Assembly (NCBI GenBank): GCA_949825065.1 | Contig: OX463850.1 | Coordinates: 250,501 to 314,500 of the forward strand | Direction of reading: 5' to 3' | DNA length: 64,000 nucleotides | DNA from: Odontocerum albicorne | Taxonomy: Eukaryota > Arthropoda > Insecta > Trichoptera > Odontoceridae | In this document: positions 1-64,000 of the stretch, in pieces | Position numbering within the stretch: the stretch's first letter is position 1 | Layout of the letters: every line of letters starts with the position of its first letter | The notes under the pieces: model-generated | Databases searched by the model: none | Seen by the model: only the letters and a program-made list of their open reading frames with translations | What the model was told of the DNA's origin: nothing | Made by a program: the position numbers and the translations under genes

Positions 1-152
1 ATGTAGTGTATTTATGTATGTTCAATGAAATTACTTATAAAGATGTTTAAATACAAATTTAAATCAATTAATTTATTAATGTAAAAATGAAGGAATGGTT
101 TAATGTAATTCATAGTCATGATAAACGTACTCAGAAGCATTAAAATTCGAAA

Positions 153-286
153 TGTGACAATTGTGGTCATGAAATGTGACAATTGCGGTCATGAAATGTG
201 ACAATTGCGGTCATGAAATGTGACAATCGCGGTCTTGAAATGTGACAATTGCGGTCATGAAATGTGACAATTGCGGTCATGAAATG
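153..286. repeat. 22-bp tandem array, about 6 copies
   Basis: Six head-to-tail copies of a 22-bp unit built on GTGACAATTGCGGTCATGAA, with single-base differences (TGTGG in the first copy, a TCTTG variant in the fourth). The unit contains the 6-bp palindrome CAATTG. No coding sense. Flanking sequence on both sides is plain AT-rich DNA. Confidence 0.9.
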
Positions 287-518
287 CGGTAAAAACCAAT
301 TATAATTGCAGAAAATAATGAAAATCTAACATTAAGATTTGATAATTTAACATATAAGCATAAATTAAATACTTGAAGTTTGATCGATAAAATTGGCAAT
401 GTTTAATTGTTTTTCAAATGAGTTTCATTTATTTTATCGAAGGTTCCTGCTTTGAATTAGTGGAACTCTATATTAGAATTTTATAAAATAAATCGATTTG
501 TTATTCCACTACACGTTG

Positions 519-605
519 ACGAAGTATTATAGCAACACAACAGCTACACGAAGTATTATTATAGCAACACACAACACGCTACACGTGTTGCTATAATACT
601 TCGTA
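519..605. repeat. Inverted repeat with a duplicated left arm
   Basis: Two direct copies of a roughly 21-bp arm reading ACGAAGTATTATAGCAACAC (about 519-539 and 548-570; the second has an extra ATT) are followed by its reverse complement at 585-605. The transcript could fold into a hairpin using either left arm. It may be the end of a small foldback element; no flanking target duplication is obvious. Confidence 0.75.
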
Positions 606-1011
606 TCATAAGTTTTATTTTTTTTATTTATTGATGAAAATAAACGTGGAACGTTCAATGCAAATACGAGTATATTGACCCCTGATTTATAGGTAAATGA
701 ATACAGCGGAGCTAAGTACAATACTATAGATGGCTTATTTGCTCATTAGCCTCCTGGGGTTTCTGCTTCAACTTCCGATGGTGCCTAAAACTGGCGTATG
801 TTATGTTATGTTATGTTGTTTAACGGATGGGAGTGTTTCTTTTACTAACAAACGTTTTAATTTCTTGACGTTATCTTATTATACTAGAAACGGAAACAAT
901 AAGAAGTCCGATTATTCTTCTGTCATTAGAAATGTTATTAAAGAATTATAGGATAAATATTTATATTGAGTTACTTTAATTAAACATAACCAATTTTAAA
1001 ACAACAACTTC

Positions 1012-1150
1012 ATAGACACTAATACTCGTATAACATAGACACTAATACTCGTATAACATAGACACTAATACTCGTATAACATAGACACTAATACTCGTAT
1101 AACATAGACACAATACTCGCATAACATAGACACTAATACTCGTATAACAT
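1012..1150. repeat. 23-bp tandem array carrying TACTCGTA
   Basis: Six copies of a 23-bp unit, CATAGACACTAATACTCGTA plus TAA. Five copies hold the intact octamer TACTCGTA and one has the variant TACTCGCA. The octamer is part of every unit, so it was present before the array expanded. Confidence 0.9.
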
Positions 1151-1274
1151 ATTTTACTTTAAACGACCCTAGATTTAAGCTTACTTAGAAAGTTGCATAA
1201 AATAATTCATTTTCCTTTTTTTTTCTACCACCTTAATTCATCAAAGCGTATTTTCAGAGAGATGACGCAGCTTA

Positions 1275-1560
1275 TACAATATTTATACATACATACATTA
1301 ATATCATCACGCCGTGTCCCTTGCGTGGTAAGCAGAGAGAAGAGATCTCCACCATTTTCTATCCAAACACAAAACTTTCATTTACTTCACATATTCACAC
1401 TCGTCATGCACCATTTTCTATTATTGTTTGCCTCGGATTACTTGTTCCTCACACATCTCGCCCTTCTGACTTATCATTCTTAGGCCATTCTCACTTGTTC
1501 ATTCTTAAGCCATTCATTCTTAGGCCATACTCGCGTGTTCATTCTTAAACAATTAATTTA
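1275..1560 (-). mobile_element. Possible LINE 3' tail (RWFGHVE-type family)
   Basis: The stretch starts with CATACATACATTAATATCAT, then a CGCC-GT-CCC-GGTAAGCAGAGAG block. That block resembles the reverse complement of the last coding and 3' region of the LINE family seen at 42.4 and 50.9 kb ('CATCACGCC...CCCT...GGGGTAAGTAGAGAGG'). The downstream pyrimidine-rich part contains several TCATTCTTA direct repeats. No reverse-transcriptase motif remains, so the assignment rests on the tail only. Confidence 0.35.
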
Positions 1561-2702
1561 TTCCACTTGTACCAATCATATTCATACTTTAAATTATAGT
1601 TTTTTTTTAATTTCATTTAAATGTTGACACAACTCTACTCTACACTCTTAAATGGCATATATCAGTTATCTTAATGCATGTTAAATATTATCTTAAACCC
1701 GCGAAATCCACATACAAACACACATAAACGTGAAATTTAACAAAAAAATGTATACAATTTCAATGAAAATCCCCGTCCCCAAGCCGCGACCAAACAAGAT
1801 ATAAAATCAACATACTGACTTGTCATACACATTTCAAACTGTCGCCTCACCTCCCCTCACCTCACCTCACAAGTGTTGACACATTTTATTTATGTATTTA
1901 TTTGTGTATTTAAAAAAAATCAAATTTTCTTATCGTGGGCTATAGAAATTCGATATTTTTTAATCAATGTTTTACATACGAGTAAAATTATTGAAAATAA
2001 TGAAGCGTTCGCTTTTGTTTTCTTACAAAACGTCGACATGTGGCAATTAGAAATGAATGAATGAATCAATTTAGAGCGGTGTTGACATTGATGAATTTCG
2101 AGCAAATATTGCGAACAGGTTGTTTCGATAAGATGAAAGGAATTCGCTATCGAAGCAAAAAATATTAAAATGTTTGTTATAGTTAATTAAAGAACAACTA
2201 CTTTCCTTTTTATTTCTCCGCCCTCCACCTGTGGAAAGTAAACATTGCTTTTTAAAAATACTCGTAATATTCTTCGTGAGGAACCACACCAGACCAGACC
2301 AGGGAAGCAATGGCTAATAAATATTTTTTTAAATAATCTCTTGTACATAAATAAGGATTGTGCGTAGCTGAGAAATCTTGCAAATTTGATCCACAGTCGC
2401 GTCGAGTCGAGGACCGCACATGAAGATTTATAAAATGTGGCGTGATGTTTTGGTAGGCAAAGGAGTCTCTCATCTCCTGATCGAAGAGAACGTCCGTATT
2501 CTAAAAGAAATTGGAATTTTTCGCGAAGATATGAAGGAAAATTGGGATTGTCAAGTATACCAAATAATGTCGACATATTACGCAGGTTTCTTCGCTGCCT
2601 GATTTTAAACCATTGAAGTCTATTCTGAAACTCTGCCACGTGGTCATTCATTAGGCACTCTAATAATTTAATTAAAGAATAAGACGCCCCACTACATTAC
2701 CC

Positions 2703-2790
2703 TTCATTCTATAGTATGCAATGCCATGCCATGCCATGATGCTATATTCTATAGTATGCAATGCCATGCCATGCCATGCCATGATGCTAT
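2703..2790. repeat. Imperfect duplication with GCCAT pentamers
   Basis: Two copies of a segment beginning TTCTATAGTATGCAATGCCA, each ending in a short run of GCCAT pentamers (three in the first copy, four in the second) and ATGATGCTATATTC. A local tandem duplication with pentamer slippage. Confidence 0.8.
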
Positions 2791-3689
2791 ATTCCATATA
2801 ATTTATATTCTTGGCAGCTTTTACTTCACTGGTTTATTGCACAGAAATATTATTTTGCGTGTGTAGTACAAAATAGCGTGTGTTGTACAAAAAATACTTA
2901 TTATTAGGAAAATTGCTCCGAATCGATTATGAATCATGTCTAGGAGCCAGCGGTAATATATAGTTCTTCCAACTCATGAGTTACGGGTTCGATAAGGGTC
3001 TAACATTTAATTTTAATGTACTCGTAATTACTGCTTTTTCACACACAAACGCTGCAATGATACATTCGCTTAGAAGTCTAAACGGGTATACGCAAGAGTA
3101 GGTCATGAGAGTTGATTGAGTGGTTTATAGATTTAAAGTGAGTTGTTGAATGGCTCAGAGGGAGGCGTATACTCGTATATGGTAATTAACAAGTTAAATA
3201 TAAAACGTCTGATTACTCTCCTTAGACAAGATTTATGAGCGGTCACAGAGCGCTGGGATCGGTGCCCGGTGCCCGCTGCCCGGGGCCCGTGTAAGCCAGT
3301 ATCTCCGCAACATTGACTTTGGAAAGAAAGTGAACTTCATACGACTTTGTTAAACACTCATTATTTTTTATTTGATGGCAGGTGCGAACCCATAAGTAAC
3401 TGGATTTCAATAGATACTCGCACATATAAACATATAAACGAAACAGATGCACAATACAAATAATCGTACTAGTATGGAAATATCTCAATAATACTCCATT
3501 TCCGATTTTTTGCATTATCTTTAATACCACGAATTTCCACATAAAATGTTCTTTATAATATTTTTTTATTATGGCATTTTATATGGAGTGAATGAAGTTA
3601 TCTCTAGAAAAATGTGTTTGACATTCCGGTGACAGGAGGTTGTCATATATCCATACTGTCATACTGTACAAGTACAATACAATAGTTGT

Positions 3690-3960
3690 CATAAAGTTTC
3701 CCGTGAACAATCGGGGTCATGCTGTAAAGTGCGACGTGTCCCGGGACGAGGAGCGCAAACAAAACGAGAAGAATGACAAGACAAGGCGAGGAAGATGAAG
3801 AAGGAAGAGTGCACAGCGTGCAGTGTAGAGATGCAGCTACCGGCTGAGCGGAGCACAATGCGGTGATCGATCTTCCTGCCCTTTTCAGATCTGTGACATT
3901 CCCTAGTATTCGGCGCATTCACGTCACACAACAGTGGCATGGCTAATTCACGGATACCTC
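3690..3960. other. GC-richer island without a recognisable gene
   Basis: Base composition is clearly richer in G and C than the surroundings. Open frames exist on the - strand, but their translations show no family I recognise and the frames overlap one another. It could be a remnant exon, a promoter-proximal segment or a repeat fragment. No splice-linked neighbour was found. Confidence 0.3.
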
Positions 3961-4424
3961 ATCGAAATACTCGTAAATATCGCACATTTAATGCAATCAT
4001 GATTACTTAGTTTCCAATAACGAATAATAAATCTACTTTAAACTAAAATTCTGGCATCGCTAATTAAACCTCTAATGTTAGCAACATCATTATAACGTCG
4101 TAGGATAATATACTCGTATCTAGAATATCACAACGTATAATAATGACATTGTCCACTCGCTCATCCGCTCGCTCCCACTCGCTATTAGTTATGTTCTTAC
4201 TTGATCACAACCGGACTCTTTTAATTTTTTCATGCTTTTACAGCAATTCGTACTTCTTCTGGATTCATCTCATTCATATTTTCTTAACGCTCATCACGTT
4301 TAACTTTAGGTTTCTTTGTAGTTCCTCTCCCTTCGCTTAGGTTTTTGCGGTTTTTTTTTAACAAATAAGTTTTCCTAAAGATATGCTGCTGCGGAGATGT
4401 ACTCGTACCTAAGCTGATGGCTCG

Positions 4425-4765
4425 ATCCACCGCCTTCTCGCGCTCTCCCGACACTAATCTGATGTCTGGAGTCACCACCTTCTCACGCTCTCCCGACACT
4501 AATCTGATGGCTGGATCCACCGCCTTCTCGCGCTCTCCCGACACTAATCTGATGGCTGGAGCCACCACCTTCTCGCGCTCTCCCGACACTAATCTGATGG
4601 CTGGATCCACTGCCTTCTCGCGCTCTCCCAATACTAATCTGATGGTTGGAGCCACCGCCTTCTCGCGCTCTCCCGACACTAATATCTGATGGCTGGAGTC
4701 ACCGCCTTCTCACGCTCTCCCGACACTAATCTGATAGCTGGACCCGCCGCCTTCTCTACAGCTTG
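4425..4765. repeat. 45-bp tandem array, about 8 copies
   Basis: The unit starts GATGGCTGGATCCACCGCCT and continues TCTCGCGCTCTCCCGACACTAATCT. Because 45 is divisible by three, both strands read as open frames with 15-residue repeats (the - strand reads GEREKAVDPAIRLVS). Openness follows from the period, so this is not a gene. A TACTCGTA sits just before the array at 4400. Confidence 0.9.
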
Positions 4766-5104
4766 CTAACTTTCTATCATATGGGCATGCCTTGAAAATG
4801 TATAAGGAGTATTTTTATTATTTATTAATAAACGGTACAATGTAGCTTATAACATTGGTAATTATAAGAAACAGGAGAAAGTGCTTCATACATCACAAAA
4901 AATAATAAAAATAAATAAAACAATTCCAATAAAAATAATTGCAAAGAAAGAATCAAACAATGACATACATAAGTACGAGTATTTCAGTAATTACACACGT
5001 TACACTCTTACAACAATGCAAAAATTCAACTATATGAGTCACCGACACAATACGTTGTTAATTGTTAATTGCCTCCGTATGATATCTCTACCCACCGTTT
5101 GACA

Positions 5105-5215
5105 GCCTCCGTGTCCGTACTCCGCTCCGTATGACAACCTCTGTTGCCTAGTTGGTAGGACGCTCGTCTCCCCTCATCTTTCTGGTAGATCCTGGTAGAT
5201 CTGGTAGGTTTTAAG
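5105..5215 (+). mobile_element. Degenerate tRNA-derived SINE head (family A)
   Basis: The segment TGCCTAGTTGGTAGGACGCT matches the A-box end of the SINE copy at 9925 (TGACCTAGTTGGTAAGACGC), followed by TCGTCTCCC. The B-box half is degenerate and a CTGGTAGAT duplication follows. A truncated 5' tRNA-like head only. Confidence 0.5.
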
Positions 5216-5384
5216 AGATTACCATAAGAAATAAGCTCATCAGTTTGTATAATACGAGTATATACAAAAGAGTGCAATACAATATAATACTCGTATATCC
5301 CAATTACTTCAGCGTACACCTCTATATTTTCGTTAGAAGCGGTTTCACGTTTAACTTTGCTCAGATTCATAACTCGATGGATTG

Positions 5385-5855
5385 TTGCCGATCTATTTGA
5401 CATTATCATCCAGTGCTCTGTAATATAGCACGTCATCATGAATTTGCCGACTATTTGACATTATCATCCAGTGCTCTGTAATATAGCACGTCATCATGAA
5501 TTTGCCGACTATTTGACATTATCATCCAGTGCTCTGTAATATAGCACGTCATCATGAATTTGCCGATCTATTTGACATTATCATCCAGTGCTCTGTAATA
5601 TAGCACGTCATCATGAATTTGCCGATCTATTTGACATTATCATCCAGTGCTCTGTAATATAGCACGTCATCATGAATTTGCCGATCTATTTGACATTATC
5701 ATCCAGTGCTCTGTAATATAGCACGTCATCATGAATTTGCCGATCTATTTGACATTATCATCCAGTGCTCTGTAATATAGCACGTCATCATGAATTTGCC
5801 GATCTATTTGACATTATCATCCAGTGCTCTGTAATTTAGCACGTCATCATGAATT
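5385..5855. repeat. 59-bp tandem array, about 8 copies
   Basis: The unit contains GCCGATCTATTTGACATTAT, CATCCAGTGCTCTGTAATAT and AGCACGTCATCATGAATTT. The first copies are 58 bp (GCCGACTATTTG), the later ones 59 bp and almost identical, which suggests recent expansion from the right half. Confidence 0.92.
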
Positions 5856-6412
5856 TGAGTCTTCCGATATACCTATACCAAGACATAGGATAAGACACCA
5901 CACCAAGGTCTAAAATCACAACATCTATTTTGGCTGATCGTTCAAATAAATAACTATGTCGAACGCAGATTGAATTTATTACTTCTGAGAAAAAGAAGTA
6001 TACTGAATTATTTATCGCGTTTCATAAAATTACCAGCTCTCATTTAAATTGTCCTGAATTACTTACCTTTTTTCATTCGTCGTATCCCCAGTAAATTAGG
6101 CTTTTGCCTGTATATTACTGAGGATATTTAGCATGAAAAAATAAATCGATACTTCTTTCCGATTTTTGATTACACAAAAACAAAACCCCGTTGCACATTC
6201 TCATCAACCTTAAAACAGTAACACTCAATTACAACTAGAAACATCATGCGAAATCAAACTCCTCACATATCATCACTCCAGAAATACCAAAAATTTGATC
6301 CCATAATATACCGCACACAATCATAAAAATAAAAACAAAAATAAAAGTATACAAATATAAAACAACAAAAAGAAACCCACACTTAAGAGTCCACACAAAT
6401 CCTTTCCACACG

Positions 6413-7610
6413 TCATTTATCCTGAAAGCCCAAGTACTCAAAATCCTGTCGCAATAACAACCACGCTACGATCGACTGTCTAAATGGTTTTCCTCCCTTT
6501 ACCTTTATTGAATTCGGCACGCCATTGTATGTCATGGGAGCCAAATAAGCATATTGCCTTTGGGCTAAAGAGGTTTTAACTCTAGGCATGGTGAACATTT
6601 TATTAGATGCCATGCGTGTCATGTGTCTCTGCTGAGTTTACATCTTCCCTTCCTCTCGATGGTAGTGCCAGAGAATGGATTTGAGATGCAAATTGGCTAT
6701 GTTAAGGACCCGATACTCTCTGAAAAGTTCCTGCCCGGTGCGATACCGGGCAGGAAGTTTATTAATTATTTTCACAATCAATTTTTAGGAAACCTGCAAT
6801 ATGTGTTTTTGGGTTAAGGTGCATCCCCCCAAACTGATATACCGTAAGAAAGTGCTGACTGACTTAAGGCGAAGTATATACTCGTACAATAATTTTAAGA
6901 ATATTTTCACTGAGCACATTTCGAATCATACGGAGTATGTATCCTAGTTTTCTGATTTTTGTGCTCAAAGTGTTAATATGGACCTCCCAACGAAGGAACT
7001 GATCAACATAAACTCCAAGGTACTCGTACTTTATACTATCAACCCTTTCCAAAGAAACACAACTACAATCAGCCATGGGTGAACAAGTGTGCAGTGTTAT
7101 GTATTTATTTGTAGGTGCTTGAGTTCTTATAGATATGCTAAATGTGATGTATTTAGTTTTATGGGAAATTAGAGTCAATAAATTTGAGTCCACCCATTCT
7201 TTAACTGCACGTAATTCTTCGTTAGCCTTTTGGATGACTTTCTTGTATTTTTTTTCTGTATTGCTTGTAAAATGTTATTGAGTGTGGATCACTGCATGTC
7301 TTGAGTTCCCGGTGCAGACGATCTCTTTTGCGTATACAATAAATCAATCCGTCAGTGATCCAAGGTTTGAGTTTTGTGTACCTTCTGCTTCTACTGTGTA
7401 TTGTCTGTGTGGCTGAGTTGATATGGGAGTTAAAAGCATTAATAAAGCTCTCCAGAGCTTCATTTACACTATGGGACTTGAGAGTGTCTTGCCAATTCTT
7501 CGAATCAAGGGAGTGCAAGAGCTCTGGTATGTTCGTAATTATTTTACTCTTCAAGCCCATCTTTATTTGTCTACTTGCCCCCTCTGAATTTTTTTATATT
7601 CGAGTTCCTT
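6413..7610 (-). mobile_element. Jockey-like non-LTR retrotransposon, internally deleted
   Basis: Reading the - strand from 7560 down: a segment with LKPWITDGLIYCIRKRDRLH, the linker that joins endonuclease and reverse transcriptase in jockey-type elements. The core of the polymerase is then missing. Next comes the region past the catalytic motifs, EELRAVKEWVDSNLLTLISH, then KTKYITF and YLGVYVD. After 6864 the frame resumes with GGCTLTQKHILQVS, IINKLPARYRTGQELFREYR and LNIANLHLKSIL, and it ends with PRVKTSLAQRQYAYLAPMTY and VAWLLLRQDFEYL. The copy has stops and at least one deletion, so it is inactive. Two in-frame 6-bp TACGAGTA insertions lie in it, at 7021-7028 (IKY-EY-LGV) and near 6879 (KII-VR-VYTS). 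Confidence 0.85.
6728..6756. repeat. Perfect GC-rich hairpin inside the LINE
   Basis: Twelve-base arms TTCCTGCCCGGT and ACCGGGCAGGAA around a 5-base loop GCGAT. On the - strand it encodes KLPARYRTGQEL of the jockey-like protein, so much of the symmetry may come from codon choice around that motif. Confidence 0.7.
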
Positions 7611-7619
7611 CAATACATA

Positions 7620-9920
7620 CTCGTTAGAGGGTTGTTTTCCACTTTAAATTAAGTACCTCTAATTAGAGATACTTAATTTAAAGTACTTAATTTATTATTA
7701 TTTTATTTACTTAATTTATTATAATTTTATTAATAATTATCAACAAAATCCCCTTTAACATATATGTTATAGAACGTATCTTTTGGGGAATCAGTGTGCT
7801 GAGATCGCTGATATATTTTTCCACAATCTATTGAGCTATAAAATACGTCATTAGATTGCAGGATTTATGAAACTTTAACTGAACTTCAAATTTAACTGAA
7901 AAGTTTAATTTGAACTGTACTTTTCTTTCCACATGAATGCCAAGAGTGGCGCTCGGTTTGGTGACGTGTGGACTGGCTGTCTCGAGACCGTCGTATTAAT
8001 TGTTAAATTTATGTACTTTGACTAATGTACTAACATACTTTTGTGTTATTATATTTTAAATGTTTTATTGTGTTAATATATATTTTTATTTGATATTATT
8101 GTAATTCTTTAAAAAAAAAATATTTTTGTCTTTGAAATTAATGAAATACTCACTATTTATATATTTTTTAAATATTGTTGTAAGATACACTGTACGGTTG
8201 ATGAAACGAAAAAATGAAAACATGGGCAATCGGGTAATATACGACAAATGGCAATAATTTTGGACAAAGGTAAGAATATTCACCGGAGAGTTGAGAGTTG
8301 GTATTGTACCCGACTCAACACCACGCCGACATCTTGCCGAGGAAGCTCTGTATGCACAGTGAAGATATTCAACTTTGGTGTTGGCCGCACAACCTCTAAT
8401 GCCCATCAGGGGGGGATGGTTGAGTCATTTACGTTACACGTGGTCACTATAAATTACTGACCATGTTATCAACTGGTCTTCTTCCTACTCTTTCGGCGGA
8501 AGGGTGCAGGATCTGTATGGTGTGCCGGAAGATGCTAGTATGTTATTGTATATAATCTGAAGGCGCAGGTTTAGGAGTCCATGCGCGTAAGATTATTATT
8601 TTCCTTTGTCATTGGTAACAAAACATATTATAGGTAATTTATATCGCACCTTTCGATATACATATAACATATTTGTTAGCATTATTGACACAGGCACAGG
8701 CACAATAGATGATTGAACCGAGTGAACGAGTGAACGGTAGGAGCCGAGAACCGGTGGAACTGGATCAGCCAGAACCCAATCATTTCTGTCACTTTTCCAT
8801 ACAACTTCGCTTCTCGGTGAGGGAACTTTCTTTTCGTATCAAATTGTTTGACGCTATTGTGAAAAAACAAACATTTTATCTCGATTGGAGAAATGCCTCG
8901 TAATCCCCGATAGATAGAATGTAACCATTTGGACGGCTTTATCGTCTAATAGTGCCATAATATCACCGAAGTGTCGAGGAACTGACCAGAAACCTGATTA
9001 CGACATTTGAGTTTCTCAAAGAGCGTCGGAACGTCACATGCTCTGCGTGATACAAAAAAATCGTAGAGTAAAAAGCTCAAAGGTCCGCGGTGTTGGAGAT
9101 GAGATGAATCGGGCAATATATAGTATTATACAATCAATAATGTTAAATATTAAGGATGATCTGTGGCTTGTAAAGCACTGTATTGTATTGTAACAAAATA
9201 TTACCTCTAGAGCGTTGTGCTATTGAATACACGACCTCACTTGCCTTGTTGGTGTCCTACCTACGTCTGTCCTCACCTCAAAGATCTATTCTCTAATATT
9301 AACATGACAAATATAATATTTTGTATAATAATTGCTAAAGATAGAGAAAAAGTGTGAACGAACGATGACTTGGATCAGCGCTACACAAACTTTCTCTCGG
9401 GGTAAACCGGTATACATATTTCAGTGCCATCCGGGAACCGGCTACTTTTTAAAGATCGGGTGGGTATTAAAATTAGGTTTTATTGAAGTCTACGGATACA
9501 ACTGGTATGTGGTTCGACTCAGTCCCGCGGACTACCATTTGAGTACCACCGATTAAGATGACCAGAGCATCCGTTTATCTTTCCCTCGCTAAGGTTCAGT
9601 GTTGAATTCCCGATGGTTACCAAATAATCTGAAAAAGTCTTATCCTGCAGCTGCATGGCCGCGCTGTAACGTGCTGAAATCTTCGCAATCTTCGCCGAAA
9701 TTCAAGTCGACGACTCGAACCCTGCGCTGTTCTATTCCCGTCAAATAACACCGGTATTTTTCCACCCATTCAGGGCTATGAGAAGACCCATGACTGTGAT
9801 CACATATATTTAAAAAAAAAAACAATTTAAACCCGCTTAATTCAATAAAAGCTTGCCGTTTTATTTCATATTTTTCAGACAGATTTTCAATCTATGTAAA
9901 GTTTTCGAAAAATAGAAAAG
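7620..9920. other. Unassigned AT-rich DNA with GC-richer patches
   Basis: No gene recognised. 7640-7750 is a low-complexity TTAATTT/AGTACTTAA stretch. GC-richer patches at about 8250-8560, 8700-9100 and 9330-9740 have short open frames, but no motif I can name. One of them, at 9332-9556 on the + strand, encodes 74 residues with no recognised domain. Confidence 0.5.
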
Positions 9921-9924
9921 TGAC

Positions 9925-10140
9925 GACCTCCGTGACCTAGTTGGTAAGACGCTTGTCTCCCAACCCGAGGGTTGCGGGCTGGACTCCCGTCGGAACCCAG
10001 ATATTTTTTAAATGGATTTCAGGCTGGTTTTCACTTAAGGCTTCTTTTACATCTTTCTGGTTGGTTGAAGATATTGCCAGACGGCAATAAGCCTGCCAGG
10101 TTGTACTGTATACAACGAAAGTGTGATACAATACAATACA
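9925..10140 (+). mobile_element. tRNA-derived SINE, family A, near full length
   Basis: The head has an A-box-like TGACCTAGTTGGTAAGACGC and a B-box-like GGGTTGCGGGCTGGACTCCC, as in a tRNA-derived RNA polymerase III promoter. The body continues TCGGAACCCAGATATTTTTT, AGGCTGGTTTTCACTTAAGG, and TTGGTTGAAGATATTGCCAG, then GTATACAACGAAAGTGTGAT and a short ACAATACAATACAA tail. The same body is found in reverse at 46450-46765 and in a divergent copy at 40625. It is the reference copy for the SINE comparison of the TACTCGTA insertion, since it lacks the octamer. Confidence 0.8.
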
Positions 10141-10164
10141 AAAAGAAAAATAGCATTAATTACA

Positions 10165-10340
10165 GTTGATGACCTGATACATCGTATGTTTTCATACGAT
10201 GTATGATCTAATACATCGTATGTCATCATACGAGTATGGTATGATACATCGTATGTCATCATACGAGTATGGTCTGATACATCGTGTGTCATCATACGAG
10301 TATGGTCTAATACATCGTATGTCATCATACGAGTATGATC
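10165..10340. repeat. 33-bp tandem array carrying TACGAGTA
   Basis: Five units of TGATACATCGTATGTCATCA plus TACGAGTATGGTC. Four units contain the intact octamer; the first unit differs (CATACGATGTATGATC). The unit has internal dyads around ATACATCGTAT and CATACGAGTATG. Confidence 0.88.
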
Positions 10341-10974
10341 AATTGTGCTTATCGTTAAAAAAATATTTAATTATTTGGACTCGCTAGCCTACTTATGTAT
10401 TATTTTGTCTCGTGTGTTAGTCGTCTACTTATGTATTATTTGAATTTTTTATTGTGTTCATGTGTCTTTTTATTTGGTTTTATCGTAATTGTTATAATTA
10501 TTTATTTTTTAGCATTATTTTTCTTTATATTAAATGAAACGAAACATTGTGCCTTTGATAAAAACAAATAAATAAAATTCATTTGAGATGTAATTGTATC
10601 CTTATTAGACTTTCATAAAGATTCAAACATTTTTAAATTTAATTTTAATGAACCACCGCAGGTACATCAAATGACCGCAGGTACATCAAATAGTTATTTT
10701 CGGGAAAATTTGGAAACATATTTTTCATTTTCAACAAAATTATTATTTCAATTAATTATATTTAAAAAGATTTTTTTTTGCTGACAATGAAATTCTTTCT
10801 ATAACATATATTGATCGGTAGAAAGGCTACAACTTTCTAAAATGCCTCTTAAAAAATGTTTCAAAATAAAACCAAAAGACTTTTAAAAATGAAATCAAAT
10901 TTAAAATGCATTTTTTGCCCCGTAAACTAAATAAATAAAGCTTACAAGCACACGCAACATACTCGTATTGCTGT

Positions 10975-11088
10975 AATATTCGTGTTATAATAGGAGAGCG
11001 AGTCTAACTATAGGCAGGCAAGAGTGCCTTTATTATAATAGGAGAGCGACTCTAATATTAGGCTGGCAAGAGTGCCTCTATTGAGATA
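10975..11088. repeat. Two-copy direct repeat
   Basis: Two copies, about 53 bp apart, of ATTATAATAGGAGAGCGA followed by GTCTAA(C)TATAGGC(A/T)GGCAAGAGTGCCT. A TACTCGTA lies just upstream at 10959. No coding content. Confidence 0.75.
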
Positions 11089-11089
11089 A

Positions 11090-12235
11090 GTGCTCGATTT
11101 ATTCTTTATTTTCGTTATCTTGAGTTTTAGAAAGTATCGCGATTTTAGTGCAGGCTCCGGTAATAACATGTCGTGGGTGCCGTCACTTTCTTTCTTTGCA
11201 CCGCAGAAGGAACCATCCGTTACGTTACCTTCAGGTGGACAGCCGCCGTTGAGGAGTTTGCCGCCCGATCGCTATAATCAAAAGTGCCACCTCCTTGGAA
11301 CTACCATTCAGAAGAACTTTATTTTTACTATTTATTATATAATAAAATGTATATACTCGTATATATGTGTTATATGGTATACATCTACTAATGTAATGTG
11401 GTTATTTACGTAAAACCTGTTGCAATATGGCTATTTACTTTTTTTATTTAAATTATCAAATTACCTTTTTGACACAAATAATACAAAAATAATACAGAGA
11501 AACCTCTATTGTTTTTGAAAGGACTTATTGAATCGAAAGAAAAATAAGGAAATATACGAAAAAAATATATAAACTAAAATGTTCAATATTTTCAAAAACC
11601 TACACACATGTACCTATACGTGAATTTGTGTAAATAAAGATAAAATATTCCACCAAGACAAATGAAGGAAAAATATATTCATTTAATGAAAATCGTCAGC
11701 CATGTTCGTTTGTTTTTTGCTTTTTATTTCCATCAGTTAACAGTTGCTTTTCCTTGTTGGCCATTATTTTTTAAATCTTTTATTTTCCGAATGCCGCACA
11801 TGCTTTCTAAAACGAAGTAACATTGAGCGGACCTTTTTCATCAAAATCTTCAACTACTTTAGATGTTTCTACTCGTATCTTCTATCATCTTCAGTGTGGA
11901 TGGGGTGGGATGGCCGAAGTGACAGCCGAGGAAACACGTGCATCTCGGACGAATGTTTGATATTGTCATTATGTTTGTTGAAACTACTTATTTATATTTT
12001 GCTAAGAAATATGGTTGCAATATTTTGGGAAAACGATCGGTCAAATAAAATATTTCAAAAAGCTACAATATTCTAAACAAATATTGCCGTAAAAAGCGAT
12101 ACATTTTTACGTGCTTTATACAAAACTGGGACTGAATGAAATAGACGATGAATACGATAAAATTATTTTATGTTACTATCCAGAAGAACGAGCAATCGAG
12201 GTTTCACTGTAATTATTAATCAATATTTATATGTA
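11090..12235. other. Unassigned stretch
   Basis: AT-rich with a GC-richer patch at 11150-11300. Open frames up to 110 codons occur on the + strand (11090-11413, 11744-12076), but their translations are phenylalanine-, leucine- and isoleucine-rich and show no domain. Isolated TACTCGTA octamers occur at about 11355 and 11869. Confidence 0.5.
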
Positions 12236-12244
12236 TGCAATAGA

Positions 12245-12478
12245 TGAATAATATCAGAAAAAAACTGTAAATATAAATGAATCTTTACATGTAAGCAATA
12301 GATGAGTAATATAAAAAACTGTAAATATAAATGAATCTTTACATGTAAGCAATAGATGAGTAATATAAAAACTGTAAATATAAATGAATCTTTACATGTA
12401 AGCAATAGATGAGTAATATAAAAACTGTAAATATAAATGAATCTTTACATGTAAGCAATATATGAGTAATATAAAAAA
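12245..12478. repeat. 51-53-bp tandem array, about 4.5 copies
   Basis: The unit contains ACTGTAAATATAAATGAATC, TTTACATGTAAGCAATAGAT and GAGTAATATAAAAA. Unit length varies by one or two bases in the A-run. A pure repeat, without the octamer. Confidence 0.9.
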
Positions 12479-12479
12479 C

Positions 12480-14270
12480 AAACGTAGTTTAAGATGAGAA
12501 CAATTCAATAAAAGTGAACCCATTTAAATTAGATTCATCTCGCTAAGAACAACTATTTACCATTTAGTCTTGTATGATAAGTAATTAGTCATACATTTCA
12601 ACATCAAAGACGTGTGTAAGAGAAACTTCAAGAATTGGAAACTAGATGTTGACGAGTGGGTGTCTCTCGCTCAAGTCAGTCGGAATTGAAGAGAAATGTT
12701 CAGGATTTGAAACGTTGTCAAAGTTGTCGTGGTTTCAATACACAACGTGTAATATAAACTAATTTTAACGTGTCATCGTGAAATAATTGCCGCATTATTA
12801 ATAAACTAATTCGTTTCATTTCCGTGTCCAGACCACCAACCATCAATTATGCCACGTGTTTCAATTAGGAGGCTCAACCTCACACCTATTCGTGTCCTCC
12901 TTGCATCTAGTTCCATCTAGTCGGAGTCTGTTCAGTGCGCTCCAAGAAGGCCGAGGCAGTCGGTATCCGGGTGCCATATTTTCCGAGAGGTCCGTCCAGT
13001 CGTTAGATGTTTATACTTTCAACTTGAGAAAACGCGCTTTATTCGGAAGAATCGTCAGTTGTTCTCTCTTTCCGTCTCTTTATTAAATTATTCCTGTATT
13101 TTAGTATCCATATTGCTGGTTGACATAACCGTGCACAAAATAGATTTGTTTCGTTCTTTGATAACTAAACTATGATTGTTAAACAGGGGGTAAAGTTAAA
13201 TATGCAAACAAAAAACCTACTTTGAAGTATACAAAAATACGCTAAACGACATTAGATGAATTTTATTGTAATAAATTTGCATTCTAACTAAATCTGCAAT
13301 TATAATAGTATGATAAAATGAACATACACGAATGACCAAGTAATGTCGTGTGACAACCCCTAGAGTTGACTACCGGTGATCATCGCGTACATTGCCCGCA
13401 TGAAGACGCCGGTCCTGACCTGGCTAGCAATTTGCAGAAATGAGGCCTTCATTTGAGCCACATTATTTTCGCGTTCTTAGATACTTGATTACTATCTCTT
13501 ACGGCATCAATAATAATAATAATTGCAACTATAACAATAGGGTTATACTTTTGCTAACCCGTGTAGGACAGTGCAAGCAAGTTTTTATAACTGTGAACAA
13601 AAAAAACGGTTGAGAATCCAGACAACAAAGAGGAGATTTCTGCAAGACTCGATAGGAAATTCTCTCGTAGATATAATAACACATATTGCAATTCGAATGA
13701 TCCTGAAAAGGAAAGCCTTGTAGCAAAAATTCATAGGCCTCAAATTCATTGTAGAGCATATTACACAAAAAAAAATATTATATGTAGTGTTATTATTAAT
13801 ATTTTCGTATTAAATTAATCATACCCAATTTTATAGGTAGACCGCGTCAAAGTGAACATTTACATAAATATAGAATTAAAAAGAAATACTATTTTAACAA
13901 TGCATTACTTAATTGTTATTACATTTATCCTCGAGACACACGTTTCTACCTCCTTTCCAGAGCCCCTCTTCAGGCATTTCGACTGGATATAGGAGATAGA
14001 AACACATGTCGTGGGGATTCTTGTAATTAATGAAACAACAAGGAATTTTTTTCTTAAATATCCTAAAATATAGAAAAAATAATGATGGTTAATTTTAAAT
14101 GTACCTATTTCACATTTACACTTACACTTATGTATATTGTATCGTATTACATTTACACTTATGTATATTGTATCGTATTACATTTTATTTTGGATTTATT
14201 GCCAAATGGAGATTTCTTCCAATGAAATCAAAATAAGTAAGAGACCTGAAAGGAGAATCGGACTAGGGAA
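12480..14270. other. Unassigned stretch
   Basis: No gene recognised. A GC-richer patch at 12830-13080 has a 76-codon open frame without a known motif. Direct repeats of TTACACTTATGTATATTGTA occur at about 14118-14180. The remainder is AT-rich. Confidence 0.5.
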
Positions 14271-14274
14271 TTTA

Positions 14275-14400
14275 AAAAAATGGATATGAACGGGAATCAA
14301 GCCCGCAATGTATAGTATCTTGTGGGCTTGATTGTATTGTATTGTCTGTATAGACTGACGTCATTAGAACTAGGCCACGGAGATCGTTGTTATCTACACA
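14275..14400 (-). mobile_element. SINE family A head, reverse orientation, degraded
   Basis: On the - strand it reads CCGTGGCCTAGTTCTAATGA near 14390, then a region with GGGCTTGATTCCCGTTCATA near 14285, matching the A-box and B-box halves of family A. The two halves are separated by an insertion of TTGTATTGTATTGT type. Confidence 0.55.
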
Positions 14401-14596
14401 TCAGCACACGCGCACGCACATAAACATTCAGAAATACTGAAGTATTGTAGTACTGAAGTATTGTAGGTGATAGTAGGTTATAAATATGAAACAAGTTCAA
14501 CTTAAGAATTCATCTCGTTACAAACCAAAACCAGTGCGTCAGAAGAGAGCCTCGGTATAGGAGGTAAATGAACACAGTATGAGTTGAATTACGAAT

Positions 14597-14815
14597 GAGG
14601 TGCATGATCGCGCTAGACTTCCGTGTGGAAGGTCGCTGGTTCGAACCGCACGCTGTACTATTCCGTATGAGGTGCATGATCGCGTTAGACTTCCGTGTGG
14701 TAGGTCGCTGGTTCGAACCACACGCTGTACTCTTCCGTATGAGGTGCATGATCGCGCTAGACTTCCGTGTGGAAGGTCGCTGTTTCGAACCACACGCTGT
14801 ACTATTCCACTCGAA
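14597..14815 (+). repeat. 72-bp tandem array of a tRNA-like unit, 3 copies
   Basis: Units start at 14597, 14669 and 14741. Each contains GCATGATCGCGCTAGACTTC, then an ACTTCC...GGAAGGT dyad like an anticodon arm, then GCTGGTTCGAACC, which matches a tRNA B box (GGTTCGAANC). The unit ends CACGCTGTACTATTCCGTAT. The unit is probably a degenerate tRNA or SINE head that was tandemly amplified. The third copy has CTGTTTCGAACC. A period divisible by three keeps frames open on both strands, so the overlapping open frames are not genes. Confidence 0.85.
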
Positions 14816-15014
14816 TGACGCTGACATTTCCCCCCACAATATGAAGGGATGCGTTTATAGCATAAAGACACATATGACTTAGGTCATACATATTCTATAA
14901 AAAAATAATAGCTTTTTAGTTTTTCGTATTATTATTTAGTTGTTTGGTTTCAAGTCCGTCAGTGGATTAATATTAAATACCAATAGGGTGAGTACGGTAA
15001 TTAGACAAAATCAT

Positions 15015-15715
15015 TTGAATTCCCTGCAGTCGGCTTGCATACTCCTACTCCTACTCCTACTCGTACTCACTGAATTCCCTGCAGTGGACTTGCATACTCC
15101 TACTCCTACTCGTACTCACTGAATTCCCTGCAGTGGACTTGCATACTCCTACTCCTACTCGTACTCACTGAATTCCCTGCAGTGGACTTGCATACTCCTA
15201 CTCCTACTCGTACTCACTGAATTCCCTGCAGTGGACTTGCATACTCCTACTCCTACTCGTACTCACTGAATTCCCTGCAGTGGACTTGCATAATACTCCT
15301 ACTCCTACTCGTACTCACTGAATTCCCTGCAGTGGACTTGCATACTCCTACTCCTACTCGTACTCACTGAATTCCCTGCAGTGGACTTGCATACTCTTAC
15401 TCCTACTCGTACTCACTGAATTCCCTGCAGTGGACTTGCATACTCCTACTCCTACTCGTACTCACTGAATTCCCTGCAGTGGACTTGCATACTCCTACTC
15501 CTACTCGTACTCACTGAATTCCCTGCAGTGGACTTGCATACTCTTACTCCTACTCGTACTCACTGAATTCCCTGCAGTGGACTTGCATACTCCTACTCCT
15601 ACTCGTACTCACTGAATTTCCTGCAGTGGACTTGCATACTCCTACTCCTACTTGTACTCACTGAATTCCCTGCAGTCGGCTTGCATACTCCTACTCCAAC
15701 TCGTACTCACTGATG
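15015..15715. repeat. 49-bp tandem array, about 14 copies, carrying TACTCGTA
   Basis: The unit reads CTGAATTCCCTGCAGTGGAC, TTGCATACTCCTACTCCTAC and TCGTACTCA. It contains EcoRI (GAATTC) and PstI (CTGCAG) sites and the octamer TACTCGTA next to a CTACTC microsatellite-like run. Terminal copies carry CTGCAGTCGGC in place of CTGCAGTGGAC at both edges, so the variant copies frame a homogenised interior. Confidence 0.93.
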
Positions 15716-15719
15716 ATTC

Positions 15720-16140
15720 AAATCTTTTTTGGGGGTTTCTATCTCGGCGTCTAAACATCATTCCAGTTCGTGAAAGTTGTTTAATAAACGTTTATATTCG
15801 AATGCCATCGATTATTTTATTTGTAATGTTTCATTTCAATTCTTTTTTTATCTCTTGTAGAGACAAAATAAAGCATTTATTGTACATTGTGTAATTATTG
15901 ATTAATATTTATTTTCTCTTATAGGTTTCTATAAAACAAGTTGAATATGACATAAAAGGTATTAGAAAATACACTGACCAACTCGTATATCCACCATAAC
16001 GTATTTTACAAAGTATGCTTACCAAAATAAGTAAAAAAATCATAATTTTAAGTACTTTACGAAGAAGAAGAATCGCATTTGAACCATTGAACAGTTGAAA
16101 CATTTAATATAGCTTAAGTAAATTGTACGAGTATAGGCAC
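15720..16140. other. Unassigned stretch
   Basis: AT-rich, with short open frames that lack recognisable motifs. A TACGAGTA lies at about 16126, and a degenerate ACTCGTA at about 15980. Confidence 0.5.
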
Positions 16141-16144
16141 GTTT

Positions 16145-16330
16145 CATACTACAATGTCGTGTAGCTCATGACAGTATCGTGACTTCCACGATAGCTCTTG
16201 ATGACTCTCCATTCATCCCTGCACTCTGCGGTTGTAAGAGCAGTTGTTAAGGGAAGTTCTGTCTCTCACTAGGTCAATTCGATGCATTGCGGTTCTTCCT
16301 TTAAACGTAGTCATTCTACTCTTGCAGTGA
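16145..16330 (-). mobile_element. LINE 3' coding tail fragment
   Basis: On the - strand the sequence translates near 16310-16150 as GRTAMHRIDLVRDR, then YNRRVQGWMESHQELSWKSR (one stop in place of W) and YCHELHD. This is the style of the extreme C-terminus of arthropod non-LTR polymerases. A short relative of the last part (GTGTAGCTCCTGAC...CCACGATA) occurs at about 26515-26560. Confidence 0.45.
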
Positions 16331-16850
16331 TAACAAACCCCTACAAAGTGTCCCCTTGCAGACAATTATAAAATAGTGGGATTTAATGTCAGGAGTATTT
16401 TGTGTACCCATGTGTGTAAGAACAAAGGGCTAAGTAAATTTTGTTGTAATGGTCATATGATGAGCAGGAATGATGGGCATGTGGTCATGGTAGTGCTTAT
16501 AATATCTAGTAGCTGAAGAGGAAGAGAGTGTGACAATGGGTAGTCAGTGTGAGTGACCATAAGGCGGTCAATGTGGGTGACAATAAGGTGGTCAGTGTGG
16601 GTGACAAGCTCATACGCCAAAACAAGTGACACAAAAGGAGACAGGACTGTTTAATTTGCAACGCGGGCATAAGGAAAGCTGAATCAAATGAGAGGAGTCA
16701 AATAAAAAGGAGAAAACAAATCATAAACCATAAAAAATCGAAACAACTTAAATAAAAATAAATTATTGAAAATAAGTCGTTTTTAAACAAATCAAATTAA
16801 AAATGACTTACTTTTATTTATTCATTTTAAATGGTTTGTGTGCATGACTA
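16330..16850. other. Unassigned stretch
   Basis: Contains a short imperfect repeat of GGTCAGTGTGGGTGACAATA type at about 16535-16605. The rest is A-rich, with no gene recognised. Confidence 0.5.
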
Positions 16851-16854
16851 AACA

Positions 16855-17612
16855 TTGTATATCTTTATATTATTGTTTATAGTTAAGGCATTAACGTTGT
16901 GGAGGTTTAAAGACATTGTAATTTGTTTTATCAAACACTGTTTATTCCACTTTTTGTAACGGTATAACCCTACTGGTTTCAAGGCTTTCATCTCATCTTC
17001 AGGGGAGCACAAACAAGACTGAATTCTGTTCGAACTGGTACCGATATACACGCTTCTAACGGTTGGGGACTGGACTGGGACAGATTTTTGGAATATATAT
17101 GATATGTTTACAGATGTTCGTCTCGATGTGATTATTTATATATAGGAAAGACAGGAAGATCATTTGAAAAGAGATTTCGTAAACACAAATCCGCATTAAT
17201 AAATCTGTTAATTTATGTTATTCTGAAACGGCTAATCATTGTCACCGTGAAAACCATACTTTTTCTATCGATGATGCCAAATTCTTACATATCAGTTGTA
17301 ACGTAAATAAATTGGACATATTAGAGTCCCTAGAAATTTCTAAGTCAGTACATCGAGGCGAACATCTGGTAAATACATATATCCCAAAAACCTCTCCGCT
17401 GTTGGCCGAGATCGTCCCGTGCCCCCCTCAGCCCTCAGTCTCCAACCCAAATGTCCCTAACCGTTAAAAGCGTGTATATCGGTACCAGTTCGAACATAAT
17501 TTAGTCTTGTTTGTGCTCCCATGAAGATGAGAGGAAAGCCTTGAAACCGGTAGGGTTATACCGTTACAAAAAGTGGAATAAACAGTGTTTGATAAAACAA
17601 ATTACAACATTG
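16855..17612 (+). mobile_element. Penelope-like element, 5'-truncated, with inverted pLTR arms
   Basis: The arm at about 17460-17606 ends GTAGGGTTATACCGTTACAA, AAAGTGGAATAAACAGTG and TTTGATAAAACAAATTACAA. The reverse complement of the same arm lies at about 16915-17062. Between them, on the + strand from about 17104, is the C-terminal endonuclease: YVYRCSSRCDYLYIGKTGRS followed by FEKRFRKHKSA. This is the GIY-YIG motif of Penelope-type elements (VY near 17107, YIG near 17139). The frame then shifts into CYSETANHCHRENHTFSIDD. The reverse transcriptase is absent. Inverted terminal pLTRs are a known arrangement in this class. Confidence 0.85.
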
Positions 17613-17966
17613 TATATCTGTTGGGTTTATTGTGTGCATGGCTAAACATTGTATATCTGTCGGGTTCATTGCTTTACAACAATGCCCTCCAAACAACCAG
17701 CTCATCTTGGACACATTAAACCGTTTTATATGACAGATTAAAAAATGTATATATTCGTTTATATTTAAGTAAAAAAACAAACACATGACTATCAATAACG
17801 GTAAAAGTAGAAGAAAGGAATTTGCTCAGCAATAAGGAAGGTAATCAAAGGAAAATTAGGATGGAAGAATATTTTTGAGTAATTAAATATTTTTTCAGTT
17901 CTCTTTTGAACGTAAATAAGGATGCTGTATATCTTATAAATATTGGATGTTCATGGAAATTTATCT
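17612..17966. other. Unassigned stretch
   Basis: Contains a short duplication of ACATTGTATATCTGT(T/C)GGGTT (17610-17670). The remainder is AT-rich without recognisable content. Confidence 0.5.
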
Positions 17967-18115
17967 TTACAGTTTCATCGTAAGATAAGTAAAGTTTAAC
18001 CTAGGACGTAAAAATGCCCACTGACCACTACAACCTGACTTTACAGTTTCATCGTAAGATAAGTAAAGTTTAACCTAGGACGTAAAAATGCCCACTGCCC
18101 ACTACAACCTCACTT
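17967..18115. repeat. 73-bp tandem duplication
   Basis: Two near-identical copies start at 17967 and 18040: TTTACAGTTTCATCGTAAGA, TAAGTAAAGTTTAACCTAGG, then ACGTAAAAATGCCCACTG. They differ at one base in CTGACCAC versus CTGCCCAC. A recent local duplication. Confidence 0.9.
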
Positions 18116-18399
18116 AGAATAACTTACAATAAAATAGTGGGCAAAACAAAACACTGCGAAAAGTTGTACACAAAAAAAAATGAATCGCAATGTTTTGACG
18201 AATTAAGAAATATTTGAAGCGTTGTTAATTATCATGTATAGGTACGACGTAATAAGGCGCACCACATTCGTAGGCCCTCGGGACGCTTCCTCGGGCAAAT
18301 TCGTATTACCTTATTACCTGTCGTTATTGTTCCGTAATAAGTAATAACACCTCAGTGTCTAATGTTACCGTCCACTTGTTCACTAATATTTATTATATT

Positions 18400-18835
18400 A
18401 TTGTACGGCGCTGAAACACGGACATCAAAAGCCAAAGAATCGATTCATTTAAGATGTAGTGTTGGCTTCGGATGCTAAGAATCTCGTTGACTGCCTAAAG
18501 AAGGAAAATCTCCATACTCCTGGAATTAAATGCGACGGTACGCAGGATACGCTGGAAGCGTAGAAAAAGACGCAGGGCGCCAGCTAGGTCAAGTGACCAG
18601 GTGAAGGAATTGACTAGGTAAAGTATGTACATTAATAGGAAGTGTGCAGAAGAAACAGACGCAGAACGCCAGTTAGGTGAAGTGATCAGGAAAAGGAATT
18701 GACTATGTAAAGTGATCAGATGAATTCTGTACATTAACCATGCAAACGGCAAATAACGGAAAGGAATGAAGATGTGTCGTCGCAACCTATCCCACCCATA
18801 TTCCACGAATCACAAGCCTCAGCAATGAATAACCT
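18400..18835 (+). mobile_element. RTE/BovB-like LINE fragment, degraded
   Basis: The + strand reads YGAETRTSKAKESIHL at the start, in the position where BovB/RTE polymerases have YGAETW. Near the end the shifted frame gives ANNGKEWRCVVATYPTHIPR and ITSLSNE, the usual C-terminal end of this group. Several stops and frameshifts. A GTGATCAG/GGAATTGACTA segment inside is duplicated (18590-18720). Confidence 0.6.
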
Positions 18836-18839
18836 TATA

Positions 18840-19440
18840 TTATACATGCATAAGTAAATTTACATTAAATTTTCTTAATCTTAGTTTGAATAAAAAGAGG
18901 TTGTGTTTATCAGTATTTGGTTGTTTATCAGGACTAGTCGACTAGTATGATTTGATCACATTTAATCATGGCAGGCAGTGGTTTGTTACAATCATCAGGC
19001 TGTACACGGGGCCTAAACCAAGGGGACAATTGGGTATGTGTTAGCCGAGCTGGAGAGATTGGGAGAAGTGGGGACTGACAAATGAACTAAGTCTGAGAAA
19101 TCCGTCGAGACCCCCTCCTCCTGGTGCCAAATACAAGACCCCCCCACCCCGCTTAAAAATTCCGTAAAGATTCATAATAATATTTTTTTGACGCTAAAAT
19201 ATATTCTGCATCATCATTGCTAATCTTGCTCAAAATATAATTTTCGTAATACATCATCATTAATAATTCGAGATGCGATCGAGTTGAGGAATTCCGTATC
19301 CGTTCAGGTTATATTTTAACTTGGAAAATAACTTCTCAAAAGTTATTCATGATCTATAAAAATATGCTTCGTAGTCAATGAGCAAATTAAGTTTCATAAT
19401 CGTTGTTATTCGTGTGGATTTCATCGTCCAGTCTCTCCGT
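18840..19440. other. Unassigned stretch
   Basis: No gene recognised. A C-rich patch lies at 19105-19165 (GACCCCCTCC...CCCCCCACCCCGC). The part nearest 19440 may be the 3' untranslated part of the adjoining LINE. Confidence 0.45.
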
Positions 19441-20150
19441 GGTTGCAGTCCTAAGACTGGTTTGTAGCAATTTCAACTCTTCTCCTCCATTCCCCCCTGT
19501 CCTGTGCGGCTCTTTTTAAATCTGTATATGTTGAGCAGCGCACGTCCACCAACAGGTCCTCCAGGTACTCTCGGCGTGGGCGTCCCATAGAGTTTGTCCC
19601 CTCGGTCATACCCTCCATTATGGCATGCAAGAGGCCCTCTTGTCGTATTATATGACCGATCCATCTTGCACGCCTTTCGGACAGGATCCTGAGCAGGTGC
19701 CTTCCTCCTTCGATTCGTTGGAGAACCTCTTCATTTGTGATGCGGTCTCTCCAGGAAATTCCTAATAGTCTTCTATAGGACCACATCTCAAAAGCCTCTA
19801 GTCTTCGTCTATCTCTTTCGGATAGGCACCATGTCTCGCAGCCGTACATCAAGATACTCCATACATATGTCTTGATGAGGAGTATTCTCAGTTTTAGGTC
19901 TATATTATTTGATTCTATTATTTTCGACCTTTTATTAAATGCAAGTCTAGCCTGATGTATACGGCTGTCGACCTCGCTCTTGGACCGACCGTCCCATGTT
20001 ATTTTGCTCCCGAGGTAGACAAACTCCTTGGTGTTCTTTAGTGGTTTACCCGACATCACTATTCTCATCTGGTGTTGCGCTCGGCCTACAGTCAGCAGCT
20101 TTGTTTTGTTTTTATTTATCTTCATACTGTCGTCGTCCAGTGTAGAGCTA
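19440..20150 (-). mobile_element. RTE/BovB-like LINE, C-terminal third, frame intact
   Basis: A 224-codon open frame (20125 down to 19451) encodes the part of an endonuclease-reverse transcriptase downstream of the YxDD core. Motifs in order are KINKNKTKLLTVG, FVYLGSKITWDGRSKSEVDS, RIHQARLAFNKR, YVWSILMYGCETWCLSERDR, LEAFEMWSYRRLLGISWRDR, ITNEEVLQRI, RRARWIGHIIRQEGLL, GRPRREYLEDLL and a C-terminal WRRRVEIATNQS. The reading continues a few codons upstream (DDDS) before 5' truncation. The frame has no stops, so the insertion is young compared with the other LINE remnants. The catalytic core and the endonuclease are missing, so it is not autonomous. Confidence 0.88.
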
Positions 20151-20154
20151 ATAA

Positions 20155-20835
20155 TTATGCATTATTTAAAAAAAAAACTAAAAGTATAAGTTTACTGAAT
20201 ATTTCGGCCCATTTGCACGCGGGTCTACCGGAAATTTTCCAGTAGACCTAGGGCCCAGTCTGCCGCTGATTCGGAAAAAGCAGGATGCAAACAAAATACT
20301 CCACAATCGTCCGAGATGGAGGGCCATCGTGCTGGCGACTGGAGCTCCGCACGAAGAGCGCAGCCTCAACAAGTGTGCCGGTAATTAAGTATTGAAATCG
20401 AGTGATATTTGATGGGAAGAATATTGGAGTTGAACGATGATCTCAACCGGTTTTCCCTTTCACGCTGAAATAAGAAACCCCGTGAATGACACTTTACACA
20501 TATTTCTGCGTGCAATATTACGCAATATTTTATACCTCATGTGCCACATAAGACGGTCACTAACTGAAGAATCGAAACGGAAAACGGAGAAATAGATTAT
20601 AATTATTCCTTAACAAACTCTCGAGTGCATAATTAATACATCAACTTAATTTAATAAAACGTTAACGCCTCTCAAATTTTCATTGAAACTTACGATGGCA
20701 CATGTCTGGTTCGTATTTCTGTAAACATTCAAAAGATGGAATCTTATTAATATTTTAATTATACATTTATTGCATTTAATGCATCTCGTCTAGATTATTG
20801 TAATTCTATTTATCCTGGTTTGCCTGATTTGAAAA
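20155..20835. other. Unassigned stretch
   Basis: A GC-richer patch at 20200-20380 has a 64-codon frame on the - strand without known motifs. The rest is AT-rich. Confidence 0.45.
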
Positions 20836-20840
20836 TTTCT

Positions 20841-21689
20841 AGACTATAGTTCGGAAATTCTAGGATAAGTCCTGTGACAGCTCACAAATTTGCCTCAATA
20901 CAACCTTGTAACGATGTTCAGTAATTTTAATTATTTTATCAACTTTAATATAAGCCTCAATTCTAATAAATAGCAAGTTATTTAGGTGTCATGTATCTAT
21001 CTACTGCCAGCACATGTTAATCTTATCTTCTTATCTCATTCACCCTCAATATATTATGCAAACCAATGTACCACTTATCTAAGAACCTATTAATATTGGC
21101 ATTATCTGTAACATGGTATAATCACCAAAACCGATGTTATCTTATCCACATTCAAATAAATATTATAAGTTATATTATACCCTTGTCAAGCTTATCGATA
21201 CTAACCAGATCCTATTATCACATTAGTGTCAATTTAACTTCAATGCATTATATTTAAGTTATCCTCTCGTTTGCCCAAATCAATAAAGATTAAATATCAC
21301 TAAATGGGTAAGCTGCGACGAGATTAATCACCGATATCGACTTGACCTTAAAGGGCAAACATAACATGCCCGACGCATTCCTTCTTAATCTATTGAAGGG
21401 TCGTGGTATAATTATCTTTGCTTTAAATAGGACGTCATATCTGAGGCAGCATCACTATTCTTAAAGCCGCTACTTTGTCAAGATCATAGCTGTTACTATT
21501 TATGTAATACTGTTAATATTATACATCAATGTAATTCAACCTTCATACAAATAAAACTACACGTTGAAATTCTAAAAGTGTTTTCGTTGCAAAAGGCCAT
21601 AACATAGGTAAATACATTACATAAGGTTGTATTGGGGCAAATTTGTGAGCTGTCACAGGACTCATCCTAGAATTTCCGAACTATAGTCT
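20841..21689. mobile_element. 849-bp element with 67-bp terminal inverted repeats
   Basis: The left arm 20841-20907 starts AGACTATAGTTCGGAAATTC and continues TAGGATAAGTCCTGTGACAG, CTCACAAATTTGCCTCAATA, CAACCTT. The right arm 21623-21689 is its reverse complement with two or three substitutions (GATGAG for GATAAG; GCCCC for GCCTC). The inside is AT-rich and has no transposase frame. This is the structure of a non-autonomous DNA transposon. I could not find a convincing target-site duplication, so superfamily is undecided. Confidence 0.8.
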
Positions 21690-22670
21690 GTTTTAAGTGC
21701 AGATGCTAGGCTGATATATTAGTCATAATTATTGTCATATTAATCAGATTCTAAAAAGTTAACTGTGGCTCAAGTGTCGGAAACGGATTGATTTCAAACA
21801 TTGTTTCTTTATATTCAAGTTTCTTAATAGGACGCCCTCATTTTATCTTTCGAATGTCTGAGAGTTGTCCCTTCGGAGAAGAGTTGAACTTTGACGTCGG
21901 ATTCTTCTTCATCTAATAAACTGATTCCTCCAAATCGATCCAATATACGGAAATAATTTATTACAATATACGACATTTTACAAGAGTTATACTCAAATTT
22001 GAATTATGTTTTATCAGAATGGTTCTTATTGGAAGAGATGATGAGGATGATTTGTTGATAAATAATAAAACACGTTAGATCGCAATGCGGAAAGAGAGTT
22101 GAATTTTATTAGTAACGTAGGTATTTATATCTTTTTAGAATGTGTGCGAGAATGCGCTCGCGATATGCCTACGTCTCGTTTCTGTGAGTGCAAAACGATT
22201 AATTGTTGTATGTAGGTATCATTCAAATACGGAACTAGCGAGACAAGTGTAGTGCGTTCTCTCTCTAGTATGGAATGCGGTCGTTGAATGGCCGGCGGGT
22301 GAACTTCGGACTTGAATGGCCGGCGTGTGAACTTGGGACTTGTTTATTTAGATTTATCGAGGAATCCGAAGGTCATTTCATCGGTCATTGACCGTATGTA
22401 TGAACGCCGAGTGGGTGACGCCGAGTGGGCCACAATGTTAATGATCTACCGCTTAGTGTTAGATATATGGATGGAGTGTGCAGCTTTAGGAAACACTTGA
22501 CGACAACCCTTTTTTAAAAGTCTTATCAAAATTTCTGATGGTACGAGTATATGAACACTACGCACATACTCTACACAGATTTCTGTTTCTGACCTTTGTG
22601 CGCTTGGCGAAGCCTGTATGAGGCCTATCGTTCCGTACACACAAACTCGACTATAATGCTGTATTTTTGG
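21690..22670. other. Unassigned stretch
   Basis: GC content rises from about 22130. A short tandem duplication GAATGGCCGGCG(G/T)GTGAACTT lies at about 22285-22335. Open frames of about 60 codons have no motif. A TACGAGTA lies at about 22541. Confidence 0.45.
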
Positions 22671-22674
22671 ACAC

Positions 22675-22940
22675 TATGTGCTATGCAGTCAGGTGCTGGA
22701 CTCACAGAAGTTGGCACTCAGTCAGCAAAAGGATACTAATCGGTGGTTGACGATGGCGTTCTTGGCTGCCAAGGCTTATACAACATGCTTGGCGGAAGCA
22801 TTCTCAATCTCAACGGGGCTCGCTTTGTCGGATCTGGAGATCCAACGTCGCGCCGCGATTATTTTTCTGGGTAAGGGTCAACCCATGGAAATAAATGACG
22901 TCCGCCTTTACCCCTTGCTGTGGATGATTCCTCGCTAGAG
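22675..22940 (+). mobile_element. Non-LTR retrotransposon C-terminal fragment
   Basis: An 86-codon open frame with KAYTTCLAEAFSIS, LALSDLEIQRRAAIIFLGKG and QPMEINDV. The pattern 'AY-T...EA....L.L.DLE..RRAA' is the conserved patch downstream of the palm in R1/jockey-type reverse transcriptases. It is GC-richer than its flanks. Subfamily not assigned. Confidence 0.5.
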
Positions 22941-22944
22941 ATGA

Positions 22945-25020
22945 CCCCTCGTGCGATTCTTAAAGCCTGCCTAGAGGAGAGGCCCAATTGTCAATTTGGC
23001 AATATCGGTTATTGTCAAATTGACAATCGGTGATGTAATTGGTTTTTAATGATTCTTTTTTATAGTTTTTGTTTTAATTTATGTATAAAAAATGTTATAC
23101 AATGTTTAAAGTAGCGAGATCAAGATCTAAGCAGTTTATCAAATTACAATATTTATTTCAAAACCTGTATAAAACTTATTATAATAAACCATTAAAAAGA
23201 GAGATCAGTGCAGAGAAAAAGATCAACAAAAATATCGCAGTTGTGTCAGTTGACTGCTTGGAACTCCGGCTCTGGTTGAAGGCTGTGCGATTCCACAAGA
23301 TATTGGCGGATACTCCTAAACTAGTTTCGGCAGATTGTATCGGAAGGAAGTACACTACACAGTACCGGAGCACGGCCGAGAAAGTGGAACCTTCAACTTC
23401 GGCAAACCTGTTTCGGCAACCACCAAAATAGAGATACAATCCGCCTGGCCACGCCACAATTGCGGGAGCCGAGTGATTTACATAATCCTTAGCGGATCAC
23501 GTAAGCAACGCACTCACACTCATGGGATACCACATTAAGGAGAAACTGCGAAGAAATATGAAGATGGAAAGTAGCTTAATGCCTACTCATGACTTAACAG
23601 CGATAACATTGAAGGTAATTTCTGGTTTATTTTGATCTTGTTATGTTGAAAGTATTCGGTTAGACACGGCATTCTTGTGATCTAGGCGGTTAAATTGAGG
23701 GTCGTTGATCTTTCAAACAAGACAATAACACCTTACATTCTACTTACATGGTTCTATCTATTCTATACCTAAAGCCGAACTTGTTACTTTCACATATCGA
23801 AAGATCTACAAAGATTTCACTGTGTTCGTATTCCCTTAGTTTAAGTTTTCTGCAGTTTTTTAACTAAATATGTTTTATTGACACGGGGAATGGAAAGACA
23901 TGTCAATTCAATGAAGGCCACAATCTACGAGTATTTCACTCATTATATTTCTATTAATTTTCTTCGTACGTCGTGTCCTTTTCTCCTGACGAGGCGAATA
24001 CTATTGACAAAATATCTCTGTTATTGGCGACAAGAGATATTTTCTCAACTACCTGGATTGCGTAATACATACACCTTTTCGAGATTCCGCATCGACCCTC
24101 AATTCACAGCATCAATATTACCTTTAGGAATTTGTTTTTTTCTTCCCTCAATATAACATAATATGTGTATGACCCAGATAAATAATCTTTCGACGTTTCA
24201 TGATAAGAGCTCTCGTTCTACACATATGTTATGATACATTCGCTCCGTGTAGTACTTTGTTTGAGAAACGATGATACCAAGAAATTCTGAGCATTCTTTC
24301 CACATTCAATCAACATTTCGAATGCTTCTAACATAACATAATACGCAGGCAAAATCTTAGTTTACTGGAGACACGACAAATGAAAGGCAACAAACCCAGA
24401 TCCATTAAAATTGTGTGTCCAAATTAAATTACCCGTTGTTTTTTCACAAATTATGTATATTTATTGCCATGTGTAAAATAAATAAAATAAATATTTGGCA
24501 TTATGATTGACTCAACACTAATATCTACATATCTACATACTCCTTTTAATTTGGAAGACCGCTTCGTCGTGGATTTCAAAGCGGAACCTTTGCGATCGTG
24601 TGACCGCAAATCTCAAACCAAAAAGTAGCATTTTAGAAATTCTGTAACCGCAATGCTCCACAAATAAAAATAATAAAACGGTGAATGAACATAGGAATAA
24701 CATATTTAATTTGAACTAAACCTTCACTTCGGTGCGTTATTTTAGAAACACGCCATTCATATAACATGAAACGAGTATAATGCACAGATTGGGAACTATA
24801 CGGATTTCCATGTCACTTGGACTACGACTACTTAAAGGGGTGAAGTGAAGAAGATGTTCTTGCCGGGATGGATTTATTGAATTGTACCGGTTCGCTTTGT
24901 CGTGTTGATTTTAACATGACAATGTTAAATTTTATTGTTTGTTGTTTTTCAATATTTTGTATCAAAAAGATAATTTGAGCGTTGAAATAAAATAAAATAA
25001 TGTTTTCGGCAGAGAGGCTG
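22945..25020. other. Unassigned stretch
   Basis: A direct and inverted cluster of CAATTTG(G/A)CAAT lies at 22985-23030. An open frame of 116 codons at 23081-23431 (+) overlaps a 92-codon one on the - strand; neither shows a domain. The remainder is AT-rich. A TACGAGTA lies at about 23926. Confidence 0.45.
24355..24500 (+). repeat. Dispersed repeat, copy 1 of 2
   Basis: A roughly 140-bp segment, AGTTTACTGGAGACACGACA, AATGAAAGGCAACAAACCC, then ATTAAAATTGTGTGT, is about 90% matched by eye at 38205-38345. It ends in an ATAAATAAAATAAATA-type tail, so it could be the 3' end of a retroelement. Confidence 0.8.
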
Positions 25021-25027
25021 GAATGTA

Positions 25028-25275
25028 TTGTAATAGAAGTATTGTTGTATCTCATCGAGAGATGAGATCACAACAAAGTATTGTTATATCTCATCGAGAG
25101 ATGAGATCACAACAAAGTATTGTTATATCTCATCGAGAGATGAGATCACAACAAAGTATTGTTATATCTCATCGAGATATGAGATCACAACAAAGTATTG
25201 TTATATCTCATCGAGAGATGAGATCACAACAAAGTATTGTTATATCTCATCGAGATATGAGATCACAACAAAGCG
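25028..25275. repeat. 39-bp tandem array with an internal palindrome, 6-7 copies
   Basis: The unit reads GTATTGTTATATCTCATCGA, GAGATGAGATCACAACAAA. Each unit holds ATCTCATC-GAGA-GATGAGAT, a perfect 8-bp-arm hairpin. Two copies have GATATGAG, which breaks the symmetry by one base. The 13-residue repeated open frame (SIVISHREMRSQQ) follows from the 39-bp period. Confidence 0.92.
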
Positions 25276-25384
25276 ATAGATCGCAGTTTGGACGGAATTG
25301 TTGCCGCGGAGCGACAGGAAACTGGAAGTGCACCAACACTCACTCACTCACCGCATATGGCAATTAAATCGATACTTAGAAATA

Positions 25385-25962
25385 CAGTGGAACCTCTCAT
25401 AACGAGAATAATTCGTTCCAGAATCTTACTCGTTATGTGAAACACTCGTTAAGCGAAACAATTTTCCCCGTATAAATCAATGTAAAATACGATAATGCGT
25501 TCGATGCCGAAAAAAATACCCATTTTTTTTATTTTTAACGTTTATTCAAATAAAATTACATACTTATAAATTGTTAAGGAGCGTAACAACCCGGAATGCG
25601 ATTTCGATTTTCAAAAAACAATAAAAAAATCGAAATAACTAGTTTTTTATTTATGAATTTATGACAAATAATTAATTCTTTTTCACTAGAAGTAAAATCC
25701 GGTAACCCTCAGAATTTACGAGCTTCTTATAGTCGCTGATGAAGTTCTCTGCTGCCTTTGTGTCAGAGCTTGCTGCTTCACCGTTCCTCACAACGCTGTG
25801 GATGCCGGTTCTTCTCTTAAATTTCTCGAACCATCCATGACTTCCCTTAAATTGTACTTCTTTTTCGGCAGTTGATGATCCTGGCGTCTTCTTAACGAGG
25901 TCGGTGACAATAACTTTCGCCTTCTCCCAAATGATGTTTTCGTTAATAGTATCGCCTTGCAA
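25385..25962 (-). mobile_element. Pogo/Tigger-type transposon fragment
   Basis: The right end of the element is at 25385, CAGTGGAACCTCTCATAACG, directly after a TA (25383-25384), the usual terminus and target of pogo/Tigger elements. The - strand frame 25962-25672 encodes the CENP-B-type helix-turn-helix part of the transposase: IIWEKAKVIVTDLV, then GSHGWFEKFKRRTGIHSVVR, NGEAASSDTKAAENFISDYK. The frame ends early in LLVKKN, before the DDE catalytic domain. The other terminus is not visible; a satellite array begins about 15 bp away. Non-autonomous and inactive. Confidence 0.8.
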
Positions 25963-25977
25963 TTACTTTTCGTTTAT

Positions 25978-26390
25978 CGTGGGTTTAAGTCCCGAGTTAT
26001 AGGGGCCTTCAAGACAGTTTATTTAGTATTAGTGGGTTTAAGTCCCGAGTTATAGGGCCCTTCAGGAGAGTTTGTTTAGTATTAGTGGGTTTAAGTCCCG
26101 AGTTATAGGGCCCTTCAGGAGAGTTTGTTTAGTATTAGTGGGTTTAAGTCCCGAGTTATAGGGCCCTTCAGGAGAGTTTGTTTAGTATTAGTGGGTTTAA
26201 GTCCCGAGTTACAGGGCCCTTCAGGAGAGTTTGTTTAATATTAGTGGTTTAAGTCCCGAGTTATAGGGCCCTTCAGGAGAGTTTGTTTAGTATTAGTGGT
26301 TTAAGTCCCGAGTTATAGGGCCCTTCAGGAGAGTTTGATCTTTAAACGGCGATACATAAAATTGTTCTTCAAAAATTTTTATATAAAAAT
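25978..26390 (+). repeat. 53-bp tandem array grown from a retroelement 3' end, 7 copies
   Basis: The unit reads GTGGGTTTAAGTCCCGAGTT, ATAGGGCCCTTCAGGAGAGT, TTGTTTAGTATTA. The last copy runs into GATCTTTAAACGGCGATACA, which matches the 3' end of repeat family B (reverse complement at 28045-28090: CCCGAGTTAAAGCGCCCTTG, AGGAGAGTTTGCTCTTTAAA). The array is therefore an amplified terminal segment of that element. Confidence 0.85.
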
Positions 26391-26399
26391 GAAAACACA

Positions 26400-27020
26400 C
26401 ACTCCAAAGAGAACAACGATGCTAATATAGTAAATGAAACAGAGTAACAAATTCGCAATGGCCAACATCAACATGCACATTAATGTTTAAATAATCGTAT
26501 CATCATCGTTCTGTCGTGTAGCTCCTGACTACCGTGACTCCCACGATACCCCTTGACGATTCAAATATACGAGTAGTATAGACAACTTGATAATTATACA
26601 GAGTCGAATCGATGTTATTTTTCTTAATTAAACACTTATTATTTAACTTATCAAAAGTAAATCACTTCTTCCATTATGGGTTTTATGTTTGATTCCCAGT
26701 AAAAAAATGTTCCAGTCTGCTTACACAGTTTTCATTAGCCACTTACACATTAATGTAATAGTTATTAGCCGCTTACACATTAATGTAATTGTTATTAGCC
26801 GCTTACACATTAATGTAATTGTTAGTTATGTGTGATAACTTCAGAGAACTGAGGGTGGTGTGATAACTCCAGCTGTTATATGTACTCAACCAGGCCGATA
26901 TTTTCTCCCTGCCACACTCTTCAATATATCAACATCGCCACTGCGGATAAATAAATACTACTTAATATCATGAATTCCAGGCGAGAATGGAAGGAGTATA
27001 TGAGAAAATTATCATAAATC
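26400..27020. other. Unassigned stretch with a 30-bp triplicate
   Basis: At about 26735-26825 a 30-bp unit, GCCGCTTACACATTAATGTA plus ATTGTTATTA, occurs three times. At 26515-26560 is a short relative of the LINE tail at 16150. A TACGAGTA lies at about 26568. Nothing else recognised. Confidence 0.6.
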
Positions 27021-27026
27021 AATGTA

Positions 27027-27985
27027 CGAGGCATATCCAGAAAGTAAGTGTACTGAATTTTTGTAGGTTAAATTTTTTTTTATTTAAACAAAAAAATTAC
27101 GTGGTTACCGTAGTACATATGTAAGCTATTTTTCGACATAGTCGCCATTCCTCTCAATGCAGGTGGTGAAGCGGGGTATCAACTTTTTGATGCCTTCCTC
27201 GAAGTAGTTTCCCGCCAACCCCTCCGTCCACTTCTCCCCCTCCTTCTTTACCTCCTCGTCGGTTGAAAACCTTTTTCCACCCATGTGCAGCTTCAGGGAG
27301 GTAAAGAGATAGTAATCTGAAGGTGCTAGGTCAGGGGAATGCGCGGGATGGTTCAGGGCATCCCACTTCAACGAGGCGAGCAGTTCCTTCGTGGCGTTGG
27401 CCGTGTGTGGTCTGGCATTGTCGTGCAGCAGGCAGACTCCCTTTGGCAGCATGCCTCTCCTCTTGTTCTGAATCGCCTTCCGCAATTTTTTTAGGGTCTC
27501 ACAGTATCTTGCAGAGTTGATGGTCTCCCCTTGAGGCATATATTCAATTAAAATTATGCCTTGACAGTCCCAAAACACGGATGCCATGATTTTCTTGGCT
27601 GAAATTGTGGTTTTGAACTTTTTGGCGGAGGGTGAAGAGGTGTGACGTGACCGTTTTTAAACTCGCGACACCACTTGTACACACTCGTACGATTCATAGC
27701 TTTATCACCATATGCAGTTTTCACCTCATTATAAACCTCAACCGGAGGTTTTCCCTTCCAAACGAGATAACGGATGACGCCGCGTATTTCGCACTTGGCG
27801 GGAGATTGGATTGACATTTTTCACGAAACTTGTTGTCGCGTCGACACTTCTCAACGTACTGACCTCGAACCGGTCTCGTTGCGGAGGGCAAGGGTCAGGC
27901 TACACGGAAGTGTAGCCAACATGTCGAAAATAAAATCCATCCGGTCGTGAGAGCCTCAGTACACTTACTTTCTGGATACGCATAG
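27027..27985 (-). mobile_element. Internally deleted mariner element
   Basis: The element is bounded by TA at 27025-27026 and 27986-27987. The left terminus is CGAGGCATATCCAGAAAGTA and the right one, reversed, is CTATGCGTATCCAGAAAGTA. The - strand frame starts at 27817 with the DNA-binding domain (IRYLVWKGKPPVEVYNEVKT, RTSVYKWCREFKNG). It is then fused by deletion, in another frame, to KKFKTTISAKK and ASVFWDCQGIILIEYMPQGE. Catalytic motifs HDNARPH and HSPDLAPSDYYLF remain, with 34 residues between the two aspartates (mariner D34D). The first catalytic aspartate (TGDE region) lies in the deleted part. At 959 bp it is about 330 bp shorter than the intact mariner at 31.9 kb. Confidence 0.9.
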
Positions 27986-28044
27986 TATTTAAAAGTTGGG
28001 CAACATAAAAAAAATCAACAATGAAGTGACAATTTATTTATCCC

Positions 28045-28440
28045 CGTTTAAAGAGCAAACTCTCCTCAAGGGCGCTTTAACTCGGGATTCGAACGCACTA
28101 TTGTTGATAGATCAAAAATATTACAAAATAAATATATATAAGTTGAGTGTAAGAATAGGAAGGGACTGAATGTGGCCGTTAGATTAGATTAGGTACTTCA
28201 CCGCATCTGCATATATTCAGAAAAACATATTTTGTAAGAAAACCGCAGAAAGCTTACCAAAGGCAAATGAACTACAGAAAGTCGTTTGTAGATCTTCCGA
28301 TTTATAATAGTAACATATTCGGCTTTAGGTGTAGTGTTGATATACCATCATAAGACCTTCCATATATGTGTGTAGTGTTCACATAACATCATAAGACCTT
28401 CCATAATGGGTTGTCTTCAAATGCTTCCTGCACACGCCAC
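28045..28440 (-). mobile_element. Retroelement family B, 3' region
   Basis: On the - strand the copy ends with TCGAATCCCGAGTTAAAGCG, CCCTTGAGGAGAGTTTGCTC, TTTAAACGGGG. Upstream it has GCGGTTTTCTTACAAAATAT and a TCTTATGATGTTATGTGAAC segment. Further copies are at 47350, 54335, 56890 and 61505, all on the - strand. At 57.0-57.3 kb this region follows a polymerase-like coding tail, so family B looks like the 3' part of a LINE. The CATAAGACCTTCCATA segment is duplicated here (28330-28410). Confidence 0.65.
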
Positions 28441-30395
28441 CCCATCATATTTAAAGTCTAGCAGTAGCACAGCGAAGGGTTGCTGCCCCGATGATTAATA
28501 GTTAGGCACCTACTGAGGAGTATTTGGTCACTTAAATAATCAACAACTAATTAGCGGCACAGGAAAGACCCTTTGCGTGAGGTTATTGCCAAGTTCAAGG
28601 GAAAATTACGCAATTCTTCTCCACAGTGCCAACTCGATTGTGGCCATGGTAGAGTTTATTTTTCATCAAACATCAATGTTCCGTCACTGTTATGACTCTA
28701 TACCAATTGCTGCCGTACAAAATTGTCGATAATAGAAATTTCGTTTAGAAAAATAGTCCATTACGGCCCCGTGACGGTAACGGGCATATGCTGAATGACA
28801 ATATTTTAATTATTAAATGTTTCCTCTCTCTTAGTTGGTACAATATTTCACACGAAGTACAATACGATGTGAATTCTATCATTATATTCAAATTAGCTAA
28901 ATAATATTCTATAAAAATCAGTACCAACTTCTCAATTTAACATTTCCACGAAAACGAATTGGATTTTCTTTGCTAATAAAATGCAATAATTTGTTCACTG
29001 TTCAGTTCACACATCTGACCGCAAAGACAATGACATCCCGTTTTGTTCACTGTTCAGTTCACACATCTGACCGCAAAGTCAATGACATCCCGTTTTTTCC
29101 GCGCCGATTTGTTTTTGGACAAATTGTTTCGCTTATATAATATAATATTAACGTGAAAATTACGTAAAAAATCTTACATTATAGTCCAATATTAAAAAAA
29201 ATAACTAATTTATTTTGATATCGTGCGACTGTTCATTTTGGAAAAATAAAAAAAAATACATAATTATTTTAACCGTACAAATATTAGGTGAAAGTTATAA
29301 CATTATTCACAAAAAAAAACATGTACATATTTAAAATTAAAAAAAAAAATAGATAATCAATTAAAATTTGCAAATTGTCACCAAACTCGAAGATGGGAAG
29401 GACGAGAAAATAGGAGTTATGGAAAAACAAATGTTGTCATTACGTTAAAATGTTCAAAACAGAGTTCTTCAGCAGTATTTATGAATAAATACTCCGTGCG
29501 TAATAAGGGTTTGGTCAAATAACTAGAGATAGGGCTCTTCGATTTGGACTTATAACATATTTATGATTTACTCGTGATATTCTTGTTATCTATCCTAAAA
29601 TATATCGAGATAGGAAAGTCGGTCATCCTGCCTGATGTTCCGCCTACCCTAGCAGATAGATGGTATAATGGTATGGTGTATGAACATCATGCGCCTACTC
29701 TTCAAGCAATACAGTTTAATCAAATGTAACGTGCGTACAAAATTATTTACATAAAAAAATGTTACTCTCAATAATTCTGTTAATAATCTTAAAATAAGTA
29801 GAAATTTTAATAAAAATTGTAAAAAATACATTCCCTACTTTTGCTACTATGAAAAATCACGCAATCAATAATTATGAGACGAAACAATTTGCTTCCAAAT
29901 ATTTTTTTGGATCTATGAGCCATATGTTATACATATGGAATACCTTGACCAATATAGTATATACTCCTTGATCAATATAACATATACTCTGACCGATATT
30001 AAAAATTTTACGATTCATATTTTTTTGACAAATGTCTTCAGATATGTATTGTATGAAGAGGCGGTATTACGGAAAAACGAATTAGAAGTGTCAGTTAATT
30101 TATGTCGCATTTTTCGTATCGCTATATTAGCAGTTTATTTTTTACTCATGTGATACAGTCGCAGATCAAATTGCTACCGTATACGCCACAATCTCAATAT
30201 TTAATTTATGTCATGCCACATGAGACAAGTAACTCCCGGGGCTGAAATACAACACTGTAAGAAAAATTATTTTACGGTAAAAATAATTATTCAACTTATC
30301 ACCACTTCCAATGAAATTAAAACTAAAAAAATGAGGCCTAATGTAAAAAAATAAATAACTCCAATAAAAAACTGGATACTCATGGGAATTGAGCC
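28440..30395. other. Unassigned stretch with one direct duplication
   Basis: At 28990-29095 a roughly 52-bp segment, TTGTTCACTGTTCAGTTCAC, ACATCTGACCGCAAAG, is duplicated in tandem. The rest is AT-rich with runs of A and short open frames without motifs. No octamer occurs in this stretch. Confidence 0.55.
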
Positions 30396-30404
30396 TTAAA
30401 CCCC

Positions 30405-30460
30405 CGGATCGAAGACAAGGGACAAGGGACGAGGGACAAGGGACAAGGGACAAGGGAGTG
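30405..30460. repeat. GGGACAA heptamer run
   Basis: Five or six imperfect copies of GGGACAA/GGGACGA between GACAAGGGACAAGGGACGAG and GGGAGTGAGC. Strand-asymmetric purine-rich microsatellite. Confidence 0.85.
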
Positions 30461-30639
30461 AGCAAAAAGTCACGGATCTCTTCATAGCGGATTGATACTT
30501 TTTTCAAATCAATTCCTTCGTGATAATTGTTGACTCCGATATATTTTAATTTTCGGTAAAATCCAATATATTTTTTCAAGTTCTTTCTCCACTGAGCGCA
30601 TTTTTTTATTTGCTTCACATTTTCATTGTACTCGTAACG

Positions 30640-30815
30640 ATAAGTTTTTAGGCACCTTTTAATATAATATACTCGTATAAGCAGAAATGTTTTTACGCGC
30701 CTATTAATATAATATACTCGTGTAAGCAGAAATGTTTTACGCGCCTATTGATATAATATACTCGTATAAGCAGAAATGTTTTTACGCGCCTATTAATATA
30801 ATATACTCGTATACA
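30640..30815. repeat. 45-bp tandem array carrying TACTCGTA, 4 copies
   Basis: The unit reads ACGCGCCTATTAATATAATA, TACTCGTATAAGCAGAAATG, TTTTT. All four copies hold the octamer. The last copy ends with CAGAAATGTAAG instead of GCAGAAATGTTT. Confidence 0.9.
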
Positions 30816-30869
30816 GAAATGTAAGTCTTAATGCGAAAAAAAATATTGAGACTTTTTTGTCACTTTCGG

Positions 30870-31298
30870 GAATCAAACATGAAACTCTCTACCACAACTC
30901 ACGGGGATCACTCCCCAAACATGAAACTCTCTATCACAACTCACGGGGATCACTCACCAAACATGAAACTCTCTACCACAACTCACGGGGATCACTCACC
31001 AAACATGAAACTCTCTACCACAATTCACGGGGATCACTCACCAAACATGAAACTCTCTACCACAACTCACGGGGATCACTCACCAAACATGAAACTCTCT
31101 ACCACAACTCACGGGGATCACTCACCAAACATGAAACTCTCTACCACAACTCACGGGGATCACTCACCAAACATGAAACTCTCTACCACAACTCACGGGG
31201 ATCACTCACCAAACATGAAACTCTCTACCACAACTCACGGGGATCACTCACCAAACATGAAACTCTACCACAACTCACGGGGATCACTCACCAATTAA
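30870..31298. repeat. 42-bp tandem array, 10 copies, near-identical
   Basis: The unit reads CATGAAACTCTCTACCACAA, CTCACGGGGATCACTCACCA, AA. Copies differ at only a few bases (CTATCAC, CAATTCAC, a 4-bp deletion in the last). The 42-bp period gives two overlapping open frames of about 150 codons (repeats such as NMKLSTTTHGDHSP). The openness follows from the period and both frames read equally well, so I do not call a gene. Confidence 0.93.
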
Positions 31299-31347
31299 AT
31301 ATGTGATGGAAATTATCTCAGTAATTTAGTGCATTAATAATAATACT

Positions 31348-31545
31348 TCACAGCTAGAATGTCATTGTAACTTGTAGTCGAGAAAGACTTACTAAAGTGT
31401 GGTTAGAGCAAGTCAATGAAATGTTGAAAGAAAAATATACGAGGCAATTCACAGCTAGAATGTCATTGTAACTTGTAGTCGAGAAAGACTTACTAAAGTG
31501 TGGTTAGAGCAAGTTAATTAAATGTTGAAAGAAAAAAAAACGTAA
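31348..31545. repeat. 100-bp tandem duplication
   Basis: Two copies start at 31348 and 31448 with TTCACAGCTAGAATGTCATT, GTAACTTGTAGTCGAGAAAG, ACTTACTAAAGTGTGGTTAG, and AATGTTGAAAGAAAAA. The copy boundary carries TATACGAGGCAA. Confidence 0.9.
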
Positions 31546-31617
31546 AACATCAATGAAATCGAAGGAGCTAAATGATACAGTGTATGAATGTGTTGAAGGT
31601 CGCATTGCAATCGAAAT

Positions 31618-31868
31618 TCTTGCACTCTGTACTCTCCGCCTACCCAAACAGGGAGTAGCGCGATAATATACTCGTATATGTATATGGTATGTACTCGTAT
31701 ACTTGCACACTGTACTCTCCGCCTACCCAAACAGGGAGTAGCGCGATAATATACTCGTATATGTATATGGTATGTACTCGTATACTTGCACTCTGTACTC
31801 TCCGCCTACCCAAACAGGGAGTAGCGCGATAATATACTCGTATATGTATATGGTATGTACTCGTATAC
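31618..31868. repeat. 82-83-bp tandem array from a LINE 3' end, 3 copies
   Basis: Each unit contains CTGTACTCTCCGCCTACCCA and AACAGGGAGTAGCGCGATAA, which is the terminal coding/3' sequence of the RWFGHVE LINE family (compare TACTCCAATCGGGAAATGGC near 42820). After it come two TACTCGTA octamers (ATATACTCGTATATG and TGTACTCGTATAC). So a LINE end was tandemly amplified, with the octamers already in place. Confidence 0.85.
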
Positions 31869-31926
31869 TAAATATTCTATTTTTTTGTTACTATTCCATT
31901 TTATTATATTAAACCTTCGTTATATA

Positions 31927-33213
31927 TTGGGTTGATGCAAAAGTTATGACCGTTTTTAATGATCCCAGGTAAAAAAATTCCCAGGTAAGAAAAGATGAAT
32001 AGTATCTTCTTTTAAACGATGCCATTGTATAAAGGATGCTTTCCCTCTACTTTCTATTCAGTTTTGGCCTGGCCAGAGTACAGTGAAGAGCCCTTGTATT
32101 TTTTCAAAATGTCGGTCGATAAAGTGCATTTACGTCATTGTTTACTTTATGAATTCCGTAAAGACAAATACCGCGAGTGTGGCAACCAAAAACATTTGCG
32201 AAGTGTATGGAGCAGATGTCATCAAAGTTCGACAGGTACGAAGATGGTTTACAAAATTCCGATCTGGGGATTTTTCACTAATTGATAAACCACGTACCGG
32301 GCGGCCATTGAAGTCTGATGACGACAAGTTAAAAGTCATAATTGACACCACTCCACGTCTAACCACCAGGGAGATCGCGTCGATGATGGGAGTCAGCAAA
32401 ACAACCGTATTAAGACATTTGAAGCGTATGGGGGTGGTTTCGCGGTACGACGTTTGGAAACCTCATCAATTGTCGGCTGCCAATTTATTAGATCGTGTTT
32501 CAACGTGCGTTGCTTTGAGTGCGAGACAAAAACATGAACCTTTTTTGCATCGTTTGGTAACGGGAGATGAGAAATCGGTCGTGTACAACAACGTGACAAG
32601 AAAAATACATTGGGCTATACCTGGACAAGCCCCATTAACAACTTCGAAGGCCGAAATCCATAAAAAAAAAGTTATGCTTTGTGTTTGGTGGGATTGTAAG
32701 GGTATTGTGTATTTTGAACTCTTGGAACGCAATCAGATAATTACAGCAGAACGATATTGTCAGCAATTATCCAAATTGAACATCGCCCTTCAAAAGGATA
32801 GACCAGAATTGGTAAACAGAAAAGGGGTAGTGTTTCATCACGACAACGCGCGACCACATGTGGCTATGATGACCCAACACAAGCTAAATGAGTTGAATTG
32901 GGATGTTATCAAGCATCCACCGTATTCTCCAGATCTTGCTCCTTCCGATTTTCATTTATTCCGATCACTGCAAATTTTTTTAAATGATAAAAAATTTGAT
33001 ACAATAGAGCAGGTAAAAACATCCCTTACTGCATTTTTCGCATCAAAATCCACGGAATTTTACACTAATGGTATTAATAAGTCGATAGAAAAATGGGAGA
33101 AGGTTATAAAAACTGATGGAAATTATATAATTGATTAAATAAATAATACAAATCTAAAAAAAAATGTTTAATTGTATATGTAAAAAAACGGTCATAACTT
33201 TTGCATCAACCAA
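31927..33213 (+). mobile_element. Mariner element, complete ends, 1,287 bp
   Basis: The termini are TTGG(G)TTGATGCAAAAGTTA followed by TGACCGTTTTT at the left (31927) and the reverse complement at the right (ending 33213), differing by one inserted G. TA target duplications flank it at 31925-31926 and 33214-33215. The length and single-frame transposase are typical for mariner. The ends are nearly perfect, so the copy is young. Confidence 0.95.
32109..33138 (+). pseudogene. Mariner transposase, one frameshift
   Basis: The transposase starts at ATG 32109 (MSVDKVHLRHCLLYEFRK) and shifts frame near 32160, continuing as NTASVATKNICEVYGADVIK to TDGNYIID and a stop at 33138. In order: N-terminal paired helix-turn-helix DNA-binding region (VRQVRRWFTKFRSGDFSLID, TTREIASMMGVSKTTVLRHL), WKPHQLSAANLLDRVSTC (the WVPHEL-like linker), then the catalytic triad in VTGDEK, HHDNARPH and YSPDLAPSDFHLF, with 34 residues between the second and third aspartates (D34D). 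The residue after TGDEK is S, where most mariners have W. One small indel separates this copy from an open frame. Subfamily is possibly irritans/mellifera-like, by resemblance only. Confidence 0.92.
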
Positions 33214-33379
33214 TATTATAATAGTATACATAGTGCCACCTGTCGAATTTATTGTCACGTCTCAATATCTTACAACCAACCATTAATACGTTAAAGATGT
33301 ATGCAAGTGACAACCAGACTGGAATCGATTTTTTAAAGATCTGGGCCCCAAATCCCAAGTTGGAAGTCAAATTTTTTAC

Positions 33380-33870
33380 CAACTAGACTACAGAGAATAT
33401 CCATTAGAATAAGTATCGCGGACAAACGTTTTACCAACTAGACTACAGAGTAGGTTCATTAGAATAAGTATCGCGGACAAACGTTTTACCAACTAGACTA
33501 CAGAGTATGTTCATTAGAATAAGTATCGTGGACAAACGTTTTACCAACTAGACTACAGAGTATGTTCATTAGAATAAGTATCGCGGACAAACGTTTTACC
33601 AACTAGACTACAGAGTATGTTCATTAGAATAAGTATCGCGGACAAACGTTTTACCAACTAGACTACAGAGTATGTTCATTAGAATAAGTATCGCGGACAA
33701 ACGTTTTACCAACTAGACTACAGAGTATGTTCATTGGAATAAGTTTCGCGGACAAACGTTTTACCAACTAGACTACAGAGTATGTTCATTAGAATAAGTT
33801 TCGCGGACAAACGTTTTACCAACTAGACTACAGAGTTTGTTCATTAGAATAAGTATCGCGGACAAACGAG
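33380..33870. repeat. 55-bp tandem array, 9 copies
   Basis: The unit reads CGTTTTACCAACTAGACTAC, AGAGTATGTTCATTAGAATA, AGTATCGCGGACAAA. The TTACCAACTAGAC core resembles the reverse complement of the SINE family A A-box (GTCTAGTTGGTAA), so the unit may contain a fragment of a SINE head. Confidence 0.92.
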
Positions 33871-33879
33871 TACAGCCAA

Positions 33880-35690
33880 TTAAGAACCCCGCCAAATCCT
33901 TTGAAAAACTTTTTTACCGAGTTCTTATTCACCATAGGTATAACATACGAGTATGGATTTAGATTGTTGGCCTGTCCATTACTTTAGACCAGGGGTACTC
34001 AACTGGTCGATCGCAATCTGCCAATCCATCGCTTTTAATTAGATAATCACTTTGTCTTTCATTGTATATACACACAGGTATACTAAACATATTAATCAAG
34101 TCGATTCTACTATAATAATAAATGTGACGAACTGAGAAATGGAAATTATTTGTATTTTAAACATTAAATTTAAGGATATCTATCTACCTACCTTACCGAC
34201 TGACATATTTTAATTCTTTAATTTTTCAATAGGTGCATCACACATACGAAAATTGTTCATGTTAGTATATCTTCATGTAACTTGGCTCTTGCGTCCGCAT
34301 ACTTAAAATATATATTTAATAATACATTTGCAACTGACGCAATTTTTTATTCATTATAAATATAAAGTTGTAATATCTGATAATAATTTTGTATTTATTC
34401 CTGTACACTAGCACTCTTCATAGAAAAAGTAGCTCACGTGTACAAAAAGGTTGGGCAGCCCCGCTTTAGACTCTTTCTAATGTTGTACTCCGTACGTACG
34501 AGTATCAGTCAAATTGATATTATGACAATATTACGTAACATCTGACTGTCCCCTTTCTTCCGTCTCGCCCGCAGCGGCAGAAGGTGATAATAACGGGCCG
34601 CAAGAATGGATCTCCGTTTTTAGAATGGCTGCAGTCTGCAGTCTGCTCTCGTTAGGTTCTTATTGCCTTTCATCAGTAGCGAGCGCTGAACCCATGCGCC
34701 AGCACCAGCACCAGCGCCAGCAACGACACCGACACCGACGGACTATTGTATTATTTAAGATATTTCCATTAAACTTATTAAGCTTTTTAACAATATCTTC
34801 AAATACTCGTAATTGCTGGACAGCATCGGCTTCTGTTCCGATAAAACTGTTCAGTGACGCAGGATTGGTAAAATTTATTTTACACAGTAAAGTTACTGAT
34901 GATTTATTTATTTTAATTTTATTTTATTATAATGTACGGTCATTTATCGACCATTAAACAGAATTAAAATTATTATACTAAAATTAGAATTTTGAGTGCG
35001 CATGAATATAAAATCAACTCACCGCAAAAAAATAAGCATTTACTTGAATCATGTACAAAAACTATCAGTAAACGATAGGTACATACATACTGCATACCGT
35101 ACACATAATACAAACTTGAAGCAAGCCAAGGCTTAGGAAATCCAAGGCCCTAACATAAAAAATGACAACCTGTTTTGAAAATATAAAAACAAAAATATAT
35201 GTTTATAATTAATCCAATCCAATACACATTGAAACTGCAACATCTTTTCGAAAACAAAGAAAAATAATGAACGAAAGTCACGCCGTGGCGTCAGATTTAC
35301 GATTCAAATAAAAAAAAACGCTCTCTAAGACAACTTTTAAAGGTATTAATTAAGTCTGTCATCAAACGTGCCCGAGACTTCAGCATAGTCGTTACCCAAT
35401 CGATGCAATCTGGGTACGGGAGAATTCGGGTAATGGTAATAGGTAGCTCTACAACTCTCGCACCGTAATTTCATACATCCAACAGTACCGGACTTCTCGA
35501 AGGAATTCGGAAGCCAATCAATTCCAGTCACTTAGGACATCCATTTCTCCACTTCCTATTTAAAAAAAACAGGATCTGATCGGAATTACTTTACGATCAG
35601 AAAGGATCACCAAGTTCAAGCGTGATAACAACAAATGACAGTTTACATAATTATTTCCAACTAAACTAGACCGCGATTAAATTAGATGTA
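33880..35690. other. Unassigned stretch with a GC-rich patch
   Basis: At 34560-34745 a GC-rich patch begins an open frame (34625-34957). The frame starts with a hydrophobic MAAVCSLLSLGSYCLSSVAS, then a short HQHQRQQRHRHRR run. It degenerates into AT-rich codons and has no splice-linked partner I can see, so I do not call a gene. Octamers occur at about 33945, 34497 and 34803. The rest is AT-rich. Confidence 0.45.
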
Positions 35691-35694
35691 GCGT

Positions 35695-35855
35695 GAAAAT
35701 ACGTGTATGTGTTGCACCCTCTCTAAAATACATGTACGTGTTGCACCCTCTCTAAAATACGTGTACGTGTTCCCCCTCTCTAAAATACGTGTATATTTTG
35801 CACCCTCTCTAAATACGTGTATGTGTTGCACCCTCTCTAAAACGTTCGAGTAAAC
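35695..35855. repeat. 29-bp tandem array, 5 copies
   Basis: The unit reads AAAATACGTGTATGTGTTGC, ACCCTCTCT with small indels (one copy lacks GTTGCA, another reads ATATTTTGC). Confidence 0.88.
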
Positions 35856-36103
35856 TGCGATATCAAGAGTTTAGATACTGGTGTTGTATTCAAGTATACT
35901 CTTTACCAGAGTGCAATAGAGAATTTCGCTGCATATTTGTATATTCCCATAAATTTCTTCGGGTATCTCATTATACGAGTAAAACCCAAAATTCTTAAAC
36001 AAATAGCGGTAATCTTTTCAATACGGGTTGAAAAAGACAAGGTACAAATTAAAAAGCTTCAACACCTAACATACACATAACACTATTTAACATTATCAGA
36101 ATG

Positions 36104-37245
36104 TATCTCTTATCTGTCTACACATATGTACACATACGTATATGTATCTTCATTTGTGTCTTCAGTGTACTCTTATATGTCTACACAAATGTACACATAC
36201 GTATCTCTTATCTGTCTACACATATGTACACATACGTATATGTATCTTCATTTGTTTCTTCGATGTACTCTTATATGTCTACACAAATGTACACATACGA
36301 GTACGTATCTCTTATCTGTCTACACATATGTACACATACGTATATGTATCTTCATTTGTGTCTTCAGTGTACTCTTATATGTCTACACAAATGTACACAT
36401 ACGTATCTCTTATCTGTCTACACATATGTACACATACGTATATGTATCTTCATTTGTTTCTTCGATGTACTCTTATATGTCTACACAAATGTACACATAC
36501 GAGTACGTATCTCTTATCTGTCTACACATATGTACACATACGTATATGTATCTTCATTTGTGTCTTCAGTGTACTCTTATATGTCTACACAAATGTACAC
36601 ATACGTATCTCTTATCTGTCTACACATATGTACACATACGTATATGTATCTTCATTTGTTTCTTCGATGTACTCTTATATGTCTACACAAATGTACACAT
36701 ACGAGTACGTATCTCTTATCTGTCTACACATATGTACACATACGTATATGTATCTTCATTTGTTTCTTCAGTGTACTCTTACATGTCTACACAAATGTAC
36801 ACATACGTATCTCTTATCTGTCTACACATATGTACACATACGTATATGTATCTTCATTTGTTTCTTCGATGTACTCTTATATGTTTACACAAATGTACAC
36901 ATACGAGTACGTATCTCTTATCTGTCTACACATATGTACACATACGTATATGTATCTTCATTTCTTTCTTCAGTGTACTCTTATATGTCTACACAAATGT
37001 ACACATACGTATCTCTTATCTGTCTACACATATGTACACATACGAATATGTATCTTCATTTGTTTCTTCGATGTACTCTTATATGTCTATACAAATGTAC
37101 ACATACGTAGCTCTTATCTGTCTACACATATGTACACATACGTATATGTATCTTCATTTGTTTCTTAGATGTACTTTTATATGTCTACACAAATGTACAC
37201 ATACGTATCTCTTATCTGTCTACACATATGTATATGTATCTTCAT
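36104..37245. repeat. Higher-order satellite array, alternating 98- and 104-bp units
   Basis: Unit starts (TATCTCTTATCTGTC) are at 36104, 36202, 36306, 36404, 36508, 36606, 36710, 36808, 36912, 37010, 37108 and 37206. Spacing therefore alternates 98/104 four and a half times and then stays at 98. The 104-bp units differ by a 6-bp insertion that turns CACATACGTATC into CACATACGAGTACGTATC, creating TACGAGTA. They also tend to carry TTCGATGT where 98-bp units carry TTCAGTGT. Within each unit, TCTACACATATGTACACATA and TCTACACAAATGTACACATA form two related halves. Three overlapping open frames of 322 to 389 codons run through it because stops are absent from the unit; I do not treat them as genes. 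Confidence 0.93.
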
Positions 37246-37249
37246 TTAC

Positions 37250-37795
37250 GAGTATTTCTTCGGTGTACCTCGCTTTCTATTCATTTGGTTTTTAACTCAT
37301 TCTCACAATACTCGTATGTAACTATCCCAAGATGTCTTCCTTAATTCTACTAATAACATCCGCATTTAGCCAACTCGTATACACACATCACGCTATCTCC
37401 CTTTCCTATCTCGACACACATCACATCCTATCTCTAGCTTATTTTTCTGAATTGGTCTTTCATACGCATATCTGTACTGTAAGGTCGGTTGATCAGTCCT
37501 CATTCATGCATCAGATATGCACTGCGTCGATGACTACATCGGAATTCATTCAAACTACGTAAAACCATTTTCGGTGAGAAAACCCAAGCAGCTATTTCCT
37601 AAACTAACCACACATTTATATTTCTTGACGACCTCATAAGCTTTCTTAACGATCTGACTGTTCTCGACATTGTGATACTCGTACCTTCACCTTCACAAGG
37701 CGTGTACGAGTATATTTGAAAGGAATTGCTACAGAGAAATATATATGTCACAGTTAAAACATGGTTTTTGATAAAATAATTAAGTATATTGTATT
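37250..37795. other. Unassigned stretch with octamer cluster
   Basis: Four octamers occur at about 37247, 37308, 37676 and 37704. The pyrimidine-rich segment 37260-37560, with CACACATCACGCTATCTCCC, may be a reverse LINE tail. No polymerase motif is left. Confidence 0.45.
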
Positions 37796-38090
37796 TGAAC
37801 TTAAAGCTGGTGTGCTGAGCAAGATAAAGCAGACGACTCTGAAACAGTTTGGACACGTGGAACGAATTAGTGACGAAATATTGACAAAACATATATCATA
37901 TACAGGGCAAAAGTGAACGGAAGGCATGGTAGAAGAACGCCTAGGAAAATATGGTTGGATCAAGTGATTGTGTTTTGAAAAATGGAAATGTAAGGTCACA
38001 GAAATCGTATGAACAGTATGAGAAGGTGTATGCATGTAGAAGAGGTGAAAAATGTTTGTCGTGATAATTTTAACACTATTTTCTCTCTGC
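37796..38090 (+). mobile_element. RWFGHVE-family LINE, C-terminal fragment
   Basis: The + strand reads LKAGVLSKIKQTTLKQFGHV, ERISDEILTKHI, then degenerate frames ending in FSLCLP before an ACAAGACAGTATGTATG tail. It matches the corresponding part of the copy at 42.4 kb (DVLSKVKKCTFRWFGHVERI). 5'-truncated, with several frameshifts. Confidence 0.7.
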
Positions 38091-38204
38091 CTACCATGAC
38101 AACAAGACAGTATGTATGTTTTTACGTATCACAAAAATGTTTTTTAATCACTCAAATGAAATTAATTCCTCCTCCAATTGCCCTCAGTGAGATACAAGTA
38201 AAAA

Positions 38205-38345
38205 CCTAGTTTACTGGGGACACGACAAATGAAAGGCAACAAACCCGGATTCATTAAAATTGTGTGTTCAAATTAAATTACCTGTTGTTTTTTTTTTCGA
38301 AAATCATGTATATTTCTTGTCATGTGTAAATAAAAAAATAAAATG
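38205..38345 (+). repeat. Dispersed repeat, copy 2 of 2
   Basis: Matches 24355-24500: AGTTTACTGGGGACACGACA, AATGAAAGGCAACAAACCC, TAAATTACC(T)GTTGTTTTTT, and an A/T-rich tail. Confidence 0.8.
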
Positions 38346-38399
38346 CAAACCTTAAGCGGACCCTGCAGCCTGAATGATATCTCTAGGGACAATCATCTG

Positions 38400-38745
38400 C
38401 AACAATGTTGAGTGCAGAATGCAGACACATTCGCCGGGCGATACGGCACCTTCATTTCTTCGGCGTTTCTTCACTTTCATGTGCTCAAGACCGTTCTATC
38501 TGGAAAGTAGACTCTTTCACTTTTTGGTCCATTTCTAGCAGATTACGTCAGTCTATTATAAATTGTGCATTATATGTCCTTGCGAAGGTAGGTTTGAAAT
38601 GGATAATAAAACCAACAATTGTTGAAAAAGTATTTTTCTTCAATGTACACAAGCAAGGACTGAATATTAATGTTCAAAAAACAATGTTTATATTCCCATA
38701 GCGTTGTATCTCTCTCTGCAGCTGACCGGGCAACTTACAGAACAA
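38400..38745. other. Open frame with a possible polymerase remnant
   Basis: The + frame 38405-38701 ends in KQGLNINVQKTMFIFP, reminiscent of the 'GLxxNxxKTK' patch after the YxDD motif of reverse transcriptases. The preceding part is unrecognised. Probably the start of the LINE debris that follows. Confidence 0.35.
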
Positions 38746-38749
38746 GTCG

Positions 38750-39015
38750 ATAGTTTCAATTATTAAAGAAGTCTGATCAATCATAAACTCGACCCAGATA
38801 GTGCGAGGAAAAGGAAGACTGAAAAAGGAATGAACGGATATGATCGGAGTTTTGAGTGAGGAAAAGATAAGAATCACGAGATACAGAAGAGCACCTATGA
38901 CGAGATATATGAATGTGGATGAGGCAATGACGGTTTGTGTAGATAAAAAGGTAAGAAGATCTATCCTTTCTGGCTACTTCAAAAGAGATATGGCGTAATG
39001 ATATGTATGTGTATG
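38750..39015 (+). mobile_element. LINE 3' end, degraded
   Basis: Contains AGAAGAGCACCTATGACGAG, ATATATGAATGTGGATGAGG and ends in GATATGGCGTAATGATATGT and a TATGTGTATGTATGTA tail. The RWFGHVE-family C-terminus commonly ends in a similar 'MNVDEA' patch (MNVDEAMTVCVDKK here). Confidence 0.55.
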
Positions 39016-39109
39016 TATGTATTCGAGTTCAAAGTTTTTAAATTCACTTCATTGAACACTTTCCAGTCCTATTAATTCGAACTTGCGAGGCATCACATCG
39101 CGTCACGTA

Positions 39110-39530
39110 GGATCGAGAATGTTGAGACGTGGATGTGGATGTACAACCGTACCATCAAGATTTCCTGGACAGATTCTGTTACAAATATGGACGTGCTTGC
39201 TCGTGCGTCTAAGGATCGAGATGTGCTCAAAAGGTTCGCAAGCTGCAATATCTCGGTCACGCAATTACGAGCACAACATATACTCGTATTATAACGCAAC
39301 TGATCTTCCTCCAGGGAAAAATAAACACCAAACGAAGCATATGAATGTGCCGCATCTCATGGCTTAAGAACTTATGGAAGTAGTTTAAGTTTAGTTCTGG
39401 GCGGTATGGGCTAGGAACTTGCGGGAGTAGTTTGGGTGCAGTTCCGGGAGTTCTGGGTAAAAGTGATCAGGATAAGGACGGTCATGATGGTGGCAAACCT
39501 GCAACCTTTGATAAGGGACGGCACTTCTAG
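39110..39530 (+). mobile_element. RTE/BovB-like LINE C-terminal fragment
   Basis: The + strand frames give NVETWMWMYNRTIKISWTDS, VTNMDVLARASKDREVLKRF, then in another frame LIFLQGKINTKRSI and ISWLKNL, and finally VIRIRTVMMVANLQ with IRDGT. This is the order of the C-terminal conserved patches of BovB/RTE proteins. The octamer TACTCGTA (39281) interrupts the Y-LLQL-like patch. Confidence 0.65.
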
Positions 39531-39649
39531 AAACAGAAACGAATGTTTCCTGTATTCCATAAATTCATTTTGTTTATTAAAAAGCCCATTAGGAAATTTA
39601 CTAGCTGAAACGCACGCCTTTGAAACACTTGTTAATTACGAGTATTACA

Positions 39650-39990
39650 CCTATTTACGTTCTATCTCATCGCGCCATGCCCCTTACGGGGTAGACAAAG
39701 AGGATCGAACGACACACATTCCGGTCCCTTCCGGCATCCATCACCTATACCATATATAATATATAGTTTGTCTCATACAACTCCTAATTACCTTATTTTT
39801 CAGTGATTGTGTATTCGATTATTTTTGGCGTTCTTGGACTTGAAAAATACACATAACCGCGTGATAAGAGACAGACTATGGAAAATATGGAATGAATATG
39901 ATGTTGAATGTAAACTAACACGCAGTATTGCGTCATTATACGTTAAAAGTAGAGCGTGTATTAGAGTGAATGGTATTATATTGTTTAGCA
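39650..39990 (+). mobile_element. LINE debris with a reverse-transcriptase motif A patch
   Basis: First, a tail-like CATCGCGCCATGCCCCTTAC, GGGGTAGACAAAGAGG (39668-39703), in reverse relative to LINE tails. Then at 39825-39975 on the + strand FLDLKNTHNRVIRDRLWKIW, NEYDVECKLTRSIASLYVKS and RACIRVNG. This matches the 'FLDLEKAYDRV' catalytic motif A of the LINE family, with the second acidic residue D replaced (HNRV). Confidence 0.7.
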
Positions 39991-39999
39991 CCTAGGATG

Positions 40000-40620
40000 T
40001 AGGATCTAACGCATTGCCAGCTGAATTAAAATCTTTTACAATTTTAAAGCTCATATACACACCGAAGTAATGGCTCCTTTCTCAGGACATTGGTGAATGG
40101 GGGAGAATCTTGATGCACATTGAAAAATAATGGGATTGTTGCGTTGATATGCAGAGCTCGTAATATTTGTTCATCATAACATATATGTTACATATTTGAG
40201 TGTGTTCATTATTGTTTGTGGTATCTTGCTATTGTTGTTTTATGAACTTTTTGTTCCTTAAACTATAAAAGTGTAATCTCACCCATATCTGGAATTGGTA
40301 TTTTTTATGTTATTTTCAGTGATTATTCGACTCATCTGATCGACATAAAATGAGTTGGTTGATATAAAACAGGAATGCCCAGTTACTCAGTCAGCAGAGC
40401 AGGGATACGCTACTGTATCTGAACATAGTAATTATCATAAGTACGATGGGAAAAGGGGAATGTGTTATTTTTAAGAGTATTGAAATATATATTTTTTAAC
40501 TGTTGCTTTGTTATTATTGTATATGTCCTTATCATGTAAACTCATTTATAATAAATAGCTGACAACGCATTTGAAAAACGTTTGAAATCTAACATAAAAT
40601 ATACGAGTATTTACAAAAGT
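40000..40620. other. Unassigned stretch
   Basis: AT-rich, no gene or repeat recognised. An octamer TACGAGTA lies at about 40603. Confidence 0.5.
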
Positions 40621-40624
40621 TTTT

Positions 40625-40800
40625 ATTTAGTGACAATCGTACGACGTCTATCTTACAGCTTGAGAATTACAGGTTCGATTCCTGTTGGAACCTTGTTTTT
40701 TTTATGATTTCAGTATGATTTTCATTTAAATCCTCCATAACATCTACTCGTATCTGGTTAGTTGGAAGATATTGGCACATGGCAATATACCAACTAGATT
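40625..40800 (+). mobile_element. SINE family A copy, with an octamer insertion
   Basis: The B-box half reads TTACAGGTTCGATTCCTGTT, then GGAACC...TTTTTATGATTTCAG, a body CATAACATCTACTCGTATCT, GGTTAGTTGGAAGATATTGG, and CAATATACC. Compared with 10021-10090 (TTACATCTTTCTGGTTGG), it has six extra bases that create TACTCGTA at 40745-40752. Confidence 0.7.
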
Positions 40801-42410
40801 ATAATGTATATGTTACAGTGAATGTGGAAGACCTGTGAACGTCAACTATTACCAGTGAATGTATGTATACATTATGTAAAGTAATATGTAAATGTGTACT
40901 ACAGTGTTGATTATTCGCATTAATAATTGAAAATTGACTTCCACTGCTCGTCATAAGTAAACGATTTAGAATAATCAGTGTGCAGCTGCGGTTCTTGTAC
41001 TTTGAAATGTGAAACTCCGAAACGTAAATGCAAGAAGAATGGCACTTTATGCACGTTGAAATGGCATAACTCTTTGACGACAAATAAAAACGCTAAGTAA
41101 ATGTTTATTTTGGGTTTATTTTAAATTTACTTTCCCCAATCCAAGCCAATAAAAGTTAATAAATAGTAGAAAGGGTATATGATACAATCTCTAGCGAATA
41201 TGATTTGCTAATTTCAAACTAACGATACCTTACACATTCACCGATTATCACACTTCCACTGTGAAATGCACTACGAAAATGGAATGAAATTCATAGAAAA
41301 AGTTTAAAATGGATATGTCAATGTTTTGAACTCAACGGCTCAATGACTTGTTGCTTTTTAATGATATGAGCTGAAAGCGGGCGAATGACAAATTTAAGTC
41401 CACTTATCTCACGTGCCCGAGCGGCTACACCGCTACACTCTGTGACGTGATGTGACGTGACAGGTAACAGGGCTGTCTCTCTCTCTAACTTGTTTACCCA
41501 GTGGCATCCGATTTTCTCAAAAATAAAACTGATTTTATTTGTAATATTTTAAAATTAGTCGTGGTAGTTAAACTTTGATGGAATAAATAATCGATACTTA
41601 ATTATCGTAGCCAAGTGAAAGGGTGCGTTTCTCTCACTTTGAATCCATATGTGTATGAAAACCTTAACTGTCAATATTTTTTTAGTTGAACCCTCTTGAT
41701 ATAAATTTTTCGTTTCGAGAAGGGTATTTTCGTATTATTTAAATTATTTATAGGGGAGTATCAAGATTTTACGTTCAGATTATTCTTATATAGAGTAATA
41801 AATTGTTGGAGTTATCAATACAATAAAGGCGTAGCGTCTGTCCATACATGCTCGACCATGTTCATACAACAAACTTTTGGGCATTAATGGTAATACTGAA
41901 AGTTATTCGAATTTGAACTGCATGATACATTTACGTATAAAGTTAGTAATATGATTGATATAGAAAAATATATAAACAAAGTTTAATATATTTAAAAAAA
42001 TAAGGGTTGCTGAGGTACTTGTATAAGGGTGTAAGCAATGAAAGAAGTAAGAAACGAATCAATACAATTGCACAAGACGATGGCCACTCATTTATGATTG
42101 TCTTATTTTTTAGCTGTTTTTTTATTTCTTAATTTTTTTAAAGCAGCAGATAACTATTTTATTTTATAGTCCATTGATAGAATATTCATTTCACTCTTTA
42201 AGGTGGCTCAGTAAAATATTTACAAAAGAGAAATTTTGCATTTAAATTGTAAAATATATTTATTTGCTTGGTTTCTTATTTATATCAAACAAAATAAGTT
42301 GTTTTTATCAATCTATATAATTTTCAGATACATTCAATTTTTGTATATATACTCGAACCGAACGATATCGAAATCTGCTTAGATAATAATCCACAACTAT
42401 ATTTAGATGC
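40800..42410. other. Unassigned stretch
   Basis: AT-rich. GTGACGTGATGTGACGTGAC at about 41441 and a CTCTCTCTCT run at 41477. No gene recognised on either strand. Confidence 0.5.
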
Positions 42411-42415
42411 CAACT

Positions 42416-42860
42416 TTAATGAATGTGAGTGAAACGTAGACGTGGAGATATACTAATAGGAGCCGAGTAAATGCGTGCACTGAGAAGAATACATGGGGTA
42501 AAATTATATGATAGAATACTAACCGAAGTGATTAGGGATGAATGTGAACTTAACGCCGATGTTTTGAGTAAGGTGAAAAAGTGTACGTTTAGATGGTTTG
42601 GACATGTAGAACGAATCAATGAAGAAAAACTAGCATAACTAATATATAGTGCAAATGTGAGTGAAAGGCGTTTGATAGAAATACCAAAGTTTTTTGAGAG
42701 AAAGAATCGTAGAAAGTCAAATATATCGAAGAAGTGGTATGAGAAGGTGTATCGATCTAGAAGAGTCTAAGGATGTGTGTCAAGATGGGAAAGTCTAGCG
42801 CTCTATTCTCTCTACCTACTCCAATCGGGAAATGGCGTGATGGTATATTAGCTTTAAATT
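42416..42860 (+). mobile_element. RWFGHVE-family LINE, C-terminal region
   Basis: From about 42475 the + strand reads RALRRIHGVKLYDRILTEVI, RDECELNADVLSKVKKCTFR, WFGHVERINEEKL, then a stop, IYSANVSE and degenerate frames. The copy ends SALYSLYLLQSGNGVMVY, matching the family's 3' coding end. 5'-truncated relative to a full LINE. This is the best-preserved copy of this family in the window. Confidence 0.8.
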
Positions 42861-42864
42861 TTCA

Positions 42865-44640
42865 AAAACAAATAATGTGCAATACTTTTTTTTATATATT
42901 ACGCATATGTTTAAAATGATAAAAATAATGGTGAACCATATTCATATTTAATGAAATTGTCGTACAATAACGTCGCAAATAATTGTATTAGGGATGGACT
43001 TTTAAAAAAAATATCCGAGACTAATTACACCCATTCGAATGCCGATGGGTTAAACTTGTTAAACAACGAAAAATCCATTGAAATTGCATTCATATCATAA
43101 CATACATCCTCTAGCAAACCAAGGAGAAAGGGAAAGATCATCTAAAGTCGACCAAATGTAATTCACAAGTATTTTCAGCTTTGTGCACTAACTTCACTTT
43201 CCGTTTCGTTTAGGATCTCTTATTTGTAAGCTGTGGTTATCGGCACACTCTCAAAAGATGTGACGTCACAATGATTTAGAGTTAAATAGGGATACCACAC
43301 TCAAACTAATATAAATGGGACCTTTCATAATTTAGGAAAACGATTACTATTAAAATATCTTGAATTTTTGTTTACAATATTTCACTCTATTAATCAAATT
43401 AAATTGATTTGTTAATTTTCTAATATAAAAATATTCATTTGTAAAAAAACTCGTATTATATTTTCAGTGTGTACCTACAATACAATGTACTAGACTTGGC
43501 GACATTTTTCAACATGTGTTATTAGTCAGAATGTATAAAAAGAAAACTGAGAAATGTATTTAATATGTAACCATCAAGAGTCGAATCTGATACTCTCGGA
43601 TGAAGCACTATTGATCTCTGCGGAGAACTTTAATTCGGCGTTATTAGTGTAAAAGAAGTACCTCTACTTACCAACGAAATTCCCTTTTATTTAAACTATA
43701 TTTTTGGAAAATCAATTGGCGGTGATTGCCAATATATTATAATACTTTATTATATTATAGCATGCGTAGCTATAAAAGCAGGCTAAGTGCAGAATTAATA
43801 ATGTATACGATTTGTATGATACAGTACTATTATTTTCGAACTAATGTCAATTTGGTGTGGTGAGGTGCGGATATATTGTTCTTTTTTTGTATTATTGTAA
43901 TCATTTTGACTTGTGTACTTGTTTACTTATATTATATATTATTTTAATTGTTTTATTGTGTTGATGTATCGTTTTATTTGGTTTTGCCGAGTGGTTACGA
44001 ATAAATAATGTAATTTTTCTTTTTAAATATCAAGATTACTCGTATTTTGTAAATACACATTGTTAATGCAGCACTTACTACTTTTTAAACATATTTTTGA
44101 GGCACGTTGTTGTACCGTTGATGAAAAAAAAAACAAAATAAATAATGTATTCAACTGAGCTACAAAATACTCCGAGATAATCATGTCTAGTCGGAAGGGC
44201 TTGTATGAAATATACGAGTAGCTCTTCAAAAACGGAATTTCACCATGTATATTAATACCCAGTTGACAGCATATTTTTTTCACTTTCAATGTTGATCTAT
44301 GCTTTTTTCGATATATCAAATACACCCAAAGATTTGCTATAATGATTTGAGTTTTTCACATCCCATATACATCCAATTTTTCTTACACGTTGACTTGTAC
44401 AAACTGTCTGAAATACTTAGTTTAAGGTACGAGTACCGTCGATACGTTGGAAACTTTTACACTATAGTCTTAAAATAACTAAAAAGAGAAAGGTTTGGGA
44501 AATTGTCATATTAATACGATATTATTCACGATAGTAAATTTCGTTTCCAAATAAATAACGAACAATTTCGAAACTTGGACATATATTTTACATGTTGTGT
44601 TTTTTCAGGCTTTCATGGCTATTCTATTCTATCAGTTGGA
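42865..44640. other. Unassigned stretch
   Basis: AT-rich. Octamers at about 44036, 44213 and 44429. A 100-codon frame on the - strand (44325-44023) has no recognised domain. Confidence 0.5.
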
Positions 44641-44649
44641 TAAGGTCTT

Positions 44650-44688
44650 TCGGAGTGTTGTACCGCGTAGTTTGGTACAACACTCCGA
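44650..44688. repeat. Perfect 15-bp-arm hairpin
   Basis: TCGGAGTGTTGTACC and GGTACAACACTCCGA around the 9-base loop GCGTAGTTT. Not part of any repeat family seen here. Confidence 0.8.
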
Positions 44689-44859
44689 TAGGTTCGTAGT
44701 GCGTACCCATAATAAATAATCAGTTTAGATTAAATAAACTGATTTATGTCCTAATGGAATTCATTCTTTCTTACTTTATTTATTCAATGTGTAGCAAAAT
44801 TCATCGTTCTAAGCAAGAAAAATAAGTTATTATTGTTTATACTCGTATATTATTTATAG

Positions 44860-45395
44860 TGAAGGCATTAACATTGTGGAGGTTTAAAGATTTTGTGATT
44901 TGTTTTATCAAACACTTTATTCCACGTTTTGTAACGATATAACCCTACCAGTTTCAAGGCTTTCATCTCATCATCAGGGGAGCACAAACATGACTCAATT
45001 TTGTTCGAACTGTTACCGAGATACACGCTTCTAACGGTGAATATTCGGGTTGGGGACTGAGGGTTGGGGGAGGCATGGGACAACCTCGGCGAGCAGTGGA
45101 GATTCTTGGGATTTATGTGTTTGCCAGATGTTCACCTTGATGCACTGACTTAGAAATTTATAGGCCATCTAACCTGTCCAATTTATTTCCGTTACTACTT
45201 ATATGTAAGATTTGCCATCATCGATAGAAAAAGTATGCTTTTCACGAGGACAATGATTAGCCATTTCAGAATAAATTAGAGGAGTCTTGTTTGCGCTCCC
45301 CTGATGATGAGGTGAAAGCCTTAAAACCGGTAGGGTTATACCGTTACCAAAAAGTGGAATAAACAGTGTTTGATAAAACAAATTACAAAAATTAT
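44860..45395 (-). mobile_element. Second Penelope-like element, inverted pLTR arms
   Basis: An arm on the - strand at about 44880-45055 (reversed: CTCCCCTGATGATGAGATGA, then AGCCTTGAAACTGGTAGGGT) and a + strand arm at about 45265-45395 (CTCCCCTGATGATGAGGTGA, AAGCCTTAAAACCGGTAGGG, AAGTGGAATAAACAGTGTTT). The short interior, 45100-45260, is the reverse complement of the interior at 17215-17330 (CATTGTC-CGTGAAAA-CAT, TTTTTCTATCGATGAT). So it is the same family as the copy at 16.9 kb, in opposite orientation, with the YIG part deleted. TACTCGTA lies just outside the left arm at 44840-44847. Confidence 0.8.
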
Positions 45396-45524
45396 GATAT
45401 AATTCTGTTTTACATATTTGACATTTTTAAATTAATTTTGGGAATAAGTTTTGTTCAGTCATTTTTATCAATTCACCATAATATACATACTATGTCTACA
45501 TATATTTATATATTTATTTTAGAT

Positions 45525-45760
45525 GAAGAAAAGCACTTTGAGATGGTTTGGGCACGTGGAATGAATGAATAATGAAAGACTAACAAAACAAATATACAGC
45601 GGAAATGTGAATGAAAGGAAGATAGAGGAAGACCAAAGAAAGTAGGTTGAATCAATTGCGTGATATTTTGTAACAAAGAAACGTAAAAGTCAGAGATATT
45701 ATAGGAGCTGTACGAGAAGGTTTATGGATGTGAAATTATGGTATGTGTATTTATATTTAA
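45525..45760 (+). mobile_element. RWFGHVE-family LINE fragment
   Basis: The + strand reads MKKSTLRWFGHVE, stop, MNNERLTKQIYSGNVNERKI, then frames with RYYRSCTRRFMDV. It covers the same C-terminal interval as the copy at 42.4 kb. It lies about 300 bp upstream of the cuticle-type gene promoter. Confidence 0.72.
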
Positions 45761-46029
45761 CTGTAATATTTGTTACGATTTAACTATAATATCTCGTTAA
45801 AATTACAACGAACAGTAACCCTAAAGGAAAACTTTCATAATTTGCCATCATTGAATCCTTTTTATAATATATGATCAACTGGTTAAAAAACACCTCGGCA
45901 TAAGCTTTAAATGAAAAATGGCCAAATGGAAACTGTCGACTTCTTTTGCGTATATTTTGGCCCCAGCGACTTGAGCAGTGGCCAGTCTAGAAAGGCCAAC
46001 AGAAAGAAGCCCTGGTCCACGGAGTCGAG

Positions 46030-46036
46030 TATAAAA
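46030..46036 (+). promoter_or_regulatory. TATA box of the cuticle-type gene
   Basis: TATAAAA within GTCGAGTATAAAACGTGAAG. A GCATTC element, with its A at 46062, lies 32 bases downstream and is a reasonable initiator, giving a 5' untranslated region of about 67 bases before the ATG at 46129. An alternative initiator-like TCAGT pair lies at 46092-46101, but it is too far from the TATA box. The 150 bases upstream are GC-richer than average. Confidence 0.7.
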
Positions 46037-46128
46037 CGTGAAGGTTGAGCAGAGAGCCAGCATTCTTGTGGTGTTAGTCCAGCAAGGCACATCAGTCAGT
46101 TCCCTCTGTGTACTCCAAGTGTAGCGAC

Positions 46129-46140
46129 ATGGCCTTTAAG
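46129..46140 (+). CDS. Cuticle-type structural protein, exon 1 (MAFK)
   Basis: ATG GCC TTT AAG followed directly by the donor GTACTT. The start context is GCGACATGG. Insect cuticular protein genes very often begin with a tiny first exon coding the first four or so residues of the signal peptide, MAFK or similar, before a phase-0 intron, and this fits exactly. Joined to exon 2 (58948) it gives the signal peptide MAFKILLLAALVGCATAA. The exon is too short to find by coding statistics. The call rests on the TATA spacing, the ATG context, the donor and the in-phase continuation into a hydrophobic leader. The very long distance to exon 2 is the main doubt. Confidence 0.75.
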
Positions 46141-46449
46141 GTACTTTACACTTTTTTTTAACAAAACGGTGGCTGAAACAAGACCATTTTTGGGAGAACG
46201 TTTTAAATCTTGTTATGTTAAATTTCAATTAATTTGAAGTGTCAAAGATATGTTTAATTTTATTTTTAAAATAAACTGCATTCACAATTTTCTAAGTTTT
46301 TTAAAAAGCCATAGTATCAAACTATGCGAATTAATGTTTGCCTTAATTGGAAAGATGTAACTCAACGTAAGTTTCGAACTGGAGAATTTTTTTACTTAAT
46401 TCTAGCGCTTTAACCGCACGACCAAGCAGAGCAGCTAATTGTTCGGCTT

Positions 46450-46765
46450 GAAAGTATTGTATTATCGTATTACACTACACTTTCGTTGTGTTCAAGTAGA
46501 ACCTGGTGGACTTATTGAAATGTGATAATCTTTTCCAACCAACCAGTAACAACCAAATAACACTATACAGTACAACCTGGTGGACCTCTTGCCCTTTGAT
46601 AATCTTCTCCAACCAATGAGAAATCTTGTATATTGAACAAGCCTTAAGTGAAAACAAGGTTAGTCCTTTTTAAAAGTATCTGGATTCCGACGGGAATCAA
46701 ATCGGCAACCACCGGACTGAAAGACGAAAGTCTTACCAACTAGACCGACCACGGAGGTCGCCTGG
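46450..46765 (-). mobile_element. SINE family A, full length with internal duplication
   Basis: Read on the - strand from 46765: ACCTCCGTGGTCGGTCTAGT, TGGTAAGACTTTCGTC, the B-box-like TTGATTCCCGTCGGAATCCA, then TTTTCACTTAAGGCTTGTTC and TTGGTTGGAGAAGATTATCA. The CCACCAGGTTGTACTGTATA segment and the body around it occur twice (46500-46530 and 46565-46600), before the CAACGAAAGTGTAGTGTAAT end. It lies in intron 1, antisense to the gene. Confidence 0.8.
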
Positions 46766-47261
46766 GATTAACAAAGTCTGAGATTAGAATAAGTGTCACT
46801 GGGTGAAACCGCCAGTATACAATAGCTTTTCCTTGACATTTTTAACATATAAGTTATATATATTTACACTTCATTGTGTGCTTTGGAGAGTCAAAATAAT
46901 ATTTAAATTCTGTTCACGAAAAACAATTTCAGTCAAGAAGAAACTTTTCACAGATCTGATGACACTTTCTAATTAATATAAATAAGGTTTTGGAGTCATA
47001 CTAAATGTGTAAAATTAGGATATTCGTCAACCTCCCTGAGAGCGTGACTAGAAGACAATGTTGACTTCGTCTCCAATAATCAAGCCTTCAGATTAAGAAC
47101 CACTGGAAAAGCAATAAACTCATAATTCGATATCGCTCGTATTAGAAATACTACCACACGTGGACAGGCAATAACACTCGCACATGTCTAGTCCGTACGA
47201 ATATTGTTAACGGACAAACGTTTCAACCACACTGGTACCATTTTTTTGTGTACCAGTGGAA

Positions 47262-47335
47262 ATCCAACCTGGAACCCCTGGGTGAAATACCAGCGTTTTA
47301 CTAACTAGGCTTACTAGGCCACGGAGGTCGTCTAT
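47262..47335 (-). mobile_element. SINE family A head fragment
   Basis: On the - strand: ACGACCTCCGTGGCCTAGTA, AGCCTAGTTAGTAAAACGCT, then GGTTCCAGG. Only the tRNA-like head remains, with a small internal duplication of CCTAGT. A TTATTA microsatellite follows. Confidence 0.65.
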
Positions 47336-47349
47336 TATTATTATTATTA

Positions 47350-47530
47350 ATTATAAAAGGAAAATTTACATAGCGCTGTTTAGGCAGAAACTCGACTCAA
47401 GGGCGCTCCAACTTGGATTCGAACCCATCATTATTAACAGATCAAAAACACTACAAATAAATAGACATGTAAGTTAAGTGTAAGCATAAGAAGACAATGA
47501 CCACGGCCATCAGATAAGGTACTTCTTTCT
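47350..47530 (-). mobile_element. Retroelement family B, 3' end
   Basis: On the - strand it ends TTCGAATCCAAGTTGGAGCG, CCCTTGAGTCGAGTTTCTGC, CTAAACAGCGC, matching 28045-28140 in order and spacing. The remainder holds CATAAGAAGACAATGACC. Confidence 0.65.
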
Positions 47531-47689
47531 TCTACTTTTATTGACGAAACCCTCTCATTATCATCAACCATTTATATCACATGTTCGCTTCTCACATCCC
47601 ATTTTGAACAGATTTTTATGTTTCGTTCATTTTCTTAAGTGATTTCGAGTTGTCTCCTATTCACTCAAAAATCTTACGTACCTTCATCT

Positions 47690-47790
47690 CACTCCATTCA
47701 ACTCGAGCTGTTACGTCCCTTCATCTCACTCCATTCAACTCGAGCTATTACGTCTCTTCATCTCACTCCGTTCAACTGGAGCAATTACGC
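47690..47790. repeat. 37-bp tandem triplicate
   Basis: Three copies of CTTCATCTCACTCCATTCAA, CTCGAGCTATTACGT with small differences (CTGGAGCAATTACGC in the last). Confidence 0.85.
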
Positions 47791-48359
47791 CCACAATGTT
47801 GTTAATTTGACATTGTAATAGTTTTGCCCCTGCCCTTACCTTCACCTAGAAGGTGAGGGAAAAACCCGCACATTTTATATCGAAATAATTTTTCTTTCCC
47901 TAAGTGTGCAATTAGATAATGCAATTATAACTTAAATAATATAAATCCGTGTTCAGTAATGAGCCCATCCATGCTTGAAAGTCATAGTTTAAGGAATTTC
48001 CCGCTCAACGATTGTTCAATGACTTCCGAATAATGACTAAACATGTAGGTATTGTATGTTATACTCGTATTGTGTATTACAATTGTTTTGAAATTTTTAA
48101 TTTACATAAAAACTCATCTCAGCTATTTAAGATCTGCATTAAAGATTTGATACTTTTCTCTTAATGAATGAATCAACAATTACTTATAAATTAACCTGAA
48201 GAAACAGAATAGAAATATATAACATAATGTATAATAATGTAATACAATATATACTAAATGCTATTTTTTTTAAATCCTGTACTACTCAAACTTATGTTTT
48301 TTGTCAACCTCAAATAAGTCGATAATGACGTGAAATTTGAGAATTTCGCAATTATAAAC

Positions 48360-48745
48360 ATATTATCATGCTGTTTCCCTATCGTGGTAGACAGAGGATA
48401 GAACGTCAGACTTTATTATAGCGACACACATCTTTCGCCTCCTTTACATTAATATATCTTCTCACACAATTACTGAGATTTCTCTAAATTTGTACATTAT
48501 TTTTTCAAAATATTATTCACACGATACAATTGTTATTCCTTTGACCTTCTTCTAACCCACCTTCTCACTTACATTTGCATTGTAAATTTGTTTTTATATT
48601 TCTTAATTGAATAATTCTAAATGCTCCGAACATCTCTCAGTGGTCCTCTTTATCCTTAATATCAGTCTTAAAATCACATTCATCCCTAATGAATTTGATC
48701 ATGATATATTATGTCATACATTGTCATCCCGCGTATTATTATTAG
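48360..48745 (-). mobile_element. RWFGHVE-family LINE fragment, degraded
   Basis: The right part, read on the - strand from 48745, starts CGTGCACTAATAATAATACG and then has GACCAAATTCATTAGGGATG-like sequence, corresponding to RALRRI...VIRDEC of the 42.4-kb copy. The left part, TGCTGTTTCCCTATCGTGGT, AGACAGAGGATAGAA, is the reverse of the family's 3' coding end. Many stops. Confidence 0.6.
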
Positions 48746-50583
48746 TGCACGTATTTCTACAACATTTATTCAAATCCTTTCAGTATTTTTCTACCTCCAC
48801 GCGTTTCTTCTATGCATCAAAATGGCAATATTATAAAATATACAAGTATTTATTGTATAAAATAAGCGTATTTATTTACGGTAACCCACAAAACCCTTTA
48901 AGTATACGATTATATATTCAAGTTTAATTAATATTTAAAGGTTCTGAAAAATATCGCGTATTTAAACTTCTGTAAATTGAACTGGATAAGAGTGTGGATT
49001 GTGGATTGAATGTCAAGAATCAATTACCACAGATTTAATATTCTCGGACAGTTTAAATGATGTTAATTTCATTGCCATTTTTGATACTGTTCGCCGATAA
49101 ATTAAGTAAGTGAATTAACTACCCATTTCAAATTCAAGAATATATCATACATCTAGTAACATTTTAATGTCCGGAATCGAACTAAAATTGTATAAAATAT
49201 AAAGCCCCGATAATCTAATTATTTTTTAATAATACTCGTATCGCAGTCTGTCACTTGACATTATTTATGTCTTAACGCAAGAAACAAAAACAGCTGTGAA
49301 AAGTTTTTGTTATTACAATCGCATTTTAAAATTATGATTGCATGATTTGTACTCGTGCTCTTTTTCTAATTAATCGAATTACACATAAAAATTCGCAATT
49401 AAAACAGATTGATTTAAATCATTGTAACAAATTGTTCTTGACAATACTTTTACAAATACACGCCGCATTGTTAATGCGGTTATACTTATTAATATGGAAA
49501 TTAGAAAGTGAATAATGTGTAAACATAAACATAAACGAGGCTATCATATATTTTCCTGGCTCAGCATTTAAAATCCTTAATACGTTTTTATAATAACTTG
49601 TTAAATTTGATTGTATTTTTTAATAAATAAAAACACCTCTGGCATATTTTTAAAGCGATTTTTTTTATCCTGAATCACTTGACTGACAATTAAACTCGAG
49701 CAATAAAACTTACAGGTTAACTAAAAGTTAAAAAGCACCGAAGAATCTTTGGGTACGACTTTATTAAATAAGTTTTCTTTTTAGACCTTGTTCTTTATTG
49801 TATCTACTCTTCTCTTACATTTGTGCCAGATCATGTCTCTGACGTTTACAATAATCAGAACATAAGCCTTTTTGTCTTGCACCAGATATATCAGTCTAGT
49901 TCCTGATAATATAATACCAGAGATCTGCCTTCTTCGGGCCCTTTGTTGACCCTCGATCACATAGGAGTCCATACACCAACACCTCTTGCTACTATTTTAT
50001 AGTCGGTATAATCTATCTAAACCACTCTTTTATTCAGTCAACACAACTTGCTTACTGAAGTCAGTTGTAACAACTTATTAACTAAGTTAGTAAAGCAGTA
50101 TTCTGTATGAAATGCGTTATCCTTACTTTATATAAGTACAAGCAAGGCATTATTTTAAAGTAAGTGCTGAAACGGTTTATACTTAATTATTATCAATTGC
50201 TTATTGCCAGCGAGTTTGTCTTCAATCAGCATTATCTTCGTTTTCAAAAAATGCCTCAAATCGATTGATCAAAATCATTATTTTCTCGAAACACCTTGAT
50301 ATTTTCATATTTTCCTACCAAAATATACTGAACACATAACAACTAGAAGTACAATTGAAACATACCTCAAAGGAGGTTGCGGGGCTGAAAATAATAAACC
50401 TCATTAATTACTAAAGCAATACCGTTAGGATGGATATTTATTTCTTTCCTATCTCTTCCCCATTATTTATTATATATCTCAGAACTAAAAAATACATTTC
50501 GAACATGGTTTCTTGCCTGACCTCTCTGATAGTCTTTCATTTCCAGTCGATTCTTACAAAAATAATTTCCCCGACCGAAGGTC

Positions 50584-50680
50584 TACGAGTACTACGAGTA
50601 GATATCTCGATTGAAGATTTCCAAGTGTCGTGTACTCGTATCTGCGATAATATTGGCATCCAGTGTTACGAGTACGAGTA
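50584..50680. repeat. Cluster of five TACGAGTA/TACTCGTA octamers
   Basis: Octamers at 50584-50591 and 50593-50600 (CTACGAGTACTACGAGTAGA), about 50634, and two overlapping at 50667-50680 (TACGAGTACGAGTA). The last is TA-CGAG-TA-CGAG-TA, as if a second event used the TA made by the first. Lies in intron 1. Confidence 0.9.
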
Positions 50681-50929
50681 ACATTCAATTAACATTATTC
50701 AATAATGTTTCGCGAGGCGGACACCATAGTTCCGGTTTCTAATTTGACTTTTTGTCTAGGCTTCTCATAAATGTTTATTATTTTCAAATCTGTATTTAAG
50801 ATTAACTGAAGGTTAAATTGTTGCGTTGTTTTTACTTAGATAAATTACCGATAGTTGTGTTTCAAATACAATTAAGTGATTTATTACAATATGTCAGTCG
50901 TTCTTGATATACATTCTAAAAATATATTT

Positions 50930-51600
50930 TGTTTATACATACATACCACCACGTCATCTCCCTGTCGGGGTAAGTAGAGAGGGCATAGCGCCAGACTTTC
51001 CTATCTCAACAAACGTTATTTGCCTCTTCCACACCCATACCCACCTTCTCTTACAATTCCTATGATTAGTCTGAATTTCTTTTTATTTCTACGTTTCCTT
51101 CTTTCAAAATATCATTCGCTTGATGCAACCATTCGCTTGATGCAACCATTCGCTTGATGCAACCACATTTTTCCCCTGCAAATATTCACTATACATTTGT
51201 TTTGTTAATCTTTCTTCATTGTAGAATGTAGCTTTCCAAACCATTTCAGAGTGATCTTCATCTTACTCAACACATCAGCCATTTTGTAAATACACGTCTC
51301 ACACCCGTATATCTTCTTCTTCTTCCTCCTGGCACTGTCCCAACCCATTGCCTAGGTAGGTTGTTGGGGTCGGCTCTTCTCGTTCTCAGGCTGTATGTTC
51401 TTCGGTTTAGGGTGTCGCTTTCATCTAGGCCGTTTCAGGAGTTCTTCGGTCTTCCTCTGGACGGCTGTCTCACACCCGTATATCAAACAACTATAATACT
51501 CTTGTGGACTATCATCATCTTTTTCATCGGATTCATCGGATTTTGATATTTTGTTTATTGTTTATTATAAAGCGCGATAACGGAGAATAATATTGTTAAA
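50930..51600 (-). mobile_element. RWFGHVE-family LINE 3' part, interrupted
   Basis: The left end has the tail ATACATACCACCACGTCATC, TCCCTGTCGGGGTAAGTAGA. Towards the right it reads on the - strand as KITLKWFGKLHSTMKKD-like sequence (51240-51190), aligning with RWFGHVERMN. A separate insertion (51314-51466) splits it and is listed on its own. ATTCGCTTGATGCAACC is repeated three times at 51115-51165. Confidence 0.65.
51296..51484 (-). mobile_element. Short 5'-truncated LINE inserted in another LINE, 18-bp target duplication
   Basis: The flanking direct repeats GTCTCACACCCGTATATC at 51296-51313 and 51467-51484 are identical. The 153-bp insert begins on the + strand with TTCTTCTTCTTCCTCCTGGC and ACTGTCCCAACCCATTGCC, then GGTTGTTGGGGTCGGCTCTT. 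On the - strand it therefore ends in a GAAGAAGAAGAA-type tail. Target duplication plus tail indicates target-primed reverse transcription. Confidence 0.85.
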
Positions 51601-52889
51601 ATATTAGAGATTCCTTATGAAAGCGTTTTCCTTCAAAACTTAAATTCCCACCAGTTCATACATTATGTCACGCGACAGTGATCTTAATGGAACAACACTA
51701 ATTTCTAGAGAAAAATAAATAAAGGTTTATTCATAGCAACATAGTAGGTACGAGTATATACATATTATGTTGCTCGGAATAAACATGTTAAGGCAATGGA
51801 AAATAAAATACATTTGAGAGAGAAGCCATCAAATGGTCTGGGCTAAACTCGTAACATTCTCCTACATTCTCGAGAACACCCCCACCAACAAATAGTAGGG
51901 CGAATTTGGCCGCGAGGACGTCCGAGGTTTTTCAACATACACCCTTGTACACATAAATTATAATACAAAAATACAATAAATACCATAAGTAGTCAATACT
52001 GTTATAAACTCAATAAATCAAAAGTCAATACTGTTATAAACTCAATAAATGTGTATGTACGAAAATAGCTCGAGATATATTATACATATGTGTCGTTCAT
52101 AATCGTTCTTTACACCAATAATTTAATTATAAACCTTTATTTTTAAAACTACATGATATTAACCCTTTAGTTTTAAAAATTAAGTTTTATATTCGAAATA
52201 AAGTTTATGCAATATTTTACATAAATAATCTGAAATTTATATAAATAAATAGCTTTCGATAAATTGTGATTTTTAACAACAGTTCGGCGACTGAGAAATA
52301 AATAAATATATGATATTTTTCTGAAATAGTGAGTTGGCCCCGAGAGAACACTCCGAATGGATTACCCCTTCATTATTGATTAAATTATAGTATATTGATT
52401 GTCGCCTGCACCGCACCGCACCGCAGCGGGTTGTGGTAGCCGTAACAGCGTTTTATTTTATTTTTTCTTAAAATAACCATTTATTTCGTTTAATTCGTTT
52501 ATTGTGAAAGTTCACATTCGCACGTGCATGTCCAATTGATTATATTCATTTCCTTCTTCCAGTTTCATGCTGGGTCTAGTTTTGATGACCGTAACTCCAC
52601 ATTTTCAGACTTTTCCTACGAAGAACGAGTATGGTTGATGTACTATAAAAAGCATAAAAAATATCCGCCACACAATGACCGGGTGCTTCGAATTTGAAAC
52701 TTTGTTTTGTTTACTGTTTGTTCTTTCAGACATGAAATGTTTACTATCTGTTCTTTCAGACATTAAATGTATTTCTAAATTAATATAAAATTAAAACACG
52801 TAATAAAGTGGAATCAAACAAAGTAACGCCAGACTTATTAAAACAACTATGTGACTAAATTTGAACTTTGAATTGTTCAACCATCATAC

Positions 52890-53200
52890 GACGACCCTCG
52901 AGATCTTGCTGATTAGAGGCTTGACTCCCTGTCACTCGGGAGCTTTGGATTTGATTCTGGAGGTACTAAAAATAATAAAAAATTAAATCCCATTCTGGTA
53001 AAACTGTTCGTCTGCTAACAATACTCGCACGCGCCAAGTATGTGTATCAGTATTGTTCCCTTTTCATGTATGGTAATGTCACCAATACGCGCAATGACGA
53101 ACCGCGAGTTCTTCTGATTCCAGTAATCGAACCTTGACACTTAGAACTAGTGGTTCTAAGTGTCAAGGTTCGATTACTGGAATCAAAAACAATACTTTCT
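52890..53200 (+). mobile_element. tRNA-derived SINE, family C
   Basis: The head reads CTCGAGATCTTGCTGATTAG, AGGCTTGACTCCC, then the B-box-like GGATTTGATTCTGGAGGTAC. The body has CCCATTCTGGTAAAACTGTT, CTGCTAACAATAC, GCACGCGCCAAG, and ACCAATACGCGCAATGACGA, ACCGCGAGTTCTTCTGATTC. Matching copies are at 55715-55990 and 61835-62035. The 3' part carries the long perfect inverted repeat listed next. Confidence 0.7.
53116..53184. repeat. Perfect 32-bp-arm inverted repeat, 5-base spacer
   Basis: The left arm 53116-53147 starts GATTCCAGTAATCGAACCTT and the right arm 53153-53184 is its exact reverse complement; the spacer is TAGTG. In the related copies (55890, 61965) the same place reads CTACTCCAG-(A/T)G(A/G)TTCTAAA-CCGAAG without the inversion. 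So the palindrome arose in this copy, for example by template switching. Confidence 0.92.
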
Positions 53201-54334
53201 GAAAAACTCCTTATTATGTCTGAATTCCCAATGTGGACTTGTTGAAAGCTACCTTACGAACAAGAAGAAAAAGGACCATCAGGAACTTGAAGATTAAACT
53301 TATTTTTCCATCCATGTCCACTACATTGTGTCCATCTTTACCTAACTTCAGCGGTTTCCTTTCAGTATCAACAATTTTAACATAAGTCATAAACTTTAAC
53401 ACCACTCTTGTATTTTACAAATTAATGTAACTTTCATCTTATGGCCAGCTTGACATGTACTCACATCTAGTTTGTCACTTAATCGTAAACTTCTAATTTT
53501 GTTAATGCCTTGTAATTTACCGTTCCCGGATGTGGCAGCTTTTTATTATGTCTCTTAACGATATTAAGGCTCCGTTGCAATTTTTAGACCTCCGTTGTAT
53601 CTACTCTAATCTTGAACCCGTACGTCATGGATGGGCATACAGATTTTATAAAACCCTTTTTTTTTTCTTTTCTCCTGTATTTATATGTACGTATTACGCA
53701 TTTCAAAGAAGCTGAAACGGCAGTGGACTGCTACACTAGACTCTGGAGATTAATAAGACACAGCAGATCCATAACCAGATATTTAAATCAAATTACTTGT
53801 TCAATAGATTGTCAACGATGGCGAGTTGACATATTACATTCGATTTTTTGAGATTGTAAAATTTTTTGTTTTGTCTAAAAGATATGGCAATATTGTATCC
53901 ATTTGATGGCAAATTAAATTACTTCAGCAGAAGTCATATTAAAAACAATCCAACAAAATTCTTGCGTATTATAATATAAATGCTTTTTTTACTTTAATGC
54001 GATTGCATAACGATTATTGTAACGATTCCGTATCCGTTTCAACAGTCAGCTTCTCGCTTCAATGCCTCCCGTTCATCAGCCCACAGCTCTGTCCCCTTGA
54101 CCCTGCCCTGCACTCGACACGAGTTCTCGATTCATGACTTGCAATTTAGGTTTTTCTCTTGGCTTGTCCTTATAATCTTCTGAACAGCGAGTGACTAAAA
54201 TTTTGTTCTGATTCTAGTTAGTTCACTGCTCCGTATTTTTTATTGCCAACTTGATAAGTTCGCATTTGCTAAGTATTGTCCAAAAACGAAGCTTCGTGGG
54301 AATGTTATAATAAGAATAAAATGATAATTTATAA

Positions 54335-54640
54335 AGCGCCGTTTAGGGAGCAAAGTCTCCTCATGCGTGCTCTTACTCGAGAGACTCGAACCAATTATTA
54401 TTGACAGATTAAATAATTACAAAACAAATAAATATATAAGTTAAGTGGAATGGTAGGAAGGTAGTGGCTGCGGTAATTAGATGATGTATTTCCCCGCATC
54501 TGTATTTGTTCATAAAATAAATATTTGGTAAGAAAACCGCAGAATACTTACCAAAGGGAGACGAATTACAAAAAAAATCTCTGGATGTTTCTATTATATA
54601 ATAACACATTCGGTTTCAGGTGTAATGTAGTTTTCATATT
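54335..54640 (-). mobile_element. Retroelement family B, 3' region
   Basis: On the - strand it ends GGTTCGAGTCTCTCGAGTAA, GAGCACGCATGAGGAGACTT, TGCTCCCTAAACGGCGC. The middle has TGCGGTTTTCTTACCAAATA and the upstream end GAAACCGAATGTGTTATTAT. It aligns over its full length with 28045-28345. Confidence 0.7.
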
Positions 54641-55714
54641 TATCCACTGTACTTTTGAATAGTTCTACCAATCGCTAAAGTTTTCAAGTCATAAATATCG
54701 TCGAGTCCCCTTTTTCAATATTACCTGATGACAACTCGACCTGATGCTATTCGACCATCGTTAGTCTTCACTTCACTTTACTTCTCAATCCAGTTTTCAA
54801 GTAATATTTTACTGGAACGAACTATTATTCCAAACTAGTCGAAACCAATATTCTAGTTTTACTGACACTTAAAAAATACATTTTCTTGAAATCTAATTCT
54901 CCATAAATATATAGTCACATATCTGAATTTACTGTCCTGAATTCCTTAAATACGAGTATTTGGCACAACAGTAGTTTCTTGCATATTCTCACACTGCTTC
55001 CTTACCTTCAAATTGTTATTGGCACTAATCACCCTCTTTATAGTATTGAATGCCTAATTAACTAAAAATTATTAAAAACAATGTTTATAGTTTGTTGCGT
55101 TGGATGCATTGATGTTCGACTATTCGGTAAGGTTTTTGTTTTACATAACCCGGAGAACATAACTTGTAATGCCATCGAAAGCCATTTCTGCCAAATCAAC
55201 ACGCCATCAACTCGAACATTTTAAACTAGTAAAACGCCTGTCTTTAAATATTTCTAAGTCGAGTGAATAGCCACTCTCTCGCCATTGTTTCTTTACCTTT
55301 GTTTTAAAGGTCGCATAACCATTACTTAACAACAACAATAACTCGAGGGGTCACGTCACTTTGCCTTAACACCTCTACAATCCAAATCCATAGTTCCAGT
55401 CGAGCCGGGCGTGCACCTCTTGAACAGCAAGTGCCTCTGCTACGGAGTAGTACGGCCGACCTTGGTCTCTCAGCACAGTGCTCCACATTCCCTCCTCTAC
55501 CCGGTGGCCGCATGCTGTGTACGAGTATGCACATGTCCTAGTACTGTGTAACACCGACTTAAGTTGTTACCGGCCGTGGCCGCGTATTCTTGTTCTTAAC
55601 AAATAAATCCCCGCCTGCCGGAACTGGTGGCCGCTTTGCGTGCTTTCCTGATCCTACTCATTATCGTATTTCACGTGCGTTTATTTAAATATTAGAAATC
55701 TTATACTGTTTTTT

Positions 55715-55990
55715 AATGCACGATCTCTGTAGCCGTGTGGTAAGATTCTTGACTTCCACCGGGAGTTTCAAGTTCCATTTCTGACGGGATCAAAAAAATA
55801 GATGTCAATCTGGTAAAAGAGTTTGACTGATAACAATACAAGCACGCGCCGAGCGATAGTGTTGCCAACACGTCCAATGATGAATCGCGAGTTTCGTGCC
55901 TACTCCAGAGATTCTAAACCCGAAGGTTTGATTACTGAGGCTAAAGAGAATATCTATTATCTCCAGGCTACGCTCTTCAATAATCTTTTG
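55715..55990 (+). mobile_element. tRNA-derived SINE, family C
   Basis: The head reads GATCTCTGTAGCCGTGTGGT, AAGATTCTTGACTTCCACCG, with the B-box half GAGTTTCAAGTTCCATTTCT, then GTCAATCTGGTAAAAGAGTT, ACAAGCACGCGCCGAGCGAT, TCGCGAGTTTCGTGCCTACT. This copy has the clearest tRNA-like head of the family. Confidence 0.75.
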
Positions 55991-56889
55991 AATAAAATAA
56001 CAATATATCATCACATATCATTTTCGTATCGCTTTATATCACCGCTCAGTAAATAATAATATTTGTATTTAAAAATAACTGATCATATTGAGATTCTTTT
56101 TGATATTTAAATGTTTCTTAAAAATGTTTATAAGAAAAAATAAATGATCGAAAAAAAAAGAGAAGAAAGGGGAATTGGGAAACCCAAGAAATAATTGCTC
56201 CTTGAGCGTAGTGCAAGTGCAAGTCCGTAATCGGAAAGGTGCTGAATGTTCTCGGCGAGATAAAAGGGGCGGCGGGATAATTAAGGAAATTATACATGTT
56301 CTGGCATGATGTATTTGCATTTTTTGACTTAAAAATCTCACTAAAAAGGTTGATTTTATTTTCTTGAGAATGAGGTATAACACTCTTGTTGTTTACAGGA
56401 CTTAGAGTTCCAAGGGTAGAATTTTCTTCCAGCTATCAAGAAATACGTTTAAAAACTTTACATGATAAACCTTCTTATTTTTAGGTACTTTGGCGAAACG
56501 AACATAAAACCCCTGTGTTAAACTACGTAAGTCAAATTGGTCGTAATTATTTAAACCCAAAAATCGTGATGGTTAAATGTCTCGATATCAATTTGCTTTC
56601 ACTCGTGTTTTAACATTTACTTTTAAAAATATAATACATTTCCCTAGGCCGACCCTGTCAATCACTCGCCATGCTTCACACCCACCACTTACATGTGCAT
56701 GTCGCTAAGGTGGCAGTTTTATTGAAACAGTGACGTAACGGCCGTTTATCATAATACTCCTATCTCAATGTTATGTTTTGGGGCGCAAGAGCTCAAAAAT
56801 ATCTAAAACAGTAACATTTGTATGGCAAAGCGCACTAATCAACATTATTTATTAAATTTATTTCTATATAATAATAATATTAAAAGGAT

Positions 56890-57285
56890 GCCCCTCCTTA
56901 TTTTACCGCAGTAAGATGAACTACAACAAACCTTTGAAGATCTTTCGATATGTGATAATAACACATTTAGGATTAAGTGTAGTGTTCATACACAATCATA
57001 CATTTTGATAAGATGTCCTAAAAATGTTTATCTTCAAGAGCTTCCTCAAGTTGCACACGCCACCCATATCTCTAGCACTAAGAGGCAGACCACAGGACCG
57101 ACAATGTCAAAAACTCTATCAGAATTTCCCACCCGATTGCATCGATTGGGAACAATTAATTTATTGGATGAAAAATATCTGACAAATCGACCTGACAGTT
57201 CTTCTCTACGAAGGAATATGTTATATCTCAGGCACAGATTCGAAAGGTAAACCGGAGAATTACCATCAAGGGACTTGAATACCAA
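56890..57285 (-). mobile_element. Retroelement family B with a polymerase-like coding tail
   Basis: On the - strand, 57285-57046 is open: VFKSLDGNSPVYLSNLCLRY, then RNCNRVGNSDRVFDIVGPVV-like residues, the position where CR1/jockey-type proteins read '...SF...GP.LWN.LP'. It continues into a 3' region with GCTCTTGAAGATAAACATTT and TTGCGGTAAAATAAGG, aligning with 28300-28430. This links family B to a LINE. Confidence 0.5.
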
Positions 57286-57824
57286 GATACGTCTTGATAT
57301 AATTTTTTCGCGTTACTTGAATAAATGTAAACTTTGTAAAAGCGGAGTAATATAACAATATTTATGACTACCATATATATTGTTATATTACTCTAGTATT
57401 AGTCTAGCAACTGCGTTGACAACATATTGGAGTTTCGTTATTTGTGAGTCAGATTACTGAGCTGCAGTATGTTTGCGAATCCAAACGTGGTACAACAAAT
57501 TTATTTAAAAAGTTTAAAATATTACATACGTCTCTACACAGATAGTTGTTTAATAACAAACCAGACATTCACCTTACCCATTTCGTTAAGCATTGTATAA
57601 ATCAGAGAGGATCTTGGCTGCCTGCAGGATCCTCTGGTACTTACCTCTTAGAAACGCCTCTCCTCGTTATTTACATGTAGAGTACAAGTCTTCCATCACA
57701 GCACAAAACTGTCTCCACTTTCTTACGCCTCTTCGGATTACTGAATAGAACCTTTGTTTGCAGGGGATATACTCGTAAGTGCTATACTCAGCTTAGCTGA
57801 GAAATTTCAATAATATTTAGTGGT

Positions 57825-58132
57825 ACAGCTTCAGCATACCTGCTGCACAGTTTTTCCTTGATTGGTGGTACAGCTTCAGCATACCTGCTGCACAGTTCTT
57901 CCTTGATTGGTGGTACAGTTTCAGCATACCTGCTGCACAGTTCTTCCTTGATTGGTGGTACAGCTTCAGCATACCTGCTACACAGTTCTTCCTTGATTGG
58001 TGGTACAGCTTCAGCATACCTGCTGCACAGTTCTTTCTTGATTGGTGGTACAGCTTCAGCATACCTGCTGCACAGTTCTTTCTTGATTGGTGGTCCAGTT
58101 TCAGCATACCTGCTGCACAGTTCTTCCTTTTT
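57825..58132. repeat. 45-bp tandem array, 7 copies
   Basis: The unit reads TGGTACAGCTTCAGCATACC, TGCTGCACAGTTCTTCCTTG, ATTGG. Open frames on both strands (15-residue repeats) follow from the 45-bp period. Lies in intron 1, about 800 bp before exon 2. Confidence 0.93.
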
Positions 58133-58947
58133 TTGTAAAGCTTAGATACATATACAGGTCTAACTCAATGACAAACAGAGTTTATGTACAGGAACGATAA
58201 ATAAAAAAATAATTGTTAAGCCGAAACATTGCTAAGAAAGTTCATCGAACTTTCTTTTAAAACATTTTCTGAAATGTTGAAGATGTCAATATTCGACGCT
58301 CTATTAAAAAAAACAAAGGCACTTGATAAGTTAGTTCAACTTATTTCCACTCTAAATAAATCAATATTACTGTACTTCAAATAGTTGTCAGGATAATTAA
58401 ACTATAGTATTGTCTAACAAAGTTGGATTAGGCGTCAACAACTTAAAGATATAAGGAAATACCCTCACATCCCTCCTCACGCTTAGAAGACAGTATCCCA
58501 ACATACTTAGAAGAAAGCTTGTAGGGTAGTCACGGGTGGAACTGCACTCACGTAAGTAGAGAAGTCTCAAAAAAATATTGGGACTTGTACACCATTTGAG
58601 AGTTACGAGTATTATACGTTTGTCTTTAAGTGCTCTTGTTAAGAACTTTGCATATGTGTTGAATCCATGAACTTCTGCACAGATAAAACAAATTTGAACA
58701 AACAACTTCACTTATAATTAACGAGTTAGTTTTGATACGCAACATAAAGGGAACTAATAAATAAAAGGAAAGTGGGAAAATTGTAAAATTACCCATGATA
58801 AGTCGACATGTGATCAATTTCAAATCACAATCATTAGGTTTTTTATTTCTTCGAAATCGAAGTACTTGATATTCAAAAACATTTTATTAGCAATTTACTT
58901 TCCAAATCACAGTTGAAAAATATCAAATGTTTTTTTTTTTTTTTCAG

Positions 58948-59697
58948 ATTTTACTTCTGGCAGCGCTGGTTGGTTGCGCTACGGCCGCCTTCAGTCAACA
59001 GTCCGCCGCCTCCGCCAGCCAGGTCAAGTACGCCGAGTCGCAGAACTACGACCAGACTGGACCGGGAGCCAAGTCCGGTTCCGCGGATTCCGCCGCCACC
59101 TCGCAGCAGTCCCTTCAGACCTCATCGCAGCAACAGAGCCAACAGTACCAGCCCCAACAGCAGTACTCTTTCCAGCCTCAAGTATACTCCAATCTCGCCC
59201 AGGACTACGCTCAACTGCAATACCAACCTCAAGTATACTCCCACTTCAGTCAACCGCAGTTGGCTTTCTCACACTTGCAGTCTCCTTCCTCGGTCTCTCA
59301 AGCCGGATCTGTAGCTTATTCTCATCAATCTCAAGTCGCTCATCCATCTCAGTCTTCAATCCTCTCTCACCAGCCGCAATATTCTTTCTCTCACCAGCCT
59401 CAACAAGTGACTCTGTCCCACCAGGCTCAGCCCGCTATCACCCATCAAGCTCTGACTTTGGGCCAACAGCCTCAATTTGCAGCGACCCACCAGTCTCAAG
59501 TTACTGTTAACCATCAGCCTCAGGTATCAGCTCACCAAGCTCAGTTTTCGGCCCAGCAGCCTCAGTTCTCTCTCAGTCATCAGCCTCAACTGAACCAAGT
59601 TCTGTACCAAACCCAGCCCCATGCCTGGAAGACCATCCAGGTTAACACCCTGCAGCAAGAATATGACGCTGGACAACAATTTGCATTTGAGCCTCAG
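58948..59697 (+). CDS. Cuticle-type structural protein, exon 2 (main repeat domain)
   Basis: Acceptor TTTTCAG at 58941-58947, phase 0. It starts ILLLAALVGCATAA, the core and cleavage region of a signal peptide whose first four residues come from exon 1. The mature part begins FSQQSAASASQVKYAESQNY. From about residue 55 it is rich in Gln, Ser and Pro (SLQTSSQQQSQQYQPQQQYS), then tyrosine-bearing PQVYS repeats. It then becomes a long run of HQPQ, HQAQ, SHQPQ and HQSQ units (59320-59600). The end is QQEYDAGQQFAFEPQ before the donor GTATGA at 59698. There is no R&R chitin-binding consensus and no cysteine after the leader. Low-complexity secreted proteins with YQPQ/HQ repeats are typical insect cuticle or eggshell components. 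I favour cuticle because of the gene's MAFK leader and the APVAK repeats of exon 3. Codons are GC-rich relative to the flanks, as expected for real coding sequence. Confidence 0.88.
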
Positions 59698-60397
59698 GTA
59701 TGAATGATTTTTTTGAAAATAAATGTTTCACAGTAATAAATAGGTTCAAGACCCTCATCACCTGGTGCTAAAACATTTGTCATCGTTTCACCTGAAGATT
59801 TTTTGTGTTGAGTTTCCGATAACAAAATCCTAGCCTATTTTGTTTACATAAATGCTTTCTTAAAATATTGCATTGCTTGGAAGAAATTATCAAAAATGCA
59901 ATTATGTATATTACGTACACATAATACGAGTATATGGTTAAATTAGTTGTGCTTTCTGAAGCTGCCCTAAACCACGAGTATCTGGTCTCTCATATACTCG
60001 TACGAGTAATGGACACGCAATGCAGTGGGGCAAAGTGCTATATATTTCTAAAACTTGTCTCATAATCTTCAAACAATCTACTTCGGTAACTGTGCTCTGG
60101 ACGGAAGAAAATAGTGATTAAATAATTAAATGTTTAGACGTATCACTTGGTCCTTAGCGTGTATCACCCCCGCAATCGCGATGTAAAAGGAAAGCTGAAT
60201 ATTGTGCGGAAGGGAGTTCAGTTGTAACATTGCGAGGCTTCTCGATATCTGATAGTACTCGTATTGTTGAACCGTACCAAACACTGCATCTGTACAGAAA
60301 ACAAAGTCAGTGCTAGAAATACTCGTAATACCCTTCGGAAACTCGCTGAGACGTCATGGGAAGTACAACCACACACATTAGGAGTGTAGGAGTGTCA

Positions 60398-60800
60398 CCT
60401 CTTGCACTTTGCTGATCAGCAACGGAATATGCAGCTCCAGTTTGGGGTGGTTCCTCACACGCTAGGCAGGTTGATGTCGCTATGAACGAAACCGGGAGGA
60501 TGATAATAGGATGCTTAAAAGCAACACCAGTGGAGAAAATATACTCATTGATTGGTATTGCCTCACCTGAGATCTGCAGAAGCGTTAAAGGTAACATAAA
60601 AAGAATAGAACAAGTATAGGACCAATACACCCTTTATATGGTCACCAACCAGCAATATCGACATTGAAATCCAGGAATACTTTCATACAGAGAGCTCAAG
60701 AACTCCCGATTCCTACGGATAAAGCGCGTCTTCTGAAATGGAAATGAAATATACCTGACGATTTAGATGGAGGAATATACAGGAGTCACAATACATACTT
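60398..60800 (+). mobile_element. Non-LTR retrotransposon C-terminal fragment
   Basis: The + strand reads LALCYSATEYAAPVWGGSSH, ARQVDVAMNETGRMIIGCLK, ATPVEKIYSLIGIASPEICR, then VKGNIKRIEQV, a stop, and shifted frames with SYRELKNSRFLR. The pattern 'L.YS.AEY.APVW..S.H...VD..LNE..R.I.G.L..TP....L..IAPP..RR' is a well-known C-terminal segment of arthropod CR1/jockey-type polymerases. It shows TP and SP at the expected places and has several stops. Confidence 0.72.
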
Positions 60801-61504
60801 GTTTGTCAGAACATCGGGACTTCATGCTCTAGACAGGGACAGGACCTGATCGATGCGATAGGGCGATCTCTGTTGATTCCTACTGGAAATATGTGGCATC
60901 ATTTATGGTCCGGACACGGAAATGAAATGACTTCATACTTCATATAATCTTGATTAAGCATGCAGTCGATAATAACAATTTTTTTCACTGTAAAATGTAT
61001 ACAGCCTTTGTTATGTCATTAGATTAGGACCAAAAATAGTATATTATTGTGACAGCTTGACTGGTTGGTTGGCTATGATTAACCTTGGAATAATAATGTC
61101 AGTACGAGTATTTCTCTCTCCGCCCCCAGCTCCAAGTTGAACACTCTTACTTAAATGCCGTTCAATTATTGTTTTTGCTCCACTAAACTCCTTCATGTTT
61201 ATGTAACGTATATTTAAGCTATAAATACGAGTACATGGTCACACATTTTCAACATGCGCCAAAGTAAAATTGCAAACTGTTGACTAAATAATTACAAAGT
61301 ACGAGTATGTTATTAAACCCTCCGTTGCGGTTCACAGAATACTCGTAGGCCAAATATTATTGCTGTTATCAAAAACAGCCGCGAAATAATGTCTGCAAAA
61401 TATATTTTTTATTTATATTTTCCTAATTTTACTTTTATAGAAGTTTTTATAAAATAATCACAGAACAATAATAATACTAATAATATTATAATAAAATGAC
61501 AATT

Positions 61505-61690
61505 TAAATGGCGCCATTTAGAGAGCAAATTCTCTTCAGAAACGCTTTAACAAGGAACTAAGCCCATTGTAATATTGACATATTAAAAATACTACAATAT
61601 TAATATCTATAATTATGTACTTCTCCGTATCTGCATATGTTCAGAAAAACACATTTGGTAAGAAAACCGCAGAAAACTTTCTTTGATTTA
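61505..61690 (-). mobile_element. Retroelement family B, short copy
   Basis: On the - strand: AGTTTTCTGCGGTTTTCTTA, CCAAATGTGTTTTTCTGAAC, ending with CGTTTCTGAAGAGAATTTGC, TCTCTAAATGGCGCC. It has an internal deletion compared with 54335-54640. Confidence 0.65.
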
Positions 61691-61834
61691 TTCCTTGTTT
61701 TTGTCCGGAGTGTGCACATTCTATGTTGGTTAAAATAATAACCTATAACTCGATCCAAGATTATAATAAAAGTTATATTTCTTATTGGAATTTAACAAAG
61801 TAAAAATCTATAGCAGTGCTCATTTTGAGATGCC

Positions 61835-62035
61835 GTAAAGAACCAACACTCTCATCCGCTAGACTTGTTGCTCACACCGTAGATTTGAGAATCGTGCGAG
61901 GGTTGTTGCCTCTTCAGGTGAGGATAATATTACCAACACGCACGATAACGAACTGCGAATTCCTAGCCTACTCCAGTGGTTCTAAATCCGAAGACTAGAT
62001 CAATAGGGCCGAAGACAATATTGTCTCACAGCCAC
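61835..62035 (+). mobile_element. SINE family C, degraded
   Basis: Head-like CTCATCCGCTAGACTTGTTG, body TTACCAACACGCACGATAAC, GAACTGCGAATTCCTAGCCT, ACTCCAGTGGTTCTAAATCC, and GACAATATTGTCTCAC. It ends about 100 bases before the acceptor of exon 3. Confidence 0.6.
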
Positions 62036-62154
62036 GCTTTACCATGTGTCCAATGCACCTGTTTACATATGTTGTAGAGTACTTTGAAAATAAAAACTTA
62101 AAAAAAATAACTAACATACAAAATTTCAAATGTTACATATCACAGTTGTTCCAG

Positions 62155-62436
62155 GATGGTCTGAGTGGCAAGGTCCAATACACCCAAGAGATTCCAGTCA
62201 CCATGATTTACCAGCAGCAGCCTCTGACCAAGCAGAGCTACCAGCAGTCCCAAGCCTACGCGGCTCCTGTTGCCAAGACCACCTACATCCAACAGCAGCC
62301 CACCAAGACCGTGTACGCCTCCCCAGTTGGCAAGGCCTCCTACCAAGCGTCCGCTCCTGTAGCCAAGGCCTACTACCAGGCCCCGGTAACCAAATACCAG
62401 GCTCCTGTCGCGCAGCAGTACTCCATCAGTCACTAA
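62155..62436 (+). CDS. Cuticle-type structural protein, exon 3 (C-terminus)
   Basis: Starts at DGLSGKVQYTQEIPVTMIYQ if the acceptor at 62154 is used (LFQDGL if 62145). It continues QQPLTKQSYQQSQAYAAPVA, then KTTYIQQQPTKTVYASPVGK, ASYQASAPVAKAYYQAPVTK, YQAPVAQQYSISH and TAA. The AAPVAK/YQAPV repeats are characteristic of low-complexity insect cuticular proteins, and the tyrosines fit cross-linking in sclerotised cuticle. The full product is about 347 residues (4 + 250 + 93), or 350 with the alternative acceptor, with an 18-residue signal peptide. A + frame upstream of 62155 is intronic. Confidence 0.85.
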   Translation, partial: DGLSGKVQYTQEIPVTMIYQQQPLTKQSYQQSQAYAAPVAKTTYIQQQPTKTVYASPVGKASYQASAPVAKAYYQAPVTKYQAPVAQQYSISH

Positions 62437-62995
62437 ATAGGTTTAATAACACGTTTGATCGGGACGAACTGGAGACTTACACATAAAGTGAACTGGAACA
62501 ACTCCATTGTCGCTGATGAATCCGTGCCTATATTCAGGCTTTGACCTTTATTATCTGGAACCTTAGACGATATTCCCCACTACACATTGTATTATTATAT
62601 TAACACTTTTATTGTTAACGAGTTTATTGTCCATGTGACCACTTCTTTCAAACATTCAGAAAGGTGTTTTGAACAAGTCTTAAGTGAAAACCAAACTGGA
62701 ACACTATAATTAATCTTGGTTTTTCGAACCTGAAATATCCGGGCTGGAAAACAGATATCTTACCCACTAGGTCACGGATCATCCTAAATGGCAACATCCA
62801 AGCCCAGTAGCATTGGCCTACCCATTCTCTTTCGTGGCTGAGAAATTTTAAAAAAATATTAAGAAACGAGATAAAATACCGTTAAATGTTTCGACTCTTG
62901 CAATTAATGGGAATAAGGAAAATGAATACGATAATTTCATTAGATTCTCTACTTAACGTTATGCGGCATTAATTGCTTGACAAAGAAATAAAATT
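62437..62995 (+). other. 3' untranslated region of the cuticle-type gene, with a SINE
   Basis: The first clear AATAAA polyadenylation signal after the stop is at 62987-62992, about 550 bases downstream. Between them, on the - strand at 62655-62785, lies a SINE family A piece (CCGTGACCTAGTGGGTAAGA, TATCTGTTTTCCAGCCCGG, GGTTTTCACTTAAGACTTGT). If this is the real end, the transcript carries a reverse SINE. An earlier, non-canonical signal is possible. Confidence 0.5.
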
Positions 62996-64000
62996 GTGAT
63001 TTTATTGAAAGGAAACGAAATTGCAAAGGGTTTTTGCTAGCATCTTGCAGCTTTCGCTGTTTTGATTATAAACAAATCGATTTATATTTTATCTTGCCGT
63101 ATCTACACCGAGTGTAGATATTCGTAAGATATAATTATAAAACGTAAATAGGTGTTGAAATGTTATCTCGTTTCTAGATATAATTTGAAACCAAGATATA
63201 ATTGATTCAGCGATGAGTGAAGACTTCTGGTTCGTCTTTGATTGCGCGTTCTTAGATTATTTTGTACTTCACATCAAAAAGGGTATTTTATTCCTAAATT
63301 TTGCAAGTTATGTAACTTAAAATCATAAAATTGCAAAACTTGCAAAATTTAAAAATCTGCTTTAGTCATTAATTTTAAGAAACTTGAAGTATGATAATAA
63401 CATAATTGTTTCATTAAAACATTGATTGAACAAAATTTGACAGTTAATCTCGTGTGCCATTTGTAGATGGCGAAGTTTTCGGATCCGTTCGAGTGAAGTA
63501 TTCAATTCATTCAAAAAAATATATTCTTCGATAATTTCATTTGTTTCTAAGAAATGAATGAGATTTTGTTATATAATTTATGTTAAACATTCTCTAAAAC
63601 AAATAAAAAATCAACGGTTTTGAACACAAAAAGAAAACATTATATATCATAAATATTCTTGCATTATGTACTCGTATATTAAAACTTCTTTCTGTGGAAA
63701 TCTTGTTTTTTCATCGCTATTATTTCTTTCTTTATTAAGATTTTTTACAATTTTTCAATACTTATCATTTTTATTTTTTAATACTTCCACTTTTTCTTTT
63801 ATTCTATATCATTTATTTTACTTCAACCATTACACATTCTTACACTTTAATACACATTTTTTTATACATAATTTATATTTCCTGTGTATTTGAAATATAA
63901 CAAAACACGAACTTCAAATGAACTGTGATCAACAATAAACATTTAAAAAAAATACATATTTAAATTTCTTTTTCTCCCCGACCTACCCCTTCATTTTAAT
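62996..64000. other. Unassigned AT-rich DNA
   Basis: No gene or known repeat. Short dyads GTATCTACACC/GAGTGTAGATA at about 63100-63120 and AAATTGCAAAACTTGCAAAATTT near 63330. An octamer TACTCGTA lies at 63668. The last 250 bases are T-rich. Confidence 0.5.

What the first reader, a model, noticed from the sequence alone, without database searches (positions are those of the whole stretch)
1..64000. A TA-CTCG-TA octamer saturates the window, in the form of transposon excision footprints
TACTCGTA or its complement TACGAGTA occurs at about 58 places outside tandem arrays and about 37 more inside six arrays (counted by eye). With AT near two thirds, a hand estimate for both strands is 2 to 3. The word is a 4-base core between two TA dinucleotides. 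Tc1/mariner elements duplicate TA on insertion, and imprecise excision leaves TA plus a few terminal bases plus TA. As I recall, Minos (Tc1 family, from Drosophila hydei) has ITRs starting CGAG and leaves a 6-bp footprint of this kind. If so, this 64-kb region records dozens of insertion-and-excision events of an element that is itself absent here. I know of no genome described with this density of footprints.
Basis: partly seen in the sequence, partly recalled or inferred. Interest (0 to 1): 0.95.

Follow-up and report, generated by a model that had tools for sequence, protein, structure and literature searches.

The report
Transposon exit scars pepper insect-like DNA
This 64,000-base stretch of probably insect DNA carries one 8-letter word 59 times outside tandem repeats where about 2 are expected; in five of eight places where a related copy can be compared the word is a 6-letter insertion, so most copies are likely scars left where a jumping gene landed on a TA and later cut itself out.

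Summary
TACTCGTA/TACGAGTA occurs 93 times: 59 outside tandem arrays and 34 in six arrays. Markov models of order 1-3 expect 1.4-2.7 outside arrays, and no TA-N(0-7)-TA word that lacks the octamer comes near its enrichment.

The footprint reading passed tests that could have broken it. Of eight loci with a comparable sister sequence, five show a 6-bp (or 2-residue) insertion at the octamer, one is inconclusive, and two arrays made the word by other mutations. Flanks are palindromic, A-N-A-TA-T-N-T, around a non-palindromic core, like the ATATATAT targets of Tc1-like elements. Orientation is 29:30. Two scars are nested in others. There is no halo of one-mismatch copies, so the scars are young, at most about 3% divergence if they accumulated steadily.

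Minos ends in TACGAGCCCC and leaves a 6-bp footprint, matching the word. 'Element absent' needs a correction: a decayed mariner with one TA-CGAG end lies at 27025-27987. The parent is unproven; genome-wide and orthologue tests could not be run.

The parts
36103..37232 (.). 202-bp tandem array holding the cleanest scar: of 11 sister half-units, 7 read AAATGTACACA-TA-CGTA and 4 read AAATGTACACA-TACGAGTA-CGTA (octamers at 36296, 36498, 36700, 36902; probably one event copied with the array)
7021..7028 (+). octamer scar inside a decayed LINE reverse-transcriptase frame: IKYEYLG against IKYLG, a 2-residue gap at the octamer
   Evidence: BLASTP and tblastn against P0001, the only homologue found
22542..22549 (-). 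octamer scar; paralogue at 56979-57092 is 6 bp shorter here
40745..40752 (+). octamer scar; paralogue at 9944-10112 is 6 bp shorter here; a third copy (near 46564-46760) has other bases here
37247..37254 (-). octamer scar in the last, diverged unit of the 36103 array; the 11 other units are 6 bp shorter (10 with TG, 1 with TC in place of TA)
50667..50680 (-). nested pair TACGAGTACGAGTA (octamers 50667 and 50673): a scar within a scar, same orientation
59995..60008 (.). nested pair TACTCGTACGAGTA (octamers 59995 + and 60001 -): a scar within a scar, opposite orientation
6879..6886 (+). octamer in the same LINE; the frame also shifts here (11 extra bases by hand count), so the test is inconclusive
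665..672 (-). octamer, single copy
1977..1984 (-). octamer, single copy
2259..2266 (+). octamer, single copy
3019..3026 (+). octamer, single copy
3170..3177 (+). octamer, single copy
3968..3975 (+). octamer, single copy
4111..4118 (+). octamer, single copy
4400..4407 (+). octamer, single copy
4974..4981 (-). octamer, single copy
5253..5260 (-). octamer, single copy
5288..5295 (+). octamer, single copy
10960..10967 (+). octamer, single copy
11354..11361 (+). octamer, single copy
11870..11877 (+). octamer, single copy
16126..16133 (-). octamer, single copy
23926..23933 (-). octamer, single copy
26568..26575 (-). octamer, single copy
30629..30636 (+). octamer, single copy
33946..33953 (-). octamer, single copy
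34497..34504 (-). octamer, single copy
34804..34811 (+). octamer, single copy
35974..35981 (-). octamer, single copy
37309..37316 (+). octamer, single copy
37676..37683 (+). octamer, single copy
37705..37712 (-). octamer, single copy
39281..39288 (+). octamer, single copy
39637..39644 (-). octamer, single copy
40602..40609 (-). octamer, single copy
44037..44044 (+). octamer, single copy
44213..44220 (-). octamer, single copy
44428..44435 (-). octamer, single copy
44840..44847 (+). octamer, single copy
48062..48069 (+). octamer, single copy
49233..49240 (+). octamer, single copy
50584..50591 (-). octamer, 9 bp from the next one
50593..50600 (-). octamer
50633..50640 (+). octamer
51749..51756 (-). 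octamer, single copy
54951..54958 (-). octamer, single copy
55520..55527 (-). octamer, single copy
57770..57777 (+). octamer, single copy
58604..58611 (-). octamer, single copy
59925..59932 (-). octamer, single copy
60256..60263 (+). octamer, single copy
60320..60327 (+). octamer, single copy
61103..61110 (-). octamer, single copy
61226..61233 (-). octamer, single copy
61300..61307 (-). octamer, single copy
61340..61347 (+). octamer, single copy
63669..63676 (+). octamer, single copy
1011..1151 (+). 23-bp array, octamer in 5 units, one further unit mutated (TACTCGCA): probably a scar copied with its array; no unit without the insert to compare
30644..30822 (+). 45-bp array, octamer in 3 units, one further unit mutated (TACTCGTG); no unit without the insert to compare
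31619..31869 (+). 83-bp array with two octamers in each of 3 units; no unit without them to compare
10174..10337 (-). 33-bp array, octamer in 4 units; a sister unit has TACGATGTA, so here the word differs by 1 bp and is not evidently a scar
15040..15713 (+). 49-bp array, octamer in 12 units, adjoining TACTCC hexamers, so probably a point change, not a scar
27025..27987 (-). decayed mariner copy with 32-bp terminal repeats (29/32 identical); the low-coordinate end reads TA-CGAGGCATATCC inwards, the other TA-CTATGCGTATCC: a possible relative of the parent

Best explanation
Most of the 59 non-array octamers are likely excision footprints of a cut-and-paste transposon of the Tc1/mariner superfamily whose ends begin CGAG, as those of Minos do. 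Inferred steps: the element inserts at TA and duplicates it. The transposase then cuts 4 nt inside each 5' end, which leaves TA-CGAG overhangs on both flanks. Host end-joining uses one overhang or the other as a unit, which leaves TACGAG-TA or TA-CTCGTA, a net gain of 6 bp. Shown here: the 6-bp gain at five loci, the palindromic AT-rich target, the equal orientations, the nested pairs and the lack of a halo of decayed copies. Not shown: the parent element, its 4-nt stagger, or empty orthologous sites.
For: (1) 59 seen against 1.4-2.7 expected (orders 1-3), and specific to one core. (2) A 6-bp length difference at the octamer in sister sequences: the array at 36103 (TA in 7 of 11 half-units, TACGAGTA in 4 of 11), 37247, 22542 and 40745, and a 2-residue gap at 7021 in a LINE frame against P0001, the one homologue found. 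In 55 non-array paralogue alignments only 3 of 126 gaps are 6 bp long, and 2 of those 3 are octamers; both octamers that fall in these alignments face such a gap. (3) Flanks after removal of the core are symmetric, with A enriched at -1 (0.55 against 0.36, p 9e-7) and at -3 (0.57 against 0.35, p 2.5e-5); of ten positions tested, two others are nominal (-4 p 0.047, -7 p 0.043). No left-right asymmetry (p at least 0.15 at each of 6 positions) although CTCG is not a palindrome. SB, ZB and Bari target ATATATAT. (4) Orientation 29:30. (5) Two nested pairs, one in opposite orientation, against 0.73 expected if scars fall on random TAs (P of 2 or more 0.17, so consistent). (6) Minos end primer TACGAGCCCCAACC (PMC3680223) and 6-bp Minos footprint (PMC10992017). 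Tc1/mariner footprints are 2-4 bp (PMC7913693) and equal the 3' overhangs in SB (PMC7827188).
Against: No intact parent was found: 252 TACGAG...CTCGTA pairs of 60-6000 bp were scored and the best inner match was 15 of 30 bases. The one CGAG-ended element seen is a mariner copy; SB and mariner transposases are described as nicking 3 nt inside, which would predict TACGATA/TATCGTA, not among the five most enriched TA-N3-TA words. Octamer 6879 has 11 extra bases and a frame shift (by hand). The third paralogue at 40745 carries other bases at the gap, and the partner sites at 37247, 22542 and 40745 do not read exactly TA (one base off); only the 36103 array shows a literal TA. Two arrays made the octamer by other changes. 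Mixed-repair words TACTAGTA (1) and TACGCGTA (0) are at background, which requires that mismatched overhangs are resolved as a unit. No orthologous locus or second genome was examined.
Confidence: 0.88

Rival explanations
1. A variant on parentage, not exclusive of the footprint reading: the parent is not Minos-like but a mariner of the kind left at 27025-27987, one end of which also reads TA-CGAG; the scars are footprints of that family.
For: It is the only CGAG-ended TA-flanked element noticed in the window, with 32-bp terminal repeats and a Transposase_1 domain.
Against: Its other end reads TA-CTAT. Mariner cuts are described as 3 nt inside, but 3-nt words with this core are not among the five most enriched.
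Confidence: 0.3
2. The octamer is a regulatory or architectural protein-binding site kept by selection.
For: Very high density and near-perfect exactness of the word.
Against: It is a 6-bp insertion relative to sister copies. It has symmetric flanks with no strand preference, shows no excess of one-mismatch variants (33 seen, 36.8 expected), and sits in a dead LINE frame and in nested copies.
Confidence: 0.04
3. The germline carries intact elements at these sites and they are cut out en masse in the body cells that were sequenced, so the scars are made afresh each generation, like TA-bounded IES removal in ciliates (recalled comparison).
For: It explains exactness without decay and the lack of elements.
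Against: Scars are copied and mutate inside tandem arrays (TACTCGCA, TACTCGTG units; four identical scars in the 36103 array), as expected of germline DNA.
Confidence: 0.04
4. A sequencing or assembly artefact, or hexanucleotide (TACTCG)n slippage.
For: Two arrays do seem to derive the word from other repeats.
Against: 59 copies lie in unrelated flanks, by eye, with a palindromic target signature, a nested pair in opposite orientation, and array copies that mutate.
Confidence: 0.02

Closest known systems
Minos (Tc1-like element of Drosophila hydei) excision footprint
   Same: End primer TACGAG... (PMC3680223, passage; a second Minos primer ends ...GGGGCTCGTAGA, PMC5225594, passage); 6-bp footprint at excision sites (PMC10992017, passage). 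The predicted scar TACGAGTA/TACTCGTA is the word seen.
   Different: No Minos-like element seen in the window. The passages read describe footprints at single excision sites, not about one per kilobase.
Sleeping Beauty, ZB and Bari (Tc1-like) target choice and footprints
   Same: Palindromic AT target centred on TA (PMC7913693 and PMC10573994, passages); footprint equal to the 3' overhang (PMC7827188, passage).
   Different: SB has a 3-nt overhang; ZB leaves 0-3 bp.
Stowaway-type MITE excision footprints in a Triticeae beta-amylase intron
   Same: Scars of a DNA transposon read as history at one locus (PMC1925063, abstract and outline).
   Different: Five different putative footprints at one site; here one identical scar at dozens of sites.
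Mariner copy at 27025-27987 of this window
   Same: One TA-CGAG end, TA at both ends, Transposase_1 domain.
   Different: Other end TA-CTAT; decayed; the 3-nt footprint expected of it is not among the most enriched words.

Membership tests
Tc1/mariner excision footprint | Net insertion at a TA of TA plus the few terminal bases of the element | tested here: met
   6-bp gain at 5 of 8 comparable loci (literal TA in the partner at one, one base off at three, protein level at one); 1 inconclusive, 2 arrays of other origin
Tc1/mariner excision footprint | AT-rich palindromic target around TA | tested here: met
   A-N-A-TA-T-N-T, symmetric, p 9e-7 and 2.5e-5
Tc1/mariner excision footprint | Both scar orientations equally frequent | tested here: met
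   29 and 30 of 59
Tc1/mariner excision footprint | Empty or filled alleles at orthologous sites | not testable with these tools
   The genome search did not answer any of 13 identical requests; no insect collection is offered
Minos family | Terminal bases CGAG and 6-bp footprint | tested here: met
   word equals the prediction from the published end primer and footprint length
Minos family | Element with long terminal repeats and Minos-like transposase in the genome | tested here: inconclusive
   no CGAG-ended pair with terminal repeats in this 64-kb window; no search with a Minos transposase was made and the rest of the genome was not examined, so Minos membership is not claimed
mariner family at 27025 as parent | CGAG at both ends | tested here: inconclusive
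   one end CGAG, other CTAT in a single decayed copy
mariner family at 27025 as parent | 3-nt footprint | tested here: not met
   TACGATA/TATCGTA not among the five most enriched TA-N3-TA words
Protein-binding motif under selection | Degenerate variants and asymmetric flanks expected | tested here: not met
   no one-mismatch excess, symmetric flanks

The most novel reading that the evidence does not exclude
The whole genome is scarred as this window is: about 1% of all TA dinucleotides, roughly one per kilobase and on the order of a million per gigabase, carry the same exit scar. If so, one transposon family would rank among the host's main sources of insertion mutations within at most about 3% neutral divergence while leaving almost no copies of itself, and its scars would have seeded new minisatellites and altered reading frames.
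Probability: 0.55. Interest if true: 0.88.

Novelty: new variant of a known kind. Interest (0 to 1): 0.77.

Why it matters
In the papers whose passages I saw, footprints are studied at single donor sites. A genome that stores dozens of identical, nearly undecayed scars per 64 kb would let past transposition be counted event by event, give a natural target-site profile, show how the host resolves mismatched overhangs (59 whole-overhang words against 1 mixed word), and date activity by scar decay. Repeat annotation is likely to overlook 6-bp scars, so element activity may be underestimated wherever the element itself has been lost.

Tried and rejected
Rejected readings: a longer repeat family (the 59 flanks look unrelated by eye); a protein-binding motif; (TACTCG)n slippage; intact short elements with TACGAG...CTCGTA ends (252 pairs scored, best 15 of 30 inner bases); independent repair of the two heteroduplex mismatches (TACTAGTA 1, TACGCGTA 0). 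I counted the octamer in all 120 and looked at the 25 with most copies; I did not annotate them, and by their repeat words they look like repeats of their own rather than relatives of the window. Mariner relatives in viral contigs: none. Homologues of the 58927-59703 frame: none at E 1e-3. Naming the host: of 120 listed relatives (121 found) of the LINE frame at 19451-20125, 8 carry a species name, 7 insects and 1 sea slug, at 41-49% identity. Rfam at gathering thresholds: nothing. ARAGORN (run with its bacterial code): no tRNA genes. Literature: ten searches, two of them on narrower points (40 Minos end letters, 51 target sites), found no genome described with this density of footprints; I saw listings and starts of abstracts, several lists were capped far below the number of hits, and the library holds only openly licensed PMC papers. 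PMC5953449 speaks of Tc1 'footprints' in catfish; the passage mentions no excision. Clustering of sites exceeds random TAs (8 neighbours under 50 bp against 3.1 simulated, p 0.0085); I did not resolve whether this is local hopping, hot spots or DNA of different age.

Full report
OBSERVATION. TACTCGTA/TACGAGTA occurs 93 times in the window: 59 times in 56,451 bases outside tandem arrays and 34 times in six arrays. Markov models give 1.45, 2.04 and 2.66 expected copies (orders 1, 2, 3), or 1.36 at order 3 when octamers are removed before training. Orders 4 and 5 give 7.4 and 25, but they are trained on words that contain most of the octamer itself. It ranks first among the 8-mers with 5 or more copies, of 21,804 distinct 8-mers seen. 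Of TA-N(0..7)-TA words it is by far the furthest from expectation (59 seen, 1.35 expected, p 1e-73), apart from longer words that contain it. Weaker outliers are TAACATA (42 against 17.2, p 3e-7) and TAGGGTTATA (5 against 0.12, p 1.6e-7); the next TA-N4-TA word is TACACATA (14 against 4.25).

IT IS AN INSERTION. The window holds its own sister sequences, so the 6-bp prediction could be tested. (a) In the array at 36103-37232, 7 of 11 sister half-units read AAATGTACACA-TA-CGTA and 4 of 11 read AAATGTACACA-TACGAGTA-CGTA; the four lie 202 bp apart and are probably one event copied with the array. (b) The last unit of that array, at 37247, is 6 bp longer than the 11 others, of which 10 have TG and 1 has TC in place of the TA. 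(c) Octamers 22542 and 40745 lie in non-tandem paralogues, and both show a 6-bp gap in the partner. Among 126 gaps in 55 non-array alignments only three are 6 bp, and two of those are octamers; no octamer in these alignments lacks such a gap. A third copy of the 40745 family has other bases there, and the partner sites in (b) and (c) are one base off TA. (d) Octamer 7021 lies in a decayed LINE reverse-transcriptase frame; against P0001, the only homologue found, the alignment has a 2-residue gap there (IKYEYLG against IKYLG). (e) Octamer 6879 in the same LINE sits at a frame shift with 11 extra bases by hand count: inconclusive. (f) Two arrays, 10174 and 15040, appear to have made the word by a 1-bp change and a point change. 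In sum: five gains of 6 bp, one inconclusive and two other origins, of eight testable loci. Three further arrays (1011, 30644, 31619) have no unit without the octamer position, and the other single octamers have no sister sequence in the alignments.

IT WENT INTO PALINDROMIC AT-RICH TA SITES. With the core removed, the flanks compared with 4,816 background TAs show A at -1 (0.55 against 0.36, p 9e-7) and at -3 (0.57 against 0.35, p 2.5e-5), counted from both sides; of ten positions tested, -4 and -7 are nominal only (p 0.047, 0.043). There is no left-right asymmetry at any of six positions (p at least 0.15) although the core is not a palindrome. Orientation is 29:30. Papers describe ATATATAT targets for ZB, SB and Bari (PMC7913693, passages) and SB (PMC10573994, passage). 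Two octamer pairs share a TA: TACGAGTACGAGTA at 50667 and TACTCGTACGAGTA at 59995. Simulation of 59 scars on random TAs, 300 runs, gives 0.73 such pairs on average and two or more in 17% of runs.

IT IS YOUNG. One-mismatch relatives number 33 against 36.8 expected at order 3 (39.7 at order 2), and eleven control words also lie near their expectations. The 95% upper bound on excess copies is 7.4, which under steady accumulation limits the age to about 3% substitutions per site. In arrays the word mutates normally (TACTCGCA, TACTCGTG), so nothing seems to hold it fixed.

MECHANISM. The word is what a TA-inserting element with CGAG ends and a 4-nt stagger would leave. Minos fits: a primer for its end reads TACGAGCCCCAACCACTATTAATTC (PMC3680223, passage), and it leaves a 6-bp footprint (PMC10992017, passage). 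The cut-and-join route is described for SB, with a 3-nt stagger, in PMC7827188 (passages). The two overhangs would pair with two inner mismatches, so independent repair should yield TACTAGTA and TACGCGTA; one and none were seen. I infer that one overhang is used as a unit. The parent, its stagger and the repair route are inferred, not shown.

PARENT. No TACGAG...CTCGTA pair with convincing terminal repeats was found among 252 scored. A decayed mariner at 27025-27987 has 32-bp terminal repeats (29/32 identical), with TA-CGAGG at one end and TA-CTATG at the other. It is a candidate relative of the parent, but the 3-nt words it would be expected to leave are not among the five most enriched. The longer mariner frame at 32083-33138 lies in an element of about 31920-33221 with other ends, and no octamer lies inside it.

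SCALE. 59 scars on 5,077 modelled TAs is 1.2%, or 1.05 per kb. Whether this holds genome-wide is untested: the genome search did not complete and no insect collection was available. The DNA is eukaryotic and probably insect (mariner transposases; of 8 species-named relatives of a LINE frame, 7 are insects and 1 a sea slug), but the species is unknown.

NOVELTY. Footprints are known. A region with this density of one identical footprint was not found in ten literature searches of an open-licence library, of which I saw listings and abstract starts, several capped. I class it as a new variant of a known kind.

Noticed in passing
window 149-63800 (TRF rows): 39 minisatellite arrays in 64 kb after merging overlapping rows by hand. 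Scar-like octamers in array units number 5 by hand count (1011, 30644, 31619 twice, 36103), where 1.7 would be expected from unit length (p 0.03): a weak hint that scars or their repair seed tandem duplication.
   Followed up: partly
window 16134-30628: Only 3 octamers (22542, 23926, 26568) in about 14.5 kb, while 1-8 kb and 48-64 kb are dense; sites are clustered beyond random TAs.
   Followed up: partly
window 5253/5288, 37676/37705, 50593/50633, 50633/50667, 61300/61340: Five neighbouring pairs 29-40 bp apart, all in opposite orientation, with inner sequences that look unrelated by eye.
   Followed up: no
window 31920-33221: Mariner copy with a 351-codon frame, HTH_48 and Transposase_1 domains and terminal repeats without CGAG.
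   Followed up: partly
window 58891-59703 and 61999-62436: Gln-rich and Ala/Pro/Tyr-rich frames resembling insect cuticle-type secreted proteins (by eye); no homologue of the first was found, the second was not searched.
   Followed up: partly
window, TAACATA words: TAACATA (42 seen, 17 expected) is the strongest TA-N3-TA word (p 3e-7); cause unknown.
   Followed up: no
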